A stretch of DNA of 64,000 nucleotides from IMG/VR virus record IMGVR_UViG_3300032334_001937, positions 1 to 64,000 of that record; one strand, written 5' to 3'. The notes under the pieces are model-generated. The model had not been told where the DNA came from. It was given only the letters and a program-made list of their open reading frames with translations, and did not search any database. Of this stretch, positions 1 through 64,000 are shown piece by piece (position 1 is the first letter of the stretch; the number at the start of each line of letters is the position of its first letter). A program made the position numbers and the translations under genes. This stretch comes from a virus.

Positions 1-123
1 TTGGCGTATACCGCTTGTGTTTTCAAGGGTATGCCAAATAATATTTTTATTATTTTTTGTTACTGCTTGGCTTACTTCAAGAATCTGATCTAAACTTAAA
101 AAGTTATCATCATAGATAAACAA
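1..123 (-). CDS. Partial CDS, possible 2OG-Fe(II) oxygenase N-terminus
   Basis: An open frame runs from a TTG at 123 leftwards out of the window, so only the first 41 residues are visible. An AAAGGA ribosome site lies five bases before the TTG, just after the stop of the gene at 133-537. The start (FIYDDNFLSLDQI) resembles the 'I-x-x-D/N-F-L' opening of the 2OG-Fe(II) oxygenases at 1940 and 4670, but the catalytic part is outside the window. The family call is therefore tentative; a different phage protein is possible. Confidence 0.45.
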   Translation of the reverse strand, partial: MFIYDDNFLSLDQILEVSQAVTKNNKNIIWHTLENTSGIRQ

Positions 124-132
124 CTTTATCCT

Positions 133-537
133 TTAGGAGTTCCAGTTCCATACATGGTCATACTTTTCCCAAGCATGGGTTCCACTAAGATTAAAAGCAC
201 TAATAAAGGCAGTAAAAGTACCGTCTACGTCAACAATTACATTGTTTGCTCTTGCAACATTAAAAGTCTGACCATTCATTGCTTGATCTTCTGGATTGAG
301 AAGTCCGCTAACTGTTATAACAAGAGGGGTGCTTTCTGGCATGTAATCTGTTAAGTATGGAGGGAAAGAATTATTAAAGAACATTGTGCTATTGCTAAAT
401 ACTGCGTCATAGCCAACATCATTAAGATTAACGCTTGATATGCTTAAGGTTCTAGAAAATGTTGCTCCAGCATTTCCCATAATGTTTCCTGAGCCTGTTA
501 TTGTTCCTGCTCCGAATATTGATCTTGGTGCTACCAT
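133..537 (-). CDS. Hypothetical protein, possibly a small virion protein
   Basis: This 134-residue protein has a Gly/Ser/Thr- and Asn-rich, beta-looking composition with aromatic residues at the C-terminus and no cysteines. That composition is common in phage virion or fibre accessory proteins, but I recognise no family. The start is supported by an AAAGGAG ribosome site eight bases upstream and by an extended -10 box at 564-569. Its promoter is back to back with that of the gene at 614. The partial gene at 1-123 follows 9 bases downstream, so the two are probably co-transcribed. Confidence 0.6.
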   Translation of the reverse strand: MVAPRSIFGAGTITGSGNIMGNAGATFSRTLSISSVNLNDVGYDAVFSNSTMFFNNSFPPYLTDYMPESTPLVITVSGLLNPEDQAMNGQTFNVARANNVIVDVDGTFTAFISAFNLSGTHAWEKYDHVWNWNS

Positions 538-563
538 TTACTACTCCTTTGAAAGATAGTATT

Positions 564-569
564 ATTATA
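564..569 (-). promoter_or_regulatory. Extended -10 promoter for 133-537
   Basis: On the minus strand the bases read TGATATAAT, an extended -10 (TGN-TATAAT), about 27 bases before the ATG at 537. This leaves room for a short leader with an AAAGGAG ribosome site. No good -35 is visible. Confidence 0.55.
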
Positions 570-578
570 TCATCTTTA

Positions 579-607
579 TTGACTTTATAGCACGAAAGGA
601 GTATACT
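579..607 (+). promoter_or_regulatory. Consensus promoter, leaderless start at 614
   Basis: TTGACT (579-584), a 17-base spacer and TATACT (602-607) form a near-perfect sigma-70-type promoter. The ATG of the next gene is six bases after the -10 box, so the expected transcription start falls at or next to the A of the ATG. The GGAG inside the spacer cannot serve as a ribosome site on that transcript. Confidence 0.8.
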
Positions 608-613
608 GGGTAT

Positions 614-832
614 ATGACGTATGATGAACTTTTAGAGGCTGTAAATAGCCCAACTTATATGCAAAGCAGAACCTTGGATCATCCCTATATTGCCCTTCGT
701 GCAGTAGTGGAATTGCATAGTCCACAGGACATTACTTTGCCTAATGGTGATTGGGGAAGTAACTGCATTGAGTGTGATGGATTGTTTTATCCATGCCCGA
801 CTATTTTGGCTATTAAAAAAGAATTGCAATGA
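614..832 (+). CDS. Small conserved actinophage-type protein
   Basis: This 72-residue protein ends in a Cys-x2-Cys region followed by YPCPTI and a short helix. I recall that arrangement from small actinophage proteins of unknown role, possibly metal-binding. It is the first gene after a consensus promoter and appears to be translated from a leaderless mRNA. Its stop overlaps the next start as ATGA, which implies translational coupling. No function can be assigned. Confidence 0.7.
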   Translation: MTYDELLEAVNSPTYMQSRTLDHPYIALRAVVELHSPQDITLPNGDWGSNCIECDGLFYPCPTILAIKKELQ

Positions 833-1050
833 CAGACTGTAACTGCTGCACTGATCCAGATTGCTGTGCATGCTACTGTGATGACTTAGAGACTGACGGA
901 GGATATATGCAAAAGTATAATGAAATTAAATTTAAAAACACATGGATTCACTATGGTGGTTCATTTAAGCGTATTGGATTGGGTTTTAACATTGATTCAT
1001 ATTCCATAAACATAGACTTCCTTTGGTTCTGGGTAAGCATAGAGCGATAG
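829..1050 (+). CDS. Small cysteine-rich protein
   Basis: The 73-residue product has eight cysteines in its first 18 residues (CNCCTDPDCCACYC), a strong candidate metal-binding knuckle. The C-terminal half is beta-like and aromatic (IHYGGSFKRIGLGF onward) and resembles a small domain seen in actinophage proteins. It overlaps the stop of the previous gene by 4 bases (ATGA). The function is unknown. Confidence 0.65.
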   Translation: MTDCNCCTDPDCCACYCDDLETDGGYMQKYNEIKFKNTWIHYGGSFKRIGLGFNIDSYSINIDFLWFWVSIER

Positions 1051-1057
1051 CTTTTGG

Positions 1058-1063
1058 TATACT
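1058..1063 (+). promoter_or_regulatory. Extended -10, leaderless start at 1070
   Basis: TGGTATACT provides an extended -10, with TATACT exactly six bases before the ATG at 1070. There is no Shine-Dalgarno sequence between them. The pattern matches the leaderless starts elsewhere in the window. Confidence 0.65.
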
Positions 1064-1069
1064 AAGTAC

Positions 1070-1174
1070 ATGTGTGATTGTAGGGTGTGTCAGTTAGAGT
1101 CTAAGTACCCTGCCGAAATTGACGGCGTAATTGCAAAGGTATTTGAGTATATTATGGAGGGGCAAAATGGATGA
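1070..1174 (+). CDS. 34-residue Cys-rich leader ORF
   Basis: The ORF encodes MCDCRVCQLESKYPAEIDGV and 14 more residues, with a CxCxxC motif at the N-terminus. It starts leaderlessly six bases after a -10 box. Its TGA lies just inside the next gene, whose ATG is at 1167, so it probably delivers ribosomes to the oxygenase gene. The GGAGGGG that serves as the ribosome site of that gene lies within this ORF. It may also be a functional metal-binding micropeptide. Confidence 0.55.
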   Translation: MCDCRVCQLESKYPAEIDGVIAKVFEYIMEGQNG

Positions 1175-1943
1175 TCAGCTATGGAAAAAAATGACAGAGC
1201 ATACACCTCTTCATCAACTATTAAAGGTTGACGCTATAGATCAAGTAGAAAAGATAGAAGAAAACATTTGGGTTATAAAAAATTTTGTTTCACAAGAAAT
1301 TCTTGATGCATATAATTCATATATAAATTCTATAGATGAAAAAAAATGGTGGGAAAAAAATAAAGATTGGTGGGTTGGAAAGTATATACCAATAGAAACT
1401 AACTCTGTAATTTTTCCAGTTTCAGATCAACTTGTAAAGAAGTTAGAGTCAATAGTTAATGACAATATTTTTATTGGTGCTTTTGGTTCAATTCACAGAC
1501 TAACTCCAGGTCAAGGAATGTTTATTCATACAGACAATCCAACAGAAAAAAGACCTATCTATGATGAAAACAAAGAACAAGTTGGAGAAACTAACGGATA
1601 CAATAACTATTGCATTTTGGCAGCTGTTTTATATTTAAATAGTTTTAATGGTGGAAATTTATACTTTCCAGAAATTGGTGTTGAATACCATGGAAACCCT
1701 GGAGACTTAGTTTTATTCCCTGGAACTGGCAAAAGATACGATCACGGAGTAAGACCACTTGAAGAAGGATCAAACAGATATATAACTACTGGATTTGGTT
1801 ACGACAAAAAGGGTAAAGAGCTAAAAGAAGCTAGCTATGTATTTGAAAATGTTGAAACTGGAGAGTATATAGATATTGAACCATCAAAGGTTGTTAACAA
1901 TCCAGAAGAAGCAATGAAACTACCGCCAAGGCTTATAAATTGA
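1167..1943 (+). CDS. 2OG-Fe(II) oxygenase (prolyl-hydroxylase-like)
   Basis: This 258-residue protein has the cupin-fold signature of 2-oxoglutarate/Fe(II) dioxygenases. The HxD iron ligands are His121 and Asp123 (FIHTDN), the distal His is His193 (YDHGV), and Arg204 is the expected 2OG-binding residue. The core segment NGGNLYFPEIG is typical of the P4H-like group. The ATG at 1167 is preferred over an upstream in-frame start because GGAGGGG lies five bases before it. The next gene is a shorter paralogue sharing the N-terminal EENIWVI-NF block, so the pair looks like a tandem duplication. The substrate is unknown. Confidence 0.85.
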   Translation: MDDQLWKKMTEHTPLHQLLKVDAIDQVEKIEENIWVIKNFVSQEILDAYNSYINSIDEKKWWEKNKDWWVGKYIPIETNSVIFPVSDQLVKKLESIVNDNIFIGAFGSIHRLTPGQGMFIHTDNPTEKRPIYDENKEQVGETNGYNNYCILAAVLYLNSFNGGNLYFPEIGVEYHGNPGDLVLFPGTGKRYDHGVRPLEEGSNRYITTGFGYDKKGKELKEASYVFENVETGEYIDIEPSKVVNNPEEAMKLPPRLIN

Positions 1944-2530
1944 AAGATACAGAGCTAATATTTAATCATCCTAGTTTTAAAAGGGTGGAAGAAAACATTT
2001 GGGTTATACATAATTTTTTACTTGATTCTGAGCGTCAATCGTATATTAATGCAGCAGAACTTGCAGATGAGAGTGAATGGTGGAACCAAAATACTGGATG
2101 GTATGATGGAAAGTTTTTATCAATTGTAAATAAGCCTGTATTTAATGTGTCACTTGTAGTTGAACAAAGATTTGCAAGTTTATTTAAAAACAAAGATAAC
2201 TATACTTTTGGAAACCCTTCATCAATTCATAGAATTTTTCCAGATCAAGAAATGTTTGTTCATGCAGATTTTCCAGAGTTAGATAATATGGATCAGGATT
2301 GTGTGTTGTTTAATGCTGCTATATATCACAATGAATTTGATGGGGGTGAACTGTTTTATCCAGAGATAGGAATTGAATATAAGCCTTTGCCTGGGGATTT
2401 AGTCATACATCCTGGCACCACAAGGTATAGGCATGGAGTAAAAAAGGTTGTCGGAAACAAAATAAGATATATGTCAAATACCTGGGTAGCCGATGAGCTT
2501 GGGCTTAACATAAAGGTAACTGGATATTAA
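1940..2530 (+). CDS. 2OG-Fe(II) oxygenase, tandem paralogue
   Basis: The 196-residue paralogue of the preceding gene has iron ligands His108 and Asp110 (FVHADF) and His165 (YRHGV), with Arg176 as the 2OG contact. It starts at a TTG overlapping the previous TGA (TTGA), implying translational coupling. The shared EENIWVI-NF N-terminus and the DGGELFYPEIG core support duplication and divergence. The protein could hydroxylate a protein, sugar or small molecule; nothing here discriminates. Confidence 0.85.
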   Translation: MKDTELIFNHPSFKRVEENIWVIHNFLLDSERQSYINAAELADESEWWNQNTGWYDGKFLSIVNKPVFNVSLVVEQRFASLFKNKDNYTFGNPSSIHRIFPDQEMFVHADFPELDNMDQDCVLFNAAIYHNEFDGGELFYPEIGIEYKPLPGDLVIHPGTTRYRHGVKKVVGNKIRYMSNTWVADELGLNIKVTGY

Positions 2531-2543
2531 ATAAGTTTTAGTG

Positions 2544-2549
2544 TATACT
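2544..2549 (+). promoter_or_regulatory. -10 box upstream of 2570
   Basis: TATACT lies 20 bases before the ATG at 2570, followed by a GGAGG ribosome site. This promoter gives a normal leadered mRNA, in contrast to the leaderless starts nearby. No clear -35 is seen. Confidence 0.45.
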
Positions 2550-2569
2550 TATTATCTAGTGGAGGAAAA

Positions 2570-2737
2570 ATGCCAAAAGTATTATGTTTTAATTGTGGAG
2601 CATCGTTTGAAGTTAAGTATGAGATTAAAAATCCTACTAAGCAATGCCCTAAATGCCTTAATAAACCACAAAACAAAATGATGGATATTGGGTTTAGCAA
2701 GGATGACTTTTATAAAACTCAGGAATCTTTTGAGTGA
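2570..2737 (+). CDS. Small zinc-ribbon protein
   Basis: The 55-residue ORF starts MPKVLCFNCGASFEV and carries two Cys pairs (CxxC near residues 6-9 and 26-29), a simple zinc ribbon. A strong GGAGG ribosome site lies five bases upstream. Such proteins are common in phages as unassigned nucleic-acid- or protein-binding modules. Confidence 0.7.
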   Translation: MPKVLCFNCGASFEVKYEIKNPTKQCPKCLNKPQNKMMDIGFSKDDFYKTQESFE

Positions 2738-2788
2738 TCATTAATTACCTTGATTGGCTTAGTGTAAACAATATAGAATGGGAATAAA

Positions 2789-3061
2789 ATGAGTACTTGT
2801 GCTATTTGTCGTAGACATACAGATGCCCCTACAATTTGGCAGGGAGCAAAGCTTTGTATTGATTGCGTTCCCAAAGAACGTAAAGCATTTACATATGATG
2901 TAGTTGATGAAGATGTTATCCTTAAGATTGTTACTAGGTCCCCTGGAAAATGGATGCTGGTTGATAGAGAAACAGGGCAAACATATCAGGGTAATCCCAA
3001 TGGTTACTGGGATAGACTTGATCCAGTCATTAAAGATGTTGACAACAATAAGAAACCTTGA
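2789..3061 (+). CDS. Zinc-finger-type hypothetical protein
   Basis: The 90-residue protein has an N-terminal CAICRRH pair and a second CIDC pair, forming a four-cysteine zinc site, followed by a basic/acidic C-terminal domain. A TAGAAT box with an upstream TTGATT may drive it, and GGGA precedes the ATG. No specific function is recognised. Confidence 0.65.
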   Translation: MSTCAICRRHTDAPTIWQGAKLCIDCVPKERKAFTYDVVDEDVILKIVTRSPGKWMLVDRETGQTYQGNPNGYWDRLDPVIKDVDNNKKP

Positions 3062-3089
3062 TACACTTAATTAAAAGAAAAGAGGAATT

Positions 3090-3305
3090 ATGCTAGATAA
3101 ATTATTTAAGTACTGGTCAATTGGCATTTTGCCAGTTACGGCTGTTTTTGCATTAAGCTACATTATTGCTGTGGTACCTCACCTTGGTGCAGTTCTTGTT
3201 ACTCTTGCACTTTTTATTGGTACCCCAATTTTTGTTGGTAATGTAATCATGTTTGAAAAAGAACGCAAAGAACGTCTTAAGGCAAAGTTGAGCAAGAAAA
3301 AGTGA
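3090..3305 (+). CDS. Small two-helix membrane protein
   Basis: The 71-residue product has two hydrophobic segments (about residues 11-30 and 34-52) and a strongly basic C-terminus ending in several Lys. An AGAGGAATT ribosome site precedes the ATG. Its size and topology fit a small phage inner-membrane protein, holin-like in shape, but it lies far from the endolysin. Confidence 0.65.
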   Translation: MLDKLFKYWSIGILPVTAVFALSYIIAVVPHLGAVLVTLALFIGTPIFVGNVIMFEKERKERLKAKLSKKK

Positions 3306-3403
3306 AAGAGCCAAAGATTACAAAGATGGACTGGAAAGCACTAGGTTATTGGCCAGTTTATGAAGATGGCAAGCTAAAATGGGTGCCTCAAGAAAAAAAA
3401 TAA
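3302..3403 (+). CDS. 33-residue ORF, coupled
   Basis: A GTG start overlaps the stop of the upstream membrane protein (GTGA). The product is a short basic Trp/Tyr-containing peptide (starts VKEPKITKMDWKALGYW). The overlap and the lack of a gap support translation. No function is known. Confidence 0.45.
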   Translation: MKEPKITKMDWKALGYWPVYEDGKLKWVPQEKK

Positions 3404-3407
3404 GTGC

Positions 3408-3413
3408 TATAAT
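3408..3413 (+). promoter_or_regulatory. Extended -10, leaderless start at 3420
   Basis: TGCTATAAT is a perfect extended -10, with six bases (ggacac) between the -10 box and the ATG at 3420. There is no ribosome site, so transcription likely begins at the ATG. The promoter lies at the end of the preceding small ORF. Confidence 0.75.
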
Positions 3414-3419
3414 GGACAC

Positions 3420-4205
3420 ATGAAATCAATTTATGATATAGAAATGGCCTCTGCTGAAGGAAAATCTAACTTCTTGCAGCAGTTTAAAGGCAAAGCAGTC
3501 CTATTAATTAACACAACAGTAGGTTGTGGTAATGCTGGTCAGATGGAACCAATCCAATGGATCCAGGAAAAGTATGCTGGCGAAGACTTCTCTGTTGTTG
3601 CTATCCCAACTAATGACTACTGTGGTCCTGAAATTACTAAGGGCAGATGGGCAGAAGGAATTAGCTGTGGTCTTGATTCAAAGAATTATGGCGAAGAAGT
3701 ATATGGAGTTACATTTCCATTCTCAGAAATGATCGCATCAAACCCAATGGAGGTTCCAAAGGAATCACCTTGGAATGGTGTAGGTCATGGCAAGAATGGT
3801 CTTGGTCAAGACTTTCAGCCACCTCATGAGTTGTACCAAGAAGTTTGTCATCAGACAGCATTAGTTCGTCAAAAAAGAGCAGAGCTTGGTCTAGAAGACA
3901 AAAAAGATTATACTTCACAGTGGCTTAACGAGCATGACGGTGGTACGCTTATGTGCTGCAACTTTGAAAAGTATCTTATTGATAAGGATGGTTTTGTAGT
4001 AAAGCACTATGCTTGTACAACACTTAACTATGATGTAGAGCGTACATACAAAGAAGATCTTGCAGCTCAAGGAATCTTTGCTACACTAAATAAGGCTAGA
4101 ACACCTGAAATCTTTGAAGAAGAATATGCTGTTATTACAGGTCATATTGAATCATTGATTGCTGGCGAAAAGTCAATCTTAAACTCTTATGCTTTAACAG
4201 CATAA
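3420..4205 (+). CDS. Glutathione-peroxidase-like thioredoxin-fold protein
   Basis: This 261-residue protein keeps the skeleton of the glutathione peroxidase family: VLLINTTVGCGNAGQ with a candidate peroxidatic Cys36, VVAIPTNDYCGPE in place of the usual FPCNQF block, YGVTFPFSEMI, and NFEKYLIDKDGFVVKHY near residues 181-197. It is clearly longer than usual members (about 160-180 residues) because of an insertion near residues 105-175. The catalytic Gln and Trp of classical enzymes are not conserved, so activity is uncertain. It could be a peroxidase, a thiol oxidoreductase or a repurposed fold. It is a single-gene unit with its own leaderless promoter. Confidence 0.75.
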   Translation: MKSIYDIEMASAEGKSNFLQQFKGKAVLLINTTVGCGNAGQMEPIQWIQEKYAGEDFSVVAIPTNDYCGPEITKGRWAEGISCGLDSKNYGEEVYGVTFPFSEMIASNPMEVPKESPWNGVGHGKNGLGQDFQPPHELYQEVCHQTALVRQKRAELGLEDKKDYTSQWLNEHDGGTLMCCNFEKYLIDKDGFVVKHYACTTLNYDVERTYKEDLAAQGIFATLNKARTPEIFEEEYAVITGHIESLIAGEKSILNSYALTA

Positions 4206-4211
4206 AGAATT

Positions 4212-4670
4212 TTAATTAGCTTTAGATAAATCTACTAATAGATGTATTCTGTCAGTGTTTCCATTGTTTAAGACTTTGTGCCATTTTTTGTAATCAAACT
4301 CCCAGCACTCGCCAACCTTTATATTTATTTGGCTATTTCCACAATGAAACATAACTTCTTTGTTTGTCTTAATTGCTATGTGAAACCTTCTTAGGTCGTT
4401 AACTTCATCAGCATGCTCTCTAATATCTTCATGTGCTGGTAGTAATGTTACGGAACGTTGCATCATTTTCCCACCAAACCTATTAATTAAATCTTCTACT
4501 ATAGGTTCTATTAACAAGTCTAATTCTACATTTTGTTTGTGATTAATGCTTTTATAATTAGGAGCATTGTGCACATCTGGATCTGGATCTTTATCCCATA
4601 CTTGAGGGTTATCATCTAAAAACTTAATTATAGATTCAACACTATAGTTTGTTATTAGTTCAAAGTCCAT
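4212..4670 (-). CDS. Aspartyl/asparaginyl beta-hydroxylase-like oxygenase
   Basis: The product (152 residues from the ATG at 4670) has the core of the Asp/Asn beta-hydroxylase branch: His86-x-Asp88 (EHADE), a block LRRFHIAIKTN, VGECWEFDYKKWHKV with His121, and Arg131 in DRIHLLVDL. It starts one base inside the stop of the upstream oxygenase (TGATG), so the two oxygenases form a coupled pair. It converges on the GPx-like gene, 6 bases apart. The substrate is unknown. Confidence 0.82.
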   Translation of the reverse strand: MDFELITNYSVESIIKFLDDNPQVWDKDPDPDVHNAPNYKSINHKQNVELDLLIEPIVEDLINRFGGKMMQRSVTLLPAHEDIREHADEVNDLRRFHIAIKTNKEVMFHCGNSQINIKVGECWEFDYKKWHKVLNNGNTDRIHLLVDLSKAN

Positions 4671-5326
4671 CAGCAATCTTCAGATGTACTCATTGGAATG
4701 TTATCTGAATCATTCCAGCAATTTCCGTAAAGTGTGTGTCTTGAGTTACCAGCGGTAATCTTATTAACTCTATGGTGCAGTTTAGATTTTGTAATTATGA
4801 CCACTAATCTTCCTGCTTTTGGTTCAATCTTAATTGGTGGATCTATAAACTCTAGTTCTCCACCTTCAAAATCGTCATTAAGATATAGGCTAAATGATGC
4901 ATTAACATTCTCTGTTGGATCCTCATGAATTTGCATAGCAAAGTTAAGTGGCTTTTCAAAGTCTAGGTCTGGCTGAAGGTTTGCCTCTATCTCTTCGTCT
5001 GTCATATACTTAAATGTTTGCAGTGTGCCGTGTGATCTGTATGTCTTTGGAAGCACTGAAGCTAGTCTATCCCATATTTCATTAAAGATAGGAAAATGCA
5101 ATGTTACTGATTCAGCGTCTGGAATCATTACGTTTCCATTTTCATCATACCTTGGCTCAACATTAATAAACTTATTTAAGATATTCTTGTATGGGGAACG
5201 CATTGTTGTGTACCAGTCATTTGGATCGTCGCACCAAACCTTAAACCAGGCAAGTTCTTCTTGCGTAAGAAAGTCATCAATGTACCAGATATCTTCGTGT
5301 AGCTGCATTTTATTAAAATTAGTCAT
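4670..5326 (-). CDS. 2OG-Fe(II) oxygenase (P4H-like)
   Basis: The 218-residue protein has the DIWYIDDFL start, HxD ligands His134 and Asp136 (MQIHEDP), the NDDFEGGELEF core, the distal histidine at His184 or His185 (LHHRV) and Arg196. It begins from an apparently leaderless promoter (TATAAT at 5333-5338, six bases before the ATG) and is followed by the coupled beta-hydroxylase-like gene. It may act on a phage or host surface protein or on a sugar; this cannot be resolved here. Confidence 0.85.
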   Translation of the reverse strand: MTNFNKMQLHEDIWYIDDFLTQEELAWFKVWCDDPNDWYTTMRSPYKNILNKFINVEPRYDENGNVMIPDAESVTLHFPIFNEIWDRLASVLPKTYRSHGTLQTFKYMTDEEIEANLQPDLDFEKPLNFAMQIHEDPTENVNASFSLYLNDDFEGGELEFIDPPIKIEPKAGRLVVIITKSKLHHRVNKITAGNSRHTLYGNCWNDSDNIPMSTSEDC

Positions 5327-5332
5327 AAATCC

Positions 5333-5338
5333 ATTATA
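5333..5338 (-). promoter_or_regulatory. Extended -10, leaderless start at 5326
   Basis: The minus strand reads TGGTATAAT, then six bases, then the ATG at 5326. It is divergent from the promoter at 5360-5388 and the two RNA polymerase footprints would overlap. Confidence 0.7.
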
Positions 5339-5359
5339 CCATCAAGCTTAATAACCATA

Positions 5360-5388
5360 TTGACTAGGGGCAGTTTGTTTGATATACT
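5360..5388 (+). promoter_or_regulatory. Consensus promoter, leaderless start at 5395
   Basis: TTGACT (5360-5365), a 17-base spacer, TATACT (5383-5388), six bases and ATG at 5395. It has the same geometry as the promoter at 579-607. Confidence 0.8.
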
Positions 5389-5394
5389 GATTAT

Positions 5395-5601
5395 ATGCTA
5401 AACCTTCAAATACCAGACCCATTTGATACATTTGTACTCAAAAAGTATAAAAATGCAAAAGGGTCAAAGTATGACTTCTTTTCTGGTGAATGGTCTCATG
5501 AGTGTGGGGCCTGTAAAGAAACACTGTTTGCTCCAAGTAAAAAAGAAATCTTAAAATCAAGGCTTTATCATACTCGTAATTTGTGTCTAGGAGGATACTA
5601 A
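5395..5601 (+). CDS. Small Cys-containing protein
   Basis: The 68-residue protein has CGAC followed later by a single Cys (LCLGGY), a possible partial zinc site, and many basic residues. It appears leaderless, and its TAA overlaps the next ATG (TAATG). No family is recognised. Confidence 0.6.
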   Translation: MLNLQIPDPFDTFVLKKYKNAKGSKYDFFSGEWSHECGACKETLFAPSKKEILKSRLYHTRNLCLGGY

Positions 5602-5687
5602 TGGTACATGCTTTGTTTTTGATTCCCGCTTTTATAATGGGCTATGTTGCTTGCTATATTGCAATGACATATAAGGTAGATAAATAA
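5601..5687 (+). CDS. 28-residue membrane micropeptide
   Basis: The ORF encodes one hydrophobic helix (starts MVHALFLIPAFIMGYVACYI). It has a TAGGAGGA ribosome site and TAATG overlaps on both sides, so it sits cleanly in the operon. No role is known. Confidence 0.5.
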   Translation: MVHALFLIPAFIMGYVACYIAMTYKVDK

Positions 5688-5920
5688 TGGCTGATTGGAC
5701 AGATGAACTAACTGAAGAACAAAAAAATAATATTATGGATTTGATTGTTACAACAGTCAAAGAAATTAGGTATCAGATGGATCAAGATATTTTGTTTACC
5801 CAACAGATTTGGGAACGCAAAGGTTTTCTAAAAAGCCGTAGAACTCGCAAAGCATTTGATGCTTGTCGTGCAATTGTTAAAGGCAAGAATGAAGTATTTG
5901 AAGATCAAGATGAACTATAA
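5687..5920 (+). CDS. Hypothetical helical protein
   Basis: The 77-residue product is mostly helical, with an acidic start (DELTEEQKN) and a basic middle. It overlaps the preceding TAA by one base. It resembles small unassigned actinophage proteins; no domain is recognised. Confidence 0.6.
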   Translation: MADWTDELTEEQKNNIMDLIVTTVKEIRYQMDQDILFTQQIWERKGFLKSRRTRKAFDACRAIVKGKNEVFEDQDEL

Positions 5921-6083
5921 AGAAGTTATTGCAAAAACATTACAAGAGCATGGTCCAACTGCAATTAATATGCATAAGATAGAAGACCACTTTATAATGG
6001 ATATTGACTATGCTGTTATTGTAAATGCAATAGTTGAAGATTTAAAGTCTAATAATTTTGAAATAAAAAATATTATTCTTTAG
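5910..6083 (+). CDS. Hypothetical small helical protein
   Basis: The ATG at 5910 (MNYKEVIAKT) gives 57 residues with a plausible amphipathic helical pattern. An upstream in-frame ATG at 5856 would extend it through a region overlapping the previous gene and is less likely. It overlaps that gene by 11 bases and converges with the methyltransferase on the other strand, overlapping by 11 bases. Confidence 0.5.
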   Translation: MNYKEVIAKTLQEHGPTAINMHKIEDHFIMDIDYAVIVNAIVEDLKSNNFEIKNIIL

Positions 6084-6624
6084 TAATTACAAAGAGCATG
6101 TCATCAGGTGTATCACTAATTGATCTAAGATCGTAAAATGTATAGTCATACTTAAGTAAATGTCTTTTTATCGTTACTATATTTTCAGGAATCTCAATGT
6201 CTTCAATAAAATATTTACCACCTGATTTCAATTTTGGAAAATAATTATCAAAAGTTTTTAGCTGAGATTCAACTGTGTGTAACCCATCATCAATTATGTA
6301 ATCAAATGTTTCGTCCTGAAAGGTTAAGTCGCATGCTTTTTTGTCCATGGAATCAATAACATGTACCTTGTATTCTATTCCTTCTGGAACAACTCCATCA
6401 AATTTTGGATAAAGATCAACTCCAGATATTGTTGAATTTTCAAGATATGAATCCCACAAAAGAAGAGATCCCCCATATGCAACTCCAATTTCAAGTAATG
6501 AAACATCTTTTGTCTTGGTCATTTCTTTTTCATATATTGGTAGATAGTTATGAGGGTCATCTTTATCTGTAATAACCCTATCTAATATTTTTCTTAAATC
6601 TTCTAATTTTTCTTGTATACCCAT
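6073..6624 (-). CDS. Class I SAM-dependent methyltransferase
   Basis: The 183-residue protein has a SAM-binding motif I (SLLEIGVAYGGSLLLW, about residues 42-57), an acidic residue at the end of beta-2 (ISGVDLYPKF) and the motif DYIIDDGLHTVESQ (about 108-121). The last is typical of MTase_24 or macrocin-O-methyltransferase-like enzymes that act on sugars or natural products. It is a single gene with a leaderless promoter. It may modify the same surface glycan as the methyltransferase at 12099. Confidence 0.8.
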   Translation of the reverse strand: MGIQEKLEDLRKILDRVITDKDDPHNYLPIYEKEMTKTKDVSLLEIGVAYGGSLLLWDSYLENSTISGVDLYPKFDGVVPEGIEYKVHVIDSMDKKACDLTFQDETFDYIIDDGLHTVESQLKTFDNYFPKLKSGGKYFIEDIEIPENIVTIKRHLLKYDYTFYDLRSISDTPDDMLFVITKE

Positions 6625-6630
6625 TTTTTA

Positions 6631-6636
6631 ATTATA
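6631..6636 (-). promoter_or_regulatory. Extended -10, leaderless start at 6624
   Basis: The minus strand reads TGCTATAAT, six bases, ATG. It is divergent from the tRNA promoter at 6651-6679, with only 14 bases between the elements. Confidence 0.75.
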
Positions 6637-6650
6637 GCATAAAAGATAAG

Positions 6651-6679
6651 TTGACAATAAAACATATTCACTATATACT
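6651..6679 (+). promoter_or_regulatory. Consensus promoter for the tRNA cluster
   Basis: TTGACA (6651-6656), a 17-base spacer and TATACT (6674-6679) form a full consensus promoter. The first tRNA begins 12 bases after the -10 box. This is one of the strongest promoters in the window and probably drives all four tRNAs. Confidence 0.85.
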
Positions 6680-6691
6680 TATATTAAATAC

Positions 6692-6765
6692 GCAGCAGTA
6701 GCTTAGTTGGTTAAAGCCCCGAACTCATAATTCGGTAATCGTAGGTTCAAGTCCTACCTGCTGCA
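6692..6765 (+). tRNA. tRNA with CAT anticodon (Met or Ile2)
   Basis: A 74-base cloverleaf: acceptor GCAGCAG/CTGCTGC, D-stem GCTT/AAGC, anticodon stem CCGAA/TTCGG with loop CTCATAA, and T-stem GTAGG/CCTAC with loop TTCAAGT. The anticodon CAT could be elongator Met, or Ile decoding ATA if C34 becomes lysidine. The first acceptor pair is G-C, so it is not an initiator tRNA. CCA is not encoded. Confidence 0.9.
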
Positions 6766-6789
6766 CTGCTATAATTAAATAGCAAATAT

Positions 6790-6862
6790 TGGTCCATAGC
6801 TCAATTGGCAGAGCGTCCGACTGTTAATCGGAAGGTTGTAGGATCGTGCCCTACTGGACCAG
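6790..6862 (+). tRNA. tRNA-Asn (GTT)
   Basis: A 73-base cloverleaf: acceptor TGGTCCA/TGGACCA starting with a T-A pair, discriminator G, anticodon stem TCCGA/TCGGA with loop CTGTTAA, and T-stem GTAGG/CCTAC. The T-A first pair and G73 fit bacterial Asn tRNAs. The T-loop (ATCGTGC) is atypical, beginning AT rather than TT. Confidence 0.88.
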
Positions 6863-6866
6863 CAAT

Positions 6867-6940
6867 GCGGATATCGCATAGTGATAGTGCGTAACCTTGC
6901 CAAGGTTAATGTGCGGGTTTGATTCCCGCTATCCGCTCCA
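6867..6940 (+). tRNA. tRNA-Gly (GCC), CCA encoded
   Basis: Acceptor GCGGATA/TATCCGC with discriminator T, anticodon stem TAACC/GGTTA with loop TTGCCAA, and T-stem GCGGG/CCCGC with loop TTTGATT. The mature body ends at 6937 and the next three bases are CCA, so the 3' end is genome-encoded. It starts only four bases after the Asn tRNA, which suggests processing from one transcript. Confidence 0.88.
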
Positions 6941-6941
6941 A

Positions 6942-7014
6942 GCCTTCGTAGCTCAGGGGATAGAGCGACGGACTTCTAATCCGCAGGTCGCTGGTTCAAT
7001 TCCAGCCGAGGGCA
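6942..7014 (+). tRNA. tRNA-Arg (TCT)
   Basis: Acceptor GCCTTCG/CGAGGGC with one T-G pair, D-stem GCTC/GAGC, anticodon loop CTTCTAA, T-stem GCTGG/CCAGC with loop TTCAATT and discriminator A. It reads AGA, the Arg codon favoured in AT-rich phage genes. It begins one base after the Gly CCA. Confidence 0.9.
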
Positions 7015-7021
7015 CTTAGGG

Positions 7022-7027
7022 TATAAT
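7022..7027 (+). promoter_or_regulatory. -10 box, leaderless start at 7034
   Basis: TATAAT lies eight bases after the tRNA-Arg end and six bases before the ATG at 7034. No TGN extension or clear -35 is present, so this is the weakest of the leaderless set. Read-through from the tRNA promoter is an alternative. Confidence 0.55.
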
Positions 7028-7033
7028 AAAAAG

Positions 7034-7123
7034 ATGAAAACTATGTATTACTTGTATAAGATTTATTATGCAATAAAAAATATTTTTAAAAAAGAAAATC
7101 ATAAAGATAGGTATATTTATTAA
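7034..7123 (+). CDS. 29-residue leader ORF
   Basis: A short basic, Tyr/Ile/Lys-rich ORF (MKTMYYLYKIYYAIKNIF onward) starts six bases after a TATAAT box and ends with a TAA overlapping the ATG of the SGNH gene (TAATG). The following gene has no good ribosome site, so this leader probably delivers ribosomes by termination-reinitiation. It may also be a small membrane peptide. Confidence 0.5.
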   Translation: MKTMYYLYKIYYAIKNIFKKENHKDRYIY

Positions 7124-8070
7124 TGGATCCACTTTTTGCAATGACACATGACCCTTTTGATGAAGATCAAAAAAAAGATTATGGATTTGGTAAAAAACAT
7201 TACATAAATAATTTTTTGAATAATAATCTTGGATTTTTACCTAAAAATCAAATAGAATTTGGTTTTGAAAAAAACAGTGGATTTAGAGTTGATCCCAAAA
7301 CAGAATACAGAACTAATTCTTTTGGTTTTAGAGATGATCATTGGGAGGGTCCTGCAGAAATTGTTGCTTTGGGATGCTCAAATACTTATGGAGTTGGAGT
7401 TCCAGTTAAAGGAAGTTGGCCAAAGATTTTGCAGGACATGGTGAACAAAGAAGTAAGAAATTTATCTCAACCTGGCATATCAATTAATGAACTTGTATAT
7501 CAGCTTTTTGCTTATTGTAAAAAATTTGGTAACCCAAAGTTTATATTTTGTCTTTTTCCAGATCCATTTAGAATAAAGTTACCAACAAATGAAAATTTAA
7601 TAAATGCTTTGTCAACAAGTTTTCCTCAAGGATTTGGTAACATTAATTTAAATTTGCAAAATGATGCAAAAATTTCCAATAGACCAAAATATTTAAAAAA
7701 ACCATATCTTTATGATGATATTGTGCCAATGGAACTTCCTTTATATTTTTCTATGAAATCAATACATATGCTAGAACAATACTGCAAGTCAAATAAAATA
7801 AATTTAGTGTGGTCTTCTTGGCACAAAGATTTTCAAGAAACCATGATAGAAGTTAAAGATAATCCTTTTAATTATTTTTATCAAAATGAAAGTTTTAATA
7901 CTTATTACAAAATAAATTCTAACTGTCATAAAGATTATGATGAAACACTAAATGAATATTTTGATAGTGGGCTTGATATAGAAGACAGCCTTTCTATTCC
8001 TCATCCAGGGGTTCATAGACATATACATATAGCAGAAGCTTTTTATGAAAAGTATGGTGAGTTACAATGA
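7123..8070 (+). CDS. SGNH/GDSL-type hydrolase
   Basis: The 315-residue protein has block I as VALGCSNTYG (Ser86 as nucleophile), a block II-like NLSQPGISINE, and a C-terminal PHPGVHRHIHIAEAF with the expected block V His. These features indicate an SGNH-fold esterase or acyltransferase acting on acylated sugars or peptidoglycan. No signal peptide is present, so it acts in the cell or virion. It forms a paralogous pair with the next gene. Confidence 0.75.
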   Translation: MDPLFAMTHDPFDEDQKKDYGFGKKHYINNFLNNNLGFLPKNQIEFGFEKNSGFRVDPKTEYRTNSFGFRDDHWEGPAEIVALGCSNTYGVGVPVKGSWPKILQDMVNKEVRNLSQPGISINELVYQLFAYCKKFGNPKFIFCLFPDPFRIKLPTNENLINALSTSFPQGFGNINLNLQNDAKISNRPKYLKKPYLYDDIVPMELPLYFSMKSIHMLEQYCKSNKINLVWSSWHKDFQETMIEVKDNPFNYFYQNESFNTYYKINSNCHKDYDETLNEYFDSGLDIEDSLSIPHPGVHRHIHIAEAFYEKYGELQ

Positions 8071-9026
8071 AATCTTTTAATTACGATGTTGGGGCAACAA
8101 CTTTATTTAAAGATTTATTTTATAGAAATTTAACAAAAAGTCTACAAAAAAGAACACGTACGCTTAATACAACTTCATATTGGCCAGAGTCTGATGTGCG
8201 AATGAAAGTGCAATATAAAACAAACTCTTATGGGTACCGATCAGATGAATTTGGTCTAAATCAAGAAGTACTTGTACTTGGTTGCTCACAAACTTTTGGA
8301 CAAGGAATTCCGCAAGAATTTACATGGGCTAAAATTTTTTCTGACAGTATAAAAAAATCTTACGTAAATTTAGCTCAGCCTGGTGATAGCGCTCAAGCTC
8401 AAGTTCACAAAGCATTCAAATATTTTGAAGAGTTTGGTCATCCTGAAATGATAGTTGCTTCATTCCCATCAACTAGACTTGAAATGCCATATATTTCTCA
8501 AAAAATTGCTAGTAAACTTTCTTTATCTAGACAAGAATTTAAAGATGAACTACAAATGCAACAAATTTTTCTTTATGATCAAATAGAAAAGTTTTCAAAA
8601 ATTCCACACAGCCCTGAAGAAGTTTTACCAATAGAAGTTGGATTTTTTTATAGCTTTACTTTTGTTCAAATGTTACAGCAATACTGTAAAACCAACAACA
8701 TAAAATTAATATGGAATATGTGGGATGATGAATACTTTTTTAACTATGTAAAAATAAATGCTCCAGAAGCATTAAAAGATTATTTGCATTTTAATTTTAG
8801 ACAGTTCATGTTTGATAATCAAGATGGAGTAGAATACATTCAGCATGGTTCAGTAGAGAATGAATATATTGTTCCAACATGTCATGGTGATCTAAGGGAT
8901 CATATTTTATTCTATCGTGCAGCAGACTACAGACCTGGACACGGAAATGGACATTGGGGAATTCATCTGAATCAGCACATTGCCGAACACTTTTTACAAA
9001 GATACAACGAGATAAGGGATAGATAA
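8067..9026 (+). CDS. SGNH/GDSL-type hydrolase, paralogue
   Basis: The 319-residue paralogue has LVLGCSQTFGQG (Ser74), NLAQPGDSAQAQ as block II, and a C-terminal GHGNGHWGIHLNQHIAEHF providing the Asp/His region. It overlaps the first SGNH gene by four bases (ATGA). Shared blocks such as NSYGYRSD and LQQYCKTNNIKLIW versus LEQYCKSNKINLVW show tandem duplication. The two may work in sequence or as a heterodimer on one glycan. Confidence 0.75.
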   Translation: MKSFNYDVGATTLFKDLFYRNLTKSLQKRTRTLNTTSYWPESDVRMKVQYKTNSYGYRSDEFGLNQEVLVLGCSQTFGQGIPQEFTWAKIFSDSIKKSYVNLAQPGDSAQAQVHKAFKYFEEFGHPEMIVASFPSTRLEMPYISQKIASKLSLSRQEFKDELQMQQIFLYDQIEKFSKIPHSPEEVLPIEVGFFYSFTFVQMLQQYCKTNNIKLIWNMWDDEYFFNYVKINAPEALKDYLHFNFRQFMFDNQDGVEYIQHGSVENEYIVPTCHGDLRDHILFYRAADYRPGHGNGHWGIHLNQHIAEHFLQRYNEIRDR

Positions 9027-9030
9027 GTAT

Positions 9031-9654
9031 ATGAAAGATCATAAATTTTTTGAAAAACTTTTGGATAATGACCTAAGTATTTTGTCTAATGAATTAATTA
9101 ATAGGTATAAAGAAATAGAGGCATCAAAGTATTCAGGAACATTTGATATTTCTAGTGATGCATCTTGGGTAGAAAGTCAAAGTATATCTACTGCAAAATG
9201 GCAACAATATAATGTATTTCAGTTTCATCTAGATCAAACATATTCTCTATACAAAGCTGTTGCAGAAATGACCAAAGAAGCCTGTGAGTATTATGGATTT
9301 AACTTTGATGAACAAAAATATATGATTCAGGGCTGGTTTAATGTTAACTATAGGGATAAAGGTAAGCTTGGTTGGCACAAACATAATGATTACTTTGCCC
9401 CCGTATTTCACGGGTACTATTCTGTTAATGCAGAGCCATCAACAACAAACTATAAAATAATGCCAGATAGCAGAGAAGTAGATGTTGTTAATAAAAATAA
9501 CAAAGCTATTCTTTCAGAATTAGGACACTTGCATCAAATGGCAGAGTGGGATTGGGATGGACCTAGAATTACAATTGCATATGATGTATACCCATTAAAT
9601 ATTTTACAAAAAGAAAGAATGGATCAAGAACAGCATTGGGTTCCTTTATGTTAA
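9031..9654 (+). CDS. 2OG-Fe(II) oxygenase-like protein
   Basis: The 207-residue protein has WFNVNYRDKGKLGWHKHND with candidate ligands His118 and Asp120, a distal histidine in LGHLHQM (His166 or His168), and RITIAYDVYP with Arg179. This matches the putative 2OG-Fe(II) oxygenase group found in marine phages and bacteria. It sits between the SGNH pair and the carbamoyltransferase and overlaps the latter by 7 bases, so it probably acts on the same substrate. Confidence 0.72.
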   Translation: MKDHKFFEKLLDNDLSILSNELINRYKEIEASKYSGTFDISSDASWVESQSISTAKWQQYNVFQFHLDQTYSLYKAVAEMTKEACEYYGFNFDEQKYMIQGWFNVNYRDKGKLGWHKHNDYFAPVFHGYYSVNAEPSTTNYKIMPDSREVDVVNKNNKAILSELGHLHQMAEWDWDGPRITIAYDVYPLNILQKERMDQEQHWVPLC

Positions 9655-11099
9655 TTTTAGGCATTAATGAAACATCACATGATGCATCTGTCTCTTTAAT
9701 TCAAGATGGTAATATATTGTTTGCTGGACATGCTGAAAGATATAGCAAGAAAAAAAATGACTGGTATATCAATGATAGTTTAATTAAAGATGCGCTACAA
9801 TATGGTTTTCCAGATAGCATAGCCTACTATGAGAGACCCCTTCTTAAGGCTTCTAGGCTGCTTTTAAGGGGTGGATCTGGGGATTGGAGACCTAAGTATC
9901 AAATAAACAATATCTTTGGTAGGCCAGTACCAGTAAAATCATTTAAGCATCACTACTCACATGCCTGCGCTGGTTACTATACTAGTCCTTTTAATGATTC
10001 TGTTATTGTAGTTCTTGATGCCATTGGCGAATACAATACCTCCACAGTTTGGGTAGGAGAAGGAGAGCAAATAAAACTAAAGTTTAAACAGAACTATCCT
10101 GTAAGCTTTGGTTTATTTTATTCTGCATTTACACAGTTACTTGGCCTCATGCCAAACCAAGAAGAATACATTATGATGGGTATGGCTGCATATGGAGATT
10201 GGAAGAGATACTACAAAGAGGTAGATGAATACTTCACAAACTATCATACACAAAAGTACAACTTCCATAAGGGTATCCATGACTGGGGCATGTTAATTAA
10301 TGATCAGGATAGGTTTGATATTGCTGCTGCCGTTCAAGTTGTTTACACAACAAGGTTGATGGAATTTATGCGGATGGCTAAACTAATAACTGGTAAAAAG
10401 AACTTGGTATTAATGGGAGGCTGTGCATTAAACTCATCTGCCAATACAAGTCTTTGGAAATTGTTTGATGATGTTTGGATTATGCCAAACCCAGGTGACG
10501 CTGGATCATCACTTGGTGCAGCAACAGCCTTGTATGGAAAACATGTAGATTGGAAGTCACCTTACCTTGGTCATGACCTTGGCGGTAAGTATCCTGTACA
10601 AGAAATTATAGACGGACTACTTAAAGATAAAATAGTCGCAGTAGCAGCAGGTAGAGCAGAATATGGACCAAGAGCATTAGGAAATAGATCTATACTTGCT
10701 GATCCTAGAGATCCAAATATTAAAGATAAAGTTAATCTAATTAAACAAAGAGAACTCTTTAGACCATTTGCGCCAGTAGTTATGGAAGAGCATGCCTCTA
10801 AATGGTTTGACATGGAGTTTGCTTCTCCTTATATGCAGTACACAGTTAAATGTTTACAGCCAAACAAAATACCTTCAGTTGTTCATGAAGATGGAACCTC
10901 TAGAGTCCAAACAGTTAATAAAGAACAGCACAGAGGATTATGGATGGTTTTAAATAAGTTTTATTTAAAGACAGGTGTTCCAGTTTTGCTAAACACAAGC
11001 CTAAACATTAAAGGACAACCGCTACTAAACGATCAAAAAGACATTGCTGATTGGGAAAAAGAATACAACTTTAAGATTATTCAGGGCAGCAGTCTTTAA
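9648..11099 (+). CDS. Carbamoyltransferase (NodU/CmcH family)
   Basis: From the ATG at 9648 the protein has 483 residues and covers both lobes of the family. The N-terminal kinase-like lobe has LGINETSHDASVSL, HHYSHACAGY and VVLDAIGEYN. The C-terminal YrdC-like lobe has EYGPRALGNRSILADPRD, RELFRPFAPVV and LLNTSLNIKGQP. The family transfers carbamoyl from carbamoyl phosphate through carbamoyl-AMP to a hydroxyl of a sugar or antibiotic. The ATG at 9648 is preferred over an upstream TTG because the product then begins at MLILGINETSHDAS. The substrate is likely a glycan; DNA carbamoylation is a less likely alternative. Confidence 0.9.
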   Translation: MLILGINETSHDASVSLIQDGNILFAGHAERYSKKKNDWYINDSLIKDALQYGFPDSIAYYERPLLKASRLLLRGGSGDWRPKYQINNIFGRPVPVKSFKHHYSHACAGYYTSPFNDSVIVVLDAIGEYNTSTVWVGEGEQIKLKFKQNYPVSFGLFYSAFTQLLGLMPNQEEYIMMGMAAYGDWKRYYKEVDEYFTNYHTQKYNFHKGIHDWGMLINDQDRFDIAAAVQVVYTTRLMEFMRMAKLITGKKNLVLMGGCALNSSANTSLWKLFDDVWIMPNPGDAGSSLGAATALYGKHVDWKSPYLGHDLGGKYPVQEIIDGLLKDKIVAVAAGRAEYGPRALGNRSILADPRDPNIKDKVNLIKQRELFRPFAPVVMEEHASKWFDMEFASPYMQYTVKCLQPNKIPSVVHEDGTSRVQTVNKEQHRGLWMVLNKFYLKTGVPVLLNTSLNIKGQPLLNDQKDIADWEKEYNFKIIQGSSL

Positions 11100-11556
11100 A
11101 TAGTTTATCTATCTTGGACGCTGGAACACAATTAGGAACTGGCTTACCATTTTTGCCTGGCTTCATTCCTCTTTGAACATAACCATCCCAGCACGGTCCT
11201 TGCTTAGCAAAACTAAAGATTCCCTCAAATGGATCAAAATCTTTTTGTGCTGCAACTATTTTTCTTGACCATGAAAAACCAGCATCTCCACCCCATGCAT
11301 CCCACATGATACGACCATTAGATGGATTAGATGTATTGTTAAAATCTTTACCTTTTTTATCTACTTCATGCCTTGAAAAAAATGAGTACATTCTCTTAAC
11401 TGTATCAAGAGACATTGCAGCACCGCTAACTATATCGCTTGCTCTTCCCCAGCCTACAGGAGTGCCAGCACCAGTTGCCTTGCCATCTTCTTTCCACTTC
11501 AATGCACGTCTAGCAGCAGCCTTCATGCCAGCGTTTGGGGTATATGTATCAGCCAT
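11077..11556 (-). CDS. Conserved phage protein with SFFSRHEVDK domain
   Basis: The 159-residue protein contains a block (MSLDTVKRMYSFFSRHEVDK, then MWDAWGGDAGFSWSRKIV) that I recall as a small domain often fused to, or near, phage head-maturation proteases and other phage enzymes. Its C-terminus has a second block ending GKPVPNCVP. The role is unknown, possibly DNA- or virion-associated. Its leaderless-type promoter is divergent from that of the Dps-like gene, and its 3' end overlaps the carbamoyltransferase gene. Confidence 0.7.
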   Translation of the reverse strand: MADTYTPNAGMKAAARRALKWKEDGKATGAGTPVGWGRASDIVSGAAMSLDTVKRMYSFFSRHEVDKKGKDFNNTSNPSNGRIMWDAWGGDAGFSWSRKIVAAQKDFDPFEGIFSFAKQGPCWDGYVQRGMKPGKNGKPVPNCVPASKIDKLFKDCCPE

Positions 11557-11563
11557 AACATCT

Positions 11564-11588
11564 ATTTTACCATAGACTGTGGTACAAT
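11564..11588. promoter_or_regulatory. Back-to-back extended -10 boxes
   Basis: The plus strand reads ATTTTACCA, seven bases, then TGGTACAAT. This gives TGGTAAAAT on the minus strand for the gene at 11556 (seven-base spacing to its ATG) and TGGTACAAT on the plus strand for the gene at 11595 (six-base spacing). The arrangement is almost a palindrome, and the two polymerases could hardly bind together, so it may act as a mutually exclusive switch. Confidence 0.65.
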
Positions 11589-11594
11589 GTTTAT

Positions 11595-12095
11595 ATGGAA
11601 GAAATGATTAATAAGCTAAAAGAATTGCTTGCAACCTCAATTGCCCTTAAGCATAAAGCACAGGGGTATCACTGGAATGTAGAAACTGATGATTTTCCTC
11701 AATATCACGAATTTTTTGGTGAGATTTATGAGGCTATAGATGCAACAATTGACCCTATGGCAGAGTGGATTCGTATGATGGGTGCCTATGCTCCATTTAA
11801 ACTTTCACGACTAGTATCATTAAGCACACTTCCAGAGACAGATGTTACAACAGACCACGAAGATATGTCTGCTGATCTACTCAAGGATCACAAAGCTGCA
11901 GCAGATGCATTTGGTGCTGCTTCCATAATGGCTGCCAACTTAGGACAAAAAGGACTTGAAAATTTTCTTGCTGATTGCATGACAACTCATCAAAAATATA
12001 CATGGCAACTTACAGCAATTGGTTCTGAATCATTGATGGAAGCATCAACAGAAAACATGGAACCTGCTGGTTCAAGACTTCCCGAAGAAGACTAA
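11595..12095 (+). CDS. Dps/ferritin-like protein
   Basis: The 166-residue four-helix-bundle protein has a Dps ferroxidase signature: AQGYHWNVETDDFPQYHEFFGEIYEAIDATIDPMAEW, about residues 22-58, with the His, Asp and Glu ligands in the right order. Dps proteins oxidise iron with peroxide and can coat DNA. The start has only a -10 box six bases upstream (leaderless). It would protect replicating phage DNA, fitting the GPx-like and thioredoxin genes elsewhere. Confidence 0.88.
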   Translation: MEEMINKLKELLATSIALKHKAQGYHWNVETDDFPQYHEFFGEIYEAIDATIDPMAEWIRMMGAYAPFKLSRLVSLSTLPETDVTTDHEDMSADLLKDHKAAADAFGAASIMAANLGQKGLENFLADCMTTHQKYTWQLTAIGSESLMEASTENMEPAGSRLPEED

Positions 12096-12098
12096 TCA

Positions 12099-12746
12099 TT
12101 AAACTGTTGTTTTAAAAATTACAAAACAATAGCTAGCAGTATTATCAAATGTAACCAAGATAAAATTATATCCTTTTTCTTTCAGATATTTCTTTAGTGG
12201 CTCATAAGTATAGTAAGTATCTTCAATAATATAAATACCATTGTGTTTTAACTTATCCCAAGAATTTTCAAGCAGTGTAATGTTTGCGTGTGCCTCATGC
12301 AAGCCATCGTCAAGAATAACATCAAAGTCTGTTTCTCCTATACGCTCCCACATACTTTTAATAGATTCTGGATCAGTCTGATCAACCTGATAGGTTTTAA
12401 TTCTATCCTCTTCAAAAAGAATACGGTCATCTATATCTGCACCATATATCTGTGCATTCCAAAAGTAATCTCTCCAACCTCTTAAAGATGCTCCTGGTAT
12501 ACCGTTAGCAGTCATATTAGACTTTACATCTTCATTGTTTGTACCAATTCCACATTCAAATATTTTTTTTGCATCATCACGCAATGTAGCAAACAAAATA
12601 TGATAAATATCAGTGTATCTATTTGCTATCCAACCTGAAGGTGTTATATCAACTTCGTGAGGTGAGCCTTTGTCACTTCCGTAATTTCTCATTAAAGATG
12701 AAAGGAAGTTAGCACCTTTATCATATTCAATACTTATCTTGTTCAT
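12099..12746 (-). CDS. Class I SAM methyltransferase (macrocin-type)
   Basis: The 215-residue protein resembles macrolide/sugar O-methyltransferases: NYGSDKGSPHEVD at the N-terminus, motif I KKIFECGIGTNNEDV, LRGWRDYFWNAQIYGADID, and DFDVILDDGLHEAHANI. It is the last gene of a minus-strand glycan cluster, suggesting methylation of a phage-made or host sugar. It converges on the Dps-like gene with a three-base gap. Confidence 0.8.
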   Translation of the reverse strand: MNKISIEYDKGANFLSSLMRNYGSDKGSPHEVDITPSGWIANRYTDIYHILFATLRDDAKKIFECGIGTNNEDVKSNMTANGIPGASLRGWRDYFWNAQIYGADIDDRILFEEDRIKTYQVDQTDPESIKSMWERIGETDFDVILDDGLHEAHANITLLENSWDKLKHNGIYIIEDTYYTYEPLKKYLKEKGYNFILVTFDNTASYCFVIFKTTV

Positions 12747-12747
12747 T

Positions 12748-13461
12748 TTATCCCCACTTCTTCATTACGAACTTATCATAAAAATATTCCATTGCAGACT
12801 TTGGTGGAAAATAGTTTTTATCTATTCCACCACGAGTTGTCATTGAGTGATAGACAGAAATACTCTTTGAAGTTTTTTCTAATAGTTTAATTTCTTTTGT
12901 ATGATTTGGGTTCCATAGTTTTTCCCATTGTGACCAGTGAACTCCACAAAAAATCTCTATTGGATGGACATGATCCATTAATTCAAATGCTCTAAATGTT
13001 TTGTCTACAAGTGCTGGTCCAACATCAGTCCATTTGATTTTTGTTTTATCAAACTGGGTTGACTTCTTAATTAAATATTTTAAAGCTGGGGAATCTTGCG
13101 GTAGAGCAAGAACACCACCAACTACTGTATCATTTTCTAGACAAGCATAGGTATCCCCAAGCCCATCCCAGTCAGGGGATAAACATATAGTGTCAGCATC
13201 TACCCACGCCAAACCAGTCTTCTTGATCATTCTATATCTGAATAGATCAGAGAAAGCTGCATATGTATTTTGTACCAGGAACATCTCAGACTCGTCCATA
13301 ATATCCCCCGCAAAAGCCTTCTGAACGCCCTCTGGGACCTTCATATCCATGTCATATACATAAAGGGTAAGGCTATGTCCGTGATATATAAAAGAGGATA
13401 AAGATACTTCTTGTATTTTTGTCATTGGATTTCCTACCCATAAAGATCCAAACTTAGCCAT
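12748..13461 (-). CDS. Glycosyltransferase with DXD motif (GT32-like)
   Basis: The 237-residue protein has the GT32 or capsular-type signature FSDLFRYRMIKKTGLAWVDAD, with the DXD metal site near residues 88-90. The N-terminal LWVGNPMTKIQEVSLSSF resembles the start of the sugar-binding DXD family. It overlaps the next upstream GT by eight bases. It likely adds a hexose to a cell-surface or virion glycan. Confidence 0.78.
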   Translation of the reverse strand: MAKFGSLWVGNPMTKIQEVSLSSFIYHGHSLTLYVYDMDMKVPEGVQKAFAGDIMDESEMFLVQNTYAAFSDLFRYRMIKKTGLAWVDADTICLSPDWDGLGDTYACLENDTVVGGVLALPQDSPALKYLIKKSTQFDKTKIKWTDVGPALVDKTFRAFELMDHVHPIEIFCGVHWSQWEKLWNPNHTKEIKLLEKTSKSISVYHSMTTRGGIDKNYFPPKSAMEYFYDKFVMKKWG

Positions 13462-14053
13462 TATTTCCCCTAAGCATAATATTTGTTGCTGCCATGTTGC
13501 TATGTTGATAAAAAATTGGTTTCTTTAGGGCATAAACATTAAAATATTTTTGTACCAAAGCAAAGCCTTGATCAATGTGTTTATTATTATCTCCAGACCA
13601 CTTGGCAATTTTCTTTGCTAGGCTTATGTACTCTGGGGATATATATAATATGGCATGTGTAGCAAGCATTCCATTGATCCTATAAATACCCTGAAAACTT
13701 TCGTGTCTTTCATACTCTATGTTATTTAGTTTTGACTCACTATTAAGAAAACCCCACCCAGATAGGCCAAGATATAGTGCGTCCGTGTCATCTGGTATTT
13801 CAATAACATATGAATCATTTTTAATAACACAGTCATCTTCAAGAATTATAGTTGGCTCATTCATATTTTCTAAAATACTATAGTGAGATTTTGCACATCC
13901 AGCCATTGGTTGCTTTGGTAGTGCAACACCTTTAGTTCTTGAGTATGTTTTAAATCCTACATCTTTGCCAAGCTGCATCATATCAGCATTTCTATCTTTG
14001 TGTTTGTCCATGTTGATATAAAATGTTGGAAAATTTCTTAAATCAATTTGCAT
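13454..14053 (-). CDS. Glycosyltransferase family 25-like
   Basis: The 199-residue product begins with FYINMDKHKDRNADM, matching the GT25 opening (YVINLDRRxDR), and has a KSHYSI helix and ILEDDCVI, the GT25 acidic motif. GT25 enzymes add galactose or related sugars to LPS-type glycans. It overlaps neighbours at both ends, consistent with an operon. Confidence 0.78.
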   Translation of the reverse strand: MQIDLRNFPTFYINMDKHKDRNADMMQLGKDVGFKTYSRTKGVALPKQPMAGCAKSHYSILENMNEPTIILEDDCVIKNDSYVIEIPDDTDALYLGLSGWGFLNSESKLNNIEYERHESFQGIYRINGMLATHAILYISPEYISLAKKIAKWSGDNNKHIDQGFALVQKYFNVYALKKPIFYQHSNMAATNIMLRGNNG

Positions 14054-14939
14054 ATAAATAATCTTTCATACTAACCTGTGGTTCCCAACCAAAAGTACTT
14101 CTAAACTTTTCATTATTACAGAGAGTTTCTCTCATCTCTCCAATACGTGGTGGAAGATAAATAAAATTATCAGATATCATTGCAGCAATTTCATTTATAG
14201 AATAATTTACTCCGTTACCTAAGTTATATACTTGTCCAAATGCACTCTTACTCACATCTGTTGTTGCAGCAATTATATTTGCATTTACTACATCTGAAAC
14301 ATGGGTAAAATCTCTTCTTTGTTCTCCATCACCAACAATAGTTAATGGTTGATTATTTAGTTGTTGTTTTAAGAATAATCCTATTACTGGTGCATACTGA
14401 CCTTTTGTTGGTTGTCTATTTCCATATACATTAAAGTATCTAAAGATCACAGTATCAAGATCAAATAAATTACTATACATTGAGCAAAGTTTTTCTCCAT
14501 TTACCTTTGATACTGAATAAGGGTTTAAACAATCGTCTGGCTGTGTCTCTATATTAGGGATAGTATTATTTCCATAAGCAGATGATGTTGAAGAATACAT
14601 TACTCTCTTTACCCCTGCTTCACGGGCACACTGAAGTACAGTTGCAGTGCCAACAGAGTTTATACTTACTGCTTCTATTGGGTTTTTAATCGCTGCCTGG
14701 ATTCTTGATTCTGCTGCTAAATGAAATACATAATCAACATTATCATAAAGTAGACGAGTTTTTGCATAGTCTCTAATATCTAGTTTATGATTAATTGCAT
14801 TATCATTCCAGTGAAAGCTATCATGTGAGTCAGAAAACTCATTGTCAATAACTGTGACTTCATGGCCAGCATCAAGTAATTGATCAACTAAATTTGATCC
14901 AATAAATCCTGCTCCGCCTGTAACTATGCTTCTTGTCAT
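14043..14939 (-). CDS. NAD-dependent nucleotide-sugar epimerase/dehydratase
   Basis: The 298-residue extended SDR protein has the NAD motif VTGGAGFIGSNL (residues 6-17), SSTSSAYG with the catalytic Ser/Thr, the YSVSK active-site motif and RYFNVYGNRQ. This matches UDP-glucose 4-epimerase or UDP-glucuronate 4-epimerase types. It would make the sugar donor for the flanking glycosyltransferases. A GGAAGA ribosome site precedes the ATG. Confidence 0.87.
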   Translation of the reverse strand: MTRSIVTGGAGFIGSNLVDQLLDAGHEVTVIDNEFSDSHDSFHWNDNAINHKLDIRDYAKTRLLYDNVDYVFHLAAESRIQAAIKNPIEAVSINSVGTATVLQCAREAGVKRVMYSSTSSAYGNNTIPNIETQPDDCLNPYSVSKVNGEKLCSMYSNLFDLDTVIFRYFNVYGNRQPTKGQYAPVIGLFLKQQLNNQPLTIVGDGEQRRDFTHVSDVVNANIIAATTDVSKSAFGQVYNLGNGVNYSINEIAAMISDNFIYLPPRIGEMRETLCNNEKFRSTFGWEPQVSMKDYLYAN

Positions 14940-14956
14940 TGTCTTCCGTTCTTCAT

Positions 14957-15667
14957 TTAATTATATCCTATTCCTAAGATATATTTATCTGTAAATTTTT
15001 GCTTTTCTGTTATTAAATTTTTTGCAGTAGCGTAATCATCATGTATAAATCTAATATCTGTTTCAAGCAATTTAATATCATACCCTGCAACATGTTTTGA
15101 AAAATAAGAAATCCAAAGATCATCAAGGATATAATATTCTTTAGGACATTTAAAGAAATCTTTATGTAAAAATAACTCAGAGTTGCAAACAAGTCCACCA
15201 CCACCTGCATAATTTCCAGACTGTTTTGGTTTTAGCTTATGCTTATTCCAGTAATCATCAATGATTTCATGTGCATAAAAAGATTTTACAACTTTATCTT
15301 CGTATTGATCATAGCAATCTTGAATAAAAGTATTTGGCAATCTTTCATCGTCATCAATAATAATAATTTTGTTATATCCATTTTTTGCAAGTTCTTTTGC
15401 TAACATAAACCTACTAAATATGCTATATTTATTATAATCTTCTTTAATAAAAATATTATATCTAAGATGTTCTAAAAGTTTTCTTGTTGTATTTAATATG
15501 TGTGGGTCTTTATTAGAATTATCTGATATGTAAAAATCAAAATCTAAATTTGTTTGCTCATTTAAATCATTATATGTTTTGGGTAGGTTTTTATATCTAA
15601 GATAGGTGCACATAATTACTGCAGTCTTAGATAAAGGTTTAATTTTATTTTCAAATTTATATTTCAT
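14957..15667 (-). CDS. Glycosyltransferase family 2
   Basis: The 236-residue protein has the GT-A beginning (TAVIMCTYLRYKNLPKTY), FYISDNSN and IIIIDDDERLP as the DXD-like metal site, plus GGGLVCNSELF. These are family 2 features. It is the first gene of the cluster after the terminator at 15671-15711. No ribosome site is obvious before its ATG, so the start is less certain. Confidence 0.78.
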   Translation of the reverse strand: MKYKFENKIKPLSKTAVIMCTYLRYKNLPKTYNDLNEQTNLDFDFYISDNSNKDPHILNTTRKLLEHLRYNIFIKEDYNKYSIFSRFMLAKELAKNGYNKIIIIDDDERLPNTFIQDCYDQYEDKVVKSFYAHEIIDDYWNKHKLKPKQSGNYAGGGGLVCNSELFLHKDFFKCPKEYYILDDLWISYFSKHVAGYDIKLLETDIRFIHDDYATAKNLITEKQKFTDKYILGIGYN

Positions 15668-15670
15668 GAT

Positions 15671-15711
15671 ATCAAAGAAAGAGAGGGGTAGGCCAGATAG
15701 ACATACCCCTC
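15671..15711 (-). terminator. Rho-independent terminator after 15721
   Basis: On the minus strand GAGGGGTA (15711-15704) pairs with TACCCCTC (15690-15683) around a 13-base loop, followed by a T-rich tail (TCTTTCTTT). It ends transcription from the operon above and isolates the glycan cluster. Confidence 0.75.
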
Positions 15712-15720
15712 CCTAAAGAA

Positions 15721-15990
15721 TTACTTCTTCTTTGCTGCAGCCTTCTTTGCAGGAGCCTTCTTAACTACCTTAGCAGTCTTCAAAGCCTTATCTACAACCT
15801 TTACATCAGGTAGGCGACCAAATGCTGCGTCATTTGGATTAATAGCTCTCATCAATACTGGAACAAGTGCACCAAGTAGTGAGTATGCTAGTGTTTGTGG
15901 ATCTGTAATTCCAGCAGCGTACATTGCTGTACCTGCACCAATTGCAGATCGTACGTATGAGGCAAGTGCCTTCTTTAGTTGTTCATTCAT
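15721..15990 (-). CDS. Small protein with hydrophobic segment and Lys/Ala tail
   Basis: The 89-residue protein has a hydrophobic central region (about 13-48, SAIGAGTAMYAAGITDPQTL then a leucine-rich helix) and a long Ala/Pro/Lys tail of 'KKAPAKKAAAKKK' type that resembles histone-like or holin-type basic tails. A GGAGGAAA ribosome site precedes the ATG. It could be a holin-like membrane protein with a cytoplasmic basic tail; the role is unproven. Confidence 0.6.
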   Translation of the reverse strand: MNEQLKKALASYVRSAIGAGTAMYAAGITDPQTLAYSLLGALVPVLMRAINPNDAAFGRLPDVKVVDKALKTAKVVKKAPAKKAAAKKK

Positions 15991-16000
15991 AATTTTCCTC

Positions 16001-16159
16001 CTAGGATATTACATTAGTTATAACTGTTGCGCCAATCCATATACCAATAATTCCTGCGAGTCCCGCAAAAACTGGAGGTGCTGGTACTGGCAATTTGAAT
16101 GCTGCAAATAATGCACCACATCCAAAACCTGTTAGTGTTGAAAGAATAATGTCTTTCAT
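16001..16159 (-). CDS. XapX-domain small membrane protein
   Basis: The 52-residue ORF has two hydrophobic stretches around the segment FKLPVPAPPVFAGLAG, closely matching the XapX family consensus (KLPxPAPPxLAG). XapX proteins are short two-helix membrane proteins of unknown function. An AGAGGAAA ribosome site and an ATGA overlap with the upstream gene support it. Confidence 0.75.
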   Translation of the reverse strand: MKDIILSTLTGFGCGALFAAFKLPVPAPPVFAGLAGIIGIWIGATVITNVIS

Positions 16160-16572
16160 TTTGTTTCCTCTGCTGGCAATAATGTTTTTAATTTCTCATA
16201 CTCTTCCGCTATTTTCTTCATAGAATAATAATTTGGAGCCATTCCCATCTTATCTCCATATTCCTTAAAGTAGCTAATCTCTGGCGCTGTTTCGTTAATA
16301 AAATTATTTAACCCAGCCTGAACATTTTCAATATATTCATATGCCCAATCACGAGAATCAGACAAGAACTTAATAAAGTTTTCTTTATGCACACTCTCAT
16401 CTGACTTTAACTTAGACTCTTCAATATCATTAATTAATTTTTCAAGCAGCATCATATCAATAAATAACTTTTCATATTGATTGCGAATCTTATTAAAGTT
16501 ATATGAAAGAGTAATGTATGCAACGCTTACTGAAAATAAACATGTTGATAAAATAATAGTTGACATACTCAT
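16156..16572 (-). CDS. Membrane-anchored coiled-coil protein
   Basis: The 138-residue protein has one N-terminal transmembrane helix (about 4-24) followed by long charged helices with coiled-coil character (residues 30-75) and a conserved-looking block SDSRDWAYEYIENVQAGLNNF. I recall similar proteins in actinophages with no assigned function. It is coupled to XapX by an ATGA overlap. Confidence 0.65.
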   Translation of the reverse strand: MSMSTIILSTCLFSVSVAYITLSYNFNKIRNQYEKLFIDMMLLEKLINDIEESKLKSDESVHKENFIKFLSDSRDWAYEYIENVQAGLNNFINETAPEISYFKEYGDKMGMAPNYYSMKKIAEEYEKLKTLLPAEETK

Positions 16573-16802
16573 TATTTAATTGCCTCTCTTGTAACCAATA
16601 CAATTGCACCATTTTGTTCAAGTGCATCTTTTACTTTTGCTACATACTGAATTGCTTCTATTTTTTCGTCATGAACCATTGGAAGAAAATCTTTTTCATT
16701 TAGCTTAATAGTCAAAAAACTATCATTATCAATTATATTTACACCAAAATTTTTTGGAGTATTAATTGAATGAACAGCCCTACGCATTTCTTCTGTATAC
16801 AT
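16572..16802 (-). CDS. Hypothetical protein
   Basis: The 76-residue protein has an alpha/beta composition, with a short beta block (FLTIKLNEKDFLP) and a helix ending VAKVKDALEQNGAIVLV. No family is recognised. It overlaps both neighbours by one base. Confidence 0.6.
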   Translation of the reverse strand: MYTEEMRRAVHSINTPKNFGVNIIDNDSFLTIKLNEKDFLPMVHDEKIEAIQYVAKVKDALEQNGAIVLVTREAIK

Positions 16803-17101
16803 TAAGATTCCTCACCTGATGTATGCTTGAATAGTTCTTCAAGAGATGTAAATCCAGTATCCTCATCAACATCAAGAGATTTCAAAAGAATAATCCAAGT
16901 TTCCTCAACATATCTTTTTGCAATTTCTGTTGGTTCAACTAACTCAGAGTCAATTAAAAAAGCAAGAGGTAAACCAAGATCATTATAAGATATAAAATCT
17001 TCAAATGTTTTTTCTTCTTTATGGTTTATCCATAATTCTGCAAGTATTGAACAAGCATCCTCAAAAGATGTTAGTTCGTCTCCGTTGTCAGAGATTGCCA
17101 T
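16802..17101 (-). CDS. Hypothetical acidic helical protein
   Basis: The 99-residue acidic protein has helices AILAELW-type and ends GFTSLEELFKHTSGEES. It resembles a family found next to WhiB in actinophages, role unknown. Its start lies inside the 3' end of the WhiB gene, with GGGGTGATGT as ribosome site. Confidence 0.6.
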   Translation of the reverse strand: MAISDNGDELTSFEDACSILAELWINHKEEKTFEDFISYNDLGLPLAFLIDSELVEPTEIAKRYVEETWIILLKSLDVDEDTGFTSLEELFKHTSGEES

Positions 17102-17358
17102 ACATCACCCCATTGCTCTTTGCTCTTGTGTTTATTAAACTCTCGTGAAATTTCTCCACCTTCTAAGTATACACCACCCCAAACACCCCACTCTTTGCCT
17201 GACACACCGTTAGCAAAACATATTTTTGCAACAGGACATGAGGCACAAAAATTATCTATGTTTGATCTTAGTTCAACATCATCTTCGTATTTATCAAAAT
17301 ATAAATTTGTGTCTAATCCAAGACATTTAGCCTGATCTTTCCATAAATGTTGTTTCAA
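17071..17358 (-). CDS. whiB: WhiB-family Fe-S transcription regulator
   Basis: The 95-residue protein has the four cluster cysteines Cys12, Cys38, Cys41 and Cys47 (C...CxxCxxxxxC) and the GVWGG turn at 58-62, followed by a basic region that contacts DNA. WhiB proteins bind a 4Fe-4S cluster and act with sigma-A; phage versions can repress host whiB genes. The family is restricted to Actinobacteria and their phages, so it is the best host marker here. A TTG start with GGAGTAATCC upstream is used. Confidence 0.92.
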   Translation of the reverse strand: MKQHLWKDQAKCLGLDTNLYFDKYEDDVELRSNIDNFCASCPVAKICFANGVSGKEWGVWGGVYLEGGEISREFNKHKSKEQWGDVWQSLTTETN

Positions 17359-17361
17359 GGA

Positions 17362-17571
17362 TTACTCCTTATACTTATTTGGAATATCCCAGCCTTGGCT
17401 ATTTACTTCATAAACTTTATGCAAATACCATTCGCCATTAATTCTAATACCTTGCGGAGATGTGCGACCAATGTCTGACTTCTTCAGGTCAATAATATTC
17501 CATCCATCCCAGCGAAGATTGCGATTCTTCTTAACAATTGATTCCATAACTTCTAGCTTGCTTATAATCAT
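17362..17571 (-). CDS. Small hypothetical protein
   Basis: The 69-residue product contains a WDGWNIIDLKK and GEWYLHKVYEV pattern seen in small actinophage proteins next to WhiB. A GAGG ribosome site precedes the start. No function is assigned. Confidence 0.6.
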   Translation of the reverse strand: MIISKLEVMESIVKKNRNLRWDGWNIIDLKKSDIGRTSPQGIRINGEWYLHKVYEVNSQGWDIPNKYKE

Positions 17572-17579
17572 TTTATACC

Positions 17580-17930
17580 TCAGTATCTATAAATTCCGAC
17601 TTCAACATTTTTGAGTTCGGCTGATGCAACTAACTTTGAGACTGTTTCTTTTGGCTTACTTAAAAATGCCAAATAGTTTACATACTCTAAATTTTCTTCA
17701 ATATAAGATGCGGGTACCTTAAAGAACTTAATCTTTTTACCTCTAGCCTTCATACCTCTCTCAGAAAGGTTTGAAAACTCTGACACCATTGAATTGATCC
17801 TTGCTGGACCTGCAGAATAGATTAAAAGTTCTTTATCTTCGTCTTGCATTGCAGACATTGCAACACCCATTGCACGAAGAAAGACCTGATAATCATCAAA
17901 ATCTTTCGTTCCCTGCACTGCTACTATCAT
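17580..17930 (-). CDS. Rossmann-like conserved phage protein
   Basis: From the ATG at 17930 the product has 116 residues beginning MIVAVQGTKDFDDYQ. It has a Rossmann-like strand/helix start, a central LLIYSAGPARINSMVSEFSNLSERG and KIKFFKVPASYI. The motif set suggests a nucleotide-binding SLOG/DUF2493-like fold, but that is inference. An upstream GGAAG ribosome site fits the ATG at 17930 rather than the earlier ATGs. The 5' end overlaps the upstream gene. Confidence 0.62.
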   Translation of the reverse strand: MIVAVQGTKDFDDYQVFLRAMGVAMSAMQDEDKELLIYSAGPARINSMVSEFSNLSERGMKARGKKIKFFKVPASYIEENLEYVNYLAFLSKPKETVSKLVASAELKNVEVGIYRY

Positions 17931-18315
17931 CATTACTTCCATTCTTCAGGTTATCCAATATGAATAACATCTTATCAATATCTTTTTTTGACATATTGGT
18001 TGCATCTACTGGCTCTGTGCTATCTATATCAACACCACCACTAGAAGCATCAGCACAATAAAATATATTGTTGCTAACCCAGTATGCTTTACCTTCTATG
18101 AATATAACCTTGATTGTATTTTCCTCAATATGGTTTAAAGATTGAGACTGTTGTCTTGGCTTCTCATATAAAGTTTTTGGAAGAAAATCTTTTATCATTA
18201 AATGTATGCTGCTTTGAGTATATGCAATACCACTAAATGTTTTTCTTTTTCTTCCTTTATAAATTATATATGAGGATAGACACAATGTCAAGCCCACGGC
18301 CAATATATAATTCAT
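17896..18315 (-). CDS. Membrane-anchored hypothetical protein
   Basis: The 139-residue protein has one N-terminal transmembrane segment (about 3-20), a basic stop-transfer (KGRKRKTF) and a hydrophilic C-terminal domain with an AYWVSNNIFYCADASSGG block. It resembles a family recurring in actinophages; function unknown. AGGACAG serves as ribosome site. Confidence 0.6.
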   Translation of the reverse strand: MNYILAVGLTLCLSSYIIYKGRKRKTFSGIAYTQSSIHLMIKDFLPKTLYEKPRQQSQSLNHIEENTIKVIFIEGKAYWVSNNIFYCADASSGGVDIDSTEPVDATNMSKKDIDKMLFILDNLKNGSNDDSSSAGNERF

Positions 18316-18332
18316 GTCTGTCCTAATTATTA

Positions 18333-18869
18333 TTACTTATAAAATGGACTTAAATCAAGGACAGATCCGCCCCAGATTGTGTGATGCTGTGATTTTCCAA
18401 TTGAATTATCATATGCATCTGTATTTGGCTTTGTTGCTTCAAACTCTGCATCTTTTCCATCACCAACATTTTTTGGTGAGCATGCAGGACAGTCTGGACA
18501 ATCACAGTTAAGTGCCTTACATGTTTCGCATCCACAGTCTTTATATCCTTCAGATGTTACTTCTTGTTCTTGAGGAGTACCGCCAGGGATTTCTCCAACC
18601 ATCTGTTTAATAACTGATGCTAATTCTTTAATTTGATCTGCTGCTGTCATTGCCATTCCTCCCGTATTCATTCCTGAATGTGAATCCCCTATGCCACTTC
18701 TGCGTCTTCCATAACGGATAACATCTTCTTTTGTGGCATCTGGTACATTAGCGTACAAAGCTCTTACTTGAGCTGCTGCTTTACCTTTTGTAGGATGTGT
18801 GCCAACAGTCTTACCCTTGTCATCAACAACGGAATACTGTGAGCCTGATCTTTCAATATGGTATGGCAT
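18333..18869 (-). CDS. Hypothetical protein with Cys-rich cluster
   Basis: The 178-residue protein has an N-terminal mini-domain common in phages (YHIERSGSQYSVVDDKGKTVG, then QVRALYANV). Its middle holds eight cysteines in 22 residues (DCGCETCKALNCDCPDCPAC), which looks like a metal- or cluster-binding knuckle. An AGGAG ribosome site and an extended -10 (TGCTATAAT, 18892-18900) precede the ATG. The function is unknown. Confidence 0.65.
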   Translation of the reverse strand: MPYHIERSGSQYSVVDDKGKTVGTHPTKGKAAAQVRALYANVPDATKEDVIRYGRRRSGIGDSHSGMNTGGMAMTAADQIKELASVIKQMVGEIPGGTPQEQEVTSEGYKDCGCETCKALNCDCPDCPACSPKNVGDGKDAEFEATKPNTDAYDNSIGKSQHHTIWGGSVLDLSPFYK

Positions 18870-18891
18870 TTTTCTCCTAGCTTATACTATG

Positions 18892-18900
18892 ATTATAGCA
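18892..18900 (-). promoter_or_regulatory. Extended -10 promoter for 18333-18869
   Basis: The minus strand reads TGCTATAAT 23 bases before the ATG at 18869, with an AGGAG ribosome site between them. No -35 match is seen. Confidence 0.5.
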
Positions 18901-18902
18901 GA

Positions 18903-19229
18903 TTACTTAACTAAAAGTCTCTTAATCTCAAGCAAGGATATCTGATGCTCAATTGGTAGATTTTGAACCTCAATATCATCAAAAGCTTTTTCAGTGAGTT
19001 TAACAAGTGGATCTTCATCAAGAAAGTCTACACTCAAAAAGCCTTTTTCCCATAAACCCATAATGTCACGATTGACCTCATTAAGGTGCTCACGATATAA
19101 ATCTGGCATTATTTCTTTAATAATTGGATTAAATTGATACAAAGCTTGCCCAGTTTTTGAATCAATACCAGCGATCTCAATAGCACCACTAAGAATTAAA
19201 GCCTCAATAGTTTCATCAATCGGATCCAT
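18903..19229 (-). CDS. Conserved actinophage protein
   Basis: The 108-residue protein contains SGAIEIAGIDSKTGQALYQF followed by IKEIMPDLYREHLNEVNRDI. I recognise this as a family widespread in actinophages without a known role. It starts at the ATG that overlaps the thioredoxin gene, with AGAGGAATT upstream. Confidence 0.65.
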   Translation of the reverse strand: MDPIDETIEALILSGAIEIAGIDSKTGQALYQFNPIIKEIMPDLYREHLNEVNRDIMGLWEKGFLSVDFLDEDPLVKLTEKAFDDIEVQNLPIEHQISLLEIKRLLVK

Positions 19230-19473
19230 GAATAAATTCCTCTAGCTGTTCTCTAGTCTTTGCTCCATTAATTCTACGAACTTCTTGTCCATCTTCAATC
19301 AAGATAAAAGTTGGGATTGCCTTTATTTCAAACTTTCTACAAAGGTCTCCATTATCATCAGCATCAACAAACTGAATCTTGATAACTCCATCTCTGTCTA
19401 AATCTTCTGCAATTGGACGAACACGCTTGCATGGATTACACCATTCAGCAGTAAAGTAGAGTATATGTCTCAT
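19216..19473 (-). CDS. Thioredoxin-like protein
   Basis: The 85-residue protein has the active site WCNPCK with Cys12 and Cys15, and the cis-Pro region IKAIPTFIL. It is a complete small thioredoxin fold, shorter than host thioredoxins (about 105 residues). It likely reduces phage or host enzymes such as ribonucleotide reductase or the GPx-like protein. It overlaps the next gene at ATGA. Confidence 0.88.
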   Translation of the reverse strand: MRHILYFTAEWCNPCKRVRPIAEDLDRDGVIKIQFVDADDNGDLCRKFEIKAIPTFILIEDGQEVRRINGAKTREQLEEFIHGSD

Positions 19474-20108
19474 TTTACTGGGTTAACAACAATCTTGGTT
19501 GCTTTACAACCTTTTAGATTTGCTTCTAATGCTGCTTTTTCCTTAGAGTCAATAGTCAAAGACCAACGAACTTTAATAGAAATCCAGTTAGCAATATACT
19601 CACATGTATATGCTTTATTGGTTGGCATCCATTCTGCTGGATCTTGATCTGATTTAGATCTATTTGATCCCCCAGTAACTGCGATAAGGTGACGTGGATC
19701 TGTCTGATCATTAGCATACATTTCTTTTTTTGCTGCATCCCATGCAGATGCTCCAGAGTCCCAGGCTTCAGCAAGCGGGACCATATGATCTACATCTAAC
19801 TTTCCTGCTTCTGTAACCTTAACATTGTCATAGATGGATAGCCATTCTCCACCCTTAATGACACATCCTTTTTCAACAACTGGCTTAACAATTGCCTCAG
19901 AAATAATGACTGCCTTGCGAGAATCGCAACCATTCCCTGCTCCAGTCCAATGCTTAAAGAGTGTACGCTTGTATCCTGCACGTACTTCGTCTGCTACCTT
20001 CAATGAAGCAAGTGCAGTTTTTTGATCTTTATATGATACATCTGCAGCTTGTGCAGGAATCATTCCAACTGTTAGAGCTAATACTGTTAATGATAAAATC
20101 TTCTTCAT
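19470..20108 (-). CDS. Secreted HNH-type nuclease (DUF1524-like)
   Basis: The 212-residue product has a signal peptide ending around AQA (residues 1-22). Its catalytic region LDVDHMVPLAEAWDSGA has the DH pair at Asp107-His108, and TGGSNRSKSDQDPAEW supplies the Asn (Asn149). This matches secreted HNH proteins of the DUF1524/GmrSD C-terminal family that degrade extracellular DNA. It may degrade host or competing DNA or release nucleotides on lysis. It is unusual for a phage to export a nuclease. Confidence 0.8.
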   Translation of the reverse strand: MKKILSLTVLALTVGMIPAQAADVSYKDQKTALASLKVADEVRAGYKRTLFKHWTGAGNGCDSRKAVIISEAIVKPVVEKGCVIKGGEWLSIYDNVKVTEAGKLDVDHMVPLAEAWDSGASAWDAAKKEMYANDQTDPRHLIAVTGGSNRSKSDQDPAEWMPTNKAYTCEYIANWISIKVRWSLTIDSKEKAALEANLKGCKATKIVVNPVK

Positions 20109-20257
20109 TAATTTGCTTCTTTCTTTATGATAGTTGGCTTATTGTGATTAGCATAATAAGGTCCAAGATCTGCTTTAATACGACCATCTTTTCTTAGCTT
20201 AACAATTCTGCCGTCTTTAATTTGTGTAGCATTAAACGGATGCTTACTATTTCCCAT
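20108..20257 (-). CDS. 49-residue basic peptide
   Basis: The ORF encodes MGNSKHPFNATQIKDGRIV and 30 more, basic overall. It overlaps neighbours as TAATG on both sides, so translation is very likely. No family is recognised. Confidence 0.55.
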   Translation of the reverse strand: MGNSKHPFNATQIKDGRIVKLRKDGRIKADLGPYYANHNKPTIIKKEAN

Positions 20258-20478
20258 TATTTTAACCTTGCTCTCTCGTCAATAATTTCAACCATAAACT
20301 TCATAATCTTGTCGTACCCAACTGCATTATCTACAACGGAATTGTAGTGATGAGAACAAAAAAGAAGTTCTCCAGAATGCCCAATTACTTTTACGTATGC
20401 CTGAGCAGCACATCTATCACAACGATCTGTTGCATCTAAAAGCCAAACCTGCTCTTCTTGTTCAATCATTGTATTCAT
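20257..20478 (-). CDS. DUF7455-like zinc-binding protein
   Basis: The 73-residue protein contains the motif DATDRCDRCAAQAYVKVI and LLFCSHHYNSV: two Cys-x2-Cys-type pairs and a His cluster. This small family is found in Actinobacteria and their phages, supporting the host assignment. Its ATG overlaps the stop of the leaderless 11-residue ORF at 20475-20510 (ATGA). Confidence 0.75.
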   Translation of the reverse strand: MNTMIEQEEQVWLLDATDRCDRCAAQAYVKVIGHSGELLFCSHHYNSVVDNAVGYDKIMKFMVEIIDERARLK

Positions 20479-20510
20479 ATTGTACTACAACTTTCTCTAT
20501 AGTCTTTCAT
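20475..20510 (-). CDS. 11-residue leaderless leader ORF
   Basis: MKDYRESCSTI is read from an ATG exactly six bases after TATAAT (20522-20517) and stops with a TGA overlapping the next ATG (ATGA). The downstream gene has no ribosome site of its own. This mini-ORF therefore looks like a ribosome-loading leader peptide. Confidence 0.5.
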   Translation of the reverse strand: MKDYRESCSTI

Positions 20511-20516
20511 ATATAA

Positions 20517-20545
20517 ATTATACATCAAGATGAACTATTTGTCCA
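20517..20545 (-). promoter_or_regulatory. Promoter for 20510/20478
   Basis: On the minus strand TGGACA (20545-20540), a 17-base spacer and TATAAT (20522-20517). Five of six -35 bases match consensus. The expected transcript starts at the ATG of the 11-residue leader. Confidence 0.7.
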
Positions 20546-20547
20546 AT

Positions 20548-21324
20548 TTAAAGCATATGTTTTATTATTTCAAGTGCTTTTATGCTATCTGGATCCCCAA
20601 AAATAGGACTGATTAAAACATCGGTAATTCCTTTATTTTTTAGTTCAATAATTTTCTTTACTACTGAATCTCTTGTTCCGTATATAGCATTTTTTATTTG
20701 TCTTGTTCCTTCAAATTGTTGCATGAAATAATCTGCTTCTTCTTGACTATCTCTAACAACAACTTGAATACTAACCATTTTTCTTTTAAAACTACTTAAA
20801 TCATTTCTTTCAAAATCATCATACATACATAAGCTTATGTCAGTATATTTTTTTACATGCTTTATTATCTCAGGGTTTCCAGTACCTACTAGCAGTTCTG
20901 GCCTACCAGAATTTATAGGTATCTTGTCAAAATCTTCTAAAAATTTAGATACATAATCAAGTCTGCCATCAATTGTTGTAATTTCAGAATCAACATCAAA
21001 GTGTTTGTCTGGGACAGGTTCATGCTCACCAATTTGACCAGAAACAATGTTTAAGCTTAAGCGGTTTGGAGATATCTCATTAAATGAACGGACCATCATG
21101 GCACACATTGTTGGACTTATCATATAAGGTCTTAATGCAATTAAATATTTGAGTTTTTCGTTAGGATTAATTGCATGAGCAACCTTGATCCAGTTATCTG
21201 AATCATTTGCATTAACTACCAAGAGTAAAGATTTATAGCCTAAATCTTCAAGCTTTGTAGACATGTTTTTGATTTCTTGAATTGATAATGGTTTTTCTCT
21301 ATGCATCCAATGAAAATTTAACAA
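20548..21324 (-). CDS. Luciferase-like (LLM) flavin monooxygenase
   Basis: The 258-residue protein has the TIM-barrel features of the luciferase-like/alkanesulfonate monooxygenase family: NFHWMHREK start, LIALRPYMISPTMCAMM, NRLSLNIVSGQIGEHE, and KNKGITDVLISPIFGD near the C-terminus. Members are FMN- or F420-dependent. It is much rarer in phages. The start is a TTG just after the FmdB gene; an internal ATG at residue 7 is possible. It is shorter than SsuD-type enzymes (about 340-380 residues), so parts of the barrel are trimmed. Confidence 0.78.
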   Translation of the reverse strand: MLNFHWMHREKPLSIQEIKNMSTKLEDLGYKSLLLVVNANDSDNWIKVAHAINPNEKLKYLIALRPYMISPTMCAMMVRSFNEISPNRLSLNIVSGQIGEHEPVPDKHFDVDSEITTIDGRLDYVSKFLEDFDKIPINSGRPELLVGTGNPEIIKHVKKYTDISLCMYDDFERNDLSSFKRKMVSIQVVVRDSQEEADYFMQQFEGTRQIKNAIYGTRDSVVKKIIELKNKGITDVLISPIFGDPDSIKALEIIKHML

Positions 21325-21326
21325 CT

Positions 21327-21503
21327 TTACTTTTTTCTATTATCAGTGGAATAAAACCCATTACCTTGAAAGATCACACCTGGCGATTGCCATTGCCGTT
21401 GCATTGTTTTATTACAGCACACAGGCTCAGTACTGTCACCAAAATCTCTTTTATATTCAACAGAACTAGAGCACTGTGTGCATTTGTAATCGTATACTGG
21501 CAT
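21327..21503 (-). CDS. FmdB-family zinc ribbon
   Basis: The 58-residue protein starts MPVYDYKCTQC, followed by CC and Q-W-Q-S-P-G, the FmdB consensus. FmdB proteins are thought to act as regulatory or accessory zinc ribbons near amidases and monooxygenases. It precedes the luciferase-like gene by two bases, so they are surely co-transcribed. Confidence 0.8.
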   Translation of the reverse strand: MPVYDYKCTQCSSSVEYKRDFGDSTEPVCCNKTMQRQWQSPGVIFQGNGFYSTDNRKK

Positions 21504-21607
21504 TACTTCTTCTTTGCTTTTACTGTCCAGATTGGTGCATGTAGATTATCTCCGCCCCATTCATAACCTAAAACTTTAACCACAAATCTAATAATTTTAA
21601 TACGCAT
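21503..21607 (-). CDS. 34-residue basic peptide
   Basis: The ORF (starts MRIKIIRFVVKVLGYEWGGD) overlaps both neighbouring genes as TAATG. Basic ends flank a hydrophobic middle. No family is recognised; translational coupling makes it credible. Confidence 0.5.
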   Translation of the reverse strand: MRIKIIRFVVKVLGYEWGGDNLHAPIWTVKAKKK

Positions 21608-21807
21608 TACTTAACTCCTTTCCCAAATTTTGCCCAAAGTCTTTCATGAATAAAATATCCAAGGGCTTCAATTCCAATATACAGGAGTGCTCCTAAACTG
21701 GCATACTCCCATTCTCCAGTGAATAAATAAATAATTCCAGCAAGAATTACTAGATGGAATGTTTCCCAGGTAATAGTTTTAATTGATGACTTCTTGGTTG
21801 ATTCCAT
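21607..21807 (-). CDS. DUF2061-like membrane protein
   Basis: The 66-residue protein has KTITWETFHLVILAG and LGYFIHERLWAKFG, matching the DUF2061 family (a two-helix membrane protein with a conserved HER-W motif). It lies right after the endolysin (TAATG), so a role in lysis or membrane permeability is plausible. Confidence 0.78.
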   Translation of the reverse strand: MESTKKSSIKTITWETFHLVILAGIIYLFTGEWEYASLGALLYIGIEALGYFIHERLWAKFGKGVK

Positions 21808-22601
21808 TACTTAGCCTTCAATGCCTTTAGTGTTGCTTGATCAACAATACCTGTAACTAGAAGTCCAGCTTTCTTTTGAAATTCTTGAACAGCCTTTGCA
21901 GTACCTGGACCAAAGGCGCCATCTGCTTTAATTCCAAGAAGTCTCTGAATAGTCTTTACGCCAGTTCCTTTTGAACCATTCTTAAGTGGTTTAAATGCTG
22001 CTGGTGCTGCTTTCTTAGCAGGTGCTGATGGTAATGATGCCTTAGCTGGTGCATCAGAAGATCCGACCTTAGACAACAAAGGAAGATTTTCTTCACCTGC
22101 ATATACTGGACGACCCCAACCAACAATTGCATTCATAAGCTTTAGCTTATTATCCTTAACGTATGCACGAGTTTTTTCTACGCACATTCCGCCATTTCGC
22201 TGATCTCCCTTTGCAGTTCCTGAAGTATTTCCTTCAATAACTTGGATAGTTCCGTTTCCGTTATTCTTAATACAAATGCCAACATGTGAAATACGATTTA
22301 CGCCATCATCTGGAAAATCAAAATAAATCCAGTCTCCTGGAGTTGGATCATCATTACGAGCATCTGCCCAGCGATCCTTCTTCTTAAACCAATCAGACGC
22401 TGCTACTGTTGCTGCTGTTTTTGGAAAATCTTTTACTCCTGCTGTGTATGCACACCAAGAAACAAATGACTGACACCATGGTAGAAAGTTTGCACCTGTC
22501 CACTTGCCATATTTTGTTTCATTATCTTTTGGACCTTCAATAGTCCCAATTTCTGCTTTAGCAACCTCAATAATTGCTTCTAGTGAACCTTTAACCGCCA
22601 C
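21807..22601 (-). CDS. Endolysin: CHAP-type domain plus PG-binding domain
   Basis: The 264-residue protein has an N-terminal amidase/endopeptidase domain of CHAP type with catalytic Cys43 (LPWCQSFVSWC) and a His in RISHVGICI. An Ala/Pro/Lys linker (about 165-200) follows, then a PG_binding_1 domain (LLGIKADGAFGPGTAKAVQEF). No signal peptide is present, so export needs a holin. A GTG start with AGGAGG seven bases upstream and its own promoter (22630-22658) are visible. Confidence 0.9.
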   Translation of the reverse strand: MAVKGSLEAIIEVAKAEIGTIEGPKDNETKYGKWTGANFLPWCQSFVSWCAYTAGVKDFPKTAATVAASDWFKKKDRWADARNDDPTPGDWIYFDFPDDGVNRISHVGICIKNNGNGTIQVIEGNTSGTAKGDQRNGGMCVEKTRAYVKDNKLKLMNAIVGWGRPVYAGEENLPLLSKVGSSDAPAKASLPSAPAKKAAPAAFKPLKNGSKGTGVKTIQRLLGIKADGAFGPGTAKAVQEFQKKAGLLVTGIVDQATLKALKAK

Positions 22602-22629
22602 TTAAAACCTCCTAAAGTTTTGTATTACA

Positions 22630-22658
22630 AGTATACCAAAGAATGAGCCTTTTTGCAA
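22630..22658 (-). promoter_or_regulatory. Promoter of the endolysin gene
   Basis: The minus strand shows TTGCAA (22658-22653), a 17-base spacer and TATACT (22635-22630), then an AGGAGG ribosome site and GTG. Lysis can thus be timed separately from the genes upstream. Confidence 0.75.
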
Positions 22659-22692
22659 CTTGCTCAGGTTGTCCCAGGTAGCGTCCTGAAAT

Positions 22693-23112
22693 TTATTTGA
22701 TCTTAATTACTTTTGGCTTTTTTTCTTCAGGGACAATACGATCTACATTAACATGTAGCATACCATCCTTAAGCTCTGCACCAGTTACCTCCATATATTC
22801 ACCAAGAGCAAATGTTCGGGTAAACTTACGACCAGCAATTCCCTTGTGAACAATTTCAGCATCTGTTACCTCAGTAATTTCACCCTTAATGACAAGAGTT
22901 CCATTATCTACTGAAACATCAATATCATTCTTTCCAAATCCTGCTACCGCAATAGAAATGCGATATGTATCTTCATCTAGTTTAAGAAGATCATATGGAG
23001 GATAGGATTGTGAATTTACTTTATGTGCATTGTTAAGACGACCCAACTCTCTGTTGAATCCAATAAAAAATGGATCATTGAATAGATCCATAGCAAAGTT
23101 TGTTGCCATCAT
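22693..23112 (-). CDS. Hsp20-family small heat shock protein
   Basis: The product from the ATG at 23112 is about 139 residues. It has the alpha-crystallin core: YRISIAVAGFGKNDIDVSVDNGTLVIKGE, the A-x-L region AELKDGMLHVNV, and a C-terminal tail KKPKVIKI. It is IbpA-like and typically works as a chaperone holdase. Many cyanophages also carry an Hsp20. The ribosome site is GGGGAATAAAA; the longer reading frame to 23166 lacks support. The upstream palindrome at 23140-23168 may regulate it. Confidence 0.9.
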   Translation of the reverse strand: MMATNFAMDLFNDPFFIGFNRELGRLNNAHKVNSQSYPPYDLLKLDEDTYRISIAVAGFGKNDIDVSVDNGTLVIKGEITEVTDAEIVHKGIAGRKFTRTFALGEYMEVTGAELKDGMLHVNVDRIVPEEKKPKVIKIK

Positions 23113-23139
23113 TTTTATTCCCCTTTCAAGCGAATAAGA

Positions 23140-23168
23140 TAGTGCACCCCCATTTGGCAAGTGCACTA
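23140..23168 (-). promoter_or_regulatory. Palindrome at the Hsp20 promoter
   Basis: TAGTGCAC (23140-23147) and GTGCACTA (23161-23168) are perfect 8-base inverted repeats separated by 13 bases. They lie just downstream of a TATAAT box (minus strand, 23177-23172), across the expected start site. An operator or a 5' stem-loop (thermosensor-like) is possible. It is not CIRCE or HAIR by sequence. Confidence 0.6.
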
Positions 23169-23171
23169 CCT

Positions 23172-23177
23172 ATTATA
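23172..23177 (-). promoter_or_regulatory. -10 box of the Hsp20 gene
   Basis: TATAAT on the minus strand, 60 bases before the ATG at 23112, gives the Hsp20 mRNA a leader of about 50 bases. No good -35 is seen, so an activator or special sigma factor may matter. Confidence 0.5.
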
Positions 23178-23183
23178 CACTAT

Positions 23184-23945
23184 TTATGCTTTATTCGCTA
23201 CATACAAGGCAGAAAACATTGGTGCAGCAACTGATGTTCCAGTTACAGTTGTTTTAACATTCTTGTAGTTATTTACAATAACATCACCACGAAAAGTAAC
23301 ATCCATTCCTGGTCCAGAGTTTGTATAGGTTGCAAGCGGACCAGAAGGCTTTGTTGCACCAACCCCAATAACATCTGTTACGCAGGATGGAAAACCAACC
23401 ATATTATTTTTTCCATCATTACCTGTTGCTACGTGAACTGGAATTCCCTGTGCTTTAAGTGATTGAACTGCTGCAGAAAAAACTAAATTTGTTGGACATG
23501 TGCCAGCAGTAAAGTTAATTCTTGACTGACTAATTGATACTGCATCAACACTATACTTTGATGCATTTTCAGATACCCACTTAATAGCCTTATCAAGCGC
23601 ATCTCCACTATTTAAAAATGATGTTGGGAATACATCGCTGATTCTTACAAAAATAATCTTTACATTTGGAGCTACAAGTTTAGCTGCTTGTGTAATATTA
23701 TATCCGTGATCAATATTTGAAATACTCCAGTTTGGAACATTTGCAGTTCCAGCTCCTTCTGCAAAAGATTTTCCATTTGCACAAGATTGATTTGATGTAA
23801 AGCATGCTTCATAGATAACTCCAGGAATCTTACTTGAATCAATTGCAGAGTCAATGATTACCAAAACCTTTTCATCTGCTGCATTTACAGGACTAACTAC
23901 AGTAAAACCTAGTGCTAGTACTACTCCAATAATTAACTTCTTCAT
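23184..23945 (-). CDS. Secreted subtilisin-like serine protease
   Basis: The 253-residue protein has a signal peptide (about 1-22) and the four subtilase landmarks in order: Asp32 (VLVIIDSAID), His80 (NIDHGYN), Asn176 (ATGNDGKNN) and Ser238 (TGTSVAAP). It is small and lacks a clear pro-domain, so it could be exported active. It probably acts outside the cell on surface proteins or on a competitor. A subtilase is rare in phages. Confidence 0.88.
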   Translation of the reverse strand: MKKLIIGVVLALGFTVVSPVNAADEKVLVIIDSAIDSSKIPGVIYEACFTSNQSCANGKSFAEGAGTANVPNWSISNIDHGYNITQAAKLVAPNVKIIFVRISDVFPTSFLNSGDALDKAIKWVSENASKYSVDAVSISQSRINFTAGTCPTNLVFSAAVQSLKAQGIPVHVATGNDGKNNMVGFPSCVTDVIGVGATKPSGPLATYTNSGPGMDVTFRGDVIVNNYKNVKTTVTGTSVAAPMFSALYVANKA

Positions 23946-23947
23946 TA

Positions 23948-24130
23948 TTACTCCATTACCTTAATTACTACTTGACATGGGTCGCCACCTTGGTCCCACT
24001 CTTCCATCTCTTCTTCACTCATATAGGGATCGCCCTCATGAGTATTACAGAACGGTTCAGTTACCCATCCCCGTTCAATTCCGTTTTCTAGCCATATACG
24101 AAACTCTAAATGGTTTTCTTCTGTTATCAT
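23948..24130 (-). CDS. Small conserved actinophage protein
   Basis: The 60-residue acidic protein has GWVTEPFCNTHEGDPYMSEEE and GGDPC, a motif set I recall from many actinophage genomes, function unknown. Its promoter, TTGACG-N17-TATACT followed by six bases and the ATG, makes it a leaderless gene. Confidence 0.72.
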   Translation of the reverse strand: MITEENHLEFRIWLENGIERGWVTEPFCNTHEGDPYMSEEEMEEWDQGGDPCQVVIKVME

Positions 24131-24136
24131 GTTTTA

Positions 24137-24165
24137 AGTATACTCCTAAACACTAACTACGTCAA
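24137..24165 (-). promoter_or_regulatory. Consensus promoter, leaderless start at 24130
   Basis: On the minus strand TTGACG (24165-24160), a 17-base spacer and TATACT (24142-24137), then six bases and ATG. It overlaps the 3' end of the Ntn-hydrolase gene, so the small protein and subtilase can be expressed independently. Confidence 0.78.
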
Positions 24166-24676
24166 CTGGACCCATGCAAGATGGGCTAAATTTAATTGCT
24201 GCATTTACTGCTCCCACTACACGCTTTCTTGCATCCCTTGCTTTTTCTGTGGCATTCATATATCCATAAGCATACTCTGCCCCTGAACCCATGGCAAGAT
24301 AAGGAAGTGTGTATTTAGACAAAGACATGTCTGCAGAACTATGCTCATAAATATTTCCACGTACAGCAATAATTAAACCAAGGTCACCTTCTTTTGAAGT
24401 ATCTACCCAAAAATCATTATAGAATGCACGAAGTTGTTTAATAAACTTGGTTTGCATAAACTTGTCTGTATCTTTAATATCAGGTACGTAGGGGTTAAAG
24501 TTATAGCGAATGCGTTCACCATCCATAGATCCAGCATAGCCAATTAGATAAGGTCCTAGTTTCCAAACCTTTGGACTAGATAGTGCTAGAATAGTACCAT
24601 CGTCTGATGCACCACGATCTCCAGCCATGTAGATCTTATTGTTTATTTCATCACGAACTACTGCAATACAAGTCAT
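24146..24676 (-). CDS. Ntn-hydrolase, proteasome-beta/HslV-like
   Basis: The 176-residue protein begins MTCIAVVRDE, with Thr2 as candidate N-terminal nucleophile after Met removal. It shows IYMAGDRGAS and the GSGAEYAYGYM segment, matching the 20S proteasome beta/HslV fold. Actinobacteria have proteasomes, so a phage-encoded relative may degrade host proteins or be a stand-alone hydrolase; no unfoldase partner is visible. A strong promoter (24707-24735) and GGGAGGGG precede it. Confidence 0.8.
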   Translation of the reverse strand: MTCIAVVRDEINNKIYMAGDRGASDDGTILALSSPKVWKLGPYLIGYAGSMDGERIRYNFNPYVPDIKDTDKFMQTKFIKQLRAFYNDFWVDTSKEGDLGLIIAVRGNIYEHSSADMSLSKYTLPYLAMGSGAEYAYGYMNATEKARDARKRVVGAVNAAIKFSPSCMGPVDVVSV

Positions 24677-24706
24677 GCAGAAACCCCTCCCAAAGCGATA
24701 TATTTA

Positions 24707-24735
24707 AGTATATCATCCCTAGAAGGGGCTGTCAA
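24707..24735 (-). promoter_or_regulatory. Consensus promoter of the Ntn-hydrolase gene
   Basis: On the minus strand TTGACA (24735-24730), 17 bases, TATACT (24712-24707), then a GGGAGGGG ribosome site and ATG. This is a full consensus promoter in the leadered form. Confidence 0.85.
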
Positions 24736-24755
24736 ACAGGGTCAAATATGCTTAA

Positions 24756-25055
24756 TTAAGCTGTCTTTGATCTTGCTCTACGTTTTTCAACTGCTTCATC
24801 TTGTACAGTTACTGCATTTTTATCTGTGGTAGAAAATGCTGCGTTAATCTCATCTCTTGTGAGTTTGCCGTCATCCATAAATGCACGAGCCAACTTTTCA
24901 ACTACAACTGCTACTGCACTAAGTCCAGCAACTGTCATAGCCTTTGCTACTGAAATTCCTGCGATTGCACCAGCACCGATTACTGCTAGTGCATTTGCTG
25001 CAAATACCGCAACAATACGCATAAGAATATTCCAAATATTTAATACACCGTTCAT
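24756..25055 (-). CDS. Holin-like membrane protein
   Basis: The 99-residue protein has an N-terminal hydrophobic block of one or two helices (about 8-53, Ala/Val-rich), followed by a charged C-terminal domain with DGKLTRDEINAAFS. That matches phage holin families of r1t/LLH type in size and order. It lies close to the endolysin and to the small membrane gene at 25058. Confidence 0.65.
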   Translation of the reverse strand: MNGVLNIWNILMRIVAVFAANALAVIGAGAIAGISVAKAMTVAGLSAVAVVVEKLARAFMDDGKLTRDEINAAFSTTDKNAVTVQDEAVEKRRARSKTA

Positions 25056-25057
25056 GT

Positions 25058-25237
25058 TTACTCCTCTCTATTTCTAATTGGACTTGTTAAAATCCAAATT
25101 ATTGTTGTTGCAAAAATTCCATAGCCAACAACAACCTTTGCACTGCCATCAAGTACAACCCAGGCAATAAACATTCCAAGGAGAGTCCATGCCTGATCAA
25201 GTAGATCATTGATTATATTTTTTATTAGTCTTACCAT
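25058..25237 (-). CDS. Small membrane protein, holin candidate
   Basis: The 59-residue ORF begins MVRLIKNIINDLLDQAWTLL and has two hydrophobic segments with a short loop (VLDGSAK). This form is frequent next to actinophage holins. It overlaps the 3' end of the large secreted protein gene by 7 bases and has GGAGGAATGAAAG upstream. It may be a second holin or an antiholin. Confidence 0.62.
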   Translation of the reverse strand: MVRLIKNIINDLLDQAWTLLGMFIAWVVLDGSAKVVVGYGIFATTIIWILTSPIRNREE

Positions 25238-27672
25238 CTTTCATTCCTCCTTGAACCACCTGAATTTGTTCCTCCAGATGAACCTCCTGTTGAACCACCA
25301 CCTGATGGTGATCCGCCTCCTGTTGCTAGTCCTACAGCATTAAGTGCTGCTCCTGTTGCTACAACTGTAGCCACAACCATATTTGTTGCTTCTTTTCTTT
25401 CTCCTGGAGTCATATCTGCTCCAATACTTCCAAGTGCTGCTAATGCTGCTCCTGGATCAGTAAATGCTGCTTGTAATAATTCTCCTGGATTTTGAACTAA
25501 TTCTACATTTGCTGCTACCTCTGCAGTAATAATTAGGACTTCTCCAGATTCAGATGTTCTAATTTCTACTGGTGTTTCTGGTGGAAGGTCTGCATATGAT
25601 ACTCCTGATGCTTTAACTTCCGCTGCAGAAATTGATTCTCCTGGCTTAAGATCTGCTATTAATGCTGCTACCACAATATCTTTTTGTTCTTCAGTTAATT
25701 CTTTGCCATTTTTTGCTTCCGCAACTATTTCTTTTAATTCTTTTTCCTGTGCAAGTTCTTCTGCTTTTGCTGCTGCTTCTTCTGCCTTAGCATCTTTTGC
25801 TTCTTGTGCTTTTGCTTCTGCTTCTGCCTTTGCATCTTCTTCTGCTTGTCTAGCAGCTTCTGCTTCTGCCTCTGCAGCTGCTGCTTCAGCTTTTGCATTT
25901 TCTTCAGCTTGTCGTGCTTCTTCTGCTTCTGCCTCTAATCTTTCAGCCTCTGCCTGTGCTGCAGCCTCTTCTGCTGCCATAGCCTCTTCTTTAGCTTGGG
26001 CTGCTGCTTCTTCTGCAGCAATTCTATCTGCTTCTGCCTCTAATCTTTCAGCCTCTGCCTGTGCTGCAGCCTCTTCTGCTGCTACTCTATCAGCCTCTGC
26101 TTTTTCTGCTGCAGCTTGGGCTGCTTCTGCTGCTGCTTCGGCTTGTGCTGCTGCAGCTTCTGCTACTCTTGCATTTTCTGATGCTTCTGCTGCTTGTCTT
26201 TCTGCTTCTGCTCTGGCTGCTGCTTGTCTAACTGATTCCTCTGCAGCAAGAGTGGCATCTACAATTGAATCTGCTGAACTAACTGCTGACCCCATAGCAG
26301 AAACTGCTTGCTCTACAAGAATTAATGCTGAATCTAATTGTGATTTAGCAGTACCAACCTGTGCTTGCCAATAAGAAACATCGTTTGCTGCTGTCACTAA
26401 ATTTGCCTGTGCTATTTGCAATGCTTGTTGTGCTGCATTTATTTCTGATTGCAATGCATTCTTATCTGATTGCAAACCAGATAAAACTGCCTGTGCTGCA
26501 GTCAAAGTCTGCTGTGCAGTAGTTAAATTATTTTGTGCAGTTGTTAATGCTTCAGCAAGATTTGTATTTGCTGGAGCAGGAGTATATGGTGTGTACCCAG
26601 TCCTACTAATATGTGCTGTAAAATTAGTAGAGTTTGTTCCAGTATTTAGCGGTACTGATATGCTTTGTAATTGATTATTCACATACTCAACTACCTGTAC
26701 TGGATTATTATAATTATTTCCATTCATACCAACAGAAGAAACATCTGCTTTCCAAGAACCATCTAATGGATTTACGTCAGCATCAAATGTCATATATGTC
26801 TTTGAAGTATTCCATGATCTTGTTGCATATGGAACAACACTCCATTCAACTAAAAGGCTATTGATGGTTGTTGAATATCTAACATATGTATCTGAGTCAA
26901 CATTCCACCAGTCACGGAAATTAATATAAACTGCTGGAGCATTTCCACCCCAACCTTGTGGGGTACCAAAAGATATCAAACCATTTGTAGCAACATAAAC
27001 ATCTGTATAGGTTTGGTCTCCAAGTTTAAGAGCATATGGAAGTTGCATTCTAAATGCTTGATCATCATCTTTAGGAAGATTTGTGGTTTGTGGATTGCCA
27101 GCATTTTCTAGCCTTATCTGGTTTTGAACTAATGCTACATCTCCTTGACGAGAAACTACTGTAGCACTATCTGTATTAACTATTGCTGTCTGGCTATCAA
27201 TCTGGCCATTAAGAACTGTCATGCTATCTGTCAAAGATAGGACTGTTGCTGATTCTGTGGCTACTGTTTGGGCTCTAGCAGTTTGAGTTTCTACTGCTTG
27301 AGCCAGGGAATTCTGAACAGAGATAACATTATTTACAGCCACAGTAGCACTATCTACTACTGTCTGAGCCTGTTGAATAGAGGTCTGAGCCTGTGTGATA
27401 GTGGCTGTAATGGTCTCTGTAGGGCTTGTAATGGCTGTTGCTTGGCTTTGTATGGCTGCCGTGGTAGTTTCAGCCTGAGTAATTGTAGCCTGTGCTACCT
27501 CAATTGTGGCTGTGGCACTTTCTGTTGTTGTGTGTACTATTAATGTTGATGATGAATCTATAACTACCGTTGCTGAATCAGAAGGGGTGACTTGAGCGCT
27601 TAATACTTCTTCCGCATGTGCGTGATCACTTGGACATAGAATGAACCATAATCCCACCAAAAAAGCCACCAA
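25231..27672 (-). CDS. Large secreted coiled-coil protein
   Basis: The 813-residue protein has a signal-peptide-like start (LVAFLVGLWFILCPSDHAHA). A Thr/Ser/Ala-rich helical region follows (to about 190), then a globular domain around 200-360 (ATNGLISFGTPQGWGG, NIDO/lectin-like). Next comes a long Ala/Glu-rich coiled coil (about 370-670), a small domain and a Gly/Ser tail. The start is doubtful: the frame has no ATG or GTG upstream of the TTG at 27672, so the basic n-region is missing. The DNA contains a 56-base repeat. Host-surface or virion function is inferred. Confidence 0.75.
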   Translation of the reverse strand: MVAFLVGLWFILCPSDHAHAEEVLSAQVTPSDSATVVIDSSSTLIVHTTTESATATIEVAQATITQAETTTAAIQSQATAITSPTETITATITQAQTSIQQAQTVVDSATVAVNNVISVQNSLAQAVETQTARAQTVATESATVLSLTDSMTVLNGQIDSQTAIVNTDSATVVSRQGDVALVQNQIRLENAGNPQTTNLPKDDDQAFRMQLPYALKLGDQTYTDVYVATNGLISFGTPQGWGGNAPAVYINFRDWWNVDSDTYVRYSTTINSLLVEWSVVPYATRSWNTSKTYMTFDADVNPLDGSWKADVSSVGMNGNNYNNPVQVVEYVNNQLQSISVPLNTGTNSTNFTAHISRTGYTPYTPAPANTNLAEALTTAQNNLTTAQQTLTAAQAVLSGLQSDKNALQSEINAAQQALQIAQANLVTAANDVSYWQAQVGTAKSQLDSALILVEQAVSAMGSAVSSADSIVDATLAAEESVRQAAARAEAERQAAEASENARVAEAAAAQAEAAAEAAQAAAEKAEADRVAAEEAAAQAEAERLEAEADRIAAEEAAAQAKEEAMAAEEAAAQAEAERLEAEAEEARQAEENAKAEAAAAEAEAEAARQAEEDAKAEAEAKAQEAKDAKAEEAAAKAEELAQEKELKEIVAEAKNGKELTEEQKDIVVAALIADLKPGESISAAEVKASGVSYADLPPETPVEIRTSESGEVLIITAEVAANVELVQNPGELLQAAFTDPGAALAALGSIGADMTPGERKEATNMVVATVVATGAALNAVGLATGGGSPSGGGSTGGSSGGTNSGGSRRNERW
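25922..26082 (-). repeat. 56-base direct repeat inside the coiled coil
   Basis: Bases 25922-25977 and 26027-26082 are identical, 105 bases (35 codons) apart. They encode repeated Ala/Glu helical units of the large secreted protein. Unequal recombination could change the coiled-coil length. Confidence 0.8.
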
Positions 27673-27734
27673 CCCACTTTTTAGTAGGAAATTTCTGATA
27701 GAGGGCCATCCTTTCCAAGATGTTTGATAACCCT

Positions 27735-27740
27735 ATTATA
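27735..27740 (-). promoter_or_regulatory. Extended -10 promoter of the 25231 gene
   Basis: The minus strand reads TGATATAAT, placing the start some 55 bases before the TTG used in the reading frame, with GGAAAGGA in the leader. The terminator at 27755-27785 lies just upstream, so this gene forms its own transcription unit. Confidence 0.6.
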
Positions 27741-27754
27741 TCATTTTATAGCAC

Positions 27755-27785
27755 AAAAAAGAGGGCTAGCACTTGGCTAACCCCC
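27755..27785 (-). terminator. Rho-independent terminator after 27801
   Basis: On the minus strand a 10-bp stem, GGGGGTTAGC / GCTAGCCCTC with G-U pairs and a five-base loop, is followed by TTTTTT. It ends the surface-protein transcript. Confidence 0.85.
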
Positions 27786-27800
27786 TTAATTGTTGGCTTG

Positions 27801-29513
27801 TTAAGCGTTTACCTTCTTCTGAATCTTTACGACTAGAGCGGTAAGTGCTGTGATCTGCTTCTTAAGTGAAGCAATCATTGCAGAAACACTTGCAGATAGC
27901 TTGGCTACCGCATCAGATGCTTCCTGAGCTGCTGCTGTAGCAGCATCTGCAGCATCTGCAGCAGCAAGTGCTGCATCTGTGGCTGCGTTGGCTGCATCTG
28001 TTGCATCATTTGCAGCATCTCTTGCATCGTTAACTGGTGTGTTAACTACCTTTGCAGTTGCATTTACTACAACCTGACCTGCAGCAGGAAGTGATGCACC
28101 ACCTGTTGCAGAGATTGTTACAGTGTTTTCAGTCAAAGGCATAAATACCTTATATGTCTTTACTGTATCTGTATCAGTTGTAATTGATGTTGCTGTAAGA
28201 ACATCTGATCCTGAACCAAATGCATAAGTAGAAGTAATTCCACCTGTAGCAAATAGTGCAGAGTGTGTCTTACCTGAAACTGGAAGACCTGCTGCATCAA
28301 CAACCTGAACCTTGATAGTTGCTGCTTCACCTGGAAGATATTCAGCCTTATCAAATGTAAGCTTTACTGATGCTGCTGCTGCTTCTACACGAGTAGCAAC
28401 TGGAGCAGATACGATTGTGCCTGCTGCATTTCTAACTGTAATAGCAACTCCACCAGCCTTAACGCCAGTAAGAGTAAATGTTGCTACACCATCAACGATA
28501 GTTGCTGCTGTACCTGAATCAGATACTGTTGCTACATCAGATGAATTAGCATAAAGTGTTCCTGCTCCGACTGTTACGCCAGAAGCATCCTTTGCAACTG
28601 CCTTAACTGTAGTTGTGTTTGCACCAACTGCGATAACAGACTTAACTGGAGTTGCTACGATTGTAGCGATATCACCATAGAATGTTACCTGCTCTGTTGC
28701 AAGCACTGTACCTGTAAGTGTTGTAAGTGTAATTGTTCCAACTCCTGCTGTACCGTCAGCAAATACGCCAATGTAGTTGCCTGATGGGATTACTAGTGCA
28801 CGACCAAGAGCAGAGATAGTTGTAGCATTTGTGCCATAACCGATCAAACCTGTTCCTGAAACTGTTGCAAGAATTGACTCAGTTGCGTTTCCACCTGCAG
28901 CATTCTTAGGTGTAACAACGATAACTGCTGCTGCATCTGTTGATGTTGCCTTTGGTGCATACACTGAAGCATCTGCTGTTGCAGTTGTGACTTCACCAGC
29001 GTTTAGGACTGAAGTTGTTGTTGCTGCAGAAGGTGTAATATCTGCTGCCTTAACTGTTACTGTCCATGCAACTGATGGACCAGTTGATGGGCGAGTAGTA
29101 ATAATTCTTGCTTCGTATGTACCTGCAACTGATGGAGCAACCAATGAAACTGTAAACTTTGCAGTTACATATCCTGGTGTTCCAACTGTTGAGTTAACAT
29201 CAGCAGAAAGATTTCCTGCTGCAACTGCAACTGTAGCAGTTGTTGTTTCAAGCAATGTTAGTGTTGCATTCTTAGATGCACCTGTTGGTTGTAAGAACAT
29301 AGCAGAAAGCACTGTTGCTGTATCTGCTGCTGTTTCTGAGATAAACGACAAAGTTACTACTGCAGTTGCGGTTTCACCAGCAGTGATTGCATCTGTAGCA
29401 GAGTCAATCGTTAGTGAAGGTCCGATTACAGCAGCACTTGTCGGAAGTGCTGACATAACGCCAAAGGTCATAGCTGCAGCAAGACCTAGGGCAATTTTCT
29501 TAAATGAATTCAT
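27801..29513 (-). CDS. Secreted surface-layer-like protein with Ig domains
   Basis: The 570-residue protein has a clear signal peptide (MNSFKKIALGLAAAMTFGVM, cleaved near SAA). It continues with several beta-rich Ig-like repeats of about 90 residues (to about 490) and ends in an Ala/Asp helical linker with a Lys/Leu-rich coiled coil (SASVSAMIASLKKQITALTA). I recall the same layout from abundant surface proteins of low-GC aquatic actinobacteria. A likely role is coating the infected cell or virion. It has an AAGGAG ribosome site, and its own terminator follows. Confidence 0.78.
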   Translation of the reverse strand: MNSFKKIALGLAAAMTFGVMSALPTSAAVIGPSLTIDSATDAITAGETATAVVTLSFISETAADTATVLSAMFLQPTGASKNATLTLLETTTATVAVAAGNLSADVNSTVGTPGYVTAKFTVSLVAPSVAGTYEARIITTRPSTGPSVAWTVTVKAADITPSAATTTSVLNAGEVTTATADASVYAPKATSTDAAAVIVVTPKNAAGGNATESILATVSGTGLIGYGTNATTISALGRALVIPSGNYIGVFADGTAGVGTITLTTLTGTVLATEQVTFYGDIATIVATPVKSVIAVGANTTTVKAVAKDASGVTVGAGTLYANSSDVATVSDSGTAATIVDGVATFTLTGVKAGGVAITVRNAAGTIVSAPVATRVEAAAASVKLTFDKAEYLPGEAATIKVQVVDAAGLPVSGKTHSALFATGGITSTYAFGSGSDVLTATSITTDTDTVKTYKVFMPLTENTVTISATGGASLPAAGQVVVNATAKVVNTPVNDARDAANDATDAANAATDAALAAADAADAATAAAQEASDAVAKLSASVSAMIASLKKQITALTALVVKIQKKVNA

Positions 29514-29531
29514 TTTTCTCCTTGTTAGTTT

Positions 29532-31310
29532 TTATAATAAATTGAAATTATCAAGATAGTCCCGAACTTCTTCAGGCATTTCCCGACTATCCAATTCTAC
29601 CATACGTTGCTCTTGCTCTGCAAGTCGTTGCGATGAGCGTGACCAAGTATGAATATCAATCTCTATATTAGTATTCTTTGGTGTATGAGATAGAGCACCA
29701 AATACCGCACCAGTTACGGCATCCGATAAGTCCTTTGACTTTTTACGTGGGTGATCTACTTTTTTATCATTGATAATCTTAAGTTCAGACATTTCATCAA
29801 GCAGCAATGGGATATGTGGCATGGCAACACGCTCTTCATAAATCATCATTGCAAGGTCTTCATAATGTTTCTTACCAACAGAAACAGTATCAGTTCTTAT
29901 TCCCACTGCTTGAAGTTCCTGTTGAATATCAAATGATTGCCAGCGGTCAAATGTAACCATTCCAAGATTAAAGCCTTGTCTGCGAAGGTTTTGAATCCAT
30001 TGTTTTACTTCAGATAAATTGACTGGGCCTTCTACTTTTGGTTCCCACCAAACTACAGCATCAACAATAATAATTGGAGCAACTTGCTCATAGTCTTTAA
30101 CTACTTGTAGGTTTACCCATTTATCAACATGAGCAATTGCCACTGCACACTTATCGTGCTTTTGTGCAAGGTCAGCATGAACATAATAAACCTTATCTGG
30201 GTCTGGAACAAATGACTCATCAAACCTTTTATTATTATCAATTGGATTTCTAAGTGTCATACACTTTTCAAGCTTATCTTTTTGTTTAAAGAAAGCATCA
30301 GAAGCAAATGTTGGAACACAAGCAAAACGCTGCATGGCATCTCCCATGTCTGTAAAGAATGCTAACTTAAAGTCATCAATCTTTCTTGTTGGGTTTACTA
30401 CCCATGTTGGTCTCTTTAGTGCAAATACCCCAGGATATTTATATGCAACGATTTGATCTTCATCCCATCCAATATCTAAGTAATTGCCTTCAAGGTCATC
30501 TGGAAAGTCTGGATTCATAATAAATCTATGTGTATATGTAATTGTTTCTTTTTCCATTATTGAGTCTTCATATTTTTGTGAAATAAAGTCCCCTGGAAAA
30601 CGGGGGAATGAAAGTAGTGCAACCTTACCAAGGTCAGGAAAACGAGAGTCTACAGAAGCACGAAATGCCTTATAGATATTGTCTGCAGTTTTTCCCTGAT
30701 CATTTCCAGTTCCAACCTCTTGTGCAAAACCAGAAATTTCATCAAGTACTGCAAGAATCAAGTTCAAACCTTCGTGTGATTCTCTTTCTGAGTGACCAGA
30801 GTAAACCGTAATTGCTTTGTCAAACTCAATACTTTCAGCCTTAGCATTATACTTTCCTGCAAACCATTCAGACTTTTCAATCTTAGTTTTAAAGCCTTTG
30901 AAGAACACGTTCTTAGCTTGCTGAGCGTTAATAGCTACGTTAATAATATCAATTGCATCTCCTGCAGGCTTACCAAAGTATCTTGCAGGATCTTTTAAAC
31001 ATAGTAGTTTGTATACAATGTATGCACATGCTACAGTTGATGTAAAATCTTTTCCAGATCCCTTGCCAAGTTGCAGAATTACTTCATTTTTTGTATACTT
31101 TTTATAGTAACGATGGCCTTCTTCTGCTCCCATAATATCTACAAGATCTTCTTCTCTATAAATTTGGCTCATTGCTTCAACAATGTCATATTGTATATCT
31201 GACAATGGTGGCTGGTTTAGATATGATTCGCCCTCAACAAATGTTTTTGCATCAACAGGCATCTCTTCAAAGTTATTATTTTTTAATGCTTCAAGAAAAT
31301 CATTGAACAT
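29532..31310 (-). CDS. terL: Terminase large subunit
   Basis: The 592-residue protein packages phage DNA. The ATPase domain has a Walker A LQLGKGSGKDFT (about 80-91) and Walker B LILAVLDEISGF (about 185-196). The nuclease domain has VHADLAQKHDKCAVAI and VTFDRWQSF with the acidic residues, then DLSDAVTGAVFG. The ATG at 31310 is preferred over an upstream TTG. It overlaps the small subunit gene by 11 bases. Confidence 0.92.
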   Translation of the reverse strand: MFNDFLEALKNNNFEEMPVDAKTFVEGESYLNQPPLSDIQYDIVEAMSQIYREEDLVDIMGAEEGHRYYKKYTKNEVILQLGKGSGKDFTSTVACAYIVYKLLCLKDPARYFGKPAGDAIDIINVAINAQQAKNVFFKGFKTKIEKSEWFAGKYNAKAESIEFDKAITVYSGHSERESHEGLNLILAVLDEISGFAQEVGTGNDQGKTADNIYKAFRASVDSRFPDLGKVALLSFPRFPGDFISQKYEDSIMEKETITYTHRFIMNPDFPDDLEGNYLDIGWDEDQIVAYKYPGVFALKRPTWVVNPTRKIDDFKLAFFTDMGDAMQRFACVPTFASDAFFKQKDKLEKCMTLRNPIDNNKRFDESFVPDPDKVYYVHADLAQKHDKCAVAIAHVDKWVNLQVVKDYEQVAPIIIVDAVVWWEPKVEGPVNLSEVKQWIQNLRRQGFNLGMVTFDRWQSFDIQQELQAVGIRTDTVSVGKKHYEDLAMMIYEERVAMPHIPLLLDEMSELKIINDKKVDHPRKKSKDLSDAVTGAVFGALSHTPKNTNIEIDIHTWSRSSQRLAEQEQRMVELDSREMPEEVRDYLDNFNLL

Positions 31311-31836
31311 CGTGGACAACTGTAATCACTTCCCCATCTTTTGCAACAGAAGAAAGTCTGTGCATAATTAGGTCACGAATTTCTGGATGAGAAGATGCAA
31401 TATCTCTTAATATTGCAACAAGTGTTTCCTGACGTTTTTCAATCTCAACCATTTCTTCTGCAAGTTCCTTGTTCTCAAGAAGTCCTGCTTTTTGAAGCAT
31501 GTCAATTCTTGCTTTTTCAATATCAACAACAAGTTTAATTGCTTGAGTCTTTGCACTAAGATTATTAGTCATAGTTGCTTCATCAATAACTTCATAAGAT
31601 TTTGTAATCAGTTTACTATAGTGTGCATCCATTGCTGCAAGTGCTTCCTTTGCACGAGCACGGATTGCGTCATTAGCAGAAGCCATAACCTTCCACTCAT
31701 TAATAAGTTCTACAACACGAACTCTTGGTATTGCAAGCTCTTTAGAAATTCTTGTTGGGTCAGTACCCTTTAGGTACTCTGCAACAACTTGGTTTACCTG
31801 ATCAAGATGTTTAACTAGATCTTCTTCAGTTGACAT
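31300..31836 (-). CDS. terS: Terminase small subunit
   Basis: The 178-residue protein has an N-terminal helix-turn-helix-like region (TRISKELAIPRVRVVELINEW) and a long helical C-terminus, as in DNA-recognition terminase subunits. It lies directly upstream of terL and overlaps it. AGAGGGAAAAT precedes the ATG. Confidence 0.8.
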   Translation of the reverse strand: MSTEEDLVKHLDQVNQVVAEYLKGTDPTRISKELAIPRVRVVELINEWKVMASANDAIRARAKEALAAMDAHYSKLITKSYEVIDEATMTNNLSAKTQAIKLVVDIEKARIDMLQKAGLLENKELAEEMVEIEKRQETLVAILRDIASSHPEIRDLIMHRLSSVAKDGEVITVVHDVQ

Positions 31837-32068
31837 ATTTTCCCTCTAGTCTATTTATTTCATCCTTGATATAAAAGATTGCTTTTTCAAGATCTTGAAT
31901 AGTCTTTGACTCATCTTTAAGTCCTGCTCTCCAAAGATATTTAAATGCATTACCAATGTTAAAATTACGATGACGGGTAATCTGAATACACTCAACACCA
32001 GAAGGATCTGTTGTATAATGAAGTGGATGGTTAACTTGATCAACCGTAATGCTTAGGTTGTCACTCAT
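31826..32068 (-). CDS. DUF3310-like phage protein
   Basis: From the ATG at 32068 the 80-residue product contains VNHPLHYTTDPSGVECIQITRH, the DUF3310 signature (HPxHY...ECI). This small family occurs in many phages, sometimes linked to nucleotide kinases, with no proven role. GGAGG lies six bases before the ATG, overlapping the preceding gene's end. Confidence 0.82.
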   Translation of the reverse strand: MSDNLSITVDQVNHPLHYTTDPSGVECIQITRHRNFNIGNAFKYLWRAGLKDESKTIQDLEKAIFYIKDEINRLEGKYVN

Positions 32069-32183
32069 CATCTTCCTCCCAATCAAATGCTTCTGGCATT
32101 CCCTTTAATGTAAATACAGCATAAGTTAATCCAACAGCACATACTGCTGCAACAAATGTTACAAACTTATGAAACTTATTCAT
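32061..32183 (-). CDS. 40-residue membrane peptide with acidic tail
   Basis: MNKFHKFVTFVAAVCAVGL starts one helix, followed by a tail ending DWEEDDE. It overlaps the DUF3310 gene by eight bases and the HTH gene by four. It has the look of a conserved small actinophage membrane protein. Confidence 0.55.
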   Translation of the reverse strand: MNKFHKFVTFVAAVCAVGLTYAVFTLKGMPEAFDWEEDDE

Positions 32184-32335
32184 CTTTTTGACTTCCTTAG
32201 TCCAAATTTAGCAAGGTATACATAGATAGTTTCTACGCTTGTACCGCACTCTTTTGCAATATCTTGTGGAGACTTTTTATCCATAAGGAACCTCTTACGA
32301 AGCCAAGTCTCGCTAGTATATAGTTTAGCAGCCAT
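32180..32335 (-). CDS. Small HTH protein
   Basis: The 51-residue product from the ATG at 32335 (MAAKLYTSETWLRKRFLMDK) has a helix-turn-helix with SPQDIAKECGTSVETIYVYL, and a basic tail. It could be a DNA-binding accessory. The longer frame to 32437 lies inside the RuvC-like gene and is unlikely. Confidence 0.65.
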   Translation of the reverse strand: MAAKLYTSETWLRKRFLMDKKSPQDIAKECGTSVETIYVYLAKFGLRKSKR

Positions 32336-32339
32336 AGTG

Positions 32340-32930
32340 TTATTTGTCAACCCCAATAGCCTTACCCCAGTTATTGATAGCCCAGTGCCCAATACCGCAA
32401 GCATCTGCCACATCATTATCAGTAATAGCTTTATCATAGATTGTATTTATAAACTTAATAGTTCTTTCTTTGCGTAGGTTACGCTCATAAGTTTTGTACC
32501 ATGAAACAGACTTACCAGGGTGCTGTGCACGAATATAAAGTTGTTCATCTTTTGATATCTTCTTGTTTCCAATATAGTTTTGCCACGTAATAGGAGATAC
32601 TTTTCCAAAGGTATCAATACCAGATAGGCCTGCTGCACCAAGAAGTGCACCCTGTACAAGAGCAAGATCGGCAGCAGTCTTAGGGCTATTCATGAAAACC
32701 GTATGCTCAATAACTATGGCATCAACCATGTTGAACTGATCAAATAATCCCTTTGTTTTCTTGCATGCGTCTGCTACCTTTTCATATATATCATTACCGC
32801 TAAAATTAATCTTTCCAATTGTTCCAAGGTTTTTAAATGAATAAAAAGCAAAAGCAAGACTATTAGTGCTAGCATCTATTGCACAAATATTATTTGGTTG
32901 CACTGGTCCGCCCCACTTAGTCTTGTTCAT
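32340..32930 (-). CDS. RuvC-like Holliday junction resolvase
   Basis: The product (196 residues from the ATG at 32930) has the RNase-H-fold motifs of RuvC: NICAIDASTNSLAFAF (first Asp), DAIVIEHTVFMNSP (Glu) and ITDNDVADACGIGHWA (C-terminal Asp pair). It resolves branched DNA before packaging. It is longer than bacterial RuvC (about 170 residues). It overlaps the zinc-finger gene upstream. Confidence 0.85.
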   Translation of the reverse strand: MNKTKWGGPVQPNNICAIDASTNSLAFAFYSFKNLGTIGKINFSGNDIYEKVADACKKTKGLFDQFNMVDAIVIEHTVFMNSPKTAADLALVQGALLGAAGLSGIDTFGKVSPITWQNYIGNKKISKDEQLYIRAQHPGKSVSWYKTYERNLRKERTIKFINTIYDKAITDNDVADACGIGHWAINNWGKAIGVDK

Positions 32931-33207
32931 ATTCAATAAAACCTTTTAACTCTTTTAACATCTTATCAACTGATTTTTTACTAATATTACAATTAGAACA
33001 GAAGCCTGAGTCGTTGTAGATTGAAAGATCAACTCCACAACCACCCAAGCATTTTCTGATCTTACCTATTCTCTTTTGTCTACGAGTTGCTTGATAGCGC
33101 TCTGCTATCTTTTCTTTTGTAGCTTCGTCTCTACAAGATTCACTGCAGTAAATCTGGTAAGAAACTTTTGGTGTGAAATAATTATCACATCTGCTACAAA
33201 GTTTCAC
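32917..33207 (-). CDS. Double zinc-finger protein
   Basis: The 96-residue protein has CSRCDNYF and CSESCRD (one treble-clef-like zinc finger) and later CLGGCGVDL and FCSNCN. A GTG start with GGAGGAATTGA upstream is used. It may bind DNA or RNA during recombination. Confidence 0.65.
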   Translation of the reverse strand: MKLCSRCDNYFTPKVSYQIYCSESCRDEATKEKIAERYQATRRQKRIGKIRKCLGGCGVDLSIYNDSGFCSNCNISKKSVDKMLKELKGFIEYEQD

Positions 33208-34027
33208 TCAATTCCTCCAGAGAAGCAATCTTAATAGTTCCATCTCCAGCTTCAGCACATGCTGCCTTTACTGGACATGTTTTACAAATCTTTGAATTAC
33301 CACGATAGTTCTTTGTTGGGATGGTTTGATCATTCCATGCCTTGCGAACTTCTCTCATCCAATTAAAAGCATAGTCAACCCACTGGCGATAACCATCATT
33401 TACTTCTATTGGAATAATCATCAAGTCATGGTTATTTTTATTCTCATAAATAAGTGCACCCTTTTGCTTGCCAAGAATCTTCATATAAATCAACAGCTGA
33501 ACTAGGTGTCCAGCCTTTGGCTTATTTGTTTTCTTACGATACTCAAAAGCTTCACTCATCATTGTCTTAATTTCTCCAATGATTTCTTCACCCTCCCAAT
33601 TAAGCATTACGTCTCCGTAACCAAAGATTGGTGGGTCATTTGCAATAACCTTAAACTCTGTTGTCTTTTCACCCTTATCATTTACATATGGAACAGCAAC
33701 ACCAGAAGCAAGCATTGCTCCTTGAATTCTGTCGTGTCCCATAGTTCCTGCACTCATATTAGCAACACCATATGCGTCTGTGTAATCATCAAAAACATTA
33801 CCATTAAATGCAAGATACCAGTATCGTGGACACTGGCCATGCTGATATGCAATTGTTGATGGAGCAAATGTTTTCTTTGTGGTCATCTTTGGACCACGAC
33901 TAACTGTATATCCAGAATTAATCTTAGCTATCATATCCTCAGCATTGAAGATTGTATTTTGCTTAGTGATTGCTTCTTTCTTTTCTGCTTCTTTTAACAT
34001 AACCTGCTTTAGTAAACTTTTTGTCAT
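33194..34027 (-). CDS. Cas4/RecB-like PD-(D/E)XK nuclease
   Basis: The 277-residue protein has the nuclease core GYGDVMLNWEGEEIIGEIKT (Asp...E-x-K), a helix HLVQLLIYMKILG, and a cysteine set for a Fe-S cluster: Cys in GQCPRYW plus ICKTCPVKAAC. That is the AddB/Cas4 arrangement. No CRISPR array or other Cas gene is present, so it likely serves recombination or end processing. It has an AGGGGAA ribosome site and an extended -10 (34051-34059). Confidence 0.82.
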   Translation of the reverse strand: MTKSLLKQVMLKEAEKKEAITKQNTIFNAEDMIAKINSGYTVSRGPKMTTKKTFAPSTIAYQHGQCPRYWYLAFNGNVFDDYTDAYGVANMSAGTMGHDRIQGAMLASGVAVPYVNDKGEKTTEFKVIANDPPIFGYGDVMLNWEGEEIIGEIKTMMSEAFEYRKKTNKPKAGHLVQLLIYMKILGKQKGALIYENKNNHDLMIIPIEVNDGYRQWVDYAFNWMREVRKAWNDQTIPTKNYRGNSKICKTCPVKAACAEAGDGTIKIASLEELSETL

Positions 34028-34050
34028 TTTTTATTCCCCTTGTTTATATA

Positions 34051-34059
34051 AGTATAGCA
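34051..34059 (-). promoter_or_regulatory. Extended -10 before 34027
   Basis: The minus strand reads TGCTATACT (the -10 hexamer is 34051-34056), 23 bases before the ATG at 34027 with AGGGGAA between. No good -35 is seen. Confidence 0.5.
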
Positions 34060-34061
34060 GG

Positions 34062-34376
34062 TTAGCGCATTATATACTTGAGTGCTGACACCAAGTTATT
34101 GATAGATTCCGCTGCTGTGTAATAAATGTTCTTCTTTGCACGATCATTCTTATCTACATTAGCCATCCAAGTAGCCTTAAAAGCCATCTTTGCTGCAATG
34201 GCCTGTAGTCTAACAATCTCAATACTTGCTACTTGGGTTGGAATATCTGGCTTAATAATTACCTTTGCAATAAATATTAGGGCAGCAGTTAGCTCTTCGT
34301 CTTGCATATAATCTGCAATCTCTGTCAAACCATTTACCATATCTAGTGTTGTTTGCTGTGGTCCTATTTCAGTCAT
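34062..34376 (-). CDS. Hypothetical helical protein
   Basis: The 104-residue protein is mostly helical. A block LTEIADYMQDEELTAALIFIAKVI and an AAKMAFKATWMANVDK segment resemble an actinophage family of unknown role. GAGGGGGAACAAA precedes the ATG. Confidence 0.6.
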   Translation of the reverse strand: MTEIGPQQTTLDMVNGLTEIADYMQDEELTAALIFIAKVIIKPDIPTQVASIEIVRLQAIAAKMAFKATWMANVDKNDRAKKNIYYTAAESINNLVSALKYIMR

Positions 34377-34662
34377 TTTGTTCCCCCTCTGTTAGTTGCT
34401 CTAATAGTTCTACTTCAATTACTGCTAATCTTACCTTGGCATTACCATCGCCTAAAATAATAAAAATTGCTGGATCGTTATGATTTTTAATAGCATCTGT
34501 AACTGCTTTAGCCCAGATATCTTTATTTATCGTTATACCCTTTGGATACTCCTTAAAGTCTACAGTAAAGTTTCTCCAAGTTGCATCACCTTTATGTGTG
34601 CCACGTCCAGAGTTCTTGTGCTGTTTAGCTCCAAGTCTTTTTGACTCACTTCTTTCGCTCAT
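34369..34662 (-). CDS. PD-(D/E)XK endonuclease (RecU/Holliday-like)
   Basis: The 97-residue protein begins KRLGAKQHKNSGRGTHKGDATW, then FTVDFKEY: a Gly-rich basic loop followed by an Asp...D-x-K, the pattern of small PD-(D/E)XK resolvases annotated as Holliday junction enzymes in actinophages. With the RuvC-like gene it gives two resolvase types. It overlaps both neighbours. Confidence 0.7.
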   Translation of the reverse strand: MSERSESKRLGAKQHKNSGRGTHKGDATWRNFTVDFKEYPKGITINKDIWAKAVTDAIKNHNDPAIFIILGDGNAKVRLAVIEVELLEQLTEGEQND

Positions 34663-34825
34663 AGTCCTTCTTTGTTAAAATTAGTGGAACCCTTGATATA
34701 TGTTTTTGTGAGCACATCCAAGTAAGGTCAGCAGTTTCAATCCAAAGGCGAAGTGACCTAACTTCTTCTTTACACGATTGACAATTAAACTTACCGTTAA
34801 AAACTTTAAACTTTTCGTTAGACAT
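34646..34825 (-). CDS. 59-residue zinc-ribbon-like protein
   Basis: The ORF (MSNEKFKVFNGKFNCQSC start) has CxxC at residues 15-18, LRLWIETADLTWMCSQKH, and a third Cys near His. It overlaps the recA stop region by 8 bases and the nuclease start by 17. No role is known. Confidence 0.6.
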   Translation of the reverse strand: MSNEKFKVFNGKFNCQSCKEEVRSLRLWIETADLTWMCSQKHISRVPLILTKKDYERKK

Positions 34826-35831
34826 TTAACAACTTACTTCTAAGAGATTCTTGTAAATCAAGATCTTCTCTAACACGATTGATAAAACCTTCACGACCTT
34901 GAACCTTTGTTCCATCTTCAAGTTTATACCAGGCACCTGTGCGCTCTACAAGACCTGCTAGTTCAGCAGTGTCAACAAGATCACCGATACCATCAATACC
35001 AACATTATCGCCTCTAAAATAAAAGTCGTATTCACCGCTTTGGAAACCAGCAGATGTTTTAGAGAATTGTAACTCCCACTTAACCTTACGACCAATTTTT
35101 TCTTCAATCAGTTTATCTCCTACCTGAATCTTTCCCTTAATCGCTTGATTATCTGACTCAGAGGAAAACAACTTAATAACAGTTGAGGAATAAAACTTAG
35201 TAGCCTGACCACCAGAAGGCTGCTGGCTAGTATACATAGCACTAATATTGTTACGAGACTGAGAAATAAGAACAAGCAAAGTTGGCTTAACTTTATTGTT
35301 TGCATAGTTAAGCATCTTCCACGCATTACTAAAGTCTCTAGACTCAGCACCAATTTGCTTGGTATTCTCAAGTTGCTTAAGTTCATCTGTGTCCTTCTCA
35401 AAATAAATAGCAGGCAGCAGGGATGTAATACTGTCTACAACAATTATATCAACACCAGCATTCATTAGGCTTGTGCCAACATCTACCATCTCATTAATGG
35501 TTCTTGCTTGTGAATAAATAAGCTTTGTTGAATCTACCCCAAGCTTTTCAGCCCATGCAGAATCATATGACATTTCAGCATCAATCCATGCACAAACCTT
35601 GCCTTCTTTTTGTGCTTGACCAATCATTTGAAGGCACAGAGAAGACTTAGCAGAAGACTTAGAACCCCAGATAAGAACCTGACGACCATAAGGCAAACCA
35701 CCCTTTAAAGCCCTGTTAAGGCCAAAGCTAGGTGTTCCTGCATAGTCAACTTTTTGCCCTGTAGCATCTCCAAGACGCTTACGAATGCGTGGATCTAACT
35801 GTGCTAATACTTCTTCCATTGTTACTGACAT
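34818..35831 (-). CDS. recA: RecA-like recombinase
   Basis: The 337-residue protein has a RecA core: Walker A GSKSSAKSS (56-64), a Walker B-like strand VDIIVVDSITSLLP, and SKTSAGFQSGEYDF. It promotes strand exchange or DNA repair and would help recombination-dependent replication. It is divergent from host RecA in the Walker A. It starts in TAATG overlap with the MazG-like gene. Confidence 0.85.
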   Translation of the reverse strand: MSVTMEEVLAQLDPRIRKRLGDATGQKVDYAGTPSFGLNRALKGGLPYGRQVLIWGSKSSAKSSLCLQMIGQAQKEGKVCAWIDAEMSYDSAWAEKLGVDSTKLIYSQARTINEMVDVGTSLMNAGVDIIVVDSITSLLPAIYFEKDTDELKQLENTKQIGAESRDFSNAWKMLNYANNKVKPTLLVLISQSRNNISAMYTSQQPSGGQATKFYSSTVIKLFSSESDNQAIKGKIQVGDKLIEEKIGRKVKWELQFSKTSAGFQSGEYDFYFRGDNVGIDGIGDLVDTAELAGLVERTGAWYKLEDGTKVQGREGFINRVREDLDLQESLRSKLLNV

Positions 35832-36148
35832 TAAAATTTTACCCCGTGTTTTTCTGGTCTAGTCTTGTTAAACTCTGATTTTTGCTTAAGAATATAGTCA
35901 AGTGATTCTCTAGTATACCCTGCTTCAACCATTCCTGCATAAAGATCTAGCGTACGAATAATAATATCTGCAAATTCTTTAGCAATCTCTTCTTCGCCTT
36001 TATCTTTACGCACTGCCTCCATTACTTCAACAACTTCAGATACAATCATCATTAGTTGTTTAGCAACAAAGATATCGTCAATATCATCTGGCCAAAAACC
36101 TTTTTCAACTGCTACCTTGTGCAAATCAATTGCTAGCTGATCAAACAT
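35831..36148 (-). CDS. MazG-like nucleotide pyrophosphohydrolase
   Basis: The 105-residue protein has the MazG-like acidic helices: IVSEVVEVMEAVRKDKG and KEFADIIIRTLDLYAG, which bind magnesium. It hydrolyses non-canonical or stress NTPs. It overlaps the DNA polymerase gene by 8 bases and has a GGAGGATG ribosome site. Confidence 0.82.
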   Translation of the reverse strand: MFDQLAIDLHKVAVEKGFWPDDIDDIFVAKQLMMIVSEVVEVMEAVRKDKGEEEIAKEFADIIIRTLDLYAGMVEAGYTRESLDYILKQKSEFNKTRPEKHGVKF

Positions 36149-39100
36149 TTACTACATCCTCCAATATAACTGTTCCGTCTTTAGTTTTACCCAAAGAAAC
36201 TTTATAAACATTTCCCTCTTCAATTGTCATGTATGCCTTAGAAAATGCTGTGGGGAATACAAGAACTGAATGAAGTTCTCTAGCAGCATCTGCTACTACA
36301 AGGTTTGCCATCTTCTTTCCAGCTTTTGTCATTCTTGGCTTAAAAGAAACCACAAACTGCTCTTCACCTTTATACGGCAACTGCTTATAATTTAAAAACT
36401 TTACTAAAGCATCTTTTGATTCTTTAATACTATCAGCAGGAATTGCATTTACAATTCTGTTATCACTAACAAGAATCAAATAAGTTTTACCAGTTTCAAT
36501 TGTTGTGTTCTCATCATCAAAGATTCCAACACTACCAGTCTTATCAAGAAATTCAACTCTTGACCATCCCTTACCACGCTTGACTGATTTAATCATTCCA
36601 AGCATAACAAATGATCCAGTCTCTTCATAATCTTCTGATTCTTGAATATAGGCATAGTAGTGTTGAGGTACCTGCATATTAAACTCAGGAAGGTTTAAAT
36701 ACTCGTAGAGATTTTCTTTAATCTCTTGATCATTACGTGGGCTGTCTTCAAATGTTGCTGCACCGATGATTCGTAATGCTTGAAGAGCACGAGAGTTAAC
36801 TCCGTTTCCTTTAGTAAAAGTAAACTCCTCAAGTTCAGCATATGATTTAAAAGGTCTAGCAGCCATGTATCTTTCAGCAATCTTGTCTGAGATAAACTTA
36901 ATGCCCGACAAACCAAAGCGTATACCCTTACCTTCAATCTTAAAATCAATATCTGATTCGTTAATATGAGGTAGCTTGACGTTAATTCCCATTCTTTTTG
37001 CTTCAATAAGGTACTCAGTACGTGCATCTTTATCCTTTTCATTCTTTAATAGTGAATACATAAACTCTAGTGGATAGTGGTACTTTAACCATGCTGTCCA
37101 ATATGAAAGTGTTGAATATGCTACTGCATGGGATTTGTTAAATGAATACCCTGCGTGAGCCTCAAAGTCATGCCATAAATCTAAAGCTTGGTTTGGCGAA
37201 ATATACGCAGACGCTCCCGCAACAAATCTATCCTTAAACTCATCAAACTCTTTAGCATCTTTTTTCTTTCCAATGATCTTTCTAACTTTATCTGCTTCCG
37301 ACATGGACATACCGCCAAGGTGTACGCATGCTTGCATAACCTGTTCCTGGTAAAGAATACAGCCATAGGTTTCCTCCGTAAATGATTTAAGAATCTGGTG
37401 CTTGTAGTCTGGATTCTGGCGACCATGCTTAATAGCAATATAGTCTTTTCCAATTGTATTCATCGCACCTGGACGAACCAATGCGTTAGATGCAGCAAGT
37501 TCTTCAAGATTCTTTACACGCATCTTAATAAGAAGGTTTGTGTATGGTGCTGCTTCACACTGAAATACTCCCTTTGTATATCCATCTGAGAGCATTGTAT
37601 ACACATTAGCATCATCCATATTAATCTTTAATAAATCAATCTTTGTTCCTTCACGGTCTTTAATAATATCAATACAGTCTTTAAGTACCGTCAAAGTTTT
37701 TAAACCCAATGCATCAATCTTAATCAAGCCAATGTTTTCAGCTTCTCCCATGTCTACAGCAACAACAGGAATTCGCTCATCTTGTCCAGCAACTGATCTT
37801 GTTTCCATTGGAGCATATCTAAAGATTGGGTCCTTAGATGTTACAACACCTGCAGCGTGAATTCCTGTACCCTTAATGCGACCACGAAGTTGTTCTCCGT
37901 ATAATTCTACTTCTGGATATTTTTCTCTAAACCACTGTGCACTCTTTGATACGCAGTATTCATCCCAATTATCAATTTGTTTGTTTACTTTGTTTGCATC
38001 AGCAAGTGGAATGTTTAAAACACGAGACACATCCTTAACAATGTTCTTGTCTTTAAACTGCATGAATGTTGCAATAGAAGCAACATGGCGATATTGTCTA
38101 ACTAGATAATCTTTTACTTCATCACGACGGTTGTCTTGAATGTCAGAGTCAATATCAGGAAAGTCATTGCGGTCTGGATTAATAAATCGGAAGAACAAAA
38201 GACCGTGCTTAATTGGGTCAATGTCTGTAATACCAAGTGCATAACAAAGCAATGAACCTGCTGCAGATCCACGACCAGGACCTACCATGATTCCTTCTTT
38301 CTTGGCCCAGTTAAGCATGTTGCGAACAACTAGGAAGTAAGGACCAAAGTTCTTTTCACTAATAATTTTTAATTCTTCATCAAGACGATCAAGATATTCT
38401 TGATTACTTTCTAGTCCACGCTCAGTCAAACCTTCAAGTGCAAGAGTCTTAAGTTCATTCATTGGCTTCTTGTATTGAACTGGAAGCAAATCAAGACCAG
38501 ACTTAATATCATAGTCTTCAACTTTGTCTGCAATCTCTAGTGAACTTGTGAACATCTCTTCGTCTGTATGTCCTTGTTCTGCCATTGCAGTCTTCATCTC
38601 TTCGTAAGAAAGAAGATGAATATCAAAGGTACGGAAAGACATTTGACGGTCTGCACCATATAGATAATCTAGGCGTTCCATCATGTTATCAATCTTCTTT
38701 GACTTTTCAAAGGTTGATTCCTTTAAAACTTTACCGTGGGTATTTAACAGAAGCATCATCTCCTGAATTTCTTTTTGACTTGTATCAGAATGATGACAGT
38801 CTGGTGTGACAACAACCTTTACATCAAATGCTTTTGCCAATGCAACAAGCTCATCATTAATGTTTTTTGGGTTATGTGGCATTAGTTCAATGTAGAAGTC
38901 ATCCTTAAAGCGATTCTTAAACCATTGAACTTTTTCTTTTGCAAATGCATACTCTTCATTTTCAATAGCCTTTGCAATAAGACCACCTTGACAAGCAGAC
39001 AAGGCAATAAGGCCATCTCCGTATTGATCTAATGCTTCAAAATCAATGCGTGGCTTGCGGTAAAAACCATCTGTCCATGCAATTTCATTTAACTTGTTAA

Positions 39101-39416
39101 GGTTTTCTAAACCTTGTTGGTTCTTAGCAAGAAGGACTATATGGAAGTAGTTAACATCAAGTGGACCTACCCTTTCGGACTTATCCCTTTTATCGTGTCT
39201 ATCTAATGCCAAATAGCCTTCTATGCCAAGAATTGGTTTGATGCCTTTTGCTTTTGCAATACGGTGCAGTTCCCTATGCCCAGATAAAGTACCGTGGTCA
39301 GTAATGGCAATTGCTGTCATTCCTAACTCAACTGCACGGTCAACGTATTCTTCTGGAGTAGCAACACCATCCATCAAGGAGTAGTGTGTATGGACATGCA
39401 AACCTACGTAATTCAC
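36141..39416 (-). CDS. dnaE: DNA polymerase III alpha subunit with PHP domain
   Basis: The 1091-residue protein has an N-terminal PHP domain (HVHTHYSLMDG, AITDHGTLSG, HHSD) with apparently intact metal ligands. The catalytic C-family polymerase core follows, with GPGRGSAAGSLLCYALGITD and PDIDSDIQDN near residues 415-430. A helix-hairpin region and a C-terminal OB-fold (GMIKSVKRGKGWSRVEFLD) end it. The PHP domain may provide proofreading. It is the replicative polymerase of the phage. The start is GTG. Confidence 0.95.
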   Translation of the reverse strand: MNYVGLHVHTHYSLMDGVATPEEYVDRAVELGMTAIAITDHGTLSGHRELHRIAKAKGIKPILGIEGYLALDRHDKRDKSERVGPLDVNYFHIVLLAKNQQGLENLNKLNEIAWTDGFYRKPRIDFEALDQYGDGLIALSACQGGLIAKAIENEEYAFAKEKVQWFKNRFKDDFYIELMPHNPKNINDELVALAKAFDVKVVVTPDCHHSDTSQKEIQEMMLLLNTHGKVLKESTFEKSKKIDNMMERLDYLYGADRQMSFRTFDIHLLSYEEMKTAMAEQGHTDEEMFTSSLEIADKVEDYDIKSGLDLLPVQYKKPMNELKTLALEGLTERGLESNQEYLDRLDEELKIISEKNFGPYFLVVRNMLNWAKKEGIMVGPGRGSAAGSLLCYALGITDIDPIKHGLLFFRFINPDRNDFPDIDSDIQDNRRDEVKDYLVRQYRHVASIATFMQFKDKNIVKDVSRVLNIPLADANKVNKQIDNWDEYCVSKSAQWFREKYPEVELYGEQLRGRIKGTGIHAAGVVTSKDPIFRYAPMETRSVAGQDERIPVVAVDMGEAENIGLIKIDALGLKTLTVLKDCIDIIKDREGTKIDLLKINMDDANVYTMLSDGYTKGVFQCEAAPYTNLLIKMRVKNLEELAASNALVRPGAMNTIGKDYIAIKHGRQNPDYKHQILKSFTEETYGCILYQEQVMQACVHLGGMSMSEADKVRKIIGKKKDAKEFDEFKDRFVAGASAYISPNQALDLWHDFEAHAGYSFNKSHAVAYSTLSYWTAWLKYHYPLEFMYSLLKNEKDKDARTEYLIEAKRMGINVKLPHINESDIDFKIEGKGIRFGLSGIKFISDKIAERYMAARPFKSYAELEEFTFTKGNGVNSRALQALRIIGAATFEDSPRNDQEIKENLYEYLNLPEFNMQVPQHYYAYIQESEDYEETGSFVMLGMIKSVKRGKGWSRVEFLDKTGSVGIFDDENTTIETGKTYLILVSDNRIVNAIPADSIKESKDALVKFLNYKQLPYKGEEQFVVSFKPRMTKAGKKMANLVVADAARELHSVLVFPTAFSKAYMTIEEGNVYKVSLGKTKDGTVILEDVVNV

Positions 39417-39424
39417 CTAGAGTA

Positions 39425-40078
39425 TTACCAGTCCATGTTTGTGGATGTAGTACCTGGTGTATCAAAGCCTAGATAAAAGGCTTCTTGTTCAGCGTAAGGA
39501 ATCTTGTTGAGTGCCTTCTCTAGTGGGAAGGGTTCAATTGTTGCCCAATCAAATGGTTCCTTATCTGGACCACCTGGAATAAGTGTGTATGATGTTTCAG
39601 TTCCCTGACCATTACGCTTCACCTTCCAAGTAAGATTTGAAATACTGCCTGTCTCCAGTGCGTATTCACGAATAGTATTAAATGCAGATTGCTTGCTAAC
39701 ACCCATTGACCAAATAGCCACGTATGGTGCTTCAATGCCGTCATCTACAAGTACGTTGCAATAGAAACGAAGACGTGCTCTCCAGCCTGCCTTCATATCC
39801 TTGCGATGCATTTCTTCTGCCCAGTCACGACCTTCTGTATCCATTGTATCTACAGCCTTACGCTTATAGTCCTTTGGATTTGTGTGTTCTGAAACAACGA
39901 GTGCAAGACCACGATCTTCATTGTAGTTTGCTGAGTCTTCATCAAGTTCCTCAATGAAACGGATCTTTACTGATTGTCCATCAGCTAGCTTAAGCCAACG
40001 AACCTTTGTGCCTGTGCCTTCATACTTGGGCTTATCTACCAATGCGTTGATATTTTTTAGTCCCTTTACAATAGCCAT
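39425..40078 (-). CDS. Phage ssDNA-binding protein candidate
   Basis: The 217-residue protein has KVRWLKLADGQSVKIRFIEEL and a strongly patterned OB-like start, a form of actinophage protein usually called ssDNA-binding. It sits between the polymerase and primase genes. It ends in TNMDW rather than a long acidic tail. The function is inferred from position. Confidence 0.6.
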   Translation of the reverse strand: MAIVKGLKNINALVDKPKYEGTGTKVRWLKLADGQSVKIRFIEELDEDSANYNEDRGLALVVSEHTNPKDYKRKAVDTMDTEGRDWAEEMHRKDMKAGWRARLRFYCNVLVDDGIEAPYVAIWSMGVSKQSAFNTIREYALETGSISNLTWKVKRNGQGTETSYTLIPGGPDKEPFDWATIEPFPLEKALNKIPYAEQEAFYLGFDTPGTTSTNMDW

Positions 40079-40109
40079 TTTATTTTTCTCCTATATGTTT
40101 GTTATGTTT

Positions 40110-41033
40110 TTATTTTAGCATGGCGATGATTGAATTGTCAAACTGGAACTCCAACTTTTTAATTGCCTCATCATCCATATCGCCTATATCTTTATATTTT
40201 TTATCTAACTGTATTACTGTGATAAGGTGACCTAGTTTCTCAACTAGTTTATCTTTCATGATAGAGCCAGCCTCATCGTTGTCTGCAACAAGCACAACAT
40301 TATTGAAGTACTTTGCTAATAGTTTAATCTGCGATGCAGAAACATTAGCCCCCAGTGTTGCAACTGCTGGGAAACCCACTTGATCAAGCCTAATAGCATC
40401 AAATGATGATTCAACTACATAGACTGTTGTTGATGTTTTAACTCTGTGCAAGTTAAACAAAATCTTACTTTTTAGTAAACCTGGAGTATTCTTGAAGTCT
40501 TTGCCCTCAATAGTTCTAGCAACAAACCCAATGCACATCCCATCTGGAGTAGCCATAGGTATTGTTACTGAGTCTTGCTTTTCAGAATAACCTAGATTAA
40601 ATTTTATCACAGAATCTTTTGTTATGCTACGACCCTCAAAATATCTCATTGCTCTTGGTGATTCAATAGCCTGATTATTAAGTCTTTTAATTAGTAGTTC
40701 ATCATATTGAACAAAGTCTGCAGGAGCATAAAGCGCTTTATCAATTATAGAAGAAAGGTTTGATTCTTGCTCTTTGCTTTTAATATAGCGAACTGCCTCA
40801 AAGTATGTTCTGTTTGACATAAACATAATTAGTTCAGTTAGATTCTTGGTTATTTGACAACCAAAGCAAAAGAATAGCCCAGACTCTTTGGAAACTTCTC
40901 CAGCAGGAGTTCTATTATTGTTGTGATACGGACAAAAGATAATAAAGTCAGAGCCAAACTCAGCTTCAATGTCAATGCCTGCTCCATTAAGAACACGACG
41001 AATCTGATCTTCTGTATATATACTTTTATCCAT
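40110..41033 (-). CDS. DnaG-like primase (CHC2 + TOPRIM)
   Basis: The 307-residue protein has a CHC2 zinc-binding domain (FCPYHNNNRTP and FFCFGC, about 29-59). The TOPRIM region YVVESSFDAIRLDQVGFPAV and VLVADNDEAGSIM (about 190-255) supplies the Glu and Asp-x-Asp residues. It makes RNA primers. It overlaps the 2OG oxygenase gene downstream by eight bases. It is shorter than bacterial DnaG (about 600). Confidence 0.88.
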   Translation of the reverse strand: MDKSIYTEDQIRRVLNGAGIDIEAEFGSDFIIFCPYHNNNRTPAGEVSKESGLFFCFGCQITKNLTELIMFMSNRTYFEAVRYIKSKEQESNLSSIIDKALYAPADFVQYDELLIKRLNNQAIESPRAMRYFEGRSITKDSVIKFNLGYSEKQDSVTIPMATPDGMCIGFVARTIEGKDFKNTPGLLKSKILFNLHRVKTSTTVYVVESSFDAIRLDQVGFPAVATLGANVSASQIKLLAKYFNNVVLVADNDEAGSIMKDKLVEKLGHLITVIQLDKKYKDIGDMDDEAIKKLEFQFDNSIIAMLK

Positions 41034-41595
41034 TTGTCACTTCTTCAATCGTAGAATTAAAAGCACATCCCATACTATATCTTATTCCAGACTTTACATA
41101 ATCTACAGAGTGAAGCTCATCCATTTGATAAAATGCAAAATCTCCAGTTGCTGGCTTATACTTGTAATCTCTTTCTGGAAAAGAAAGTTCTCCACCCTCA
41201 TAATCATCGTTTATGTAGAGCATACAGACAAACCCATTAGAGTTTTCTGTTTTAGAATCTTTATGAGTAGCCATTGGACGATAAGGTTTTAGTTTAGAAA
41301 CTGCAAGAAATGGTTGATATGGGTCTGCATTTAAAAGATTAATTTTTTTAGCATAATCATTCATTGTTAAAGATAAAGCATTAAAGAATAAATTACGTAG
41401 TTCAATTGCCTCTATACTATCTGTGTTAGCAAAATAATTTGGCAGCTCCATGGTTTCATGTGGTCTGCGTTCAACCTTTTGAAATGAATAACAATTTGTA
41501 TCAATCTTATCAATTAAATTAATCCAATGCTGTGTGTCAATATCAACTGAGTATATACTAAGAAAATCATTATTAACCTTATGCACCAAAGACAT
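41026..41595 (-). CDS. 2OG-Fe(II) oxygenase in the replication operon
   Basis: The 189-residue protein has HxD at His111 and Asp113 (ATHKDSKT), NDDYEGGELSFP, His162 in ELHSVDYV and Arg172. It is a P4H-like enzyme placed between primase and helicase with TAATG and 8-base overlaps on either side. Unlike TET-type enzymes, it does not have an obvious nucleobase-binding module, so a DNA-modifying role is speculative. Confidence 0.8.
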   Translation of the reverse strand: MSLVHKVNNDFLSIYSVDIDTQHWINLIDKIDTNCYSFQKVERRPHETMELPNYFANTDSIEAIELRNLFFNALSLTMNDYAKKINLLNADPYQPFLAVSKLKPYRPMATHKDSKTENSNGFVCMLYINDDYEGGELSFPERDYKYKPATGDFAFYQMDELHSVDYVKSGIRYSMGCAFNSTIEEVTNG

Positions 41596-42815
41596 TACTT
41601 ATCCTCAAAATCCTTGTAGCGATAATAACCTTTATCAAAGTCGCACTGAACCAAGAAATCACCCATAAAACCATTACGGTTCTTTCTAAAAGCACACTCA
41701 ATAATATCGCTATTAGTTCCACGACCAAGGGCTAATACCCAGTCAGCATCATATGCAATCTGTCTAGACCATGCGGTTTGTGCAAGTGTTGGCACTGTTG
41801 ATAAATCTTTCACATCATCAGGTGTAGCAGATGAGATAGCAATAATCGGTACTTCTTCACTAATAGCCATGAGCTTAAGTTCACGAGAAAGATTTTTCAT
41901 CTTTACCGTTTCATTATCAGCCTTTTGATTTGGATTCATCAACTGAAGATAATCCACAACAACAAAGTCTGGTTTGTACTGATCCAGTTTTCCACGAATA
42001 ACTGAAGGAGTTACTTCTCCACCAGAATCATTAGAAATAATGTGAAAAGGTGGGCGACCATCAATTCTATCTGTATGCCACTTTTTCATCATATCAAGTT
42101 CAACTTCACCATTTGATAATTTGCGATGTGACCAAAGACCTTCACCCATAATAGTAAATACACGGTTGCGAACTTCTGTCTCACTCATTTCAAGAGAGAT
42201 AATAAGGGGTGTCTTACCCTGTTTCCAAGCCTGTACAGCAAAGTATAAAGCCATCCATGACTTTCCGATACCTGGGTATGCTAAAAAGACTCCTAGCTGT
42301 CCTGGCATAATTCCAGATGGTAGGTAGTTATCAAACCCTGGCAAACCTGTTTTAATTCCTCTATGACCTAAAGCCTGCTGCTCTTTAACATTTTCAAAAT
42401 ATGCAATAGCAGAATCAATATCTGTGGCATCAATATCACGAATTGCTGAAGTGTTTTTCTTTAACTGCGAAGTCTTTGTAATGAGCTCTTCAAGAGCCAT
42501 TGATCCTTGACCATTTTGAACTTCACCTGCTGCAGATCGTAAAATGTCTTTAAGGCTATCGTTTAAGTATTCTATTTGAAGTTCTTCAAGGTGATGCTTA
42601 GTTGCACCAATTCCTTGTACTGGTTGAAAATCTCTAAACTTTTCTACAACCAATGATGTTGGAGGAACTGTTCCATTATTTTCAGCATAAAGCCTAATAA
42701 AGTTCCATACATCATTGTGTGTACGAAGCAGTGTCTCTACATTTGCTTGTAGCAAAACGTGAAGTTGTTTATCTGCTAGGACTGCGGAGATTACTTTTGC
42801 TTCTGTATTATTCAC
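41595..42815 (-). CDS. DnaB-like replicative helicase
   Basis: The 406-residue protein has a RecA-like helicase core: FLAYPGIGKSWMALYF with Walker A near 199-206, ISLEMSETEVRNRV, FVVVDYLQLMNP and ISSATPDDV. The N-terminal domain is helical and short. It unwinds DNA ahead of the polymerase. A GTG start overlaps the upstream gene (GTGA). Confidence 0.92.
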   Translation of the reverse strand: MNNTEAKVISAVLADKQLHVLLQANVETLLRTHNDVWNFIRLYAENNGTVPPTSLVVEKFRDFQPVQGIGATKHHLEELQIEYLNDSLKDILRSAAGEVQNGQGSMALEELITKTSQLKKNTSAIRDIDATDIDSAIAYFENVKEQQALGHRGIKTGLPGFDNYLPSGIMPGQLGVFLAYPGIGKSWMALYFAVQAWKQGKTPLIISLEMSETEVRNRVFTIMGEGLWSHRKLSNGEVELDMMKKWHTDRIDGRPPFHIISNDSGGEVTPSVIRGKLDQYKPDFVVVDYLQLMNPNQKADNETVKMKNLSRELKLMAISEEVPIIAISSATPDDVKDLSTVPTLAQTAWSRQIAYDADWVLALGRGTNSDIIECAFRKNRNGFMGDFLVQCDFDKGYYRYKDFEDK

Positions 42816-43116
42816 TCAGCCACTCCTTTGCTTTCCTTCTTAGTTCTGCTCTTTGTTTGATATCTTCTTCTACTTCTAGTTTACCATTAAGAATTTTTTC
42901 TGCATTGTAAGCAAAATAATTCCATGTGGGATCTTGTGCAACATTAAAATAATACTCTAACAAGTCATAGCATTGTGAAATGCCATATGATTCTACAAGA
43001 GCATCTGCTGCCCACTGTTCAACATTTAAATTCATATTAGACTTACGCTCATAGCGTTGTGTATAAAATTTGTTGAATCTACTGAGCAAAGCCATTCGGT
43101 CTTTGCGGTCAGCCAT
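42808..43116 (-). CDS. Small protein upstream of helicase, loader candidate
   Basis: The 102-residue helical protein (FNKFYTQRYER, ALVESYGISQCYDLLEYYFN) immediately precedes the helicase with an overlap, the place often taken by a loader or helicase-associated protein. Similar proteins occur in actinophages. No motif proves this. Confidence 0.5.
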   Translation of the reverse strand: MADRKDRMALLSRFNKFYTQRYERKSNMNLNVEQWAADALVESYGISQCYDLLEYYFNVAQDPTWNYFAYNAEKILNGKLEVEEDIKQRAELRRKAKEWLSE

Positions 43117-43325
43117 TAGCCTTCAGAAGCCTCTTCTTGTGCTTCCTTAATCTTCTCTGTAAGCTTATCTTCTACAAACTTATAGACACGATCAAAAGCT
43201 TGTTCAATGTTTTCTCCATCACGCTTGCTATCAATAACACCCAAATCAAGTCTTAGTGACTGGAAATTTCCCAGATTAAGAGTATATCCAAGTGTTACGT
43301 TTACCTTTGTTGAATCGTTTTCCAT
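43116..43325 (-). CDS. Small hypothetical protein
   Basis: The 69-residue protein has a beta/alpha pattern: SLRLDLGVIDSKRDGENIEQ, then a helical Glu-rich tail. It overlaps the gene downstream (TAATG). No family is recognised. Confidence 0.55.
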   Translation of the reverse strand: MENDSTKVNVTLGYTLNLGNFQSLRLDLGVIDSKRDGENIEQAFDRVYKFVEDKLTEKIKEAQEEASEG

Positions 43326-43343
43326 TACCCACCCATTCCTATT

Positions 43344-43886
43344 TTAAATGCTCTCTGACCAAGTTGGAATAAATCTTCCATCTTCTGTCTTCGTATATGT
43401 AAGTATACCGTCTCCCATTCGCCTTGTCAATTCTTGACTAGTAGGAGTCATGTTATTTGTTATTAATTTATCTTTTCTTGGTTGACCAATATGTATACTT
43501 GCAAGTATAGCACGTATCTCTTTTACTTGTGATTCTGAGTAATATGCTCTTACTTGCCATCCTGGTTCCCCGCCTTTTCTTGAACCTGTTGGTCCAGGAA
43601 TAGTTCCGTTTTTAATTAATCTTGGTAAATACTTTCTATGTCTATTGACAAGAATTGCAGTTTCTGTTATAGTGTAGGCTCTTTCACGATTACGTCTAAA
43701 GTCAGTACGCAAACAAGTTTCAAGTCTATCTTTTGTGATATTATAAAAAGAAGTCATTCCAGTTGATCTAGAGTTATGATGAACCCTAACTAGATCACCA
43801 TTTAAAAACCAAACCTTTTGGTTTCCTTTTATTACAGACTCGTTATTGTACTCTTCGCTCTGTATTTTTCGTTTAGCAGTAGCCAT
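43344..43886 (-). CDS. HTH DNA-binding protein (MerR-like region)
   Basis: The 180-residue protein has a winged-helix or MerR-type segment around residues 67-110: AYTITETAILVNRHRKYLPRL and KGGEPGWQVRAYYSESQVKEI. It is basic, with GGAGGGCAG at the start. It likely binds DNA at the origin or controls the replication operon. Confidence 0.62.
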   Translation of the reverse strand: MATAKRKIQSEEYNNESVIKGNQKVWFLNGDLVRVHHNSRSTGMTSFYNITKDRLETCLRTDFRRNRERAYTITETAILVNRHRKYLPRLIKNGTIPGPTGSRKGGEPGWQVRAYYSESQVKEIRAILASIHIGQPRKDKLITNNMTPTSQELTRRMGDGILTYTKTEDGRFIPTWSESI

Positions 43887-44023
43887 CTGCCCTCCCTACT
43901 TTCTTGCGGGGGATGATAAAATTTTCTCTCACCACAGCGCACACAGTAGGTCTCAATATGCATTTGAGAAGTATATTGTCTATCAATAAAAATTCTACCA
44001 GTGCATCGTTTACAGGTTAACAT
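43832..44023 (-). CDS. Small zinc-ribbon protein
   Basis: The 63-residue protein has CKRC and CVRC pairs (a zinc ribbon) and a basic middle. It overlaps the HTH gene by 55 bases. Function unknown. Confidence 0.55.
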   Translation of the reverse strand: MLTCKRCTGRIFIDRQYTSQMHIETYCVRCGERKFYHPPQESREGRWLLLNEKYRAKSTITSL

Positions 44024-44025
44024 TT

Positions 44026-44196
44026 TTAATCTTCTAAACTAGCCGAATATTCTTGAATTGCTTTTTCTTTTTCTTCTTTTTCCTGTGATAACTGTGTTAG
44101 GTCTGCCCTAAGAATAGCAATTTGTGTTTCATAGTTTGAAACAATTTCGCCAATTCGTTGCTGCAAAGCTGTAATTACTAGGTCTGCTTTATCCAT
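44026..44196 (-). CDS. Small coiled-coil protein
   Basis: The product from the ATG at 44196 (56 residues) is a heptad-rich coiled coil. The ATG at 44196 is favoured over the upstream one by a GGAGAAG ribosome site, and it overlaps the stop of the gene upstream. Function unknown. Confidence 0.55.
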   Translation of the reverse strand: MDKADLVITALQQRIGEIVSNYETQIAILRADLTQLSQEKEEKEKAIQEYSASLED

Positions 44197-44419
44197 TATC
44201 TTCTCCATTTAAAGTATTAATTTCTTGATTTAGTACCTTTTGTTTATCATTGATAGAATCTATTTGCATTTCAATATCCTTTATATTTCCTGGATTTGTT
44301 ACACTTCCTGATCCCATCTCTAATAAAGAAATTTTTAGGTTATACTTGCTATATTCTAAATTTTTTAAATGCTGATTAATAATTGATATTTTTTCATCAT
44401 TTGTTAATTCATACGCCAT
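44189..44419 (-). CDS. Small coiled-coil protein
   Basis: The 76-residue protein has two helical halves joined by a SGSVTNPGN loop. A TATACT box (44435-44440) with a TGA extension and an AGGAG ribosome site precede it, so it starts an operon that runs into replication. Confidence 0.6.
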   Translation of the reverse strand: MAYELTNDEKISIINQHLKNLEYSKYNLKISLLEMGSGSVTNPGNIKDIEMQIDSINDKQKVLNQEINTLNGEDNG

Positions 44420-44434
44420 AGCTTCTCCTTATTA

Positions 44435-44443
44435 AGTATATCA
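44435..44443 (-). promoter_or_regulatory. Extended -10 before 44419
   Basis: The minus strand reads TGATATACT (-10 hexamer 44435-44440), then an AGGAG ribosome site and the ATG at 44419. This looks like the promoter of the replication operon. Confidence 0.6.
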
Positions 44444-44446
44444 TAA

Positions 44447-44650
44447 TTACCATTTACCTAGAGGGCATTGTGCATTATTTAACTTTGTTTTAATAAACAT
44501 AAAACAACCACATTGTTTGCATTGTCTACTAAGATTAATAAACTCTGGACAAGATTCACATATATTATATCTTTTTTCTGCAACTTCATGTACAGCATAT
44601 TGTGTATTAGGGTTTAATATATCCCATGGTTTTACACTTTTTTCTTCCAT
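44447..44650 (-). CDS. Zinc-ribbon actinophage protein
   Basis: The 67-residue protein has CESCPEF, CKQCGCF and CPLGKW, a two-CxxC zinc ribbon seen in phage proteins (DUF6171-like). The ATG at 44650 has a GGGGGAATTT leader; the upstream start lacks one. It may bind nucleic acid. Confidence 0.65.
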   Translation of the reverse strand: MEEKSVKPWDILNPNTQYAVHEVAEKRYNICESCPEFINLSRQCKQCGCFMFIKTKLNNAQCPLGKW

Positions 44651-44700
44651 AAATTCCCCCACAATTAATTTTATACTATCTATTCTATCATAGATACTTT

Positions 44701-46758
44701 TTAGAATCTTGTATCTCTGAAGTACGGTGGTACAAAGTAAGGAGGTGTAACAAAGTCTGGAGGTACAACAAAGTATGGTGGCACAAAGTACGGTGGTACA
44801 AAGTAAGGGAAGTACGGACCGAAGCTTGGTGGGAAGAACGGGAAGAACGGTGTAACTGCACTACCGCAGCAACTCCATCCATTTGGAACATCAGTATATA
44901 TGTCAGATCCTCCAAGGCGTGTAAGTCCAAGTTCAGAGCATGTAGCATTTGTAGGATTTGTAATTGTTCCTGGGCAAGGGTTTGGTGTAGTAAAAGTTGG
45001 TGGAATTACAAATGTTGGCGGAATAACAAAAGTTGGTGGTGTTGAACCAAATGTTGGCGGAGTTGCTGGAATATAAGAAGTAATGGTTCCTGATGAATAT
45101 TGGCTTCCAGCTCCATATTGATTAGTTCCTTTAGCATAACCAATAAAAATATATGGTGGTGGTGTTGCATCATTTGTAGTTACTGTATAAGAAAGAGTAT
45201 TTGATGCTCCTGAACTTACTGCCTTTAAAACAGTATAAGTTCCCATAGTTGTTCCAGCGTAAATAGAAAGATCGTATGTTGTTACTGGACCTCCAAAATA
45301 TTCTGTAGCTGTCAAAGTAATTGCTGATCCTGCTGCACCAGTTCCACTAAGCACTGGAACCATTATAGGAAGTGAAGGTGGTGCATATTCATAATCATCA
45401 GCATAATATGTGGCTGACCAACCATATGAATTGTATGCAGTAATTTTATAAGTAGCAATATCTCCAGCTACATATGATGGAGACCAAGAGTCTGTTGTTG
45501 AACTTGTAGTATGAGTTACACTAGATTTATATGCCATGCTTTCATTGTATAAAGTCCACTCATATTTATATTGAGTTGGAGAATTTCCCCAGGATCCAGC
45601 ATAGGCAGTTAATGTTCCACCAGAATTTGTAATTTCTTCTTTTGTGCCTGTTGTGTATGGACGCAAATAACTAACTGGAGTTACCCCAACAGTATAAAAA
45701 TCAAAAGAATAAGAGGGAACTGTTTGTGAGGACATTGTGCTTGATTTAGTATCTGATCCTCCTGATAAACCACTTGTTGTATTATATGGTGTAACTGTTA
45801 CGCTTATTGTGTCTCCTGTATTTACTGAGCCTAAAGATATAGAAGTTCCTGTAGTTGTTGTATTTTGAGCTGTTCCACCATTAATAGAATAACTAATTTT
45901 ATATTGGTTTGCATTTGTTGAAGCGCTCCATTGAACTAAAAATGATCCACCAGTTCCAGCATACCCATATACACTTGCGTGTCCAGTTACATAAACTGTA
46001 CTTGAATAATCAATACTTGCAGTAACAGATCCAGCACTTGTATAAGTTTGCGGTGATGTTGGAGAAGTTGTATAATTTAATGTATTACTATCTGCCTCAA
46101 GCAACCATGAAATTACAATTGAAGAAACGTTTGTAAGATTTGACCAAGCCAAAGTAAATGTTCCTGCATTTGCTGACGATGAATATGTGCCTACGTTTGG
46201 AGAAAGCTGACCAGTTCCAGAAGGTATTGGAGTTACGATTAAACCAGTCAGATCTGATGGTGTGCCAATACTAATTGGCAATCCATTACTATCTTCTGTA
46301 GTAGATTCACCATTAATATTTGCTGTTGCTGTTACAGAAAATCTATAATATTGTGTTGTTGCAATAAAATCTGATTCATAAATAGTTAATGTTTTAGTTT
46401 GTCCATTTGATATAGATGCAGAAGTTCCAATGTCTGTCCAATCTACTCCATCAGCTGATATCTGAAAAATATAGGTTTGACTAATTGTTCCTCCACCAGA
46501 ATAAGTCCAGGTTCCGTTTGTTCCAGTCAAAACAAGCCTTTGAATATTTGATACAGTTGTCCAAGGTCCAGCACTGATGGTTGGTACTGTATTAATTTGT
46601 GGACCAGATCCTCCAGACTTTGGCCAAAATGCTCTCCATCCAGAATTTCCTTTTACAAATGCTTTTGTTACAGCATGCCAAGATCCATCAGAACCTTTAA
46701 CAAAAAACTTGGAAACTTTACTCCAAGAACCACCTGCTCCCTTTACAAAATACCCCAT
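44701..46758 (-). CDS. Minor tail protein with Ig-like repeats and Pro/aromatic tail
   Basis: The 685-residue protein begins with three 15-residue repeats (FVKG at 4, 19 and 34). It has several Ig/FN3-like domains, and ends in a Cys-containing region and a run of PPYF/PPTF repeats (last 100 residues). It lies downstream of the larger tail genes and probably forms the tip or receptor-binding fibre. The 3'-end DNA is a tandem repeat (44715-44815). Confidence 0.75.
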   Translation of the reverse strand: MGYFVKGAGGSWSKVSKFFVKGSDGSWHAVTKAFVKGNSGWRAFWPKSGGSGPQINTVPTISAGPWTTVSNIQRLVLTGTNGTWTYSGGGTISQTYIFQISADGVDWTDIGTSASISNGQTKTLTIYESDFIATTQYYRFSVTATANINGESTTEDSNGLPISIGTPSDLTGLIVTPIPSGTGQLSPNVGTYSSSANAGTFTLAWSNLTNVSSIVISWLLEADSNTLNYTTSPTSPQTYTSAGSVTASIDYSSTVYVTGHASVYGYAGTGGSFLVQWSASTNANQYKISYSINGGTAQNTTTTGTSISLGSVNTGDTISVTVTPYNTTSGLSGGSDTKSSTMSSQTVPSYSFDFYTVGVTPVSYLRPYTTGTKEEITNSGGTLTAYAGSWGNSPTQYKYEWTLYNESMAYKSSVTHTTSSTTDSWSPSYVAGDIATYKITAYNSYGWSATYYADDYEYAPPSLPIMVPVLSGTGAAGSAITLTATEYFGGPVTTYDLSIYAGTTMGTYTVLKAVSSGASNTLSYTVTTNDATPPPYIFIGYAKGTNQYGAGSQYSSGTITSYIPATPPTFGSTPPTFVIPPTFVIPPTFTTPNPCPGTITNPTNATCSELGLTRLGGSDIYTDVPNGWSCCGSAVTPFFPFFPPSFGPYFPYFVPPYFVPPYFVVPPDFVTPPYFVPPYFRDTRF
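44715..44815 (-). repeat. Short tandem repeat of Pro-Tyr-Phe codons
   Basis: The plus strand repeats units of about 12-15 bases similar to GGTACAAAGTACGG, encoding PPYFV units at the C-terminus of the minor tail protein. Repeat number can vary by slippage, changing fibre reach. Confidence 0.7.
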
Positions 46759-49700
46759 TTAGTACACCACAAATAGATCCCCAATAACACCAGTATTACT
46801 TGTTGGTGTTCCAGTACCGATAGGGTCAGTAGTTCTTCCATAATAAACCGCCATACCTCTTAAAAGTTCTCCAGTGTATTCACTTTGAACAACTGTTCTC
46901 TGTCTTCCATAAGGACCAAGTGGAGATAAGTCTTCTCCTCCAGATTCTATTCTTCCATCACCAAGTCTATAGTTAGTTGATGGATTTTTTCTATATGCAA
47001 TATCTGCATTACCTTGAAAGTTAATTCCATAAATTTGTACGCCAGTACTAGATAAAATAATTGTAGATGCAGAATCATATGGAGAATCGTTTTGATCTGC
47101 AAGAGTTGATGCTTGTAGTTTAACGCTACCATTATTGACTGTAATTGCACCTACTGCATCATTTGGTCCTGATGTAATAATAATTCCTGGTTTATTTCCA
47201 GTTATTGGCTCTAGGCTAATAGCAACACTTTCAGACGCTTTAATTTGAATACCTGTAGATGTTGCAGACAAGAAAGGTTTTGTTTCTGAACCAGTATAAG
47301 TTCCAGTAAATATTCCAATACCACTCTTTGTTGCCTCATATCTATCTTTAAACCCTGATCCTGCTGAAAGATAAGGTGCATTTGTTGGACCAGAAGATGC
47401 TATCTCTTTGCCTGTTGACCAAGGCTCCGTTGCACTTGGAGCTGTTAAATAAATGTTTCCATTTCTTGGAACTAAATAAGAAACAGCACTATTACCTGCA
47501 GTAGAAAGAGACATGTATCCATGCTCTCCATTCATACTCATTGTTCCTAATGCTCCTACGCTTGATACGGTACCTGCAATAGTTGCATTAGTTGCGTATA
47601 GTGCTCCACCTAAAGTTACTCTAAATGGGTTTGATGTAGAGGTTGGTCCATAAGTACCCGCCCAAAATACGTTATCTGTTGTTGAATTTCCTGGACTATT
47701 AATACCAGCCTTTGAATCAGAAACCAGTGGGTGAGACACTGCGATAAAGCCATTGGTTGAGTCAATTTCAATATTACCTTTACCAGAAATTGAAGTCTTA
47801 TAAATCCTATTACTATCAACTGTCCAACCGCCTATATCAGCAGCGTTTGTAGTAAAGATGGCACCATTGGCCAAAGGAGTTGTCAACATGGCTGTATAGC
47901 CACCTGAAGCGTTGTGGGCTGCTATTCCTGATGAGTTAAAGACAGTCCTTATACCGCTGCTTACTGTACCTCCAGATCCAAGGGCATATAATGATCCACC
48001 ATTTAGTTTGACATTTCCAGTAAATTCACCACCAGTTGCATATAGTGTTCCAGTTAGTGTTGCACCTGTAGCAGTTAGTGTTCCATCATTTTTAACTGCA
48101 AATAATCCACCAGCACTAATTAGGTTGCTAGAAGGATCACCATTACCTATGATGGTAATTTCTCTTGCTGTTACTTCACCTGTTGGAGTTACTGTAAATT
48201 TTGCAGATGAGTTACCACCGCTTGTAGAACTTCCTGCCCAAAACGAATATGTGCCAGATGCTGAAAGTCCTGTATATTTTGTTGGTGGTCCTGATAAATC
48301 ATTTTCAATTTTATATTCAGAAATTTTCCAGTCAGCTATCTGTGCTTGCTTTGTAATAAATGTTGGTGTTCCAGCTGATGCATCTGAAACAATCTGTGTT
48401 GATGGTGAAGTATTGGTTGCGTCATATGCAAAAATACCAGAGCTTTTAAATATAGTTCTTTTTCCTGATGTTGCACTATTACCTGCGTAAATAACTCCAT
48501 TAGCACCAAATGTAATTGGACTTTCAAAAGATGTAATCTGTGCTGGGTCAAGTGGTGTTGTTGTTCCTTCTGCAGAATAATTTGATGTGTTACCAAAGTC
48601 ATCATAATATCTAATTTTAATATATACAGTTGTGTAGTCAGTATCTGTAATAACTGCAGGACTTAATCCAGCATAAACTACATAGGTATCGTCTGTTGGG
48701 TCTCCAGACCAAGCTGTATGCTTTGCATATACCTCTGCAAAAACAGCACCTGTTGGCAATGTAAAGTTAACTGAATAAGCATTAGATAAAGGAACTGTTG
48801 TAAATGTTGGAGTAACCCCTGAGAGCGGATTTGATCTTGCTGCTACGTTAAATGAAACTCCAGAAGACTTATTGTCATTTATATCAATACTTTTTAATAG
48901 TCCAGAGAAAGAACTGTAGTGCTCTCCAAATTGATCAAATAAATCTTTTTTGGTGATGATTGTTGTCTGGCTTGTTCCACCTCCAGTTGGGAAGCGATAA
49001 AAATATCCTACTAAGTTATTTGGTGCAGTTAATTGTATCTGAACTCTTACCGCAGCATCTGAAGATGGAAGTGTGTAAGCAACCACAACATCGTCATTTA
49101 CCCAAGATCCAGATACTGAAGCAACTTCACTTGGTGGTGTATTGTCAACTGATACTGGACTGGTTGGAGTAACAGCAGCAGCTGTAGAATAGGCTGTTGT
49201 TAGTCCACCATCTGAAGTAAATCTTGCTTTTACCCAACGCTTATTAAAGTTATGGGCAATAATATTAGCTGGATTAACTGTTCCTAAATAAGCTCTTGAA
49301 TATGTTACACCTGTTGGTTCTGTAGAGCTTGTTGATTCGTACTCAACAATTTCAATTGAGTTATAGGCACTTTGGGTTGGAGTAGTGTATGCAACACTAT
49401 ACCCTGCATTAATTGCCGTTACAGTAATTACTGGAACTGGTAAATCTAAAACATAAGTCGGAATAGTTCCAGCACATATTGTTTGGCTAATATTATTTAG
49501 GGGATCTGCAACAAGAACACATATTCCTGTTATTGCTGCTCTAAATATTCCAAATGTTTGAACATTTAATGTTTTTGTTAGGGTAACGGTTTGTGCTGTT
49601 TGTGTTTTATTTGCAGGGAATGTATTAAGAGCTGTGCGTTTTGTAATGCCATCTGCCGTTAATTCAAGAATAAATTGAGAAACTGTGCTATTAAGTTTGT

Positions 49701-50073
49701 TGGTGTAGTCCCAATTAAACTGTACAACTAAATCTTCTCCAACCCAACTAGCGGTTACATTGGTTGGGTCTGTTGGAATAATTACTACTGGGCCTTGTCC
49801 AGGATAAATAGATTCGGGCATTCCGTTAATTGGTGGAAGGTATGTATCTTTTGTATTATCTTTACTCTTACTTACATTTGATCCTGATTGATTCCCTGGA
49901 GTTGTTCCGCCAGCAACTAAAGATTTTCCATCAAGACCAACAATATCAATTTCTGCACCTTGACGTGATTTTGTTTGATTTATTTTATCCCAAGCAACTC
50001 TTGGATCATCTGCACTGATTGGGACTGTTGGATTCTTTGCAACAGATTTGCTACTTTGATATTTTGATTTCAC
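46759..50073 (-). CDS. Minor tail protein with FN3-like domains
   Basis: The 1104-residue protein has an N-terminal anchor, repeated FN3/Ig-like domains (TDPTNVTASWVGEDLVVQFNW block), and a C-terminal part rich in Gly/Asn beta-repeats (ATGATLTGTLYATGGEFTG) as in central tail-fibre tips. Such proteins bind the host surface. A GTG start follows the gene at 50087 after 13 bases. The exact role is not assigned. Confidence 0.75.
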   Translation of the reverse strand: MKSKYQSSKSVAKNPTVPISADDPRVAWDKINQTKSRQGAEIDIVGLDGKSLVAGGTTPGNQSGSNVSKSKDNTKDTYLPPINGMPESIYPGQGPVVIIPTDPTNVTASWVGEDLVVQFNWDYTNKLNSTVSQFILELTADGITKRTALNTFPANKTQTAQTVTLTKTLNVQTFGIFRAAITGICVLVADPLNNISQTICAGTIPTYVLDLPVPVITVTAINAGYSVAYTTPTQSAYNSIEIVEYESTSSTEPTGVTYSRAYLGTVNPANIIAHNFNKRWVKARFTSDGGLTTAYSTAAAVTPTSPVSVDNTPPSEVASVSGSWVNDDVVVAYTLPSSDAAVRVQIQLTAPNNLVGYFYRFPTGGGTSQTTIITKKDLFDQFGEHYSSFSGLLKSIDINDNKSSGVSFNVAARSNPLSGVTPTFTTVPLSNAYSVNFTLPTGAVFAEVYAKHTAWSGDPTDDTYVVYAGLSPAVITDTDYTTVYIKIRYYDDFGNTSNYSAEGTTTPLDPAQITSFESPITFGANGVIYAGNSATSGKRTIFKSSGIFAYDATNTSPSTQIVSDASAGTPTFITKQAQIADWKISEYKIENDLSGPPTKYTGLSASGTYSFWAGSSTSGGNSSAKFTVTPTGEVTAREITIIGNGDPSSNLISAGGLFAVKNDGTLTATGATLTGTLYATGGEFTGNVKLNGGSLYALGSGGTVSSGIRTVFNSSGIAAHNASGGYTAMLTTPLANGAIFTTNAADIGGWTVDSNRIYKTSISGKGNIEIDSTNGFIAVSHPLVSDSKAGINSPGNSTTDNVFWAGTYGPTSTSNPFRVTLGGALYATNATIAGTVSSVGALGTMSMNGEHGYMSLSTAGNSAVSYLVPRNGNIYLTAPSATEPWSTGKEIASSGPTNAPYLSAGSGFKDRYEATKSGIGIFTGTYTGSETKPFLSATSTGIQIKASESVAISLEPITGNKPGIIITSGPNDAVGAITVNNGSVKLQASTLADQNDSPYDSASTIILSSTGVQIYGINFQGNADIAYRKNPSTNYRLGDGRIESGGEDLSPLGPYGRQRTVVQSEYTGELLRGMAVYYGRTTDPIGTGTPTSNTGVIGDLFVVY

Positions 50074-50086
50074 TGTAGCGCCTTAA

Positions 50087-50593
50087 TTATTTTGGACCTA
50101 TTGCTTGCCAATTTAAATAACAGTGACCGCTTAAAGCAGATACTGGTAAAGCATCTCCTCTATTTATCCTATAACTAAACTTATCTCTTGTAACATTATA
50201 AACATTAACAACAATATTGTGATCTGTACTAACAACACTTGTAAATCCAAACTGAATAGTTGCAGTAACAATTGGAATTGAGCTAAAAGCTGTTGCCCCA
50301 GTTGCTTCATCTCCGTAATCAATATCACCGTAATATATGTTTGCAGTACTTAATGAAGCATTATCACCAGAAAAATCTATGCGAGTTCTTCCATAAAGAA
50401 TCTTTTCGGAGCCAGGGTTGTACTCATGACCAACTGCATCTTCTGTGTTCCAGTTAGGAGTACCCGTTCCAACAACCCCAAAATTATTTGTAATAGTATT
50501 AATACTGTCGCTGTGCTGATTAACAACATTAATAAGTTGATGCCAAGCAGCAAGGTCAATAATATTTGGATCTGATATTTTTACATATGGCAT
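50087..50593 (-). CDS. Small tail-associated protein
   Basis: The 168-residue protein has a helical N-terminus (LAAWHQLINVVNQHSDSI) and a beta-rich C-terminal part with an N-V-Y-N block. It sits between two minor tail genes and has its own promoter (50614-50622). It is probably a fibre or baseplate component. Confidence 0.65.
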   Translation of the reverse strand: MPYVKISDPNIIDLAAWHQLINVVNQHSDSINTITNNFGVVGTGTPNWNTEDAVGHEYNPGSEKILYGRTRIDFSGDNASLSTANIYYGDIDYGDEATGATAFSSIPIVTATIQFGFTSVVSTDHNIVVNVYNVTRDKFSYRINRGDALPVSALSGHCYLNWQAIGPK

Positions 50594-50613
50594 TCTGTTC
50601 TCCTATTTTATTA

Positions 50614-50622
50614 ATTATACCA
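50614..50622 (-). promoter_or_regulatory. Extended -10 in the tail operon
   Basis: The minus strand reads TGGTATAAT (-10 hexamer 50614-50619), just after the stop of the 1461-residue tail gene and before the AGGAG ribosome site of 50593. It may boost the distal tail genes. Confidence 0.6.
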
Positions 50623-50628
50623 CAGGGC

Positions 50629-53600
50629 CTAGTAGATCCTGTTAAGTGTTAACTGTGTGTCAAGTCCTTGATCAAAAGTATGATTAACTGAGCTTACAAT
50701 ATATTTTTGATTAGATATTCCATTTAGTGAGTATGTCAGGGTTACTACATCTCCCACTTGAATTAGTGGATTGCCAAATACATTTAGCGATACCGTTTTT
50801 GAAAAACCTTCAATGCCCATAGATATAACCTTGAGCATTCTTTGTCCTGCCTGCTTTGACTGAATCCATTCTGAATCTAGTTGTGCTGTTTCTAGTATGT
50901 TGGCTGGATCAATTACTACCTCTAAAATTTCTGGATCTGAAGGGGCAACAATTTCATGTGTCCAAAGATTAAGATTGATTGTAACTTGATTAAGCTCATC
51001 TGCTTCTTTTCTCAAAAAAACAAGATTAGACGAGTTATTTGCAATTGCCATCTTTGCTCTAAATCCTGTATTAATTGGTGTTGAGTATGACAGTGAGTAT
51101 TCATCAACTAGTTTCTTTTGATATTGTTTTTGATCACTTTGATCGGTTCCTGGGAAATAATACCACATATACTCAATTGGTAAAATGTCAACTGAAACTG
51201 CTGCAGGGGTTGTATATTGAACATCATAATAATTAATACCAGATATCTCTGGTGTTGTTTGCATCATGTATGTTGAGTAATCACCATACAAGTTTTGATG
51301 TTGTACAAGACCATTTAAGAATTCTCTATCTTGATAATAATAGCTTACGCTTCTTTCTTTAAGTGGTTTTTCAGTTGCATGAATTTCTCTAAGCGATGTT
51401 GTGCTTATTGGATTTGGAGAAACATCTCCAGTATACTCATACAGTGCAGGAATTGCTGTTGGAGTAGCGGTAGTCAAAAATCCAAACTTAGTACTATAAC
51501 CAATATTGTCATTAAAGTATGGTTTTTGTCTCATTCCAGTTTTCTTATTTACTTCAGTTGTTTTCCATCCAGATCCTCCTGGATTTGTAACTGTGTTATA
51601 ATCATCTGATTTAGTTTCATTCCAACCAGTAACCTCAATATTATTTATGAATACTGAAAGTATTCTTTTCTCATCTCCTGATGAACCATTTTCTCCATCC
51701 TCTCCATCTGAAAGATAATGAACAACCTTTAGGTTAAATGGGTTATCTGTTGTATAACTATATGTTGCAGGATCTGTGGTTGTATCCTTTTTAATGATTT
51801 TTGAAAAATTATTTACAACGCTATTGCAAATACCTGTTACATCTGCAAAATATTCATTTTCTGATCCATTAAAAATATGCAATAAATATCTATATTTTGG
51901 CGGGTTGTAATAGGCAACTGTCTTAGGGTCAAGTCTATTAAACCTTTGGAGCTCTACATAATATGTTCCGCCAGTGTCTGTCTCACTTGGCATATTAAAA
52001 AATAAACCAGATGCAATTTTAAAGTTGGTATCTGGCATATCAAACTTTACTGAATATGTCTGATAATATTGTTCGGTTTCATTTGTTGGATAAATAATTA
52101 CATATTGATCTGTTAATCCACTAACTTTTATCTTATCAATGCTTGGTAGTGCTGGATCTTGATCATAGTCGTCAACAATTGAGGTGTATCCAGTAGAGCT
52201 ACCAACTGTCCATCCATCTCTATCAATAAGTTTTTCTGATAAACCTTTACTGTCTAAATCAGTAATTCTTGAGTGAGCAGATGGAACTGTTCCAAACATA
52301 CCTCTTTGTACATTTGTTATGTTTCCTAATGTACGAATTAATACATCATAGTCAGAAGATATGGTTGCTTCTCCTCCAGATATATATGCTCCTTCTTGTG
52401 TACCCTCAATTTCAAACCAAGTGCTTGATGCATCAATAATGGTTCCAGATATATTGAATATTTGCGGATTAACTGCAGTAATATTTACTCTGTCTCCAAC
52501 GCTAAAATTATTTGCTGCTGTATAAACAATTGTTCCTCCATTTGAATTTACATCTGTGATTGTGGCATAAGATACCTTTAGCTCAACAGCATATTCTCTA
52601 ATAAAATTATTAATCTCTGCCTGCAACTGTAGATCATTTTTTACTGAAACCTTTTTGCTGGTGCCTGGATTTTCATCATCAATATATGGATCTGTTGATT
52701 TTGAAATTACATACTCTTTGTATAGAACTGAAACAATTTCATTCTCAATAAATGCATATCCATTTGCATCACGATTAAATGTATGAAAAATATTTTGTAG
52801 GTCGTTAACATTCATGCTAAATGAATTACTATCTTTTGCCATATCACTATACAAATAGTTAAATCCAACAGAGTCTATACTTTGTTGTTGCCATACTACG
52901 TCGTTAGACGCTGTATACAAAAATGATGATGAGTCTTTAATTGTAGGGTTTTTTACATTTTGCAAAGATGGAGATTGCTTTACCTTTGGTGACTGATACC
53001 TTAAAGAAACTTTTCCTGGCTTTGCTTTATTTGAAACTGAAAAACCATTCTTCTTAATATCATTATCATTTAATGAGAATGAGGATGTAGTTGTTGTAAG
53101 AATATCCTGTAGGCTTAAAAATTCCATTACTCCATACTCATTAATGTATGCCCCAATTTGATATGCTACAAAAATTTTGTTAAGTGTATCTAAGATTGTT
53201 GAGTCTTTTGAGTTACAGTAAAAATAAGAAATATCCATAGGTAGTGTTTTGCTATTGCAAACTTTATATAATGAATCATAGTTATAATCAGTAAACCCAA
53301 CAAGATCCAAAATGTTTGTAATAATGTCAAATACTGACTTTAAATTAGCAACATAATCTGGAGCTGGAGTAGACTGTAGATATCTAGTAATGTCTAGACA
53401 CTGAATAGATACTGTGTCTATGTCATTTTCGTCCCATGTATCAGAATAGAATACTCCGCCTGGTATATATTTGTTTGTAGAAACAGCATTAGATGGCTTA
53501 GAATATTCAAAAATATTAAATCCAACATAGAGCTTAATATTTTTTCTTAATATGTTTGCAAGAAGTGTTGATGATTGATCACTTTGACTTGAAAAAATGC

Positions 53601-55014
53601 TAACTAGCTGACCATTATTTACTAATGGTATTCCAGAAAGTGTAACGTTGCAAGAATTTGAGTTAACTGAAGATATTGGCAAAGCACTGTTTTGTGTATC
53701 TAGCATTTTTTCTATTGATAAAGATTGCACAAAATCTGAAATATCAACTTCAAGTCTTGGAGATACTTCAATAACCTGCATTCTATTAAGGTCATTGACT
53801 AAATCAAGACTGGTGTAAGAGCTAACTTCAGTTCTTGGAGTAGTAGATTTTTGTTTTACTGTTATTTTACTGAACGATGTTGCGTTACTTATTGTTCCAG
53901 TGCTAGTAAACTTTGGCAAAGTTGATGGTACCCATTTAGTTTTTGTCCACATTGTTCCTGTCCAGTACAGCGTTAAAACTCCAGTAGTAAAGCTTTCTGA
54001 GTTTACTGGGAAAGTTACATCACTATTGTTATCAACTTGGATTAACTGTCCATCCAAATAAATATTGATTATTGGGACTGAAAGTAAAGTATTAAACTTA
54101 ATAACTATTTTATTTGTTAAGATTGACTTTTCATATATACCAGAGATACTTGGAAGATATTCAAGTACAGAGTCAATTGGCTCTGAAACAAAATATTTAT
54201 ATGGAGCAATGTCTGAAGCTACAACACTTTTTAATCCTGGTACTGGGGATGAAGCAAAGAAAAAAGATGGCATATGTACAATTGGGCTAATTGGAGAATA
54301 ATTTACGCCAGAGTAGCCATTGATAATAGATGAGTTAATCTTTCTATAGTTAGCTGGTGGAGTACAGCTTGAGTTACCAGACTGAATGTATGATTCCCCT
54401 GGTCTAAAATGTGTAAAAGCACTATCTGTTGGCCACAAGCTTCCGCTTGTATGATCTGAATAAGATGTTTCAAAAATATGAGGTACAGTAAAATATACAA
54501 CAGGATTAATATCTGTTCCACTTAAAGCATTAACATTAATTGTATATGTAAAAGAAGACATGCCAGAACCTCTTGGGGTTGTGCCAATAGAGGTAATAAT
54601 TTTTGTCCAGCCCAAAGAAGTTGCTTCTTCTTGGCTTGTTCCATATTGATTTATTTCGCTTTCAGCAAAAGCTGTTACCATTACTGGGATTGCATTATTA
54701 GTTTTTACATAAGTAACTATTTTATACGCATGACCTTCATTTACAGAAACAGTATATGCCACTGATCCTTTTCCGTCAGCCATTGTAAATTTTTTAGTTG
54801 TAAAATTTTTCTTTTCTTCATCATTTGAAGCAGTAACAGTTCCAGAAGATAGCGTTGGTGTATACTCAGTTGATCCTGCAGCAACAGTAATATATGGTGG
54901 ATTAAATAAATTATGATTCCACTCAGCAGAAACTACAGGAACTAAACCAATAGAGCCTGAATCTTTAAATATATCGTTGCTTTCGCTTTGAGTTAATGTT
55001 CCCACCTTTAACAT
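50629..55014 (-). CDS. Large minor tail protein
   Basis: The 1461-residue protein is beta-rich, with repeated Ser/Thr-rich segments and a C-terminal block NIQKYIVSSVNHTFDQGL-type that looks like a phage tail 'Tal/gpJ' ending. No enzymatic motif is recognised. It is placed between the 168-residue tail protein and a Dit-like gene, consistent with a baseplate hub or tip component. Confidence 0.75.
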   Translation of the reverse strand: MLKVGTLTQSESNDIFKDSGSIGLVPVVSAEWNHNLFNPPYITVAAGSTEYTPTLSSGTVTASNDEEKKNFTTKKFTMADGKGSVAYTVSVNEGHAYKIVTYVKTNNAIPVMVTAFAESEINQYGTSQEEATSLGWTKIITSIGTTPRGSGMSSFTYTINVNALSGTDINPVVYFTVPHIFETSYSDHTSGSLWPTDSAFTHFRPGESYIQSGNSSCTPPANYRKINSSIINGYSGVNYSPISPIVHMPSFFFASSPVPGLKSVVASDIAPYKYFVSEPIDSVLEYLPSISGIYEKSILTNKIVIKFNTLLSVPIINIYLDGQLIQVDNNSDVTFPVNSESFTTGVLTLYWTGTMWTKTKWVPSTLPKFTSTGTISNATSFSKITVKQKSTTPRTEVSSYTSLDLVNDLNRMQVIEVSPRLEVDISDFVQSLSIEKMLDTQNSALPISSVNSNSCNVTLSGIPLVNNGQLVSIFSSQSDQSSTLLANILRKNIKLYVGFNIFEYSKPSNAVSTNKYIPGGVFYSDTWDENDIDTVSIQCLDITRYLQSTPAPDYVANLKSVFDIITNILDLVGFTDYNYDSLYKVCNSKTLPMDISYFYCNSKDSTILDTLNKIFVAYQIGAYINEYGVMEFLSLQDILTTTTSSFSLNDNDIKKNGFSVSNKAKPGKVSLRYQSPKVKQSPSLQNVKNPTIKDSSSFLYTASNDVVWQQQSIDSVGFNYLYSDMAKDSNSFSMNVNDLQNIFHTFNRDANGYAFIENEIVSVLYKEYVISKSTDPYIDDENPGTSKKVSVKNDLQLQAEINNFIREYAVELKVSYATITDVNSNGGTIVYTAANNFSVGDRVNITAVNPQIFNISGTIIDASSTWFEIEGTQEGAYISGGEATISSDYDVLIRTLGNITNVQRGMFGTVPSAHSRITDLDSKGLSEKLIDRDGWTVGSSTGYTSIVDDYDQDPALPSIDKIKVSGLTDQYVIIYPTNETEQYYQTYSVKFDMPDTNFKIASGLFFNMPSETDTGGTYYVELQRFNRLDPKTVAYYNPPKYRYLLHIFNGSENEYFADVTGICNSVVNNFSKIIKKDTTTDPATYSYTTDNPFNLKVVHYLSDGEDGENGSSGDEKRILSVFINNIEVTGWNETKSDDYNTVTNPGGSGWKTTEVNKKTGMRQKPYFNDNIGYSTKFGFLTTATPTAIPALYEYTGDVSPNPISTTSLREIHATEKPLKERSVSYYYQDREFLNGLVQHQNLYGDYSTYMMQTTPEISGINYYDVQYTTPAAVSVDILPIEYMWYYFPGTDQSDQKQYQKKLVDEYSLSYSTPINTGFRAKMAIANNSSNLVFLRKEADELNQVTINLNLWTHEIVAPSDPEILEVVIDPANILETAQLDSEWIQSKQAGQRMLKVISMGIEGFSKTVSLNVFGNPLIQVGDVVTLTYSLNGISNQKYIVSSVNHTFDQGLDTQLTLNRIY

Positions 55015-55520
55015 TAGATCTCCGTAAACTCAATATTTATATCTACATAATCTGATAAAGATGTTCTCTTTGATAAAGTTTTTGCAAATGTTGTGATAAA
55101 AGCACTGTATGTTCTATATCCAGTTGCATCAGTTATTGTTGCTTCTGTCTGTGCAGTCTTAAAGTTATGCCCTGATTCATTTGGGACTGAACCAGCAGCA
55201 GGATCTGAAGCAAGCTTTGACTCAACAACCTTTAAATATATCGGCACACCAGCATTGGCATTATAAAATGATTCCATCCAGGCAGCACCGTAGTTACCAT
55301 CAGCTGTTTCTGATGATCTTGTTGGCAAGAATGTCCAGGCTGTTGATATTCTATGCTTTTTAGCAATAACATATTTTCTCATAGTACCGTTAGCCATACG
55401 TGTTGTTTGCTCAATTAAATCTACATCTATTTGTATTGGTTGTCTATTATGGTCAGTAAGCTTATACCAGGTTGACCCATTAAGGGAAACCTGTATACCC
55501 GCTTGAATTTTATATGCCAT
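55014..55520 (-). CDS. Tail protein next to the tape measure (Dit-like)
   Basis: The 168-residue protein has a beta-rich pattern (QVSLNGSTWYKLTDHNRQPI) and ends in DINIEFTEI. It follows the tape measure gene immediately, which is where distal tail proteins are found. It overlaps both neighbours. I infer a baseplate role; a major tail protein is less likely. Confidence 0.55.
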   Translation of the reverse strand: MAYKIQAGIQVSLNGSTWYKLTDHNRQPIQIDVDLIEQTTRMANGTMRKYVIAKKHRISTAWTFLPTRSSETADGNYGAAWMESFYNANAGVPIYLKVVESKLASDPAAGSVPNESGHNFKTAQTEATITDATGYRTYSAFITTFAKTLSKRTSLSDYVDINIEFTEI

Positions 55521-58500
55521 TACATCATCACCTTATTTGTTTTGTTATTTTGTCTTTGTACCCTATCTAATCTTACCATAATCTCATCTGCAATTTCTTT
55601 CTTATTGAGGTCTGTTCCATTAATAATAAAGTGGTTTGTCATTCCTCCATCATTATAAGTTTTATTTTGATCTGCTGGAATAATACGTTCACCCTTGTGA
55701 ACCATTGCAAGAGTATCAGCAGGTACATAATCTGTTCCAACATCATATGAAGGAATATTAAATTTAACCATTCCACCTTTAGCAAATCCAAATTTTGATT
55801 TTGCTGCATCAATTATTTTTCCAAAATTGGGTCCAGAGTAACCTATTGTTCCTTTTGAAGTTATTTCTCCTCCGCCCTGAATAATTGTATTAAATTTTTC
55901 TGGATTAAATTCAGGATAAACAGTTTTATATTGATCTGGCAAGAAAAGCTCTGCTCTTCTATTTTTAGCCATATTTGTAGCGTTTGTATTTGGTGCTAAT
56001 GGTTCATATGTTCCAAATCCTATTGGCATAAATTTTATACCCTTTGCAAATTTAGAAAGATATGATGCTGTTGCTTTTGCTCTATTTAATGAAAGCAAGT
56101 CATTATCTACTCCACCACGTGAATCTGCATGTCCTTGAACAACTATAGACTTTATGTTATTATCAATTAATTGAGAAGCTAGTTTTTGAAGTTCTAGCCT
56201 TTGTTTTTTATTTAAATCATATGAATTAGTACTAAAGTTAGATCTTATTGGCGGAACTTTAATTTTAATTATTTCTTTATGCGCTTCTTGCCAGGCAGCT
56301 GCTGGACCCATCATTGTTCCGCCTTGATAGGTAGGTTTTACTTCACCTTGGAAATTTTTGGAATAATTAGTGACTTGTCCACCTCTTGCAAACTTAGGTT
56401 TATTAATATTTTGGAATGCATTTGGTTGATTCCATCTTGGTCCAGCTGTTCCAAAATGAGGTATATGTGGTGAAGGCAATGTTCTTTTTGCTTCAAATAC
56501 ATACTCATCTAATAACTTAGAAGCACTTGGTCCAACCCACTGTTGACTTGCTCCTTCTCCAATAAAATGACCACCTTCTGCTGGTATTTTAATTGCTAAA
56601 GGATTAATTGCTTTTAAAACAAATTCTGTATAAGCAGCAACATACTGTTCTTTAGCTGTTGCATCTTTGAAGTATCCACCAAGACCAAGGTCCATTAAGT
56701 TTTTTATTCCACGGACATCTTTGCCTAATATAACTTTTGCTATAGCACCAGCCTGTCCACCTCCTGTACCTCCTTGTGTTGCTATGACTTTAGCCCAGTC
56801 TAAATTGTCAGTAAATGATTTATGCATATCTGGTATCCAGGATTGACCTACATTTAACCCCTTATCAAATTCTTTAAATGGAGCTGCTTCTGGTGAATCA
56901 TATCTTGGTTCTGGTTTTCCAGATGCCTTAATTAAATCTACTGCATTTTCTTTCCATCTTGAGGTAAAATGTGACCAAGGAGCATCTTGGGTCATAGAGT
57001 TATATCCGAATTTATCCATCCAAGCTTTTCCATTTTGCAAAGCCTTATTTGGAACTGTTTTATGTCCTACAATATCAGCCATGTCCTTAAGGCTAAGACC
57101 TCTATAGACAACTTGATCTTCTCCCATTGGTTTTCTAGTTAATAATGAATTAATTACTCCCCAATCATCTTTTTGAGCATACATTGGTTTTTGAGTATAT
57201 AAATCAAGTGCATTAATTCCACCAGGTGGGGTGTCTGTTTTTCTTGATAATTTTAATAGCTTTAGAGCATCAGCTATTGTTGTTTTTGAATTTTCTATCA
57301 TAGATGGAGCATCTTCTGGTTTTGCCCAGGTGTGGTCCTTAAAGAATTTACCACTTTCAAGATCTTTTATTTTGGTTCTATGATCTGCTATCATTTGCTG
57401 ATATTTTTTAATTGATGAAACTGTATCTTCAGAAAGCTTTGATGTTTTAACGGCTTGTGCTTCTGCAAATGCTTTATTTTGCTGTATAACTCTTTGCATT
57501 ACATAACTATTACCCATTGATGGACGATACTGAGGAAGCTTAGGAACAAAGTTATCATCCATAGCAGCATGGACAGTAACTTTAGGAACAATGGCTGATT
57601 TTGTACCCATTCCTAATTTACCTGCAAGTCCTACAGCAGGCAATACTCCAAGCACATCTGCAGCAACGCCTAAGCCTTTATGTCCAAATATTTCAGGGCT
57701 TGTATTATTTTTTAAATTAAATGCTGATGTATAGCCAGATAGACCTTGTGCAGCTAGTAACGCAATTCTATCTTTTTCTGTTTGAGAAACTGCTGACTTA
57801 TAAGAAGAAACTCTTGGGTCAATTTTTGATGCACCCATACCCATCATTCCAGATAGGTATGAGGAAAACATATTTACTGGGTTAAATCTACTAAAGAAGT
57901 TTCCGTTTTTCTTTCCAACTGGTCCACCTGTAGCAAACTTCTTTGCATTTAGTTGATCAAAGAAACCTACGCCATATTTATCAACAGCACTTGCATTAAC
58001 AACATATTCTTTATTAGATAGCATTGCTGGAATAGAATCAGATGTTGTACTTCCTGGTCCAGAAATAAAACCGCCATCTGCTTTTTTAGTTGTATTTCTA
58101 TTGACTGGCTTTCCCTTTACACTTAATGTTTGAGGATTCCATTGCTGAATCACGCCAGCACCGTCTACAGCATACTGCTTTCCATTCCATTCAAATACAT
58201 AAACAGAGTCACCAGTACTTGTTCTTGTTACTCCACTTCGTTGCTGCAATGCCTTATCAGCTGCAGCGCCAACAGTCTTACCGTCTATAGCCCGTGTAGG
58301 TGTCATAGATCCAGCACCAGACACAACTACTACTGGAAGAGGATTACTTTTATCAAAATTAAACATTCTTGATATGCGATCAAGTGCACCCTTAATGTCT
58401 ATTGTTGGGGTTGCAACTGGAGCTGGTCCAGCAGATGCAATGATGTTATCTTTTTTATCTTTATCTGCCTGTAGTTTATCAACTTCATCTTGCTTTGCAG

Positions 58501-61500
58501 CAATTTGCTTTTCTAGAGCTGTTAGTGCATTTTGATTATTATAGTCTACTGTGTTATTAGCTTGTTGTTGTCTTAGCTGTTCTGCTAAAACATAATTTCC
58601 ATGGATCTTTGCATCTAAAATTTCTGCATCAAGGCTTGCCTGTTTTTGCAAGTAATCTTGCTGATTCTTTAACTCTGCTGTTGCATCTTGCTGAGCCTGC
58701 AATTTTTTCTGAAGAACTTTAAGCTCTGCCTTTGCAATTTCTAAAGCACTCTTGCTATTTGCCTTTTCTGCTGCCTTTAGATTAGCAACCTTTGCTGCAT
58801 AGTCTGCTCTGTCTTTTGCATTTTGTTTTTGTATGTCAGCATTTGTTTTTTCAAGGTCTTTTTTAACTGCATCTAAAATCTGCTTTTGTCTTGCTTCTTC
58901 AGTTTGACCTGGAGTCATAGGAACACTTTGTGCTGCCTTCAAGAATATCTGAGCCTCAGCAAAGCTTGCACCCAATGCTCTAAGTTTTGTTAGCTGTGCA
59001 CCAAGGGCTATGTCTGATTTATTTGCTGCAATAATTAAATACTGATATGCCTGAGCTGTTCCGCCAAGAGCCTTAGATAATGCGTTGGCCATGCGGATTG
59101 CATCTTCATAAGATGTTTTTGAATCTAGAATTCTGCTTGCAACTAATAGCGCTGCATCCGCTACTCTCTTTTGCTGCTTTGTCAAACCATCATATGCAAC
59201 ATCAAGGTTTGATAATGGTCTAGCAGCATTTCTTAATTTAGATATCCATGTACCAGTTGCAGTAGTTGAATTCTTTGTGCTTGTTGTAACAGAATCTATT
59301 GCCTTCTTTAAGTACTCAGTCTTTCCAGCATATGTAAGAAGAGTTGTAATTAAGTCTTTTACCTTTGATGGATCCATTCCATTTGCTACCTGTGCAGCAA
59401 CAAACTGTCTTACTGTTCCAACAACACTGCTCTCACTGCTCATTCCCTTTAGGCTGTCAGCTACAAGCTTTAGAGGATTATCACTCTTTAACTTATTAAT
59501 TGCATTAACACGTTTTTGAAGTTCACTTAATTCTTTATTTGTATCTTTGACTGATGTTGCAAATACGTGAATCTTTGCAGTCTGATCAAGCATTGTTCCA
59601 CCGAACATGCTAATTACATCAGCACTTGCTGTATAAGTTGCTTTTACAGTTGCTTCATGCTTTCTATGCATTTCCACTAATGATGTTATTCCAGCAGTAA
59701 CAAGTCCTATTGCAGCTCCAGCTGCAGCTCCCCATACACCAAACATTGCTCCCATAGCTGCCATATTTGCTGTTGATTGAGCTAATGCTTTTCCTGTAAA
59801 CTCTGGCAAAGCACTAAGAGCCATGCTTCCAACCATAAGTCCAGCACCAGCTGCCATGCCTCTGCCACTTAAACCAAATCTAGATTTTCCAGCATCTTTT
59901 GTTTTGTTTCCATTTTCTTTTCCAGCAGCTAATTTTTCTTGTTCAGTTAATGCAGCAACAATTGGAAGTGACATTGCATTCTCTGGCATGCTTGGTCCAA
60001 TTTGAGCTGGCCCCTGTGTTCTTGTTGCTACTCTTCTTTTCTTTAGTGCCTCTTTAGCTCCAACATCTACTGACTGTACAGCTTCTACACCAATCTTTTT
60101 ACCTGCTGCTGTTACAATCTTTTCATCAGCAATCATGCCTTCTGCAAGACCACCATCAATATACTTTCCAGTACGTTTTGATGCTTGAGAGTTTGAAGCA
60201 GTTTCTGCACCCTGTGCAACTCCCTTAGTAGCTCTTCTTCCAGTTTCTATTGCAACCTTTTCTGCAAATTTTATTAAACGATCATGTGCATTTGCAATAA
60301 TTGCTTTAGTTCTTACTTCAATTTCTTTTACACTTGCTGTAATTCCTGGCATGATGTGTGCTGCTTGAGCTCCAGTATATTCTTTTAGTGAATTTTCCTG
60401 TGCTCTTTTTCTTGCACGATTTAAAGCTATTCGTTGTGAAAGATATGACTTGCGCTCTTCTGGCATGTCTTTTGGTGGTAATGTTCCTAGCTCAGGCAAA
60501 ACATCTGGCAAAGTGTTTGGAACATTTTTCATTTGAAATTCGGGCTTAGTACCAGTTTCACTTGATTTACTTGGTCTTTCACCTTTTCTAAAAGCAAAAG
60601 GATTTAATCTTACTGCAAGAGCTTGTGCTTTTTCTCTAAAATCAATATAAGATTTTCCTAAGCTTGTTCTTGGAACAGAAGATCCAGTACCGCTTCCAAC
60701 CATTGCAACAGTTCTTATATCATCTATTGCGCTATTAATTGCTGCAGCTGCTTGTTTACCGCCAATATTAATTGTTTCAGCTTCTTTTCTCATTGCTGGA
60801 ACAACAATATTTTCAAGGTCTAAATCTGTTACTAAAGTTTTTCCTGATTTTTCTAATGCACTTATAGAAGACTCTATAAGTTTTTTGCCTGCAACTTCAA
60901 AATCTTTATGTAACGTTGGATCCTCAACACTTACTCCCATTGAGTCTGCCATTACTGCAAGAAGTGGAGATGCTGCTGCACCACCAGACTGACGAAGTGA
61001 TGCAATAACATCCTGCATGCTTGCTCCAGTTGAACTTCCTAGCTGTTGGTTAATCCAATCTTGTAAATATATGGTTGCATTTCTATATGCTTTAATCTCA
61101 ATGTCTTCAAGTGGTCCTGTTGTCCCGCCCTTTAGTTTTGTTCCACGACCTGTTGGGAATCCAGGTAGGTTATCTGCAACTAAAGAATTAATTAGATCTG
61201 GATGTTTTGAAACAACTGCTGCTGGGATGATTGCTTCACCATTAGAAATTCTTGCAATGATAGAATCTGAAGTTCCAGTTCCTGGGCCAGTCACAACTCC
61301 TGGTGTTCCAGTTGCAAACTTCTTGAGGGCTGGAGCCTTCATCATTCCAGGATTGCTCATAGCAAAAGTTTTTGCTGCAACTATTGCTCTTTCATATGCC
61401 ACTCTTAATTGATTGACTGCCCCTGCTTCTACAGTAAATTGCTGAGTAAGGGTTGCATGTGCCTGCTCAAGTGAGTGTGCTGCTGCTGCAGCATCAAGCT

Positions 61501-63310
61501 GTTCGCTTGTTAAATATTGTGTTTGTTCTCCAAGATTTTGGCTTTGGCCAGTAAGTCTTTGATATCCTGTTCTTAATGTAAGGAAAAGTTTCATTATGTT
61601 TGCAACACCGTTTGCAAGCAAACCAAATGTCATCAAAAGAATTGGACCAAGACCACCAATAACTCCAGCGGTAATTGCTACAAACTTTTTAGTGCCATCA
61701 GATAAGTTATTAAACTTATCAAGTACTTTAGTAACAAAATCAATAACTGGAGTAAATGCTTTCATGAACACTTCTCCTACTGGAGCAAGAGATGCTTTAA
61801 GCTTTGCAACTGCTGCTTGAAATTTAATTAATGCAGATGCTGATGTTACACCTAATTCTTTTTCGGTAAGGCTTGCAAGATTCCCTGCTGACTGACCTGC
61901 TAAATCAAGAACTCTTGATGCCTGATTTCCTGACTGAATAACATTCTTCATCAATGTTGAAATACGTGCAAACTGGAATTTACCAAACATTGTTTCAATT
62001 GCTCTTGCTCTAGCAAGTGGATCTAATCTATCAAGTTCTTTAGCAAACTCAACAACTGTTGCCTTAAGATTACCCTTGTTTTTATTTACAATTCCATTTA
62101 TATTAATTCCCATACTTGCAAGCATTTCATTTGCTTTTTTGCTTGGGTTAATTAAAGAGGCTAAGCCAGACTTTAGTGCGTTAGCACCTTCTGATGCATT
62201 AACTCCTCCTTCTTTCATTGCAGTAAGGAAGAAAGCTAAGTCTTTTACATCTCCACCAAGTGACTGAATTACTGGAGCTACCTTTGGAATAGCTGTTGTA
62301 ATATCATCAAGAGATGTTACAGTTTGGTTTTCTACTGCGTTAAGGAAGTCAATTGTTGTAGCAAGCTCTGTTGAAGAAATCTTAAAAGCATTTTGAAGAG
62401 ATATAGTTGTTTCAAGTGCTTGCTGTTGTTCAATTTGTCCAAGGATAGCAAGCTTAGTTGCTGCATCTGTTTGTGCAATTAAGTCTGCATTCTTAAAACC
62501 TGCTGCAGCTGCTTGAGAAGCAAGCTCTACTGTCTTAGATACTTCAACGCCATACTTTGTATACCCGTCAGCAAGTGCTCTGATATTCTTTAATGCAGCT
62601 TCTGTTTCTACTTGATTAGTACCAAGATCGCCATATACTTTTCTAAATCTAATTACTTCTGTTTCTAATGTCTTAAAAGACTTGGCTGCTGCCTGACCAA
62701 ATGCAGCAAGTGGTAGAGTAAAACCAACCATAAGCTGACGACCAGCCCACTGAGTATTTTTACCAAAGTTAAGAAGACTTGTTGATCCTTGTTTTATTAA
62801 CTGATTAAAGATTGCTTGCTTTTGAGCTGCTATCTGAGTTTGTGTACTCAGATTATTCATGTCAAGAGTTAATGGTCTGATAGCAATTGCCTTCATTGCT
62901 CCAGTTGCATCACGACCCATCTTGATGTATTGGGTCTGTAATGTCTTTACACGTTCTTCGGCTACCTTGCCAATTGTGTCAAATTCACTCTTAAATGCTT
63001 TACCAAATGTTTTTGTTGCTGCCCCAGCATATCTGAAGTACTCACGCATTGAGAGCTTATTGCCCTCAAGCGATGTAGTAAATGATTCTGCTGTTGTTTT
63101 TACTGTGCGGAGTTCTGCAGAGAAAGCACCAATAGCATTTACACTATTGACAAAATTTCTCTGCAGATCCCTCTGAGCAAGTGCTGCTGCTTCACTACTT
63201 TTAGCAACAGATGAGTGAAACTGAGATATCTGACGTTGTAGGGCCTTTAGTTGGTCCAATGCTGCAGACGTATCAATATTTACGCCAATATTAGCATTTA
63301 CATCAGACAT
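55520..63310 (-). CDS. Tape measure protein with OmpA-like and ADP-ribosyltransferase-like domains
   Basis: The 2596-residue protein sets tail length. It has hydrophobic segments near 535-575 and 1150-1215, a coiled coil near 1470-1625, three copies of the tape-measure motif GP-G...SDSI...SNGE (near 670, 1755 and 2530) and a tail end. Near 2360-2460 it has an OmpA-like domain (VVQGHADSRG and LSLNRAKATASYLSKF). Near 2065-2230 it has YRGLS, SFTDNLDWAKV and YTEFVL, a possible ADP-ribosyltransferase core. Its length suggests a tail of a few hundred nanometres. An AGAGGTGATAC site precedes the ATG. Confidence 0.9.
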   Translation of the reverse strand: MSDVNANIGVNIDTSAALDQLKALQRQISQFHSSVAKSSEAAALAQRDLQRNFVNSVNAIGAFSAELRTVKTTAESFTTSLEGNKLSMREYFRYAGAATKTFGKAFKSEFDTIGKVAEERVKTLQTQYIKMGRDATGAMKAIAIRPLTLDMNNLSTQTQIAAQKQAIFNQLIKQGSTSLLNFGKNTQWAGRQLMVGFTLPLAAFGQAAAKSFKTLETEVIRFRKVYGDLGTNQVETEAALKNIRALADGYTKYGVEVSKTVELASQAAAAGFKNADLIAQTDAATKLAILGQIEQQQALETTISLQNAFKISSTELATTIDFLNAVENQTVTSLDDITTAIPKVAPVIQSLGGDVKDLAFFLTAMKEGGVNASEGANALKSGLASLINPSKKANEMLASMGININGIVNKNKGNLKATVVEFAKELDRLDPLARARAIETMFGKFQFARISTLMKNVIQSGNQASRVLDLAGQSAGNLASLTEKELGVTSASALIKFQAAVAKLKASLAPVGEVFMKAFTPVIDFVTKVLDKFNNLSDGTKKFVAITAGVIGGLGPILLMTFGLLANGVANIMKLFLTLRTGYQRLTGQSQNLGEQTQYLTSEQLDAAAAAHSLEQAHATLTQQFTVEAGAVNQLRVAYERAIVAAKTFAMSNPGMMKAPALKKFATGTPGVVTGPGTGTSDSIIARISNGEAIIPAAVVSKHPDLINSLVADNLPGFPTGRGTKLKGGTTGPLEDIEIKAYRNATIYLQDWINQQLGSSTGASMQDVIASLRQSGGAAASPLLAVMADSMGVSVEDPTLHKDFEVAGKKLIESSISALEKSGKTLVTDLDLENIVVPAMRKEAETINIGGKQAAAAINSAIDDIRTVAMVGSGTGSSVPRTSLGKSYIDFREKAQALAVRLNPFAFRKGERPSKSSETGTKPEFQMKNVPNTLPDVLPELGTLPPKDMPEERKSYLSQRIALNRARKRAQENSLKEYTGAQAAHIMPGITASVKEIEVRTKAIIANAHDRLIKFAEKVAIETGRRATKGVAQGAETASNSQASKRTGKYIDGGLAEGMIADEKIVTAAGKKIGVEAVQSVDVGAKEALKKRRVATRTQGPAQIGPSMPENAMSLPIVAALTEQEKLAAGKENGNKTKDAGKSRFGLSGRGMAAGAGLMVGSMALSALPEFTGKALAQSTANMAAMGAMFGVWGAAAGAAIGLVTAGITSLVEMHRKHEATVKATYTASADVISMFGGTMLDQTAKIHVFATSVKDTNKELSELQKRVNAINKLKSDNPLKLVADSLKGMSSESSVVGTVRQFVAAQVANGMDPSKVKDLITTLLTYAGKTEYLKKAIDSVTTSTKNSTTATGTWISKLRNAARPLSNLDVAYDGLTKQQKRVADAALLVASRILDSKTSYEDAIRMANALSKALGGTAQAYQYLIIAANKSDIALGAQLTKLRALGASFAEAQIFLKAAQSVPMTPGQTEEARQKQILDAVKKDLEKTNADIQKQNAKDRADYAAKVANLKAAEKANSKSALEIAKAELKVLQKKLQAQQDATAELKNQQDYLQKQASLDAEILDAKIHGNYVLAEQLRQQQANNTVDYNNQNALTALEKQIAAKQDEVDKLQADKDKKDNIIASAGPAPVATPTIDIKGALDRISRMFNFDKSNPLPVVVVSGAGSMTPTRAIDGKTVGAAADKALQQRSGVTRTSTGDSVYVFEWNGKQYAVDGAGVIQQWNPQTLSVKGKPVNRNTTKKADGGFISGPGSTTSDSIPAMLSNKEYVVNASAVDKYGVGFFDQLNAKKFATGGPVGKKNGNFFSRFNPVNMFSSYLSGMMGMGASKIDPRVSSYKSAVSQTEKDRIALLAAQGLSGYTSAFNLKNNTSPEIFGHKGLGVAADVLGVLPAVGLAGKLGMGTKSAIVPKVTVHAAMDDNFVPKLPQYRPSMGNSYVMQRVIQQNKAFAEAQAVKTSKLSEDTVSSIKKYQQMIADHRTKIKDLESGKFFKDHTWAKPEDAPSMIENSKTTIADALKLLKLSRKTDTPPGGINALDLYTQKPMYAQKDDWGVINSLLTRKPMGEDQVVYRGLSLKDMADIVGHKTVPNKALQNGKAWMDKFGYNSMTQDAPWSHFTSRWKENAVDLIKASGKPEPRYDSPEAAPFKEFDKGLNVGQSWIPDMHKSFTDNLDWAKVIATQGGTGGGQAGAIAKVILGKDVRGIKNLMDLGLGGYFKDATAKEQYVAAYTEFVLKAINPLAIKIPAEGGHFIGEGASQQWVGPSASKLLDEYVFEAKRTLPSPHIPHFGTAGPRWNQPNAFQNINKPKFARGGQVTNYSKNFQGEVKPTYQGGTMMGPAAAWQEAHKEIIKIKVPPIRSNFSTNSYDLNKKQRLELQKLASQLIDNNIKSIVVQGHADSRGGVDNDLLSLNRAKATASYLSKFAKGIKFMPIGFGTYEPLAPNTNATNMAKNRRAELFLPDQYKTVYPEFNPEKFNTIIQGGGEITSKGTIGYSGPNFGKIIDAAKSKFGFAKGGMVKFNIPSYDVGTDYVPADTLAMVHKGERIIPADQNKTYNDGGMTNHFIINGTDLNKKEIADEIMVRLDRVQRQNNKTNKVMM

Positions 63311-63332
63311 GTATCACCTCTTTTAAGTTTTA

Positions 63333-63653
63333 TTATTCAGCTGGTAAAACGTTGACCAGTGAACCAAGCTCAATGCCTGATGCTGCTTCAACAATTTTAT
63401 AAACAGTTGGAAGGTCAAGAATTTCTTCCAATGTTGCCAAATCTTTTGCCAGTTCTGGCTTGTACTGCTCCATAGCAATTTGAACACACTCAATCAAAAT
63501 ATTCATTGATTTTTCGTTGTTGTCTGCGACAGTAGCTATACCCTCAAACTTCTTCATAAATGGGCGGAGCAAAGAAATTTTTAGAGGCTTAACCTCAATC
63601 TTTGTACCGTCCATAAGAATAAGTTCATTACCCTCATGTACTTTCGTTGCCAT
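63333..63653 (-). CDS. Tail assembly chaperone
   Basis: The 106-residue protein (MATKVHEGNELILMDGTKI start) has the short beta/alpha pattern I recall from actinophage tail assembly chaperones upstream of the tape measure gene. GGAGGAATAAAATA precedes the ATG. An extended -10 (TGCTATAAT) overlaps the upstream gene end. Confidence 0.7.
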   Translation of the reverse strand: MATKVHEGNELILMDGTKIEVKPLKISLLRPFMKKFEGIATVADNNEKSMNILIECVQIAMEQYKPELAKDLATLEEILDLPTVYKIVEAASGIELGSLVNVLPAE

Positions 63654-63684
63654 TATTTTATTCCTCCTATATAGGCTTAGTCAA

Positions 63685-64000
63685 TTATAGCATAGCGGAG
63701 GGGTCTCTAGCGTCTTCATAATCAAGACCAAGACCAATACCAAACCCTGCTTTCTGTGCATTTACTCCTTGTAAAGCAAGAACATCATTACTATCAGAAG
63801 TTGCCCCACCACTAAATACTCTAGCCTTCATATCTTCCCATTGCTTTTGACCTTGCTCTTGTTCACCTTCAAGATCAACCCCTTGCATTGCTGCTAAAAA
63901 TTTCTTTTCTTCATAGTCTAATTCTCTTTTACTTGCTAGGGTTGCCAATAACTCTGGCATAGATAAAGATAATTCTAGTTCATGATAATCTTTCCATATA
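63685..64000 (-). CDS. Partial tail assembly protein, continues past the right edge
   Basis: The reading frame is open to the last base of the window (visible product ...WKDYHELELSLSMPELLATL and onward). The Met at 63960 is therefore internal, not a start. The visible part, with SKRELDYEEKKFLAAMQGVDLEG and GGATSDSNDVLALQGVNAQ, resembles the second tail assembly chaperone (gpT-like) of actinophages. The rest lies outside the window. Confidence 0.65.
   Translation of the reverse strand, partial: IWKDYHELELSLSMPELLATLASKRELDYEEKKFLAAMQGVDLEGEQEQGQKQWEDMKARVFSGGATSDSNDVLALQGVNAQKAGFGIGLGLDYEDARDPSAML

Follow-up and report, generated by a model that had tools for sequence, protein, structure and literature searches.

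Promoters at a conserved six-base distance from ATG suggest a recurrent class of leaderless genes in a phage of a probable actinobacterial host

Background

Leaderless phage genes have mostly been cited as isolated cases. Leaderless mRNAs are mentioned for the E. coli phages lambda and P2 (PMC4633059, PMC3160421), and on average about 19% of actinobacterial genes are predicted to be leaderless, a TANNNT motif about 12 bp 5' of the start being their mark (Zheng et al. 2011, PMC3160421). In Corynebacterium glutamicum, about 21% of the leaderless mRNAs start with GUG and a functional preference is absent (PMC3890552), and in mycobacteria coupled leaderless small ORFs have been described (Shell et al. 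2015, PMC4633059).

The stretch of DNA analysed here, referred to as the window, comprises the first 64 kb of a virus record of 112,019 bases (G + C content 37%), and it repeatedly shows a -10 box just upstream of an ATG. If a -10 box ends six bases ahead of an ATG, the expected transcription start is the A of that ATG. The genes so preceded resemble actinobacterial leaderless genes in that the first T of the -10 box lies about 12 bp before the start and a Shine-Dalgarno sequence is absent (PMC3160421, PMC4633059, PMC3890552), and further in being common, in differing in mechanism between orthologs and in including small ORFs with coupling to the gene that follows; unlike these, they are phage-borne. 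Moreover, ATG alone is enriched in the phage and its leaderless genes are concentrated in one region, in contrast to the GUG share and the lacking functional preference in C. glutamicum (PMC3890552). With the leaderless mRNAs of lambda and P2 they have in common that a phage gene would be transcribed from its AUG, which is here predicted from the sequence, but whereas lambda and P2 are isolated cases, the present phage and its relatives have a recurrent promoter class. As to its kind, this class would seem ordinary for the probable host phylum, the phage probably following the habit of its actinobacterial host; what is of interest is its extent within a phage, the restriction to ATG, the regional bias and the natural pairs of leaderless and leadered genes.

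The phage, its relatives and its probable host

With a portal protein 45% identical to that of Streptomyces phages, a DnaE polymerase 53% identical to Streptomyces-phage DnaE and the gene order RNR-portal-protease-capsid in common with BillNye, the phage is, by protein identity and gene order, a distant relative of the Streptomyces phages (Stanwilliamsviridae). It also carries a WhiB gene, and among 14 control genomes WhiB was found in Corynebacterium only. Together with the kinship to Streptomyces phages this suggests that the host is probably an actinobacterium, and the product of the DUF7455 gene (PF24254, E = 3e-16) points in the same direction. A nucleotide search of a phage collection for a near relative returned nothing beyond one tRNA match, and a search of bacterial genomes for the host with a glutathione peroxidase profile gave just two matches, which were of Flavobacteriaceae type and at 27%. 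Three query proteins, namely glutathione peroxidase (3420), the portal protein and the DnaE polymerase, were used to collect the loci by which relatives of the phage are represented.

Promoters in the window and in the genome

All eleven ATGs that the initial annotation had listed as preceded by a -10 box were found (Table 1), with a spacing of six bases in ten cases and of seven at 11556. Its further statement that nearly all of them have a -35 box or a TGN extension holds as well, 7034, directly 3' of a tRNA-Arg, being the only site with neither: a TTGAC-type -35 box at 17 bases is present at 614, 5395 and 24130, 20510 has TGGACA at the same distance, and the TGN extension is found at 1070, 3420, 5395, 11595, 5326, 6624 and 11556.

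Table 1. Candidate leaderless starts, coupled genes and leadered contrast promoters. Distances in bases are those between the -10 box and the start codon.
Feature	Position	Strand	Promoter and distance
ATG 614, 72-aa ORF	602..832	+	TTGACT-17-TATACT, -10 at 602-607, six bases
ATG 1070, 34-aa mini-ORF (MCDCRVC...)	1058..1174	+	TGG-TATACT, -10 at 1058-1063, six bases
ATG 3420, glutathione peroxidase-like gene (Pfam PF00255)	3408..4205	+	TGC-TATAAT, -10 at 3408-3413, six bases
ATG 5326, 2OG-Fe(II) oxygenase gene	4670..5338	-	TGG-TATAAT at 5333-5338, six bases
ATG 5395, 68-aa ORF	5383..5601	+	TTGACT-17 and TGA-TATACT, -10 at 5383-5388, six bases
ATG 6624, methyltransferase-like gene (Pfam PF13578)	6073..6636	-	TGC-TATAAT at 6631-6636, six bases
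ATG 7034, 29-aa mini-ORF	7022..7123	+	TATAAT, -10 at 7022-7027, six bases
ATG 11556, 159-aa ORF	11077..11569	-	TGG-TAAAAT at 11564-11569, seven bases
ATG 11595, Dps/ferritin-like gene (Pfam PF00210)	11583..12095	+	TGG-TACAAT, -10 at 11583-11588, six bases
WhiB gene	17170-17343		
DUF7455 gene (PF24254), coupled with the mini-ORF of 11 aa	20257..20478	-	
ATG 20510, 11-aa mini-ORF	20475..20522	-	TATAAT at 20517-20522, six bases
ATG 24130, 60-aa ORF	23948..24142	-	TTGACG-17-TATACT, -10 at 24137-24142, six bases
Contrast, Shine-Dalgarno-led, GTG 22601, CHAP/peptidoglycan-binding lysin	21807..22638	-	TGGTATACT, 28 bases, AGGAGG
Contrast, Shine-Dalgarno-led, ATG 50593	50087..50622	-	TGGTATAAT, 20 bases, AGGAG
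Contrast, Shine-Dalgarno-led, ATG 63653	63333..63692	-	TGCTATAAT, 30 bases, AGGAGG
Spacing-six sites beyond the window	78931 (-), 82336 (+), 90335 (-), 108896 (+), 110135 (+), 110301 (+)		

For the statistics, TATA[AC]T followed by ATG was counted for every spacing over both strands of the entire 112-kb genome and independently of annotation, the gene caller used here having been excluded because it clipped many starts. The scan against shuffled sequence that the initial annotation had proposed yielded an excess at spacing six, with 20 occurrences of TATA[AC]T-N6-ATG genome-wide as opposed to 5.0 ± 2.3 after dinucleotide shuffling; in 300 shuffles a count of 20 was never attained. This is the only peak, as spacings five and seven occur 5 and 8 times, respectively, and the remaining spacings have a mean of 5.1 and a maximum of 12. 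The difference between 20 and 5.0 implies that about 15 of the 20 exact-match sites are beyond chance and about 5, i.e., about a quarter, are chance matches; the exact match at 43963 on the minus strand, which is clearly no gene start, exemplifies this expected share.

The same count, given as occurrences at spacing six versus the mean per spacing, shows an excess in the Streptomyces relatives BillNye (5 vs 0.6), Annadreamy (7 vs 2.0) and Wakanda (5 vs 1.1) and gives 2 vs 1.0 in Naboo, while in large relatives of the phage it amounts to 27 vs 4.7, 25 vs 6.7, 19 vs 7.4 and 12 vs 4.0. Phage T4, which is similarly AT-rich, has no peak at spacing six (12 vs 9.0), and no exact sites at all were found in lambda, phiC31, D29 and OneUp. 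A modest excess in the Bacillus phage SPO1 (11 vs 4.7) indicates that the spacing count by itself is not exclusive to actinophages.

Conservation of the spacing in relatives

In orthologs with 40-60% identity the six-base spacing is kept, while the hexamer and its flanks are altered. Thus the hexamer is TATAAT, TATGAT, TATCAT or TATTAT among the orthologs of gene 5326 (2OG oxygenase), which mostly have an identity of 54-59%, and nearly all orthologs with an identified ATG start have a spacing of six, the exceptions being a few loci where the script detected no ATG start as well as poorly aligned loci. For the small protein of 41-44 aa encoded by gene 110301, whose orthologs are mostly 39-46% identical, the distance is six bases in 22 of 22 loci, and orthologs of 110135, among others, again have a spacing of six. 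The same spacing was found for orthologs of 5395 (loci L034, L021, L025 and L001), of the methyltransferase-like gene at 6624 (L034) and of the Dps/ferritin-like gene at 11595 (L034, L026 and L023), and in the orthologs of 24130 (L003, L009 and L029) TTGACA, the -10 box and the spacing of six are kept despite differing N-termini. Site 614 is a weak member of the list, with too few orthologs and unconfirmed among them.

Taken together, 21 deduplicated accessory-region loci of relatives contain 162 sites at spacing six versus 22 per other spacing. Among 209 non-redundant sites, the -10 box is of the extended type, with T at -15 in 58% and G at -14 in 67%, the -35 distance is most often 17, and a Shine-Dalgarno sequence is absent from 207. 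At the position of the start codon ATG is enriched in this set (153 vs 21), and no excess was found when GTG (9 vs 6.8) and TTG starts were sought. The spacing is fixed in leaderless families; in Shine-Dalgarno-led families the leader length is mostly variable. Apart from its bearing on the phage, a recurrent class with a precise and conserved spacing allows for a better annotation of start codons.

It is very likely that these promoters are used by the sigma-A RNA polymerase of the host to produce leaderless mRNAs starting at the ATG, which would be served by the ordinary leaderless translation of an actinobacterial host and encoded in compact cassettes. Promoters of sigma-A type, often TGN-TATAMT and sometimes with TTGAC at 17, would make transcription begin at the A of the ATG, the host ribosome would directly bind the 5'-terminal AUG, and promoter and gene would together form a compact, self-contained cassette. 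In some cassettes a leaderless mini-ORF may pass ribosomes on to the next gene via a stop/start overlap, and the cassettes might spare space in the crowded accessory region, where genes lie on both strands. The spacing, its conservation, the absence of Shine-Dalgarno sequences and the enrichment of ATG only lend good support to the leader-free mRNAs predicted by the initial annotation; from these data one would infer that transcription starts at the ATG, that the host is an actinobacterium whose sigma-A is used, and that compactness accounts for the arrangement.

Coupled mini-ORFs

Three of the eleven listed sites open mini-ORFs, of 34 (1070), 29 (7034) and 11 codons (20510), and spacing-six promoters hence expose mini-ORFs overlooked by gene finders. 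The first overlaps the start of a 2OG oxygenase gene (ATG 1167) by 8 bases, the second ends in TAATG on gene 7123-8070, and the third has an ATGA overlap onto the DUF7455 gene. In all three cases the stop of the small ORF thus overlaps the next start, as in the coupled small ORFs of mycobacteria (PMC4633059). Locus L034 contains the 34-aa mini-ORF with 74% identity and equal spacing. The 29-aa peptide is conserved at 59-83% and with a spacing of six in L004, L005, L007 and L034, in contrast to the published mycobacterial example, where the linkage but not the sequence was kept (PMC4633059); in L006 and L036 an AAGGAG leader replaces the leaderless form. In relatives of the DUF7455 locus the mini-ORF is often missing and the -10 box lies directly at the DUF7455 gene.

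Exchange of leaderless and leadered initiation

Of 39 sequences of the glutathione peroxidase gene (gpx, 3420), 19 are of the leaderless and 20 of the Shine-Dalgarno-led form. In the leadered form, what is recognisably the same -10 box is located at 27-29 bases from the ATG, owing to about 21 additional bases, including AGGAGG, ahead of the ATG. The gpx tree requires about four changes and a single Shine-Dalgarno clade is rejected (p = 4e-5), the number of switches being uncertain as there are few well-supported branches. Such a change of mode may come about by a recombinational swap of the upstream region. A second gene, PERGQP, near the polymerase region, is likewise found in leaderless and leadered form. 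That both genes occur in either form implies that the initiation modes are exchangeable for one gene, and this speaks against timing by a strict code. As a natural series with one promoter behind leaderless and leadered versions, gpx would make it possible to test directly how much a phage gains from a leader.

Regional bias and alternative readings

Extended -10 promoters serve leaderless and leadered genes alike (for examples of the latter see Table 1). Among promoters of the type TGN-TATAMT, to which the regional counts in relatives were restricted, 77 are leaderless and 33 Shine-Dalgarno-led in the accessory region, 7 and 90 in the structural region, which has 46 further ones at spacing 5 or 7, nearly all of them belonging to the pre-portal gene at spacing 7, and 25 and 43 in the replication region. 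As this promoter-level bias is inflated by shared orthologs, it was also assessed by protein families, which weigh orthologs once: the ratio of leaderless to leadered families is 20:11 in the accessory region (plus gpx as mixed), 2:5 in the structural region (plus one mixed) and 1:9 in the replication region. The accessory region differs from the other two combined (20:11 vs 3:14, p = 0.0025, Fisher's exact test) and from the replication region (p = 0.004), with p = 0.11 against the structural region alone. In the accessory region, leaderless starts thus predominate; they are less common in the structural and replication regions.

One reading of this bias, considered unlikely, is that the genome is divided into leaderless accessory genes and mostly Shine-Dalgarno-led replication and virion genes in order that the production of accessory proteins may continue while initiation at Shine-Dalgarno sequences is overloaded or disturbed during infection. 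A related reading, and a very unlikely one, holds that two translation classes are maintained because altered ribosomes, late or under stress, favour leaderless mRNAs. While the regional bias and the reported greater robustness of leaderless translation under stress in M. tuberculosis (PMC8485053) are in line with it, the promoter type is common to both classes, about half of the relatives have gpx in leaderless form and the others in leadered form with an unchanged -10 box, structural genes such as the pre-portal gene (spacing 7) and the PERGQP gene use close spacing too, and the leaderless mRNAs of C. glutamicum show no preference for functional categories (PMC3890552). In addition, no match was obtained in the phage genome when homologs of S21, S30AE (HPF-type), IF3 and Sigma70_r2 were sought. 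The timing of genes by ribosome type, as put forward in the initial annotation, is consequently unsupported, given the shared promoters, the switching of gpx and the lack of a modifier homolog.

The promoters might also be real but the leader not zero, either because the translated start is located further 3' or because longer transcripts from upstream dominate. In favour of this highly improbable scenario are AGGAG sequences just 5' of the -10 box at 614 and 24130, 12 bases from the ATG (two of the eleven listed sites), the spacings of mostly 0 and 9 rather than 6 in the DUF7455 relatives and the 11-aa ORF at 20510, which is too short for its identity to be certain. However, Shine-Dalgarno sequences are missing at nearly all of the non-redundant sites, the gpx protein alignment begins at the listed ATG in 8 of 8 sequences, and GTG and TTG are unenriched at the equal position. 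With respect to the leaderless reading itself, the observations that point the other way are that AGGAG at 614 and 24130 would be usable by a longer transcript, that GTG is unenriched, in contrast to the 21% GUG of C. glutamicum (PMC3890552), that about a quarter of the exact matches are attributable to chance and that SPO1 has a modest excess as well. That the -10-like motif ahead of ATG merely reflects chance or T/A-rich gene starts has next to no probability and, with the entire class considered, is refuted, since, although the genome is AT-rich and about 5 of the 20 exact sites, and hence possibly single listed ones, are expected by chance, there is a lone peak with five and seven at or near background, none of the 300 shuffles attains the count, the spacing is strongly conserved in orthologs and T4 has no such peak.

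For leaderless transcription from compact cassettes, finally, the divergent gene pairs are of relevance. The start codons of 5326 and 5395 are separated by 68 bp and those of 11556 and 11595 by 38 bp, each of these starts having its own -10 box, and such short distances (38 to 68 bases) make the compactness of accessory cassettes a plausible reason for the regional bias. Within the second pair, 11556 is the weakest of the eleven sites (TAAAAT, spacing 7), and the homologous protein region in relatives often forms part of a longer protein or follows a different start; the layout is also present in L034, and similar divergent pairs are found in relatives of the phage.

Probable leaderless starts in the phage and its relatives

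At the first gene before the portal, TGGTATACT is conserved with the ATG seven bases on (46 promoters in relatives), so that a structural gene may have a leaderless start, too. At the DUF7455 gene, the first ATG directly adjoins the -10 box (spacing 0) in the relatives' loci L018, L022, L029 and L031, amongst others, where another in-frame ATG follows at 6 or 9; in the window, an 11-codon mini-ORF takes the place of this arrangement. In Bacillus phage SPO1 (NC_011421), TATAMT-N6-ATG shows a modest excess (11 vs 4.7 per spacing).

AGGAG immediately adjoins the TATACT -10 boxes at window positions 602-607 and 24137-24142 (AGGAGTATACT), both promoters having TTGAC at 17 bases, and possibly serves as a Shine-Dalgarno sequence for read-through transcripts as well as a spacer. 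In a relative (L014:4938-4983), the start codons of a divergent leaderless pair lie 40 bp apart; together, its promoters make up a near-perfect inverted repeat (ATTATACCCT...AGGGTATAAT) and therefore both sit on the same site.

Gene content

Small leaderless ORFs that are cysteine-rich are found at window 1070-1174 (MCDCRVC...) and at genome position 110301 (L043:6301), the latter belonging to KCYFC/KCFFC proteins of 41-44 aa kept in about 22 loci; they possibly code for small metal-binding proteins. Since WhiB is a regulator family of actinobacteria, the WhiB-family protein encoded at window 17170-17343 (-) (PF02467, E=1e-11) supports an actinobacterial host. The genes clustered at window 1131-12095 are likely redox/auxiliary genes.

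Location of the pre-portal gene, the cluster members and the tRNAs
Feature	Position	Strand	Remark
First gene before portal	genome 73108 (L041:9108), outside window	-	conserved TGGTATACT, spacing 7
Three 2OG-Fe(II) oxygenases	within window 1131-12095		cluster member
Glutathione peroxidase	within window 1131-12095		cluster member
Dps/ferritin	within window 1131-12095		cluster member
Carbamoyltransferase	window 9636-11099		cluster member
Methyltransferase	within window 1131-12095		cluster member
Four tRNAs (Met, Asn, Gly, Arg)	window 6692-7015		likely redox/auxiliary genes placed around this tRNA cluster

Follow-up and report, generated by a model that had tools for sequence, protein, structure and literature searches.

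The window, a 64,000-nucleotide stretch of a 112,019-base viral record, carries on its minus strand an ATG-initiated gene for a 570-residue exported protein with a surface-layer-like layout (Table 1). The gene for the large terminase subunit lies immediately upstream, ending 18 nt before the surface gene starts, and the same gap spans 11–43 nt across the phage loci where it was measured (n = 88). Signals for expression are consistently present. A Shine-Dalgarno-like motif precedes the surface gene in 94 of 96 distinct phage copies, a terminator-like site lies less than 60 nt from the stop in 91 of the 94 copies with enough sequence, and codon bias of the window gene ranks second strongest among the 29 window ORFs tested. 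The original prediction, made from the letters of this DNA, had taken the gene's own terminator as a sign of dedicated expression. The terminator is indeed there, with a stem of 12 pairs, and the expression claim does not follow from it. With no more than 18 nt between the terminase stop and its own start, the surface gene is probably read together with terminase; the terminator would only close a transcript of both genes, and separate expression is not supported.

Table 1. Features of the surface gene locus in the window.
Feature	Position	Strand	Basis or place
Exported surface-layer-like protein gene	27801..29513	(-)	ORF list, translation, homologues in viral contigs and host genomes
Sec signal peptide, residues 1-27	29433..29513	(-)	Sequence
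Body: four consecutive beta (Ig-like) domains, about residues 30-489	28047..29426	(-)	AlphaFold, weak Pfam Big_1
C-terminal helix, residues 492-569, Ala/Asp-rich linker and Lys/Leu coil	27807..28040	(-)	AlphaFold, host coil matches
Shine-Dalgarno site AAGGAG, 4 nt 5' of the ATG	29518..29523	(-)	Sequence
Intrinsic terminator directly 3' of the surface gene	27759..27787	(-)	12-pair stem, then T run
Large terminase subunit	29532..31319	(-)	PHROG terminase matches, identity
P0002, 813 aa: N-terminal signal-like segment, long Ala/Glu coiled coil, hydrophobic C-terminal segment, basic end	25231..27672	(-)	Translation
HslV-family peptidase	24146-24676	(-)	Downstream of the surface gene
Protease-like protein with leader	23184-23945	(-)	Downstream of the surface gene
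Endolysin	21807-22601	(-)	Downstream of the surface gene

The layout first read from the sequence, a signal peptide followed by several Ig-like repeats and a C-terminal Ala/Asp linker with a Lys/Leu coiled coil, was borne out in each part. The leader of the window protein comprises a positive n-region, a hydrophobic h-region and an AxA-like site, and a simple home-made sequence rule, used in place of a dedicated predictor, detected this pattern in every one of 96 distinct proteins from phages, among them that of the window. None of these 96 proteins contains cysteine. The linker and coil are present in the translation. An AlphaFold model computed from a 39-row alignment of phage and host sequences (mean pLDDT 86.3) placed consecutive beta domains at residues 33–489 and a single helix at 492–569, and Pfam returned a sub-threshold Big_1 match alone (20.5 bits versus a cut-off of 34.9). 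Traits of the S-layer type are thus present as a leader, a predicted beta-rich chain and a lack of cysteine.

Fold comparison of the model returned the Bacillales S-layer proteins SbsC (4uid; Z 10.5, rmsd 8.2 over 172 residues), Sap (8s80; Z 9.3, rmsd 16.5 over 184 residues) and EA1 (8opr), all of which are chains of Ig-like domains, together with invasins, intimin, enzymes, complement and phage proteins. Since proteins outside the S-layer class match too, we rejected the fold search as proof of S-layer nature; the model supports a surface or fibre-type Ig-like chain and nothing narrower. The sole sequence match to a solved structure (E 0.19) was judged to be chance. SbsC, Sap and EA1 anchor by SLH domains, which, unlike in those Bacillales proteins, were not seen in the window protein.

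Phage heads and tails often bear Ig-like domains. Tail or head proteins account for several of the model's top viral fold matches; the viral matches as a whole are generic. A capsid or tail decoration or fibre, with the host-like helix serving assembly or attachment, would also suit a gene that adjoins terminase. Such a virion component would, however, have to accommodate a Sec leader conserved in every distinct phage protein and nearest sequence relatives that are exported host proteins of the same layout. Moreover, the surface protein has no PHROG match, and the recognised tail genes lie elsewhere, at 50–63 kb. We consider a place in the virion improbable.

Relatives of the surface gene occur in at least 411 viral contigs. 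From each of three viral scans the best 80 matches were kept, out of at least 411, 97 and at least 352, respectively. The 145 viral loci examined, drawn from two of these scans and in some cases from the same contig, yielded the 96 distinct proteins, including that of the window; L257, L258 and the new loci of the third scan stayed outside these counts. All 145 loci carry the surface gene, and terminase was detected on 132; five viral loci have more than 1.5 kb of upstream sequence without a terminase relative. The protein had no match in 50,697 GenBank phage records. The window terminase is 53% identical to those of Streptomyces phages of the Stanwilliamsviridae such as Yaboi, and the annotated stretch after the Yaboi terminase contains no such surface gene. 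At one of the five loci lacking an upstream terminase relative (L214:4390-6099), an 86% identical surface gene follows ribonucleotide reductase on a 136-kb viral contig without the window-type terminase. The terminase of this contig is a different one, 79% identical to that of phage DSL-LC01, so that this single case represents a second phage group carrying the surface gene.

Phages often pick up host genes, and the surface gene might be a passenger without a role in infection. The body is nonetheless under purifying selection, with dN/dS of 0.06–0.23 in 11 chosen pairs. Because the relatives are spread over at least 411 viral loci and the body is constrained to this degree, the gene's presence is not a matter of chance. 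Expression signals are conserved as well, and the gene is found in another phage group. These observations, above all the dN/dS values and the conserved signals, make the passenger reading very improbable.

A whole-protein search for cellular relatives matched 75 of 251 genomes of the actinobacterial family (best E 7e-78, residues 3–570), with phage and host proteins about 40% identical overall along their full length. This homology is judged by the E-values of the whole-protein search, the separate blastp having been run without low-complexity correction. The relatives are exported proteins of freshwater Planktophila-type actinobacteria for which we found no published name. They share the phage layout throughout, from an MSTKT leader (MSTKTTFKR start) through an Ig-like body to the Ala/Asp linker and coil. 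Their bodies, in contrast, are hypervariable between genomes and usually longer than the phage body.

The original prediction depended on host relatives with the same C-terminus, and these were found. The 49-residue coil (A1) matches 36 loci in a genome collection, titled mostly as actinobacteria and lake MAGs, although some of these titles (e.g. Bifidobacterium, Proteobacteria) look unreliable. It has one match in each of six out of six isolate or single-cell genomes and is present in 65 of the 251 family genomes. Within a sample of 276 genomes of the class, 18 carry the coil, all of them also on the family list, and no coil match fell outside the family.

Gene order separates the host and phage branches. 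The host surface gene sits ahead of envelope-glycan-like genes and behind a gene (L157:3735-5132 and relatives) whose product we read as a fusion of an ECF sigma factor with a membrane and an outer domain. The fusion gene was matched in 95 of the 251 family genomes, a few of them weakly. Draft assemblies make up many of the hosts without a match: among 12 further loci behind the fusion gene, six contigs break off no more than about 0.5 kb beyond it. Other hosts carry different tails. Because contigs break at this point and other tails occur, the lack of a match in 176 family genomes is partly a product of draft assembly and partly real diversity. Terminase precedes the phage gene, whereas the sigma-factor/membrane fusion gene precedes the host gene, and we therefore assign the window protein, from homology and gene order, to a phage branch of the exported surface-protein family of Planktophila-type actinobacteria, and not to the host gene itself.

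Comparison of the two ends of the protein revealed distinct histories. The body tree was built from 38 of the 96 distinct phage proteins together with 42 of the 72 host rows recovered; two of the chosen host rows (L106b and L158b) are weak ORFs, probably unrelated. All the phage rows group in a single clade (support 100), next to host rows whose branches are far longer. The tail DNA tree, comprising 69 phage and 45 host tails and excluding those of type b (46 host tails were prepared, two of which had one name), required six changes between phage and host labels, at least four of them forced by strong branches. Four tail types are distributed among the 96 phage proteins (a1, 60; b, 18; a3, 10; a2, 8), with type changing at least nine times on the body tree, and an all-tail search found a host match for 78 of the 96 phage tails.

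Pairwise comparison of 18 chosen phages with 21 chosen host genes located the breakpoint. The L076 tail is 90% identical in DNA to that of isolate LanE-43 over the last 70 codons (dS 0.25), and the L011 tail is 88% identical to that of L169 over 70 codons (dS 0.33). Similarly, the L236 tail is 83% identical to that of L167 (dS 0.35; 88.5% over 183 aligned bases), and the L002 tail is 80% identical to that of P. versatilis (dS 0.46; 85.6% over 180 aligned bases). In these pairs, identity is mostly 40–60% through the body to about residue 495–510 and then jumps to 79–100%. The exchanged part is the predicted helix, which has been swapped with hosts several times, and several phage tails are recent host copies. 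Because some host-like tails are recent, the body is far less alike, the breakpoint falls at the helix and tail types change, it is the helix that is fitted anew to hosts, as expected of an anchor. We infer that this helix, common to hosts and exchanged with them, is the envelope anchor. The main new point, in our reading of these sequences, is this modularity: the phage body is one clade while its C-terminal helix is exchanged with hosts.

The window copy itself seems to carry no recent host tail. Its best host match is about 76% identical in DNA with dS of about 1, and it falls within a phage-only clade that accounts for 48 of the 69 distinct type-a phage tails. Type-b tails (SSSSTNATL...WNKKNPKAKV; L021, L037, L029 and others) are joined to nearly the same body. 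A search for their host source returned four of 296 order genomes, all at E 0.005–0.009 and judged to be chance, and none of 394 class genomes. The A2 query matched one of the 251 family genomes; the match is to a host surface protein, and lies in a similarity between its last body domain and the start of A2. Overall, the actinobacterial kinship and the acquisition from a host that had been proposed for this protein are both supported, the latter by virtue of the single phage body clade beside hypervariable host proteins and the recent host copies among the tails. Dedicated expression is not supported, and the S-layer, the superinfection block and the shielding or marking of cells are putative roles.

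Exchange at this locus is not peculiar to the surface gene. Pairwise identity of the body follows that of terminase loosely (r 0.22; 2556 pairs, 72 phages), and that of the HslV-family peptidase gene as loosely (r 0.06; 300 pairs), whereas the gene upstream of terminase is more tightly tied (r 0.59; 2211 pairs). We therefore rejected a cassette exchange special to the surface gene. Because the peptidase gene is as loosely linked to terminase as the surface gene is, recombination is general in these phages.

We propose, with belief and doubt in about equal measure, that a surface-layer homologue exported late in infection docks by a helix matched to the host and covers or displaces a presumed host layer. 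The leader, the full-length host homology, the purifying selection, the constant place behind terminase in most phages and the exchange of the helix are visible in the sequences; the late timing, helix docking, coating and receptor masking that we infer would follow one another in a simple order. The surface gene would be read late with terminase and strongly translated, and its leader would route the phage protein through Sec. The C-terminal helix would then dock where the host's own surface protein is held in the envelope, and the invariant phage body would mask the host layer or take its place, both on infected cells and on their debris. The variable host protein to which phages would adsorb would thus be hidden from competitors and from the phage's own progeny, which would block superinfection and allow release from debris. 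A conserved phage body set against a hypervariable host body fits a cover and not a mimic of one host strain. Late expression would be a poor time to stop superinfection and a good time to free progeny from debris. More tentatively, and on balance doubtfully, the protein may be an invariant, virus-coded layer substitute that re-coats cells late, with the helix as a host key re-captured from hosts and its DNA recording the infected lineage; any host assignment here would depend on the tail itself.

The protein might instead be shed from infected cells as a decoy that binds competing phages in the water, or as a mark that alters grazer recognition. It is exported, its Shine-Dalgarno site and codon bias point to strong translation, and it is homologous to a host protein that competitors may recognise. 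Yet a conserved phage body unmatched to each host's variable body would make a poor decoy for strain-specific phages, and an anchor helix would be expected to keep the protein on the cell. We give this possibility little weight.

Masking of the host layer has partial parallels in other phages. Llp of phage T5, a small lipoprotein, attaches to a receptor, hiding it and freeing progeny from debris. It is likewise a phage-made envelope protein that hides a receptor, whereas the window protein is a large homologue of the host surface protein itself. Planktophila-type actinobacteria rank with the commonest bacteria of lakes, and most of their phages have yet to be cultured. A phage S-layer has already been proposed in print: Gene_23 of methylophage Melnitz, which infects OM43, is described as a putative S-layer protein postulated to protect against superinfection by altered receptors (PMC9004378). 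Both phage genes are thus taken to be S-layer-like, and the role postulated for them is the same, the comparison being one of description and not of sequence. The passages on Gene_23 offer annotation and postulate, and contain no host homologue or anchor exchange (PMC9004378). The C. difficile endolysin CD16/50L is a phage protein that uses a host-derived anchor, a cell-wall-binding domain; it is an enzyme with an anchor, whereas the window protein would be a surface-layer-like coat (PMC9045149).

The isolated Planktophila phages are 39 kb, and the passages describing them name no such protein (PMC10202952). Nanopelagicales phages are named in PMC6802176, where a term search gave no hit for exported, signal peptide, Ig-like or surface. 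PMC7669872 briefly refers to an S-layer of planktonic actinobacteria. Planktophila and S-layer together led to one open-licence paper, whose passages on them were unrelated. The open-licence papers searched yielded nothing on freshwater actinophage Ig-like proteins from metagenomes, and no phage S-layer with full host homology and host-exchanged anchors.

According to the passages on Planktophila phages, their hosts lack CRISPR (PMC10202952), and phages of these hosts are therefore hard to assign; tail DNA would offer a testable host marker for the uncultured ones. One body kept while the anchor is taken from hosts in several lineages points to a receptor layer, possibly formed by the hypervariable host surface protein, over which phages compete. 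A single-gene hypothesis follows as well for how lytic phages may hide the cell surface from competitors.

The genes 3' of the surface gene bear on its role as well. P0002 follows it in many viral loci, varies between phages and has its hydrophobic C-terminal segment in all 25 homologues examined. It has a weak NCBIfam SEC10/PgrA surface-exclusion match (25.1 bits versus 70), no match in the phage collection, and none in six host genomes in a search without positive control; P0002 may be a membrane-held partner at the envelope. In other phages, too, an HslV-like gene is found close to the surface gene. The chief rival to masking of the host layer is envelope weakening, because the protease-like protein, the HslV-family peptidase and endolysin follow the surface gene. 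In that case the phage version would be a poor building block that loosens the envelope together with P0002, the protease-like protein and endolysin, and works as a lysis factor. The leader of the protease-like protein and the closeness of all three enzymes on the same strand are consistent with this, and docking by a host-matched helix would be expected here too. However, the body is strongly conserved and its domains are complete as in the host protein, so nothing about it looks defective. Furthermore, the surface gene stays behind terminase in most phages while the genes that follow it vary. We regard envelope weakening as unlikely and continue to favour masking or replacement of the host layer. 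Elsewhere in the window, four tRNA genes (Met, Asn, Gly and Arg) stand in a row on the plus strand at 6692-7015.
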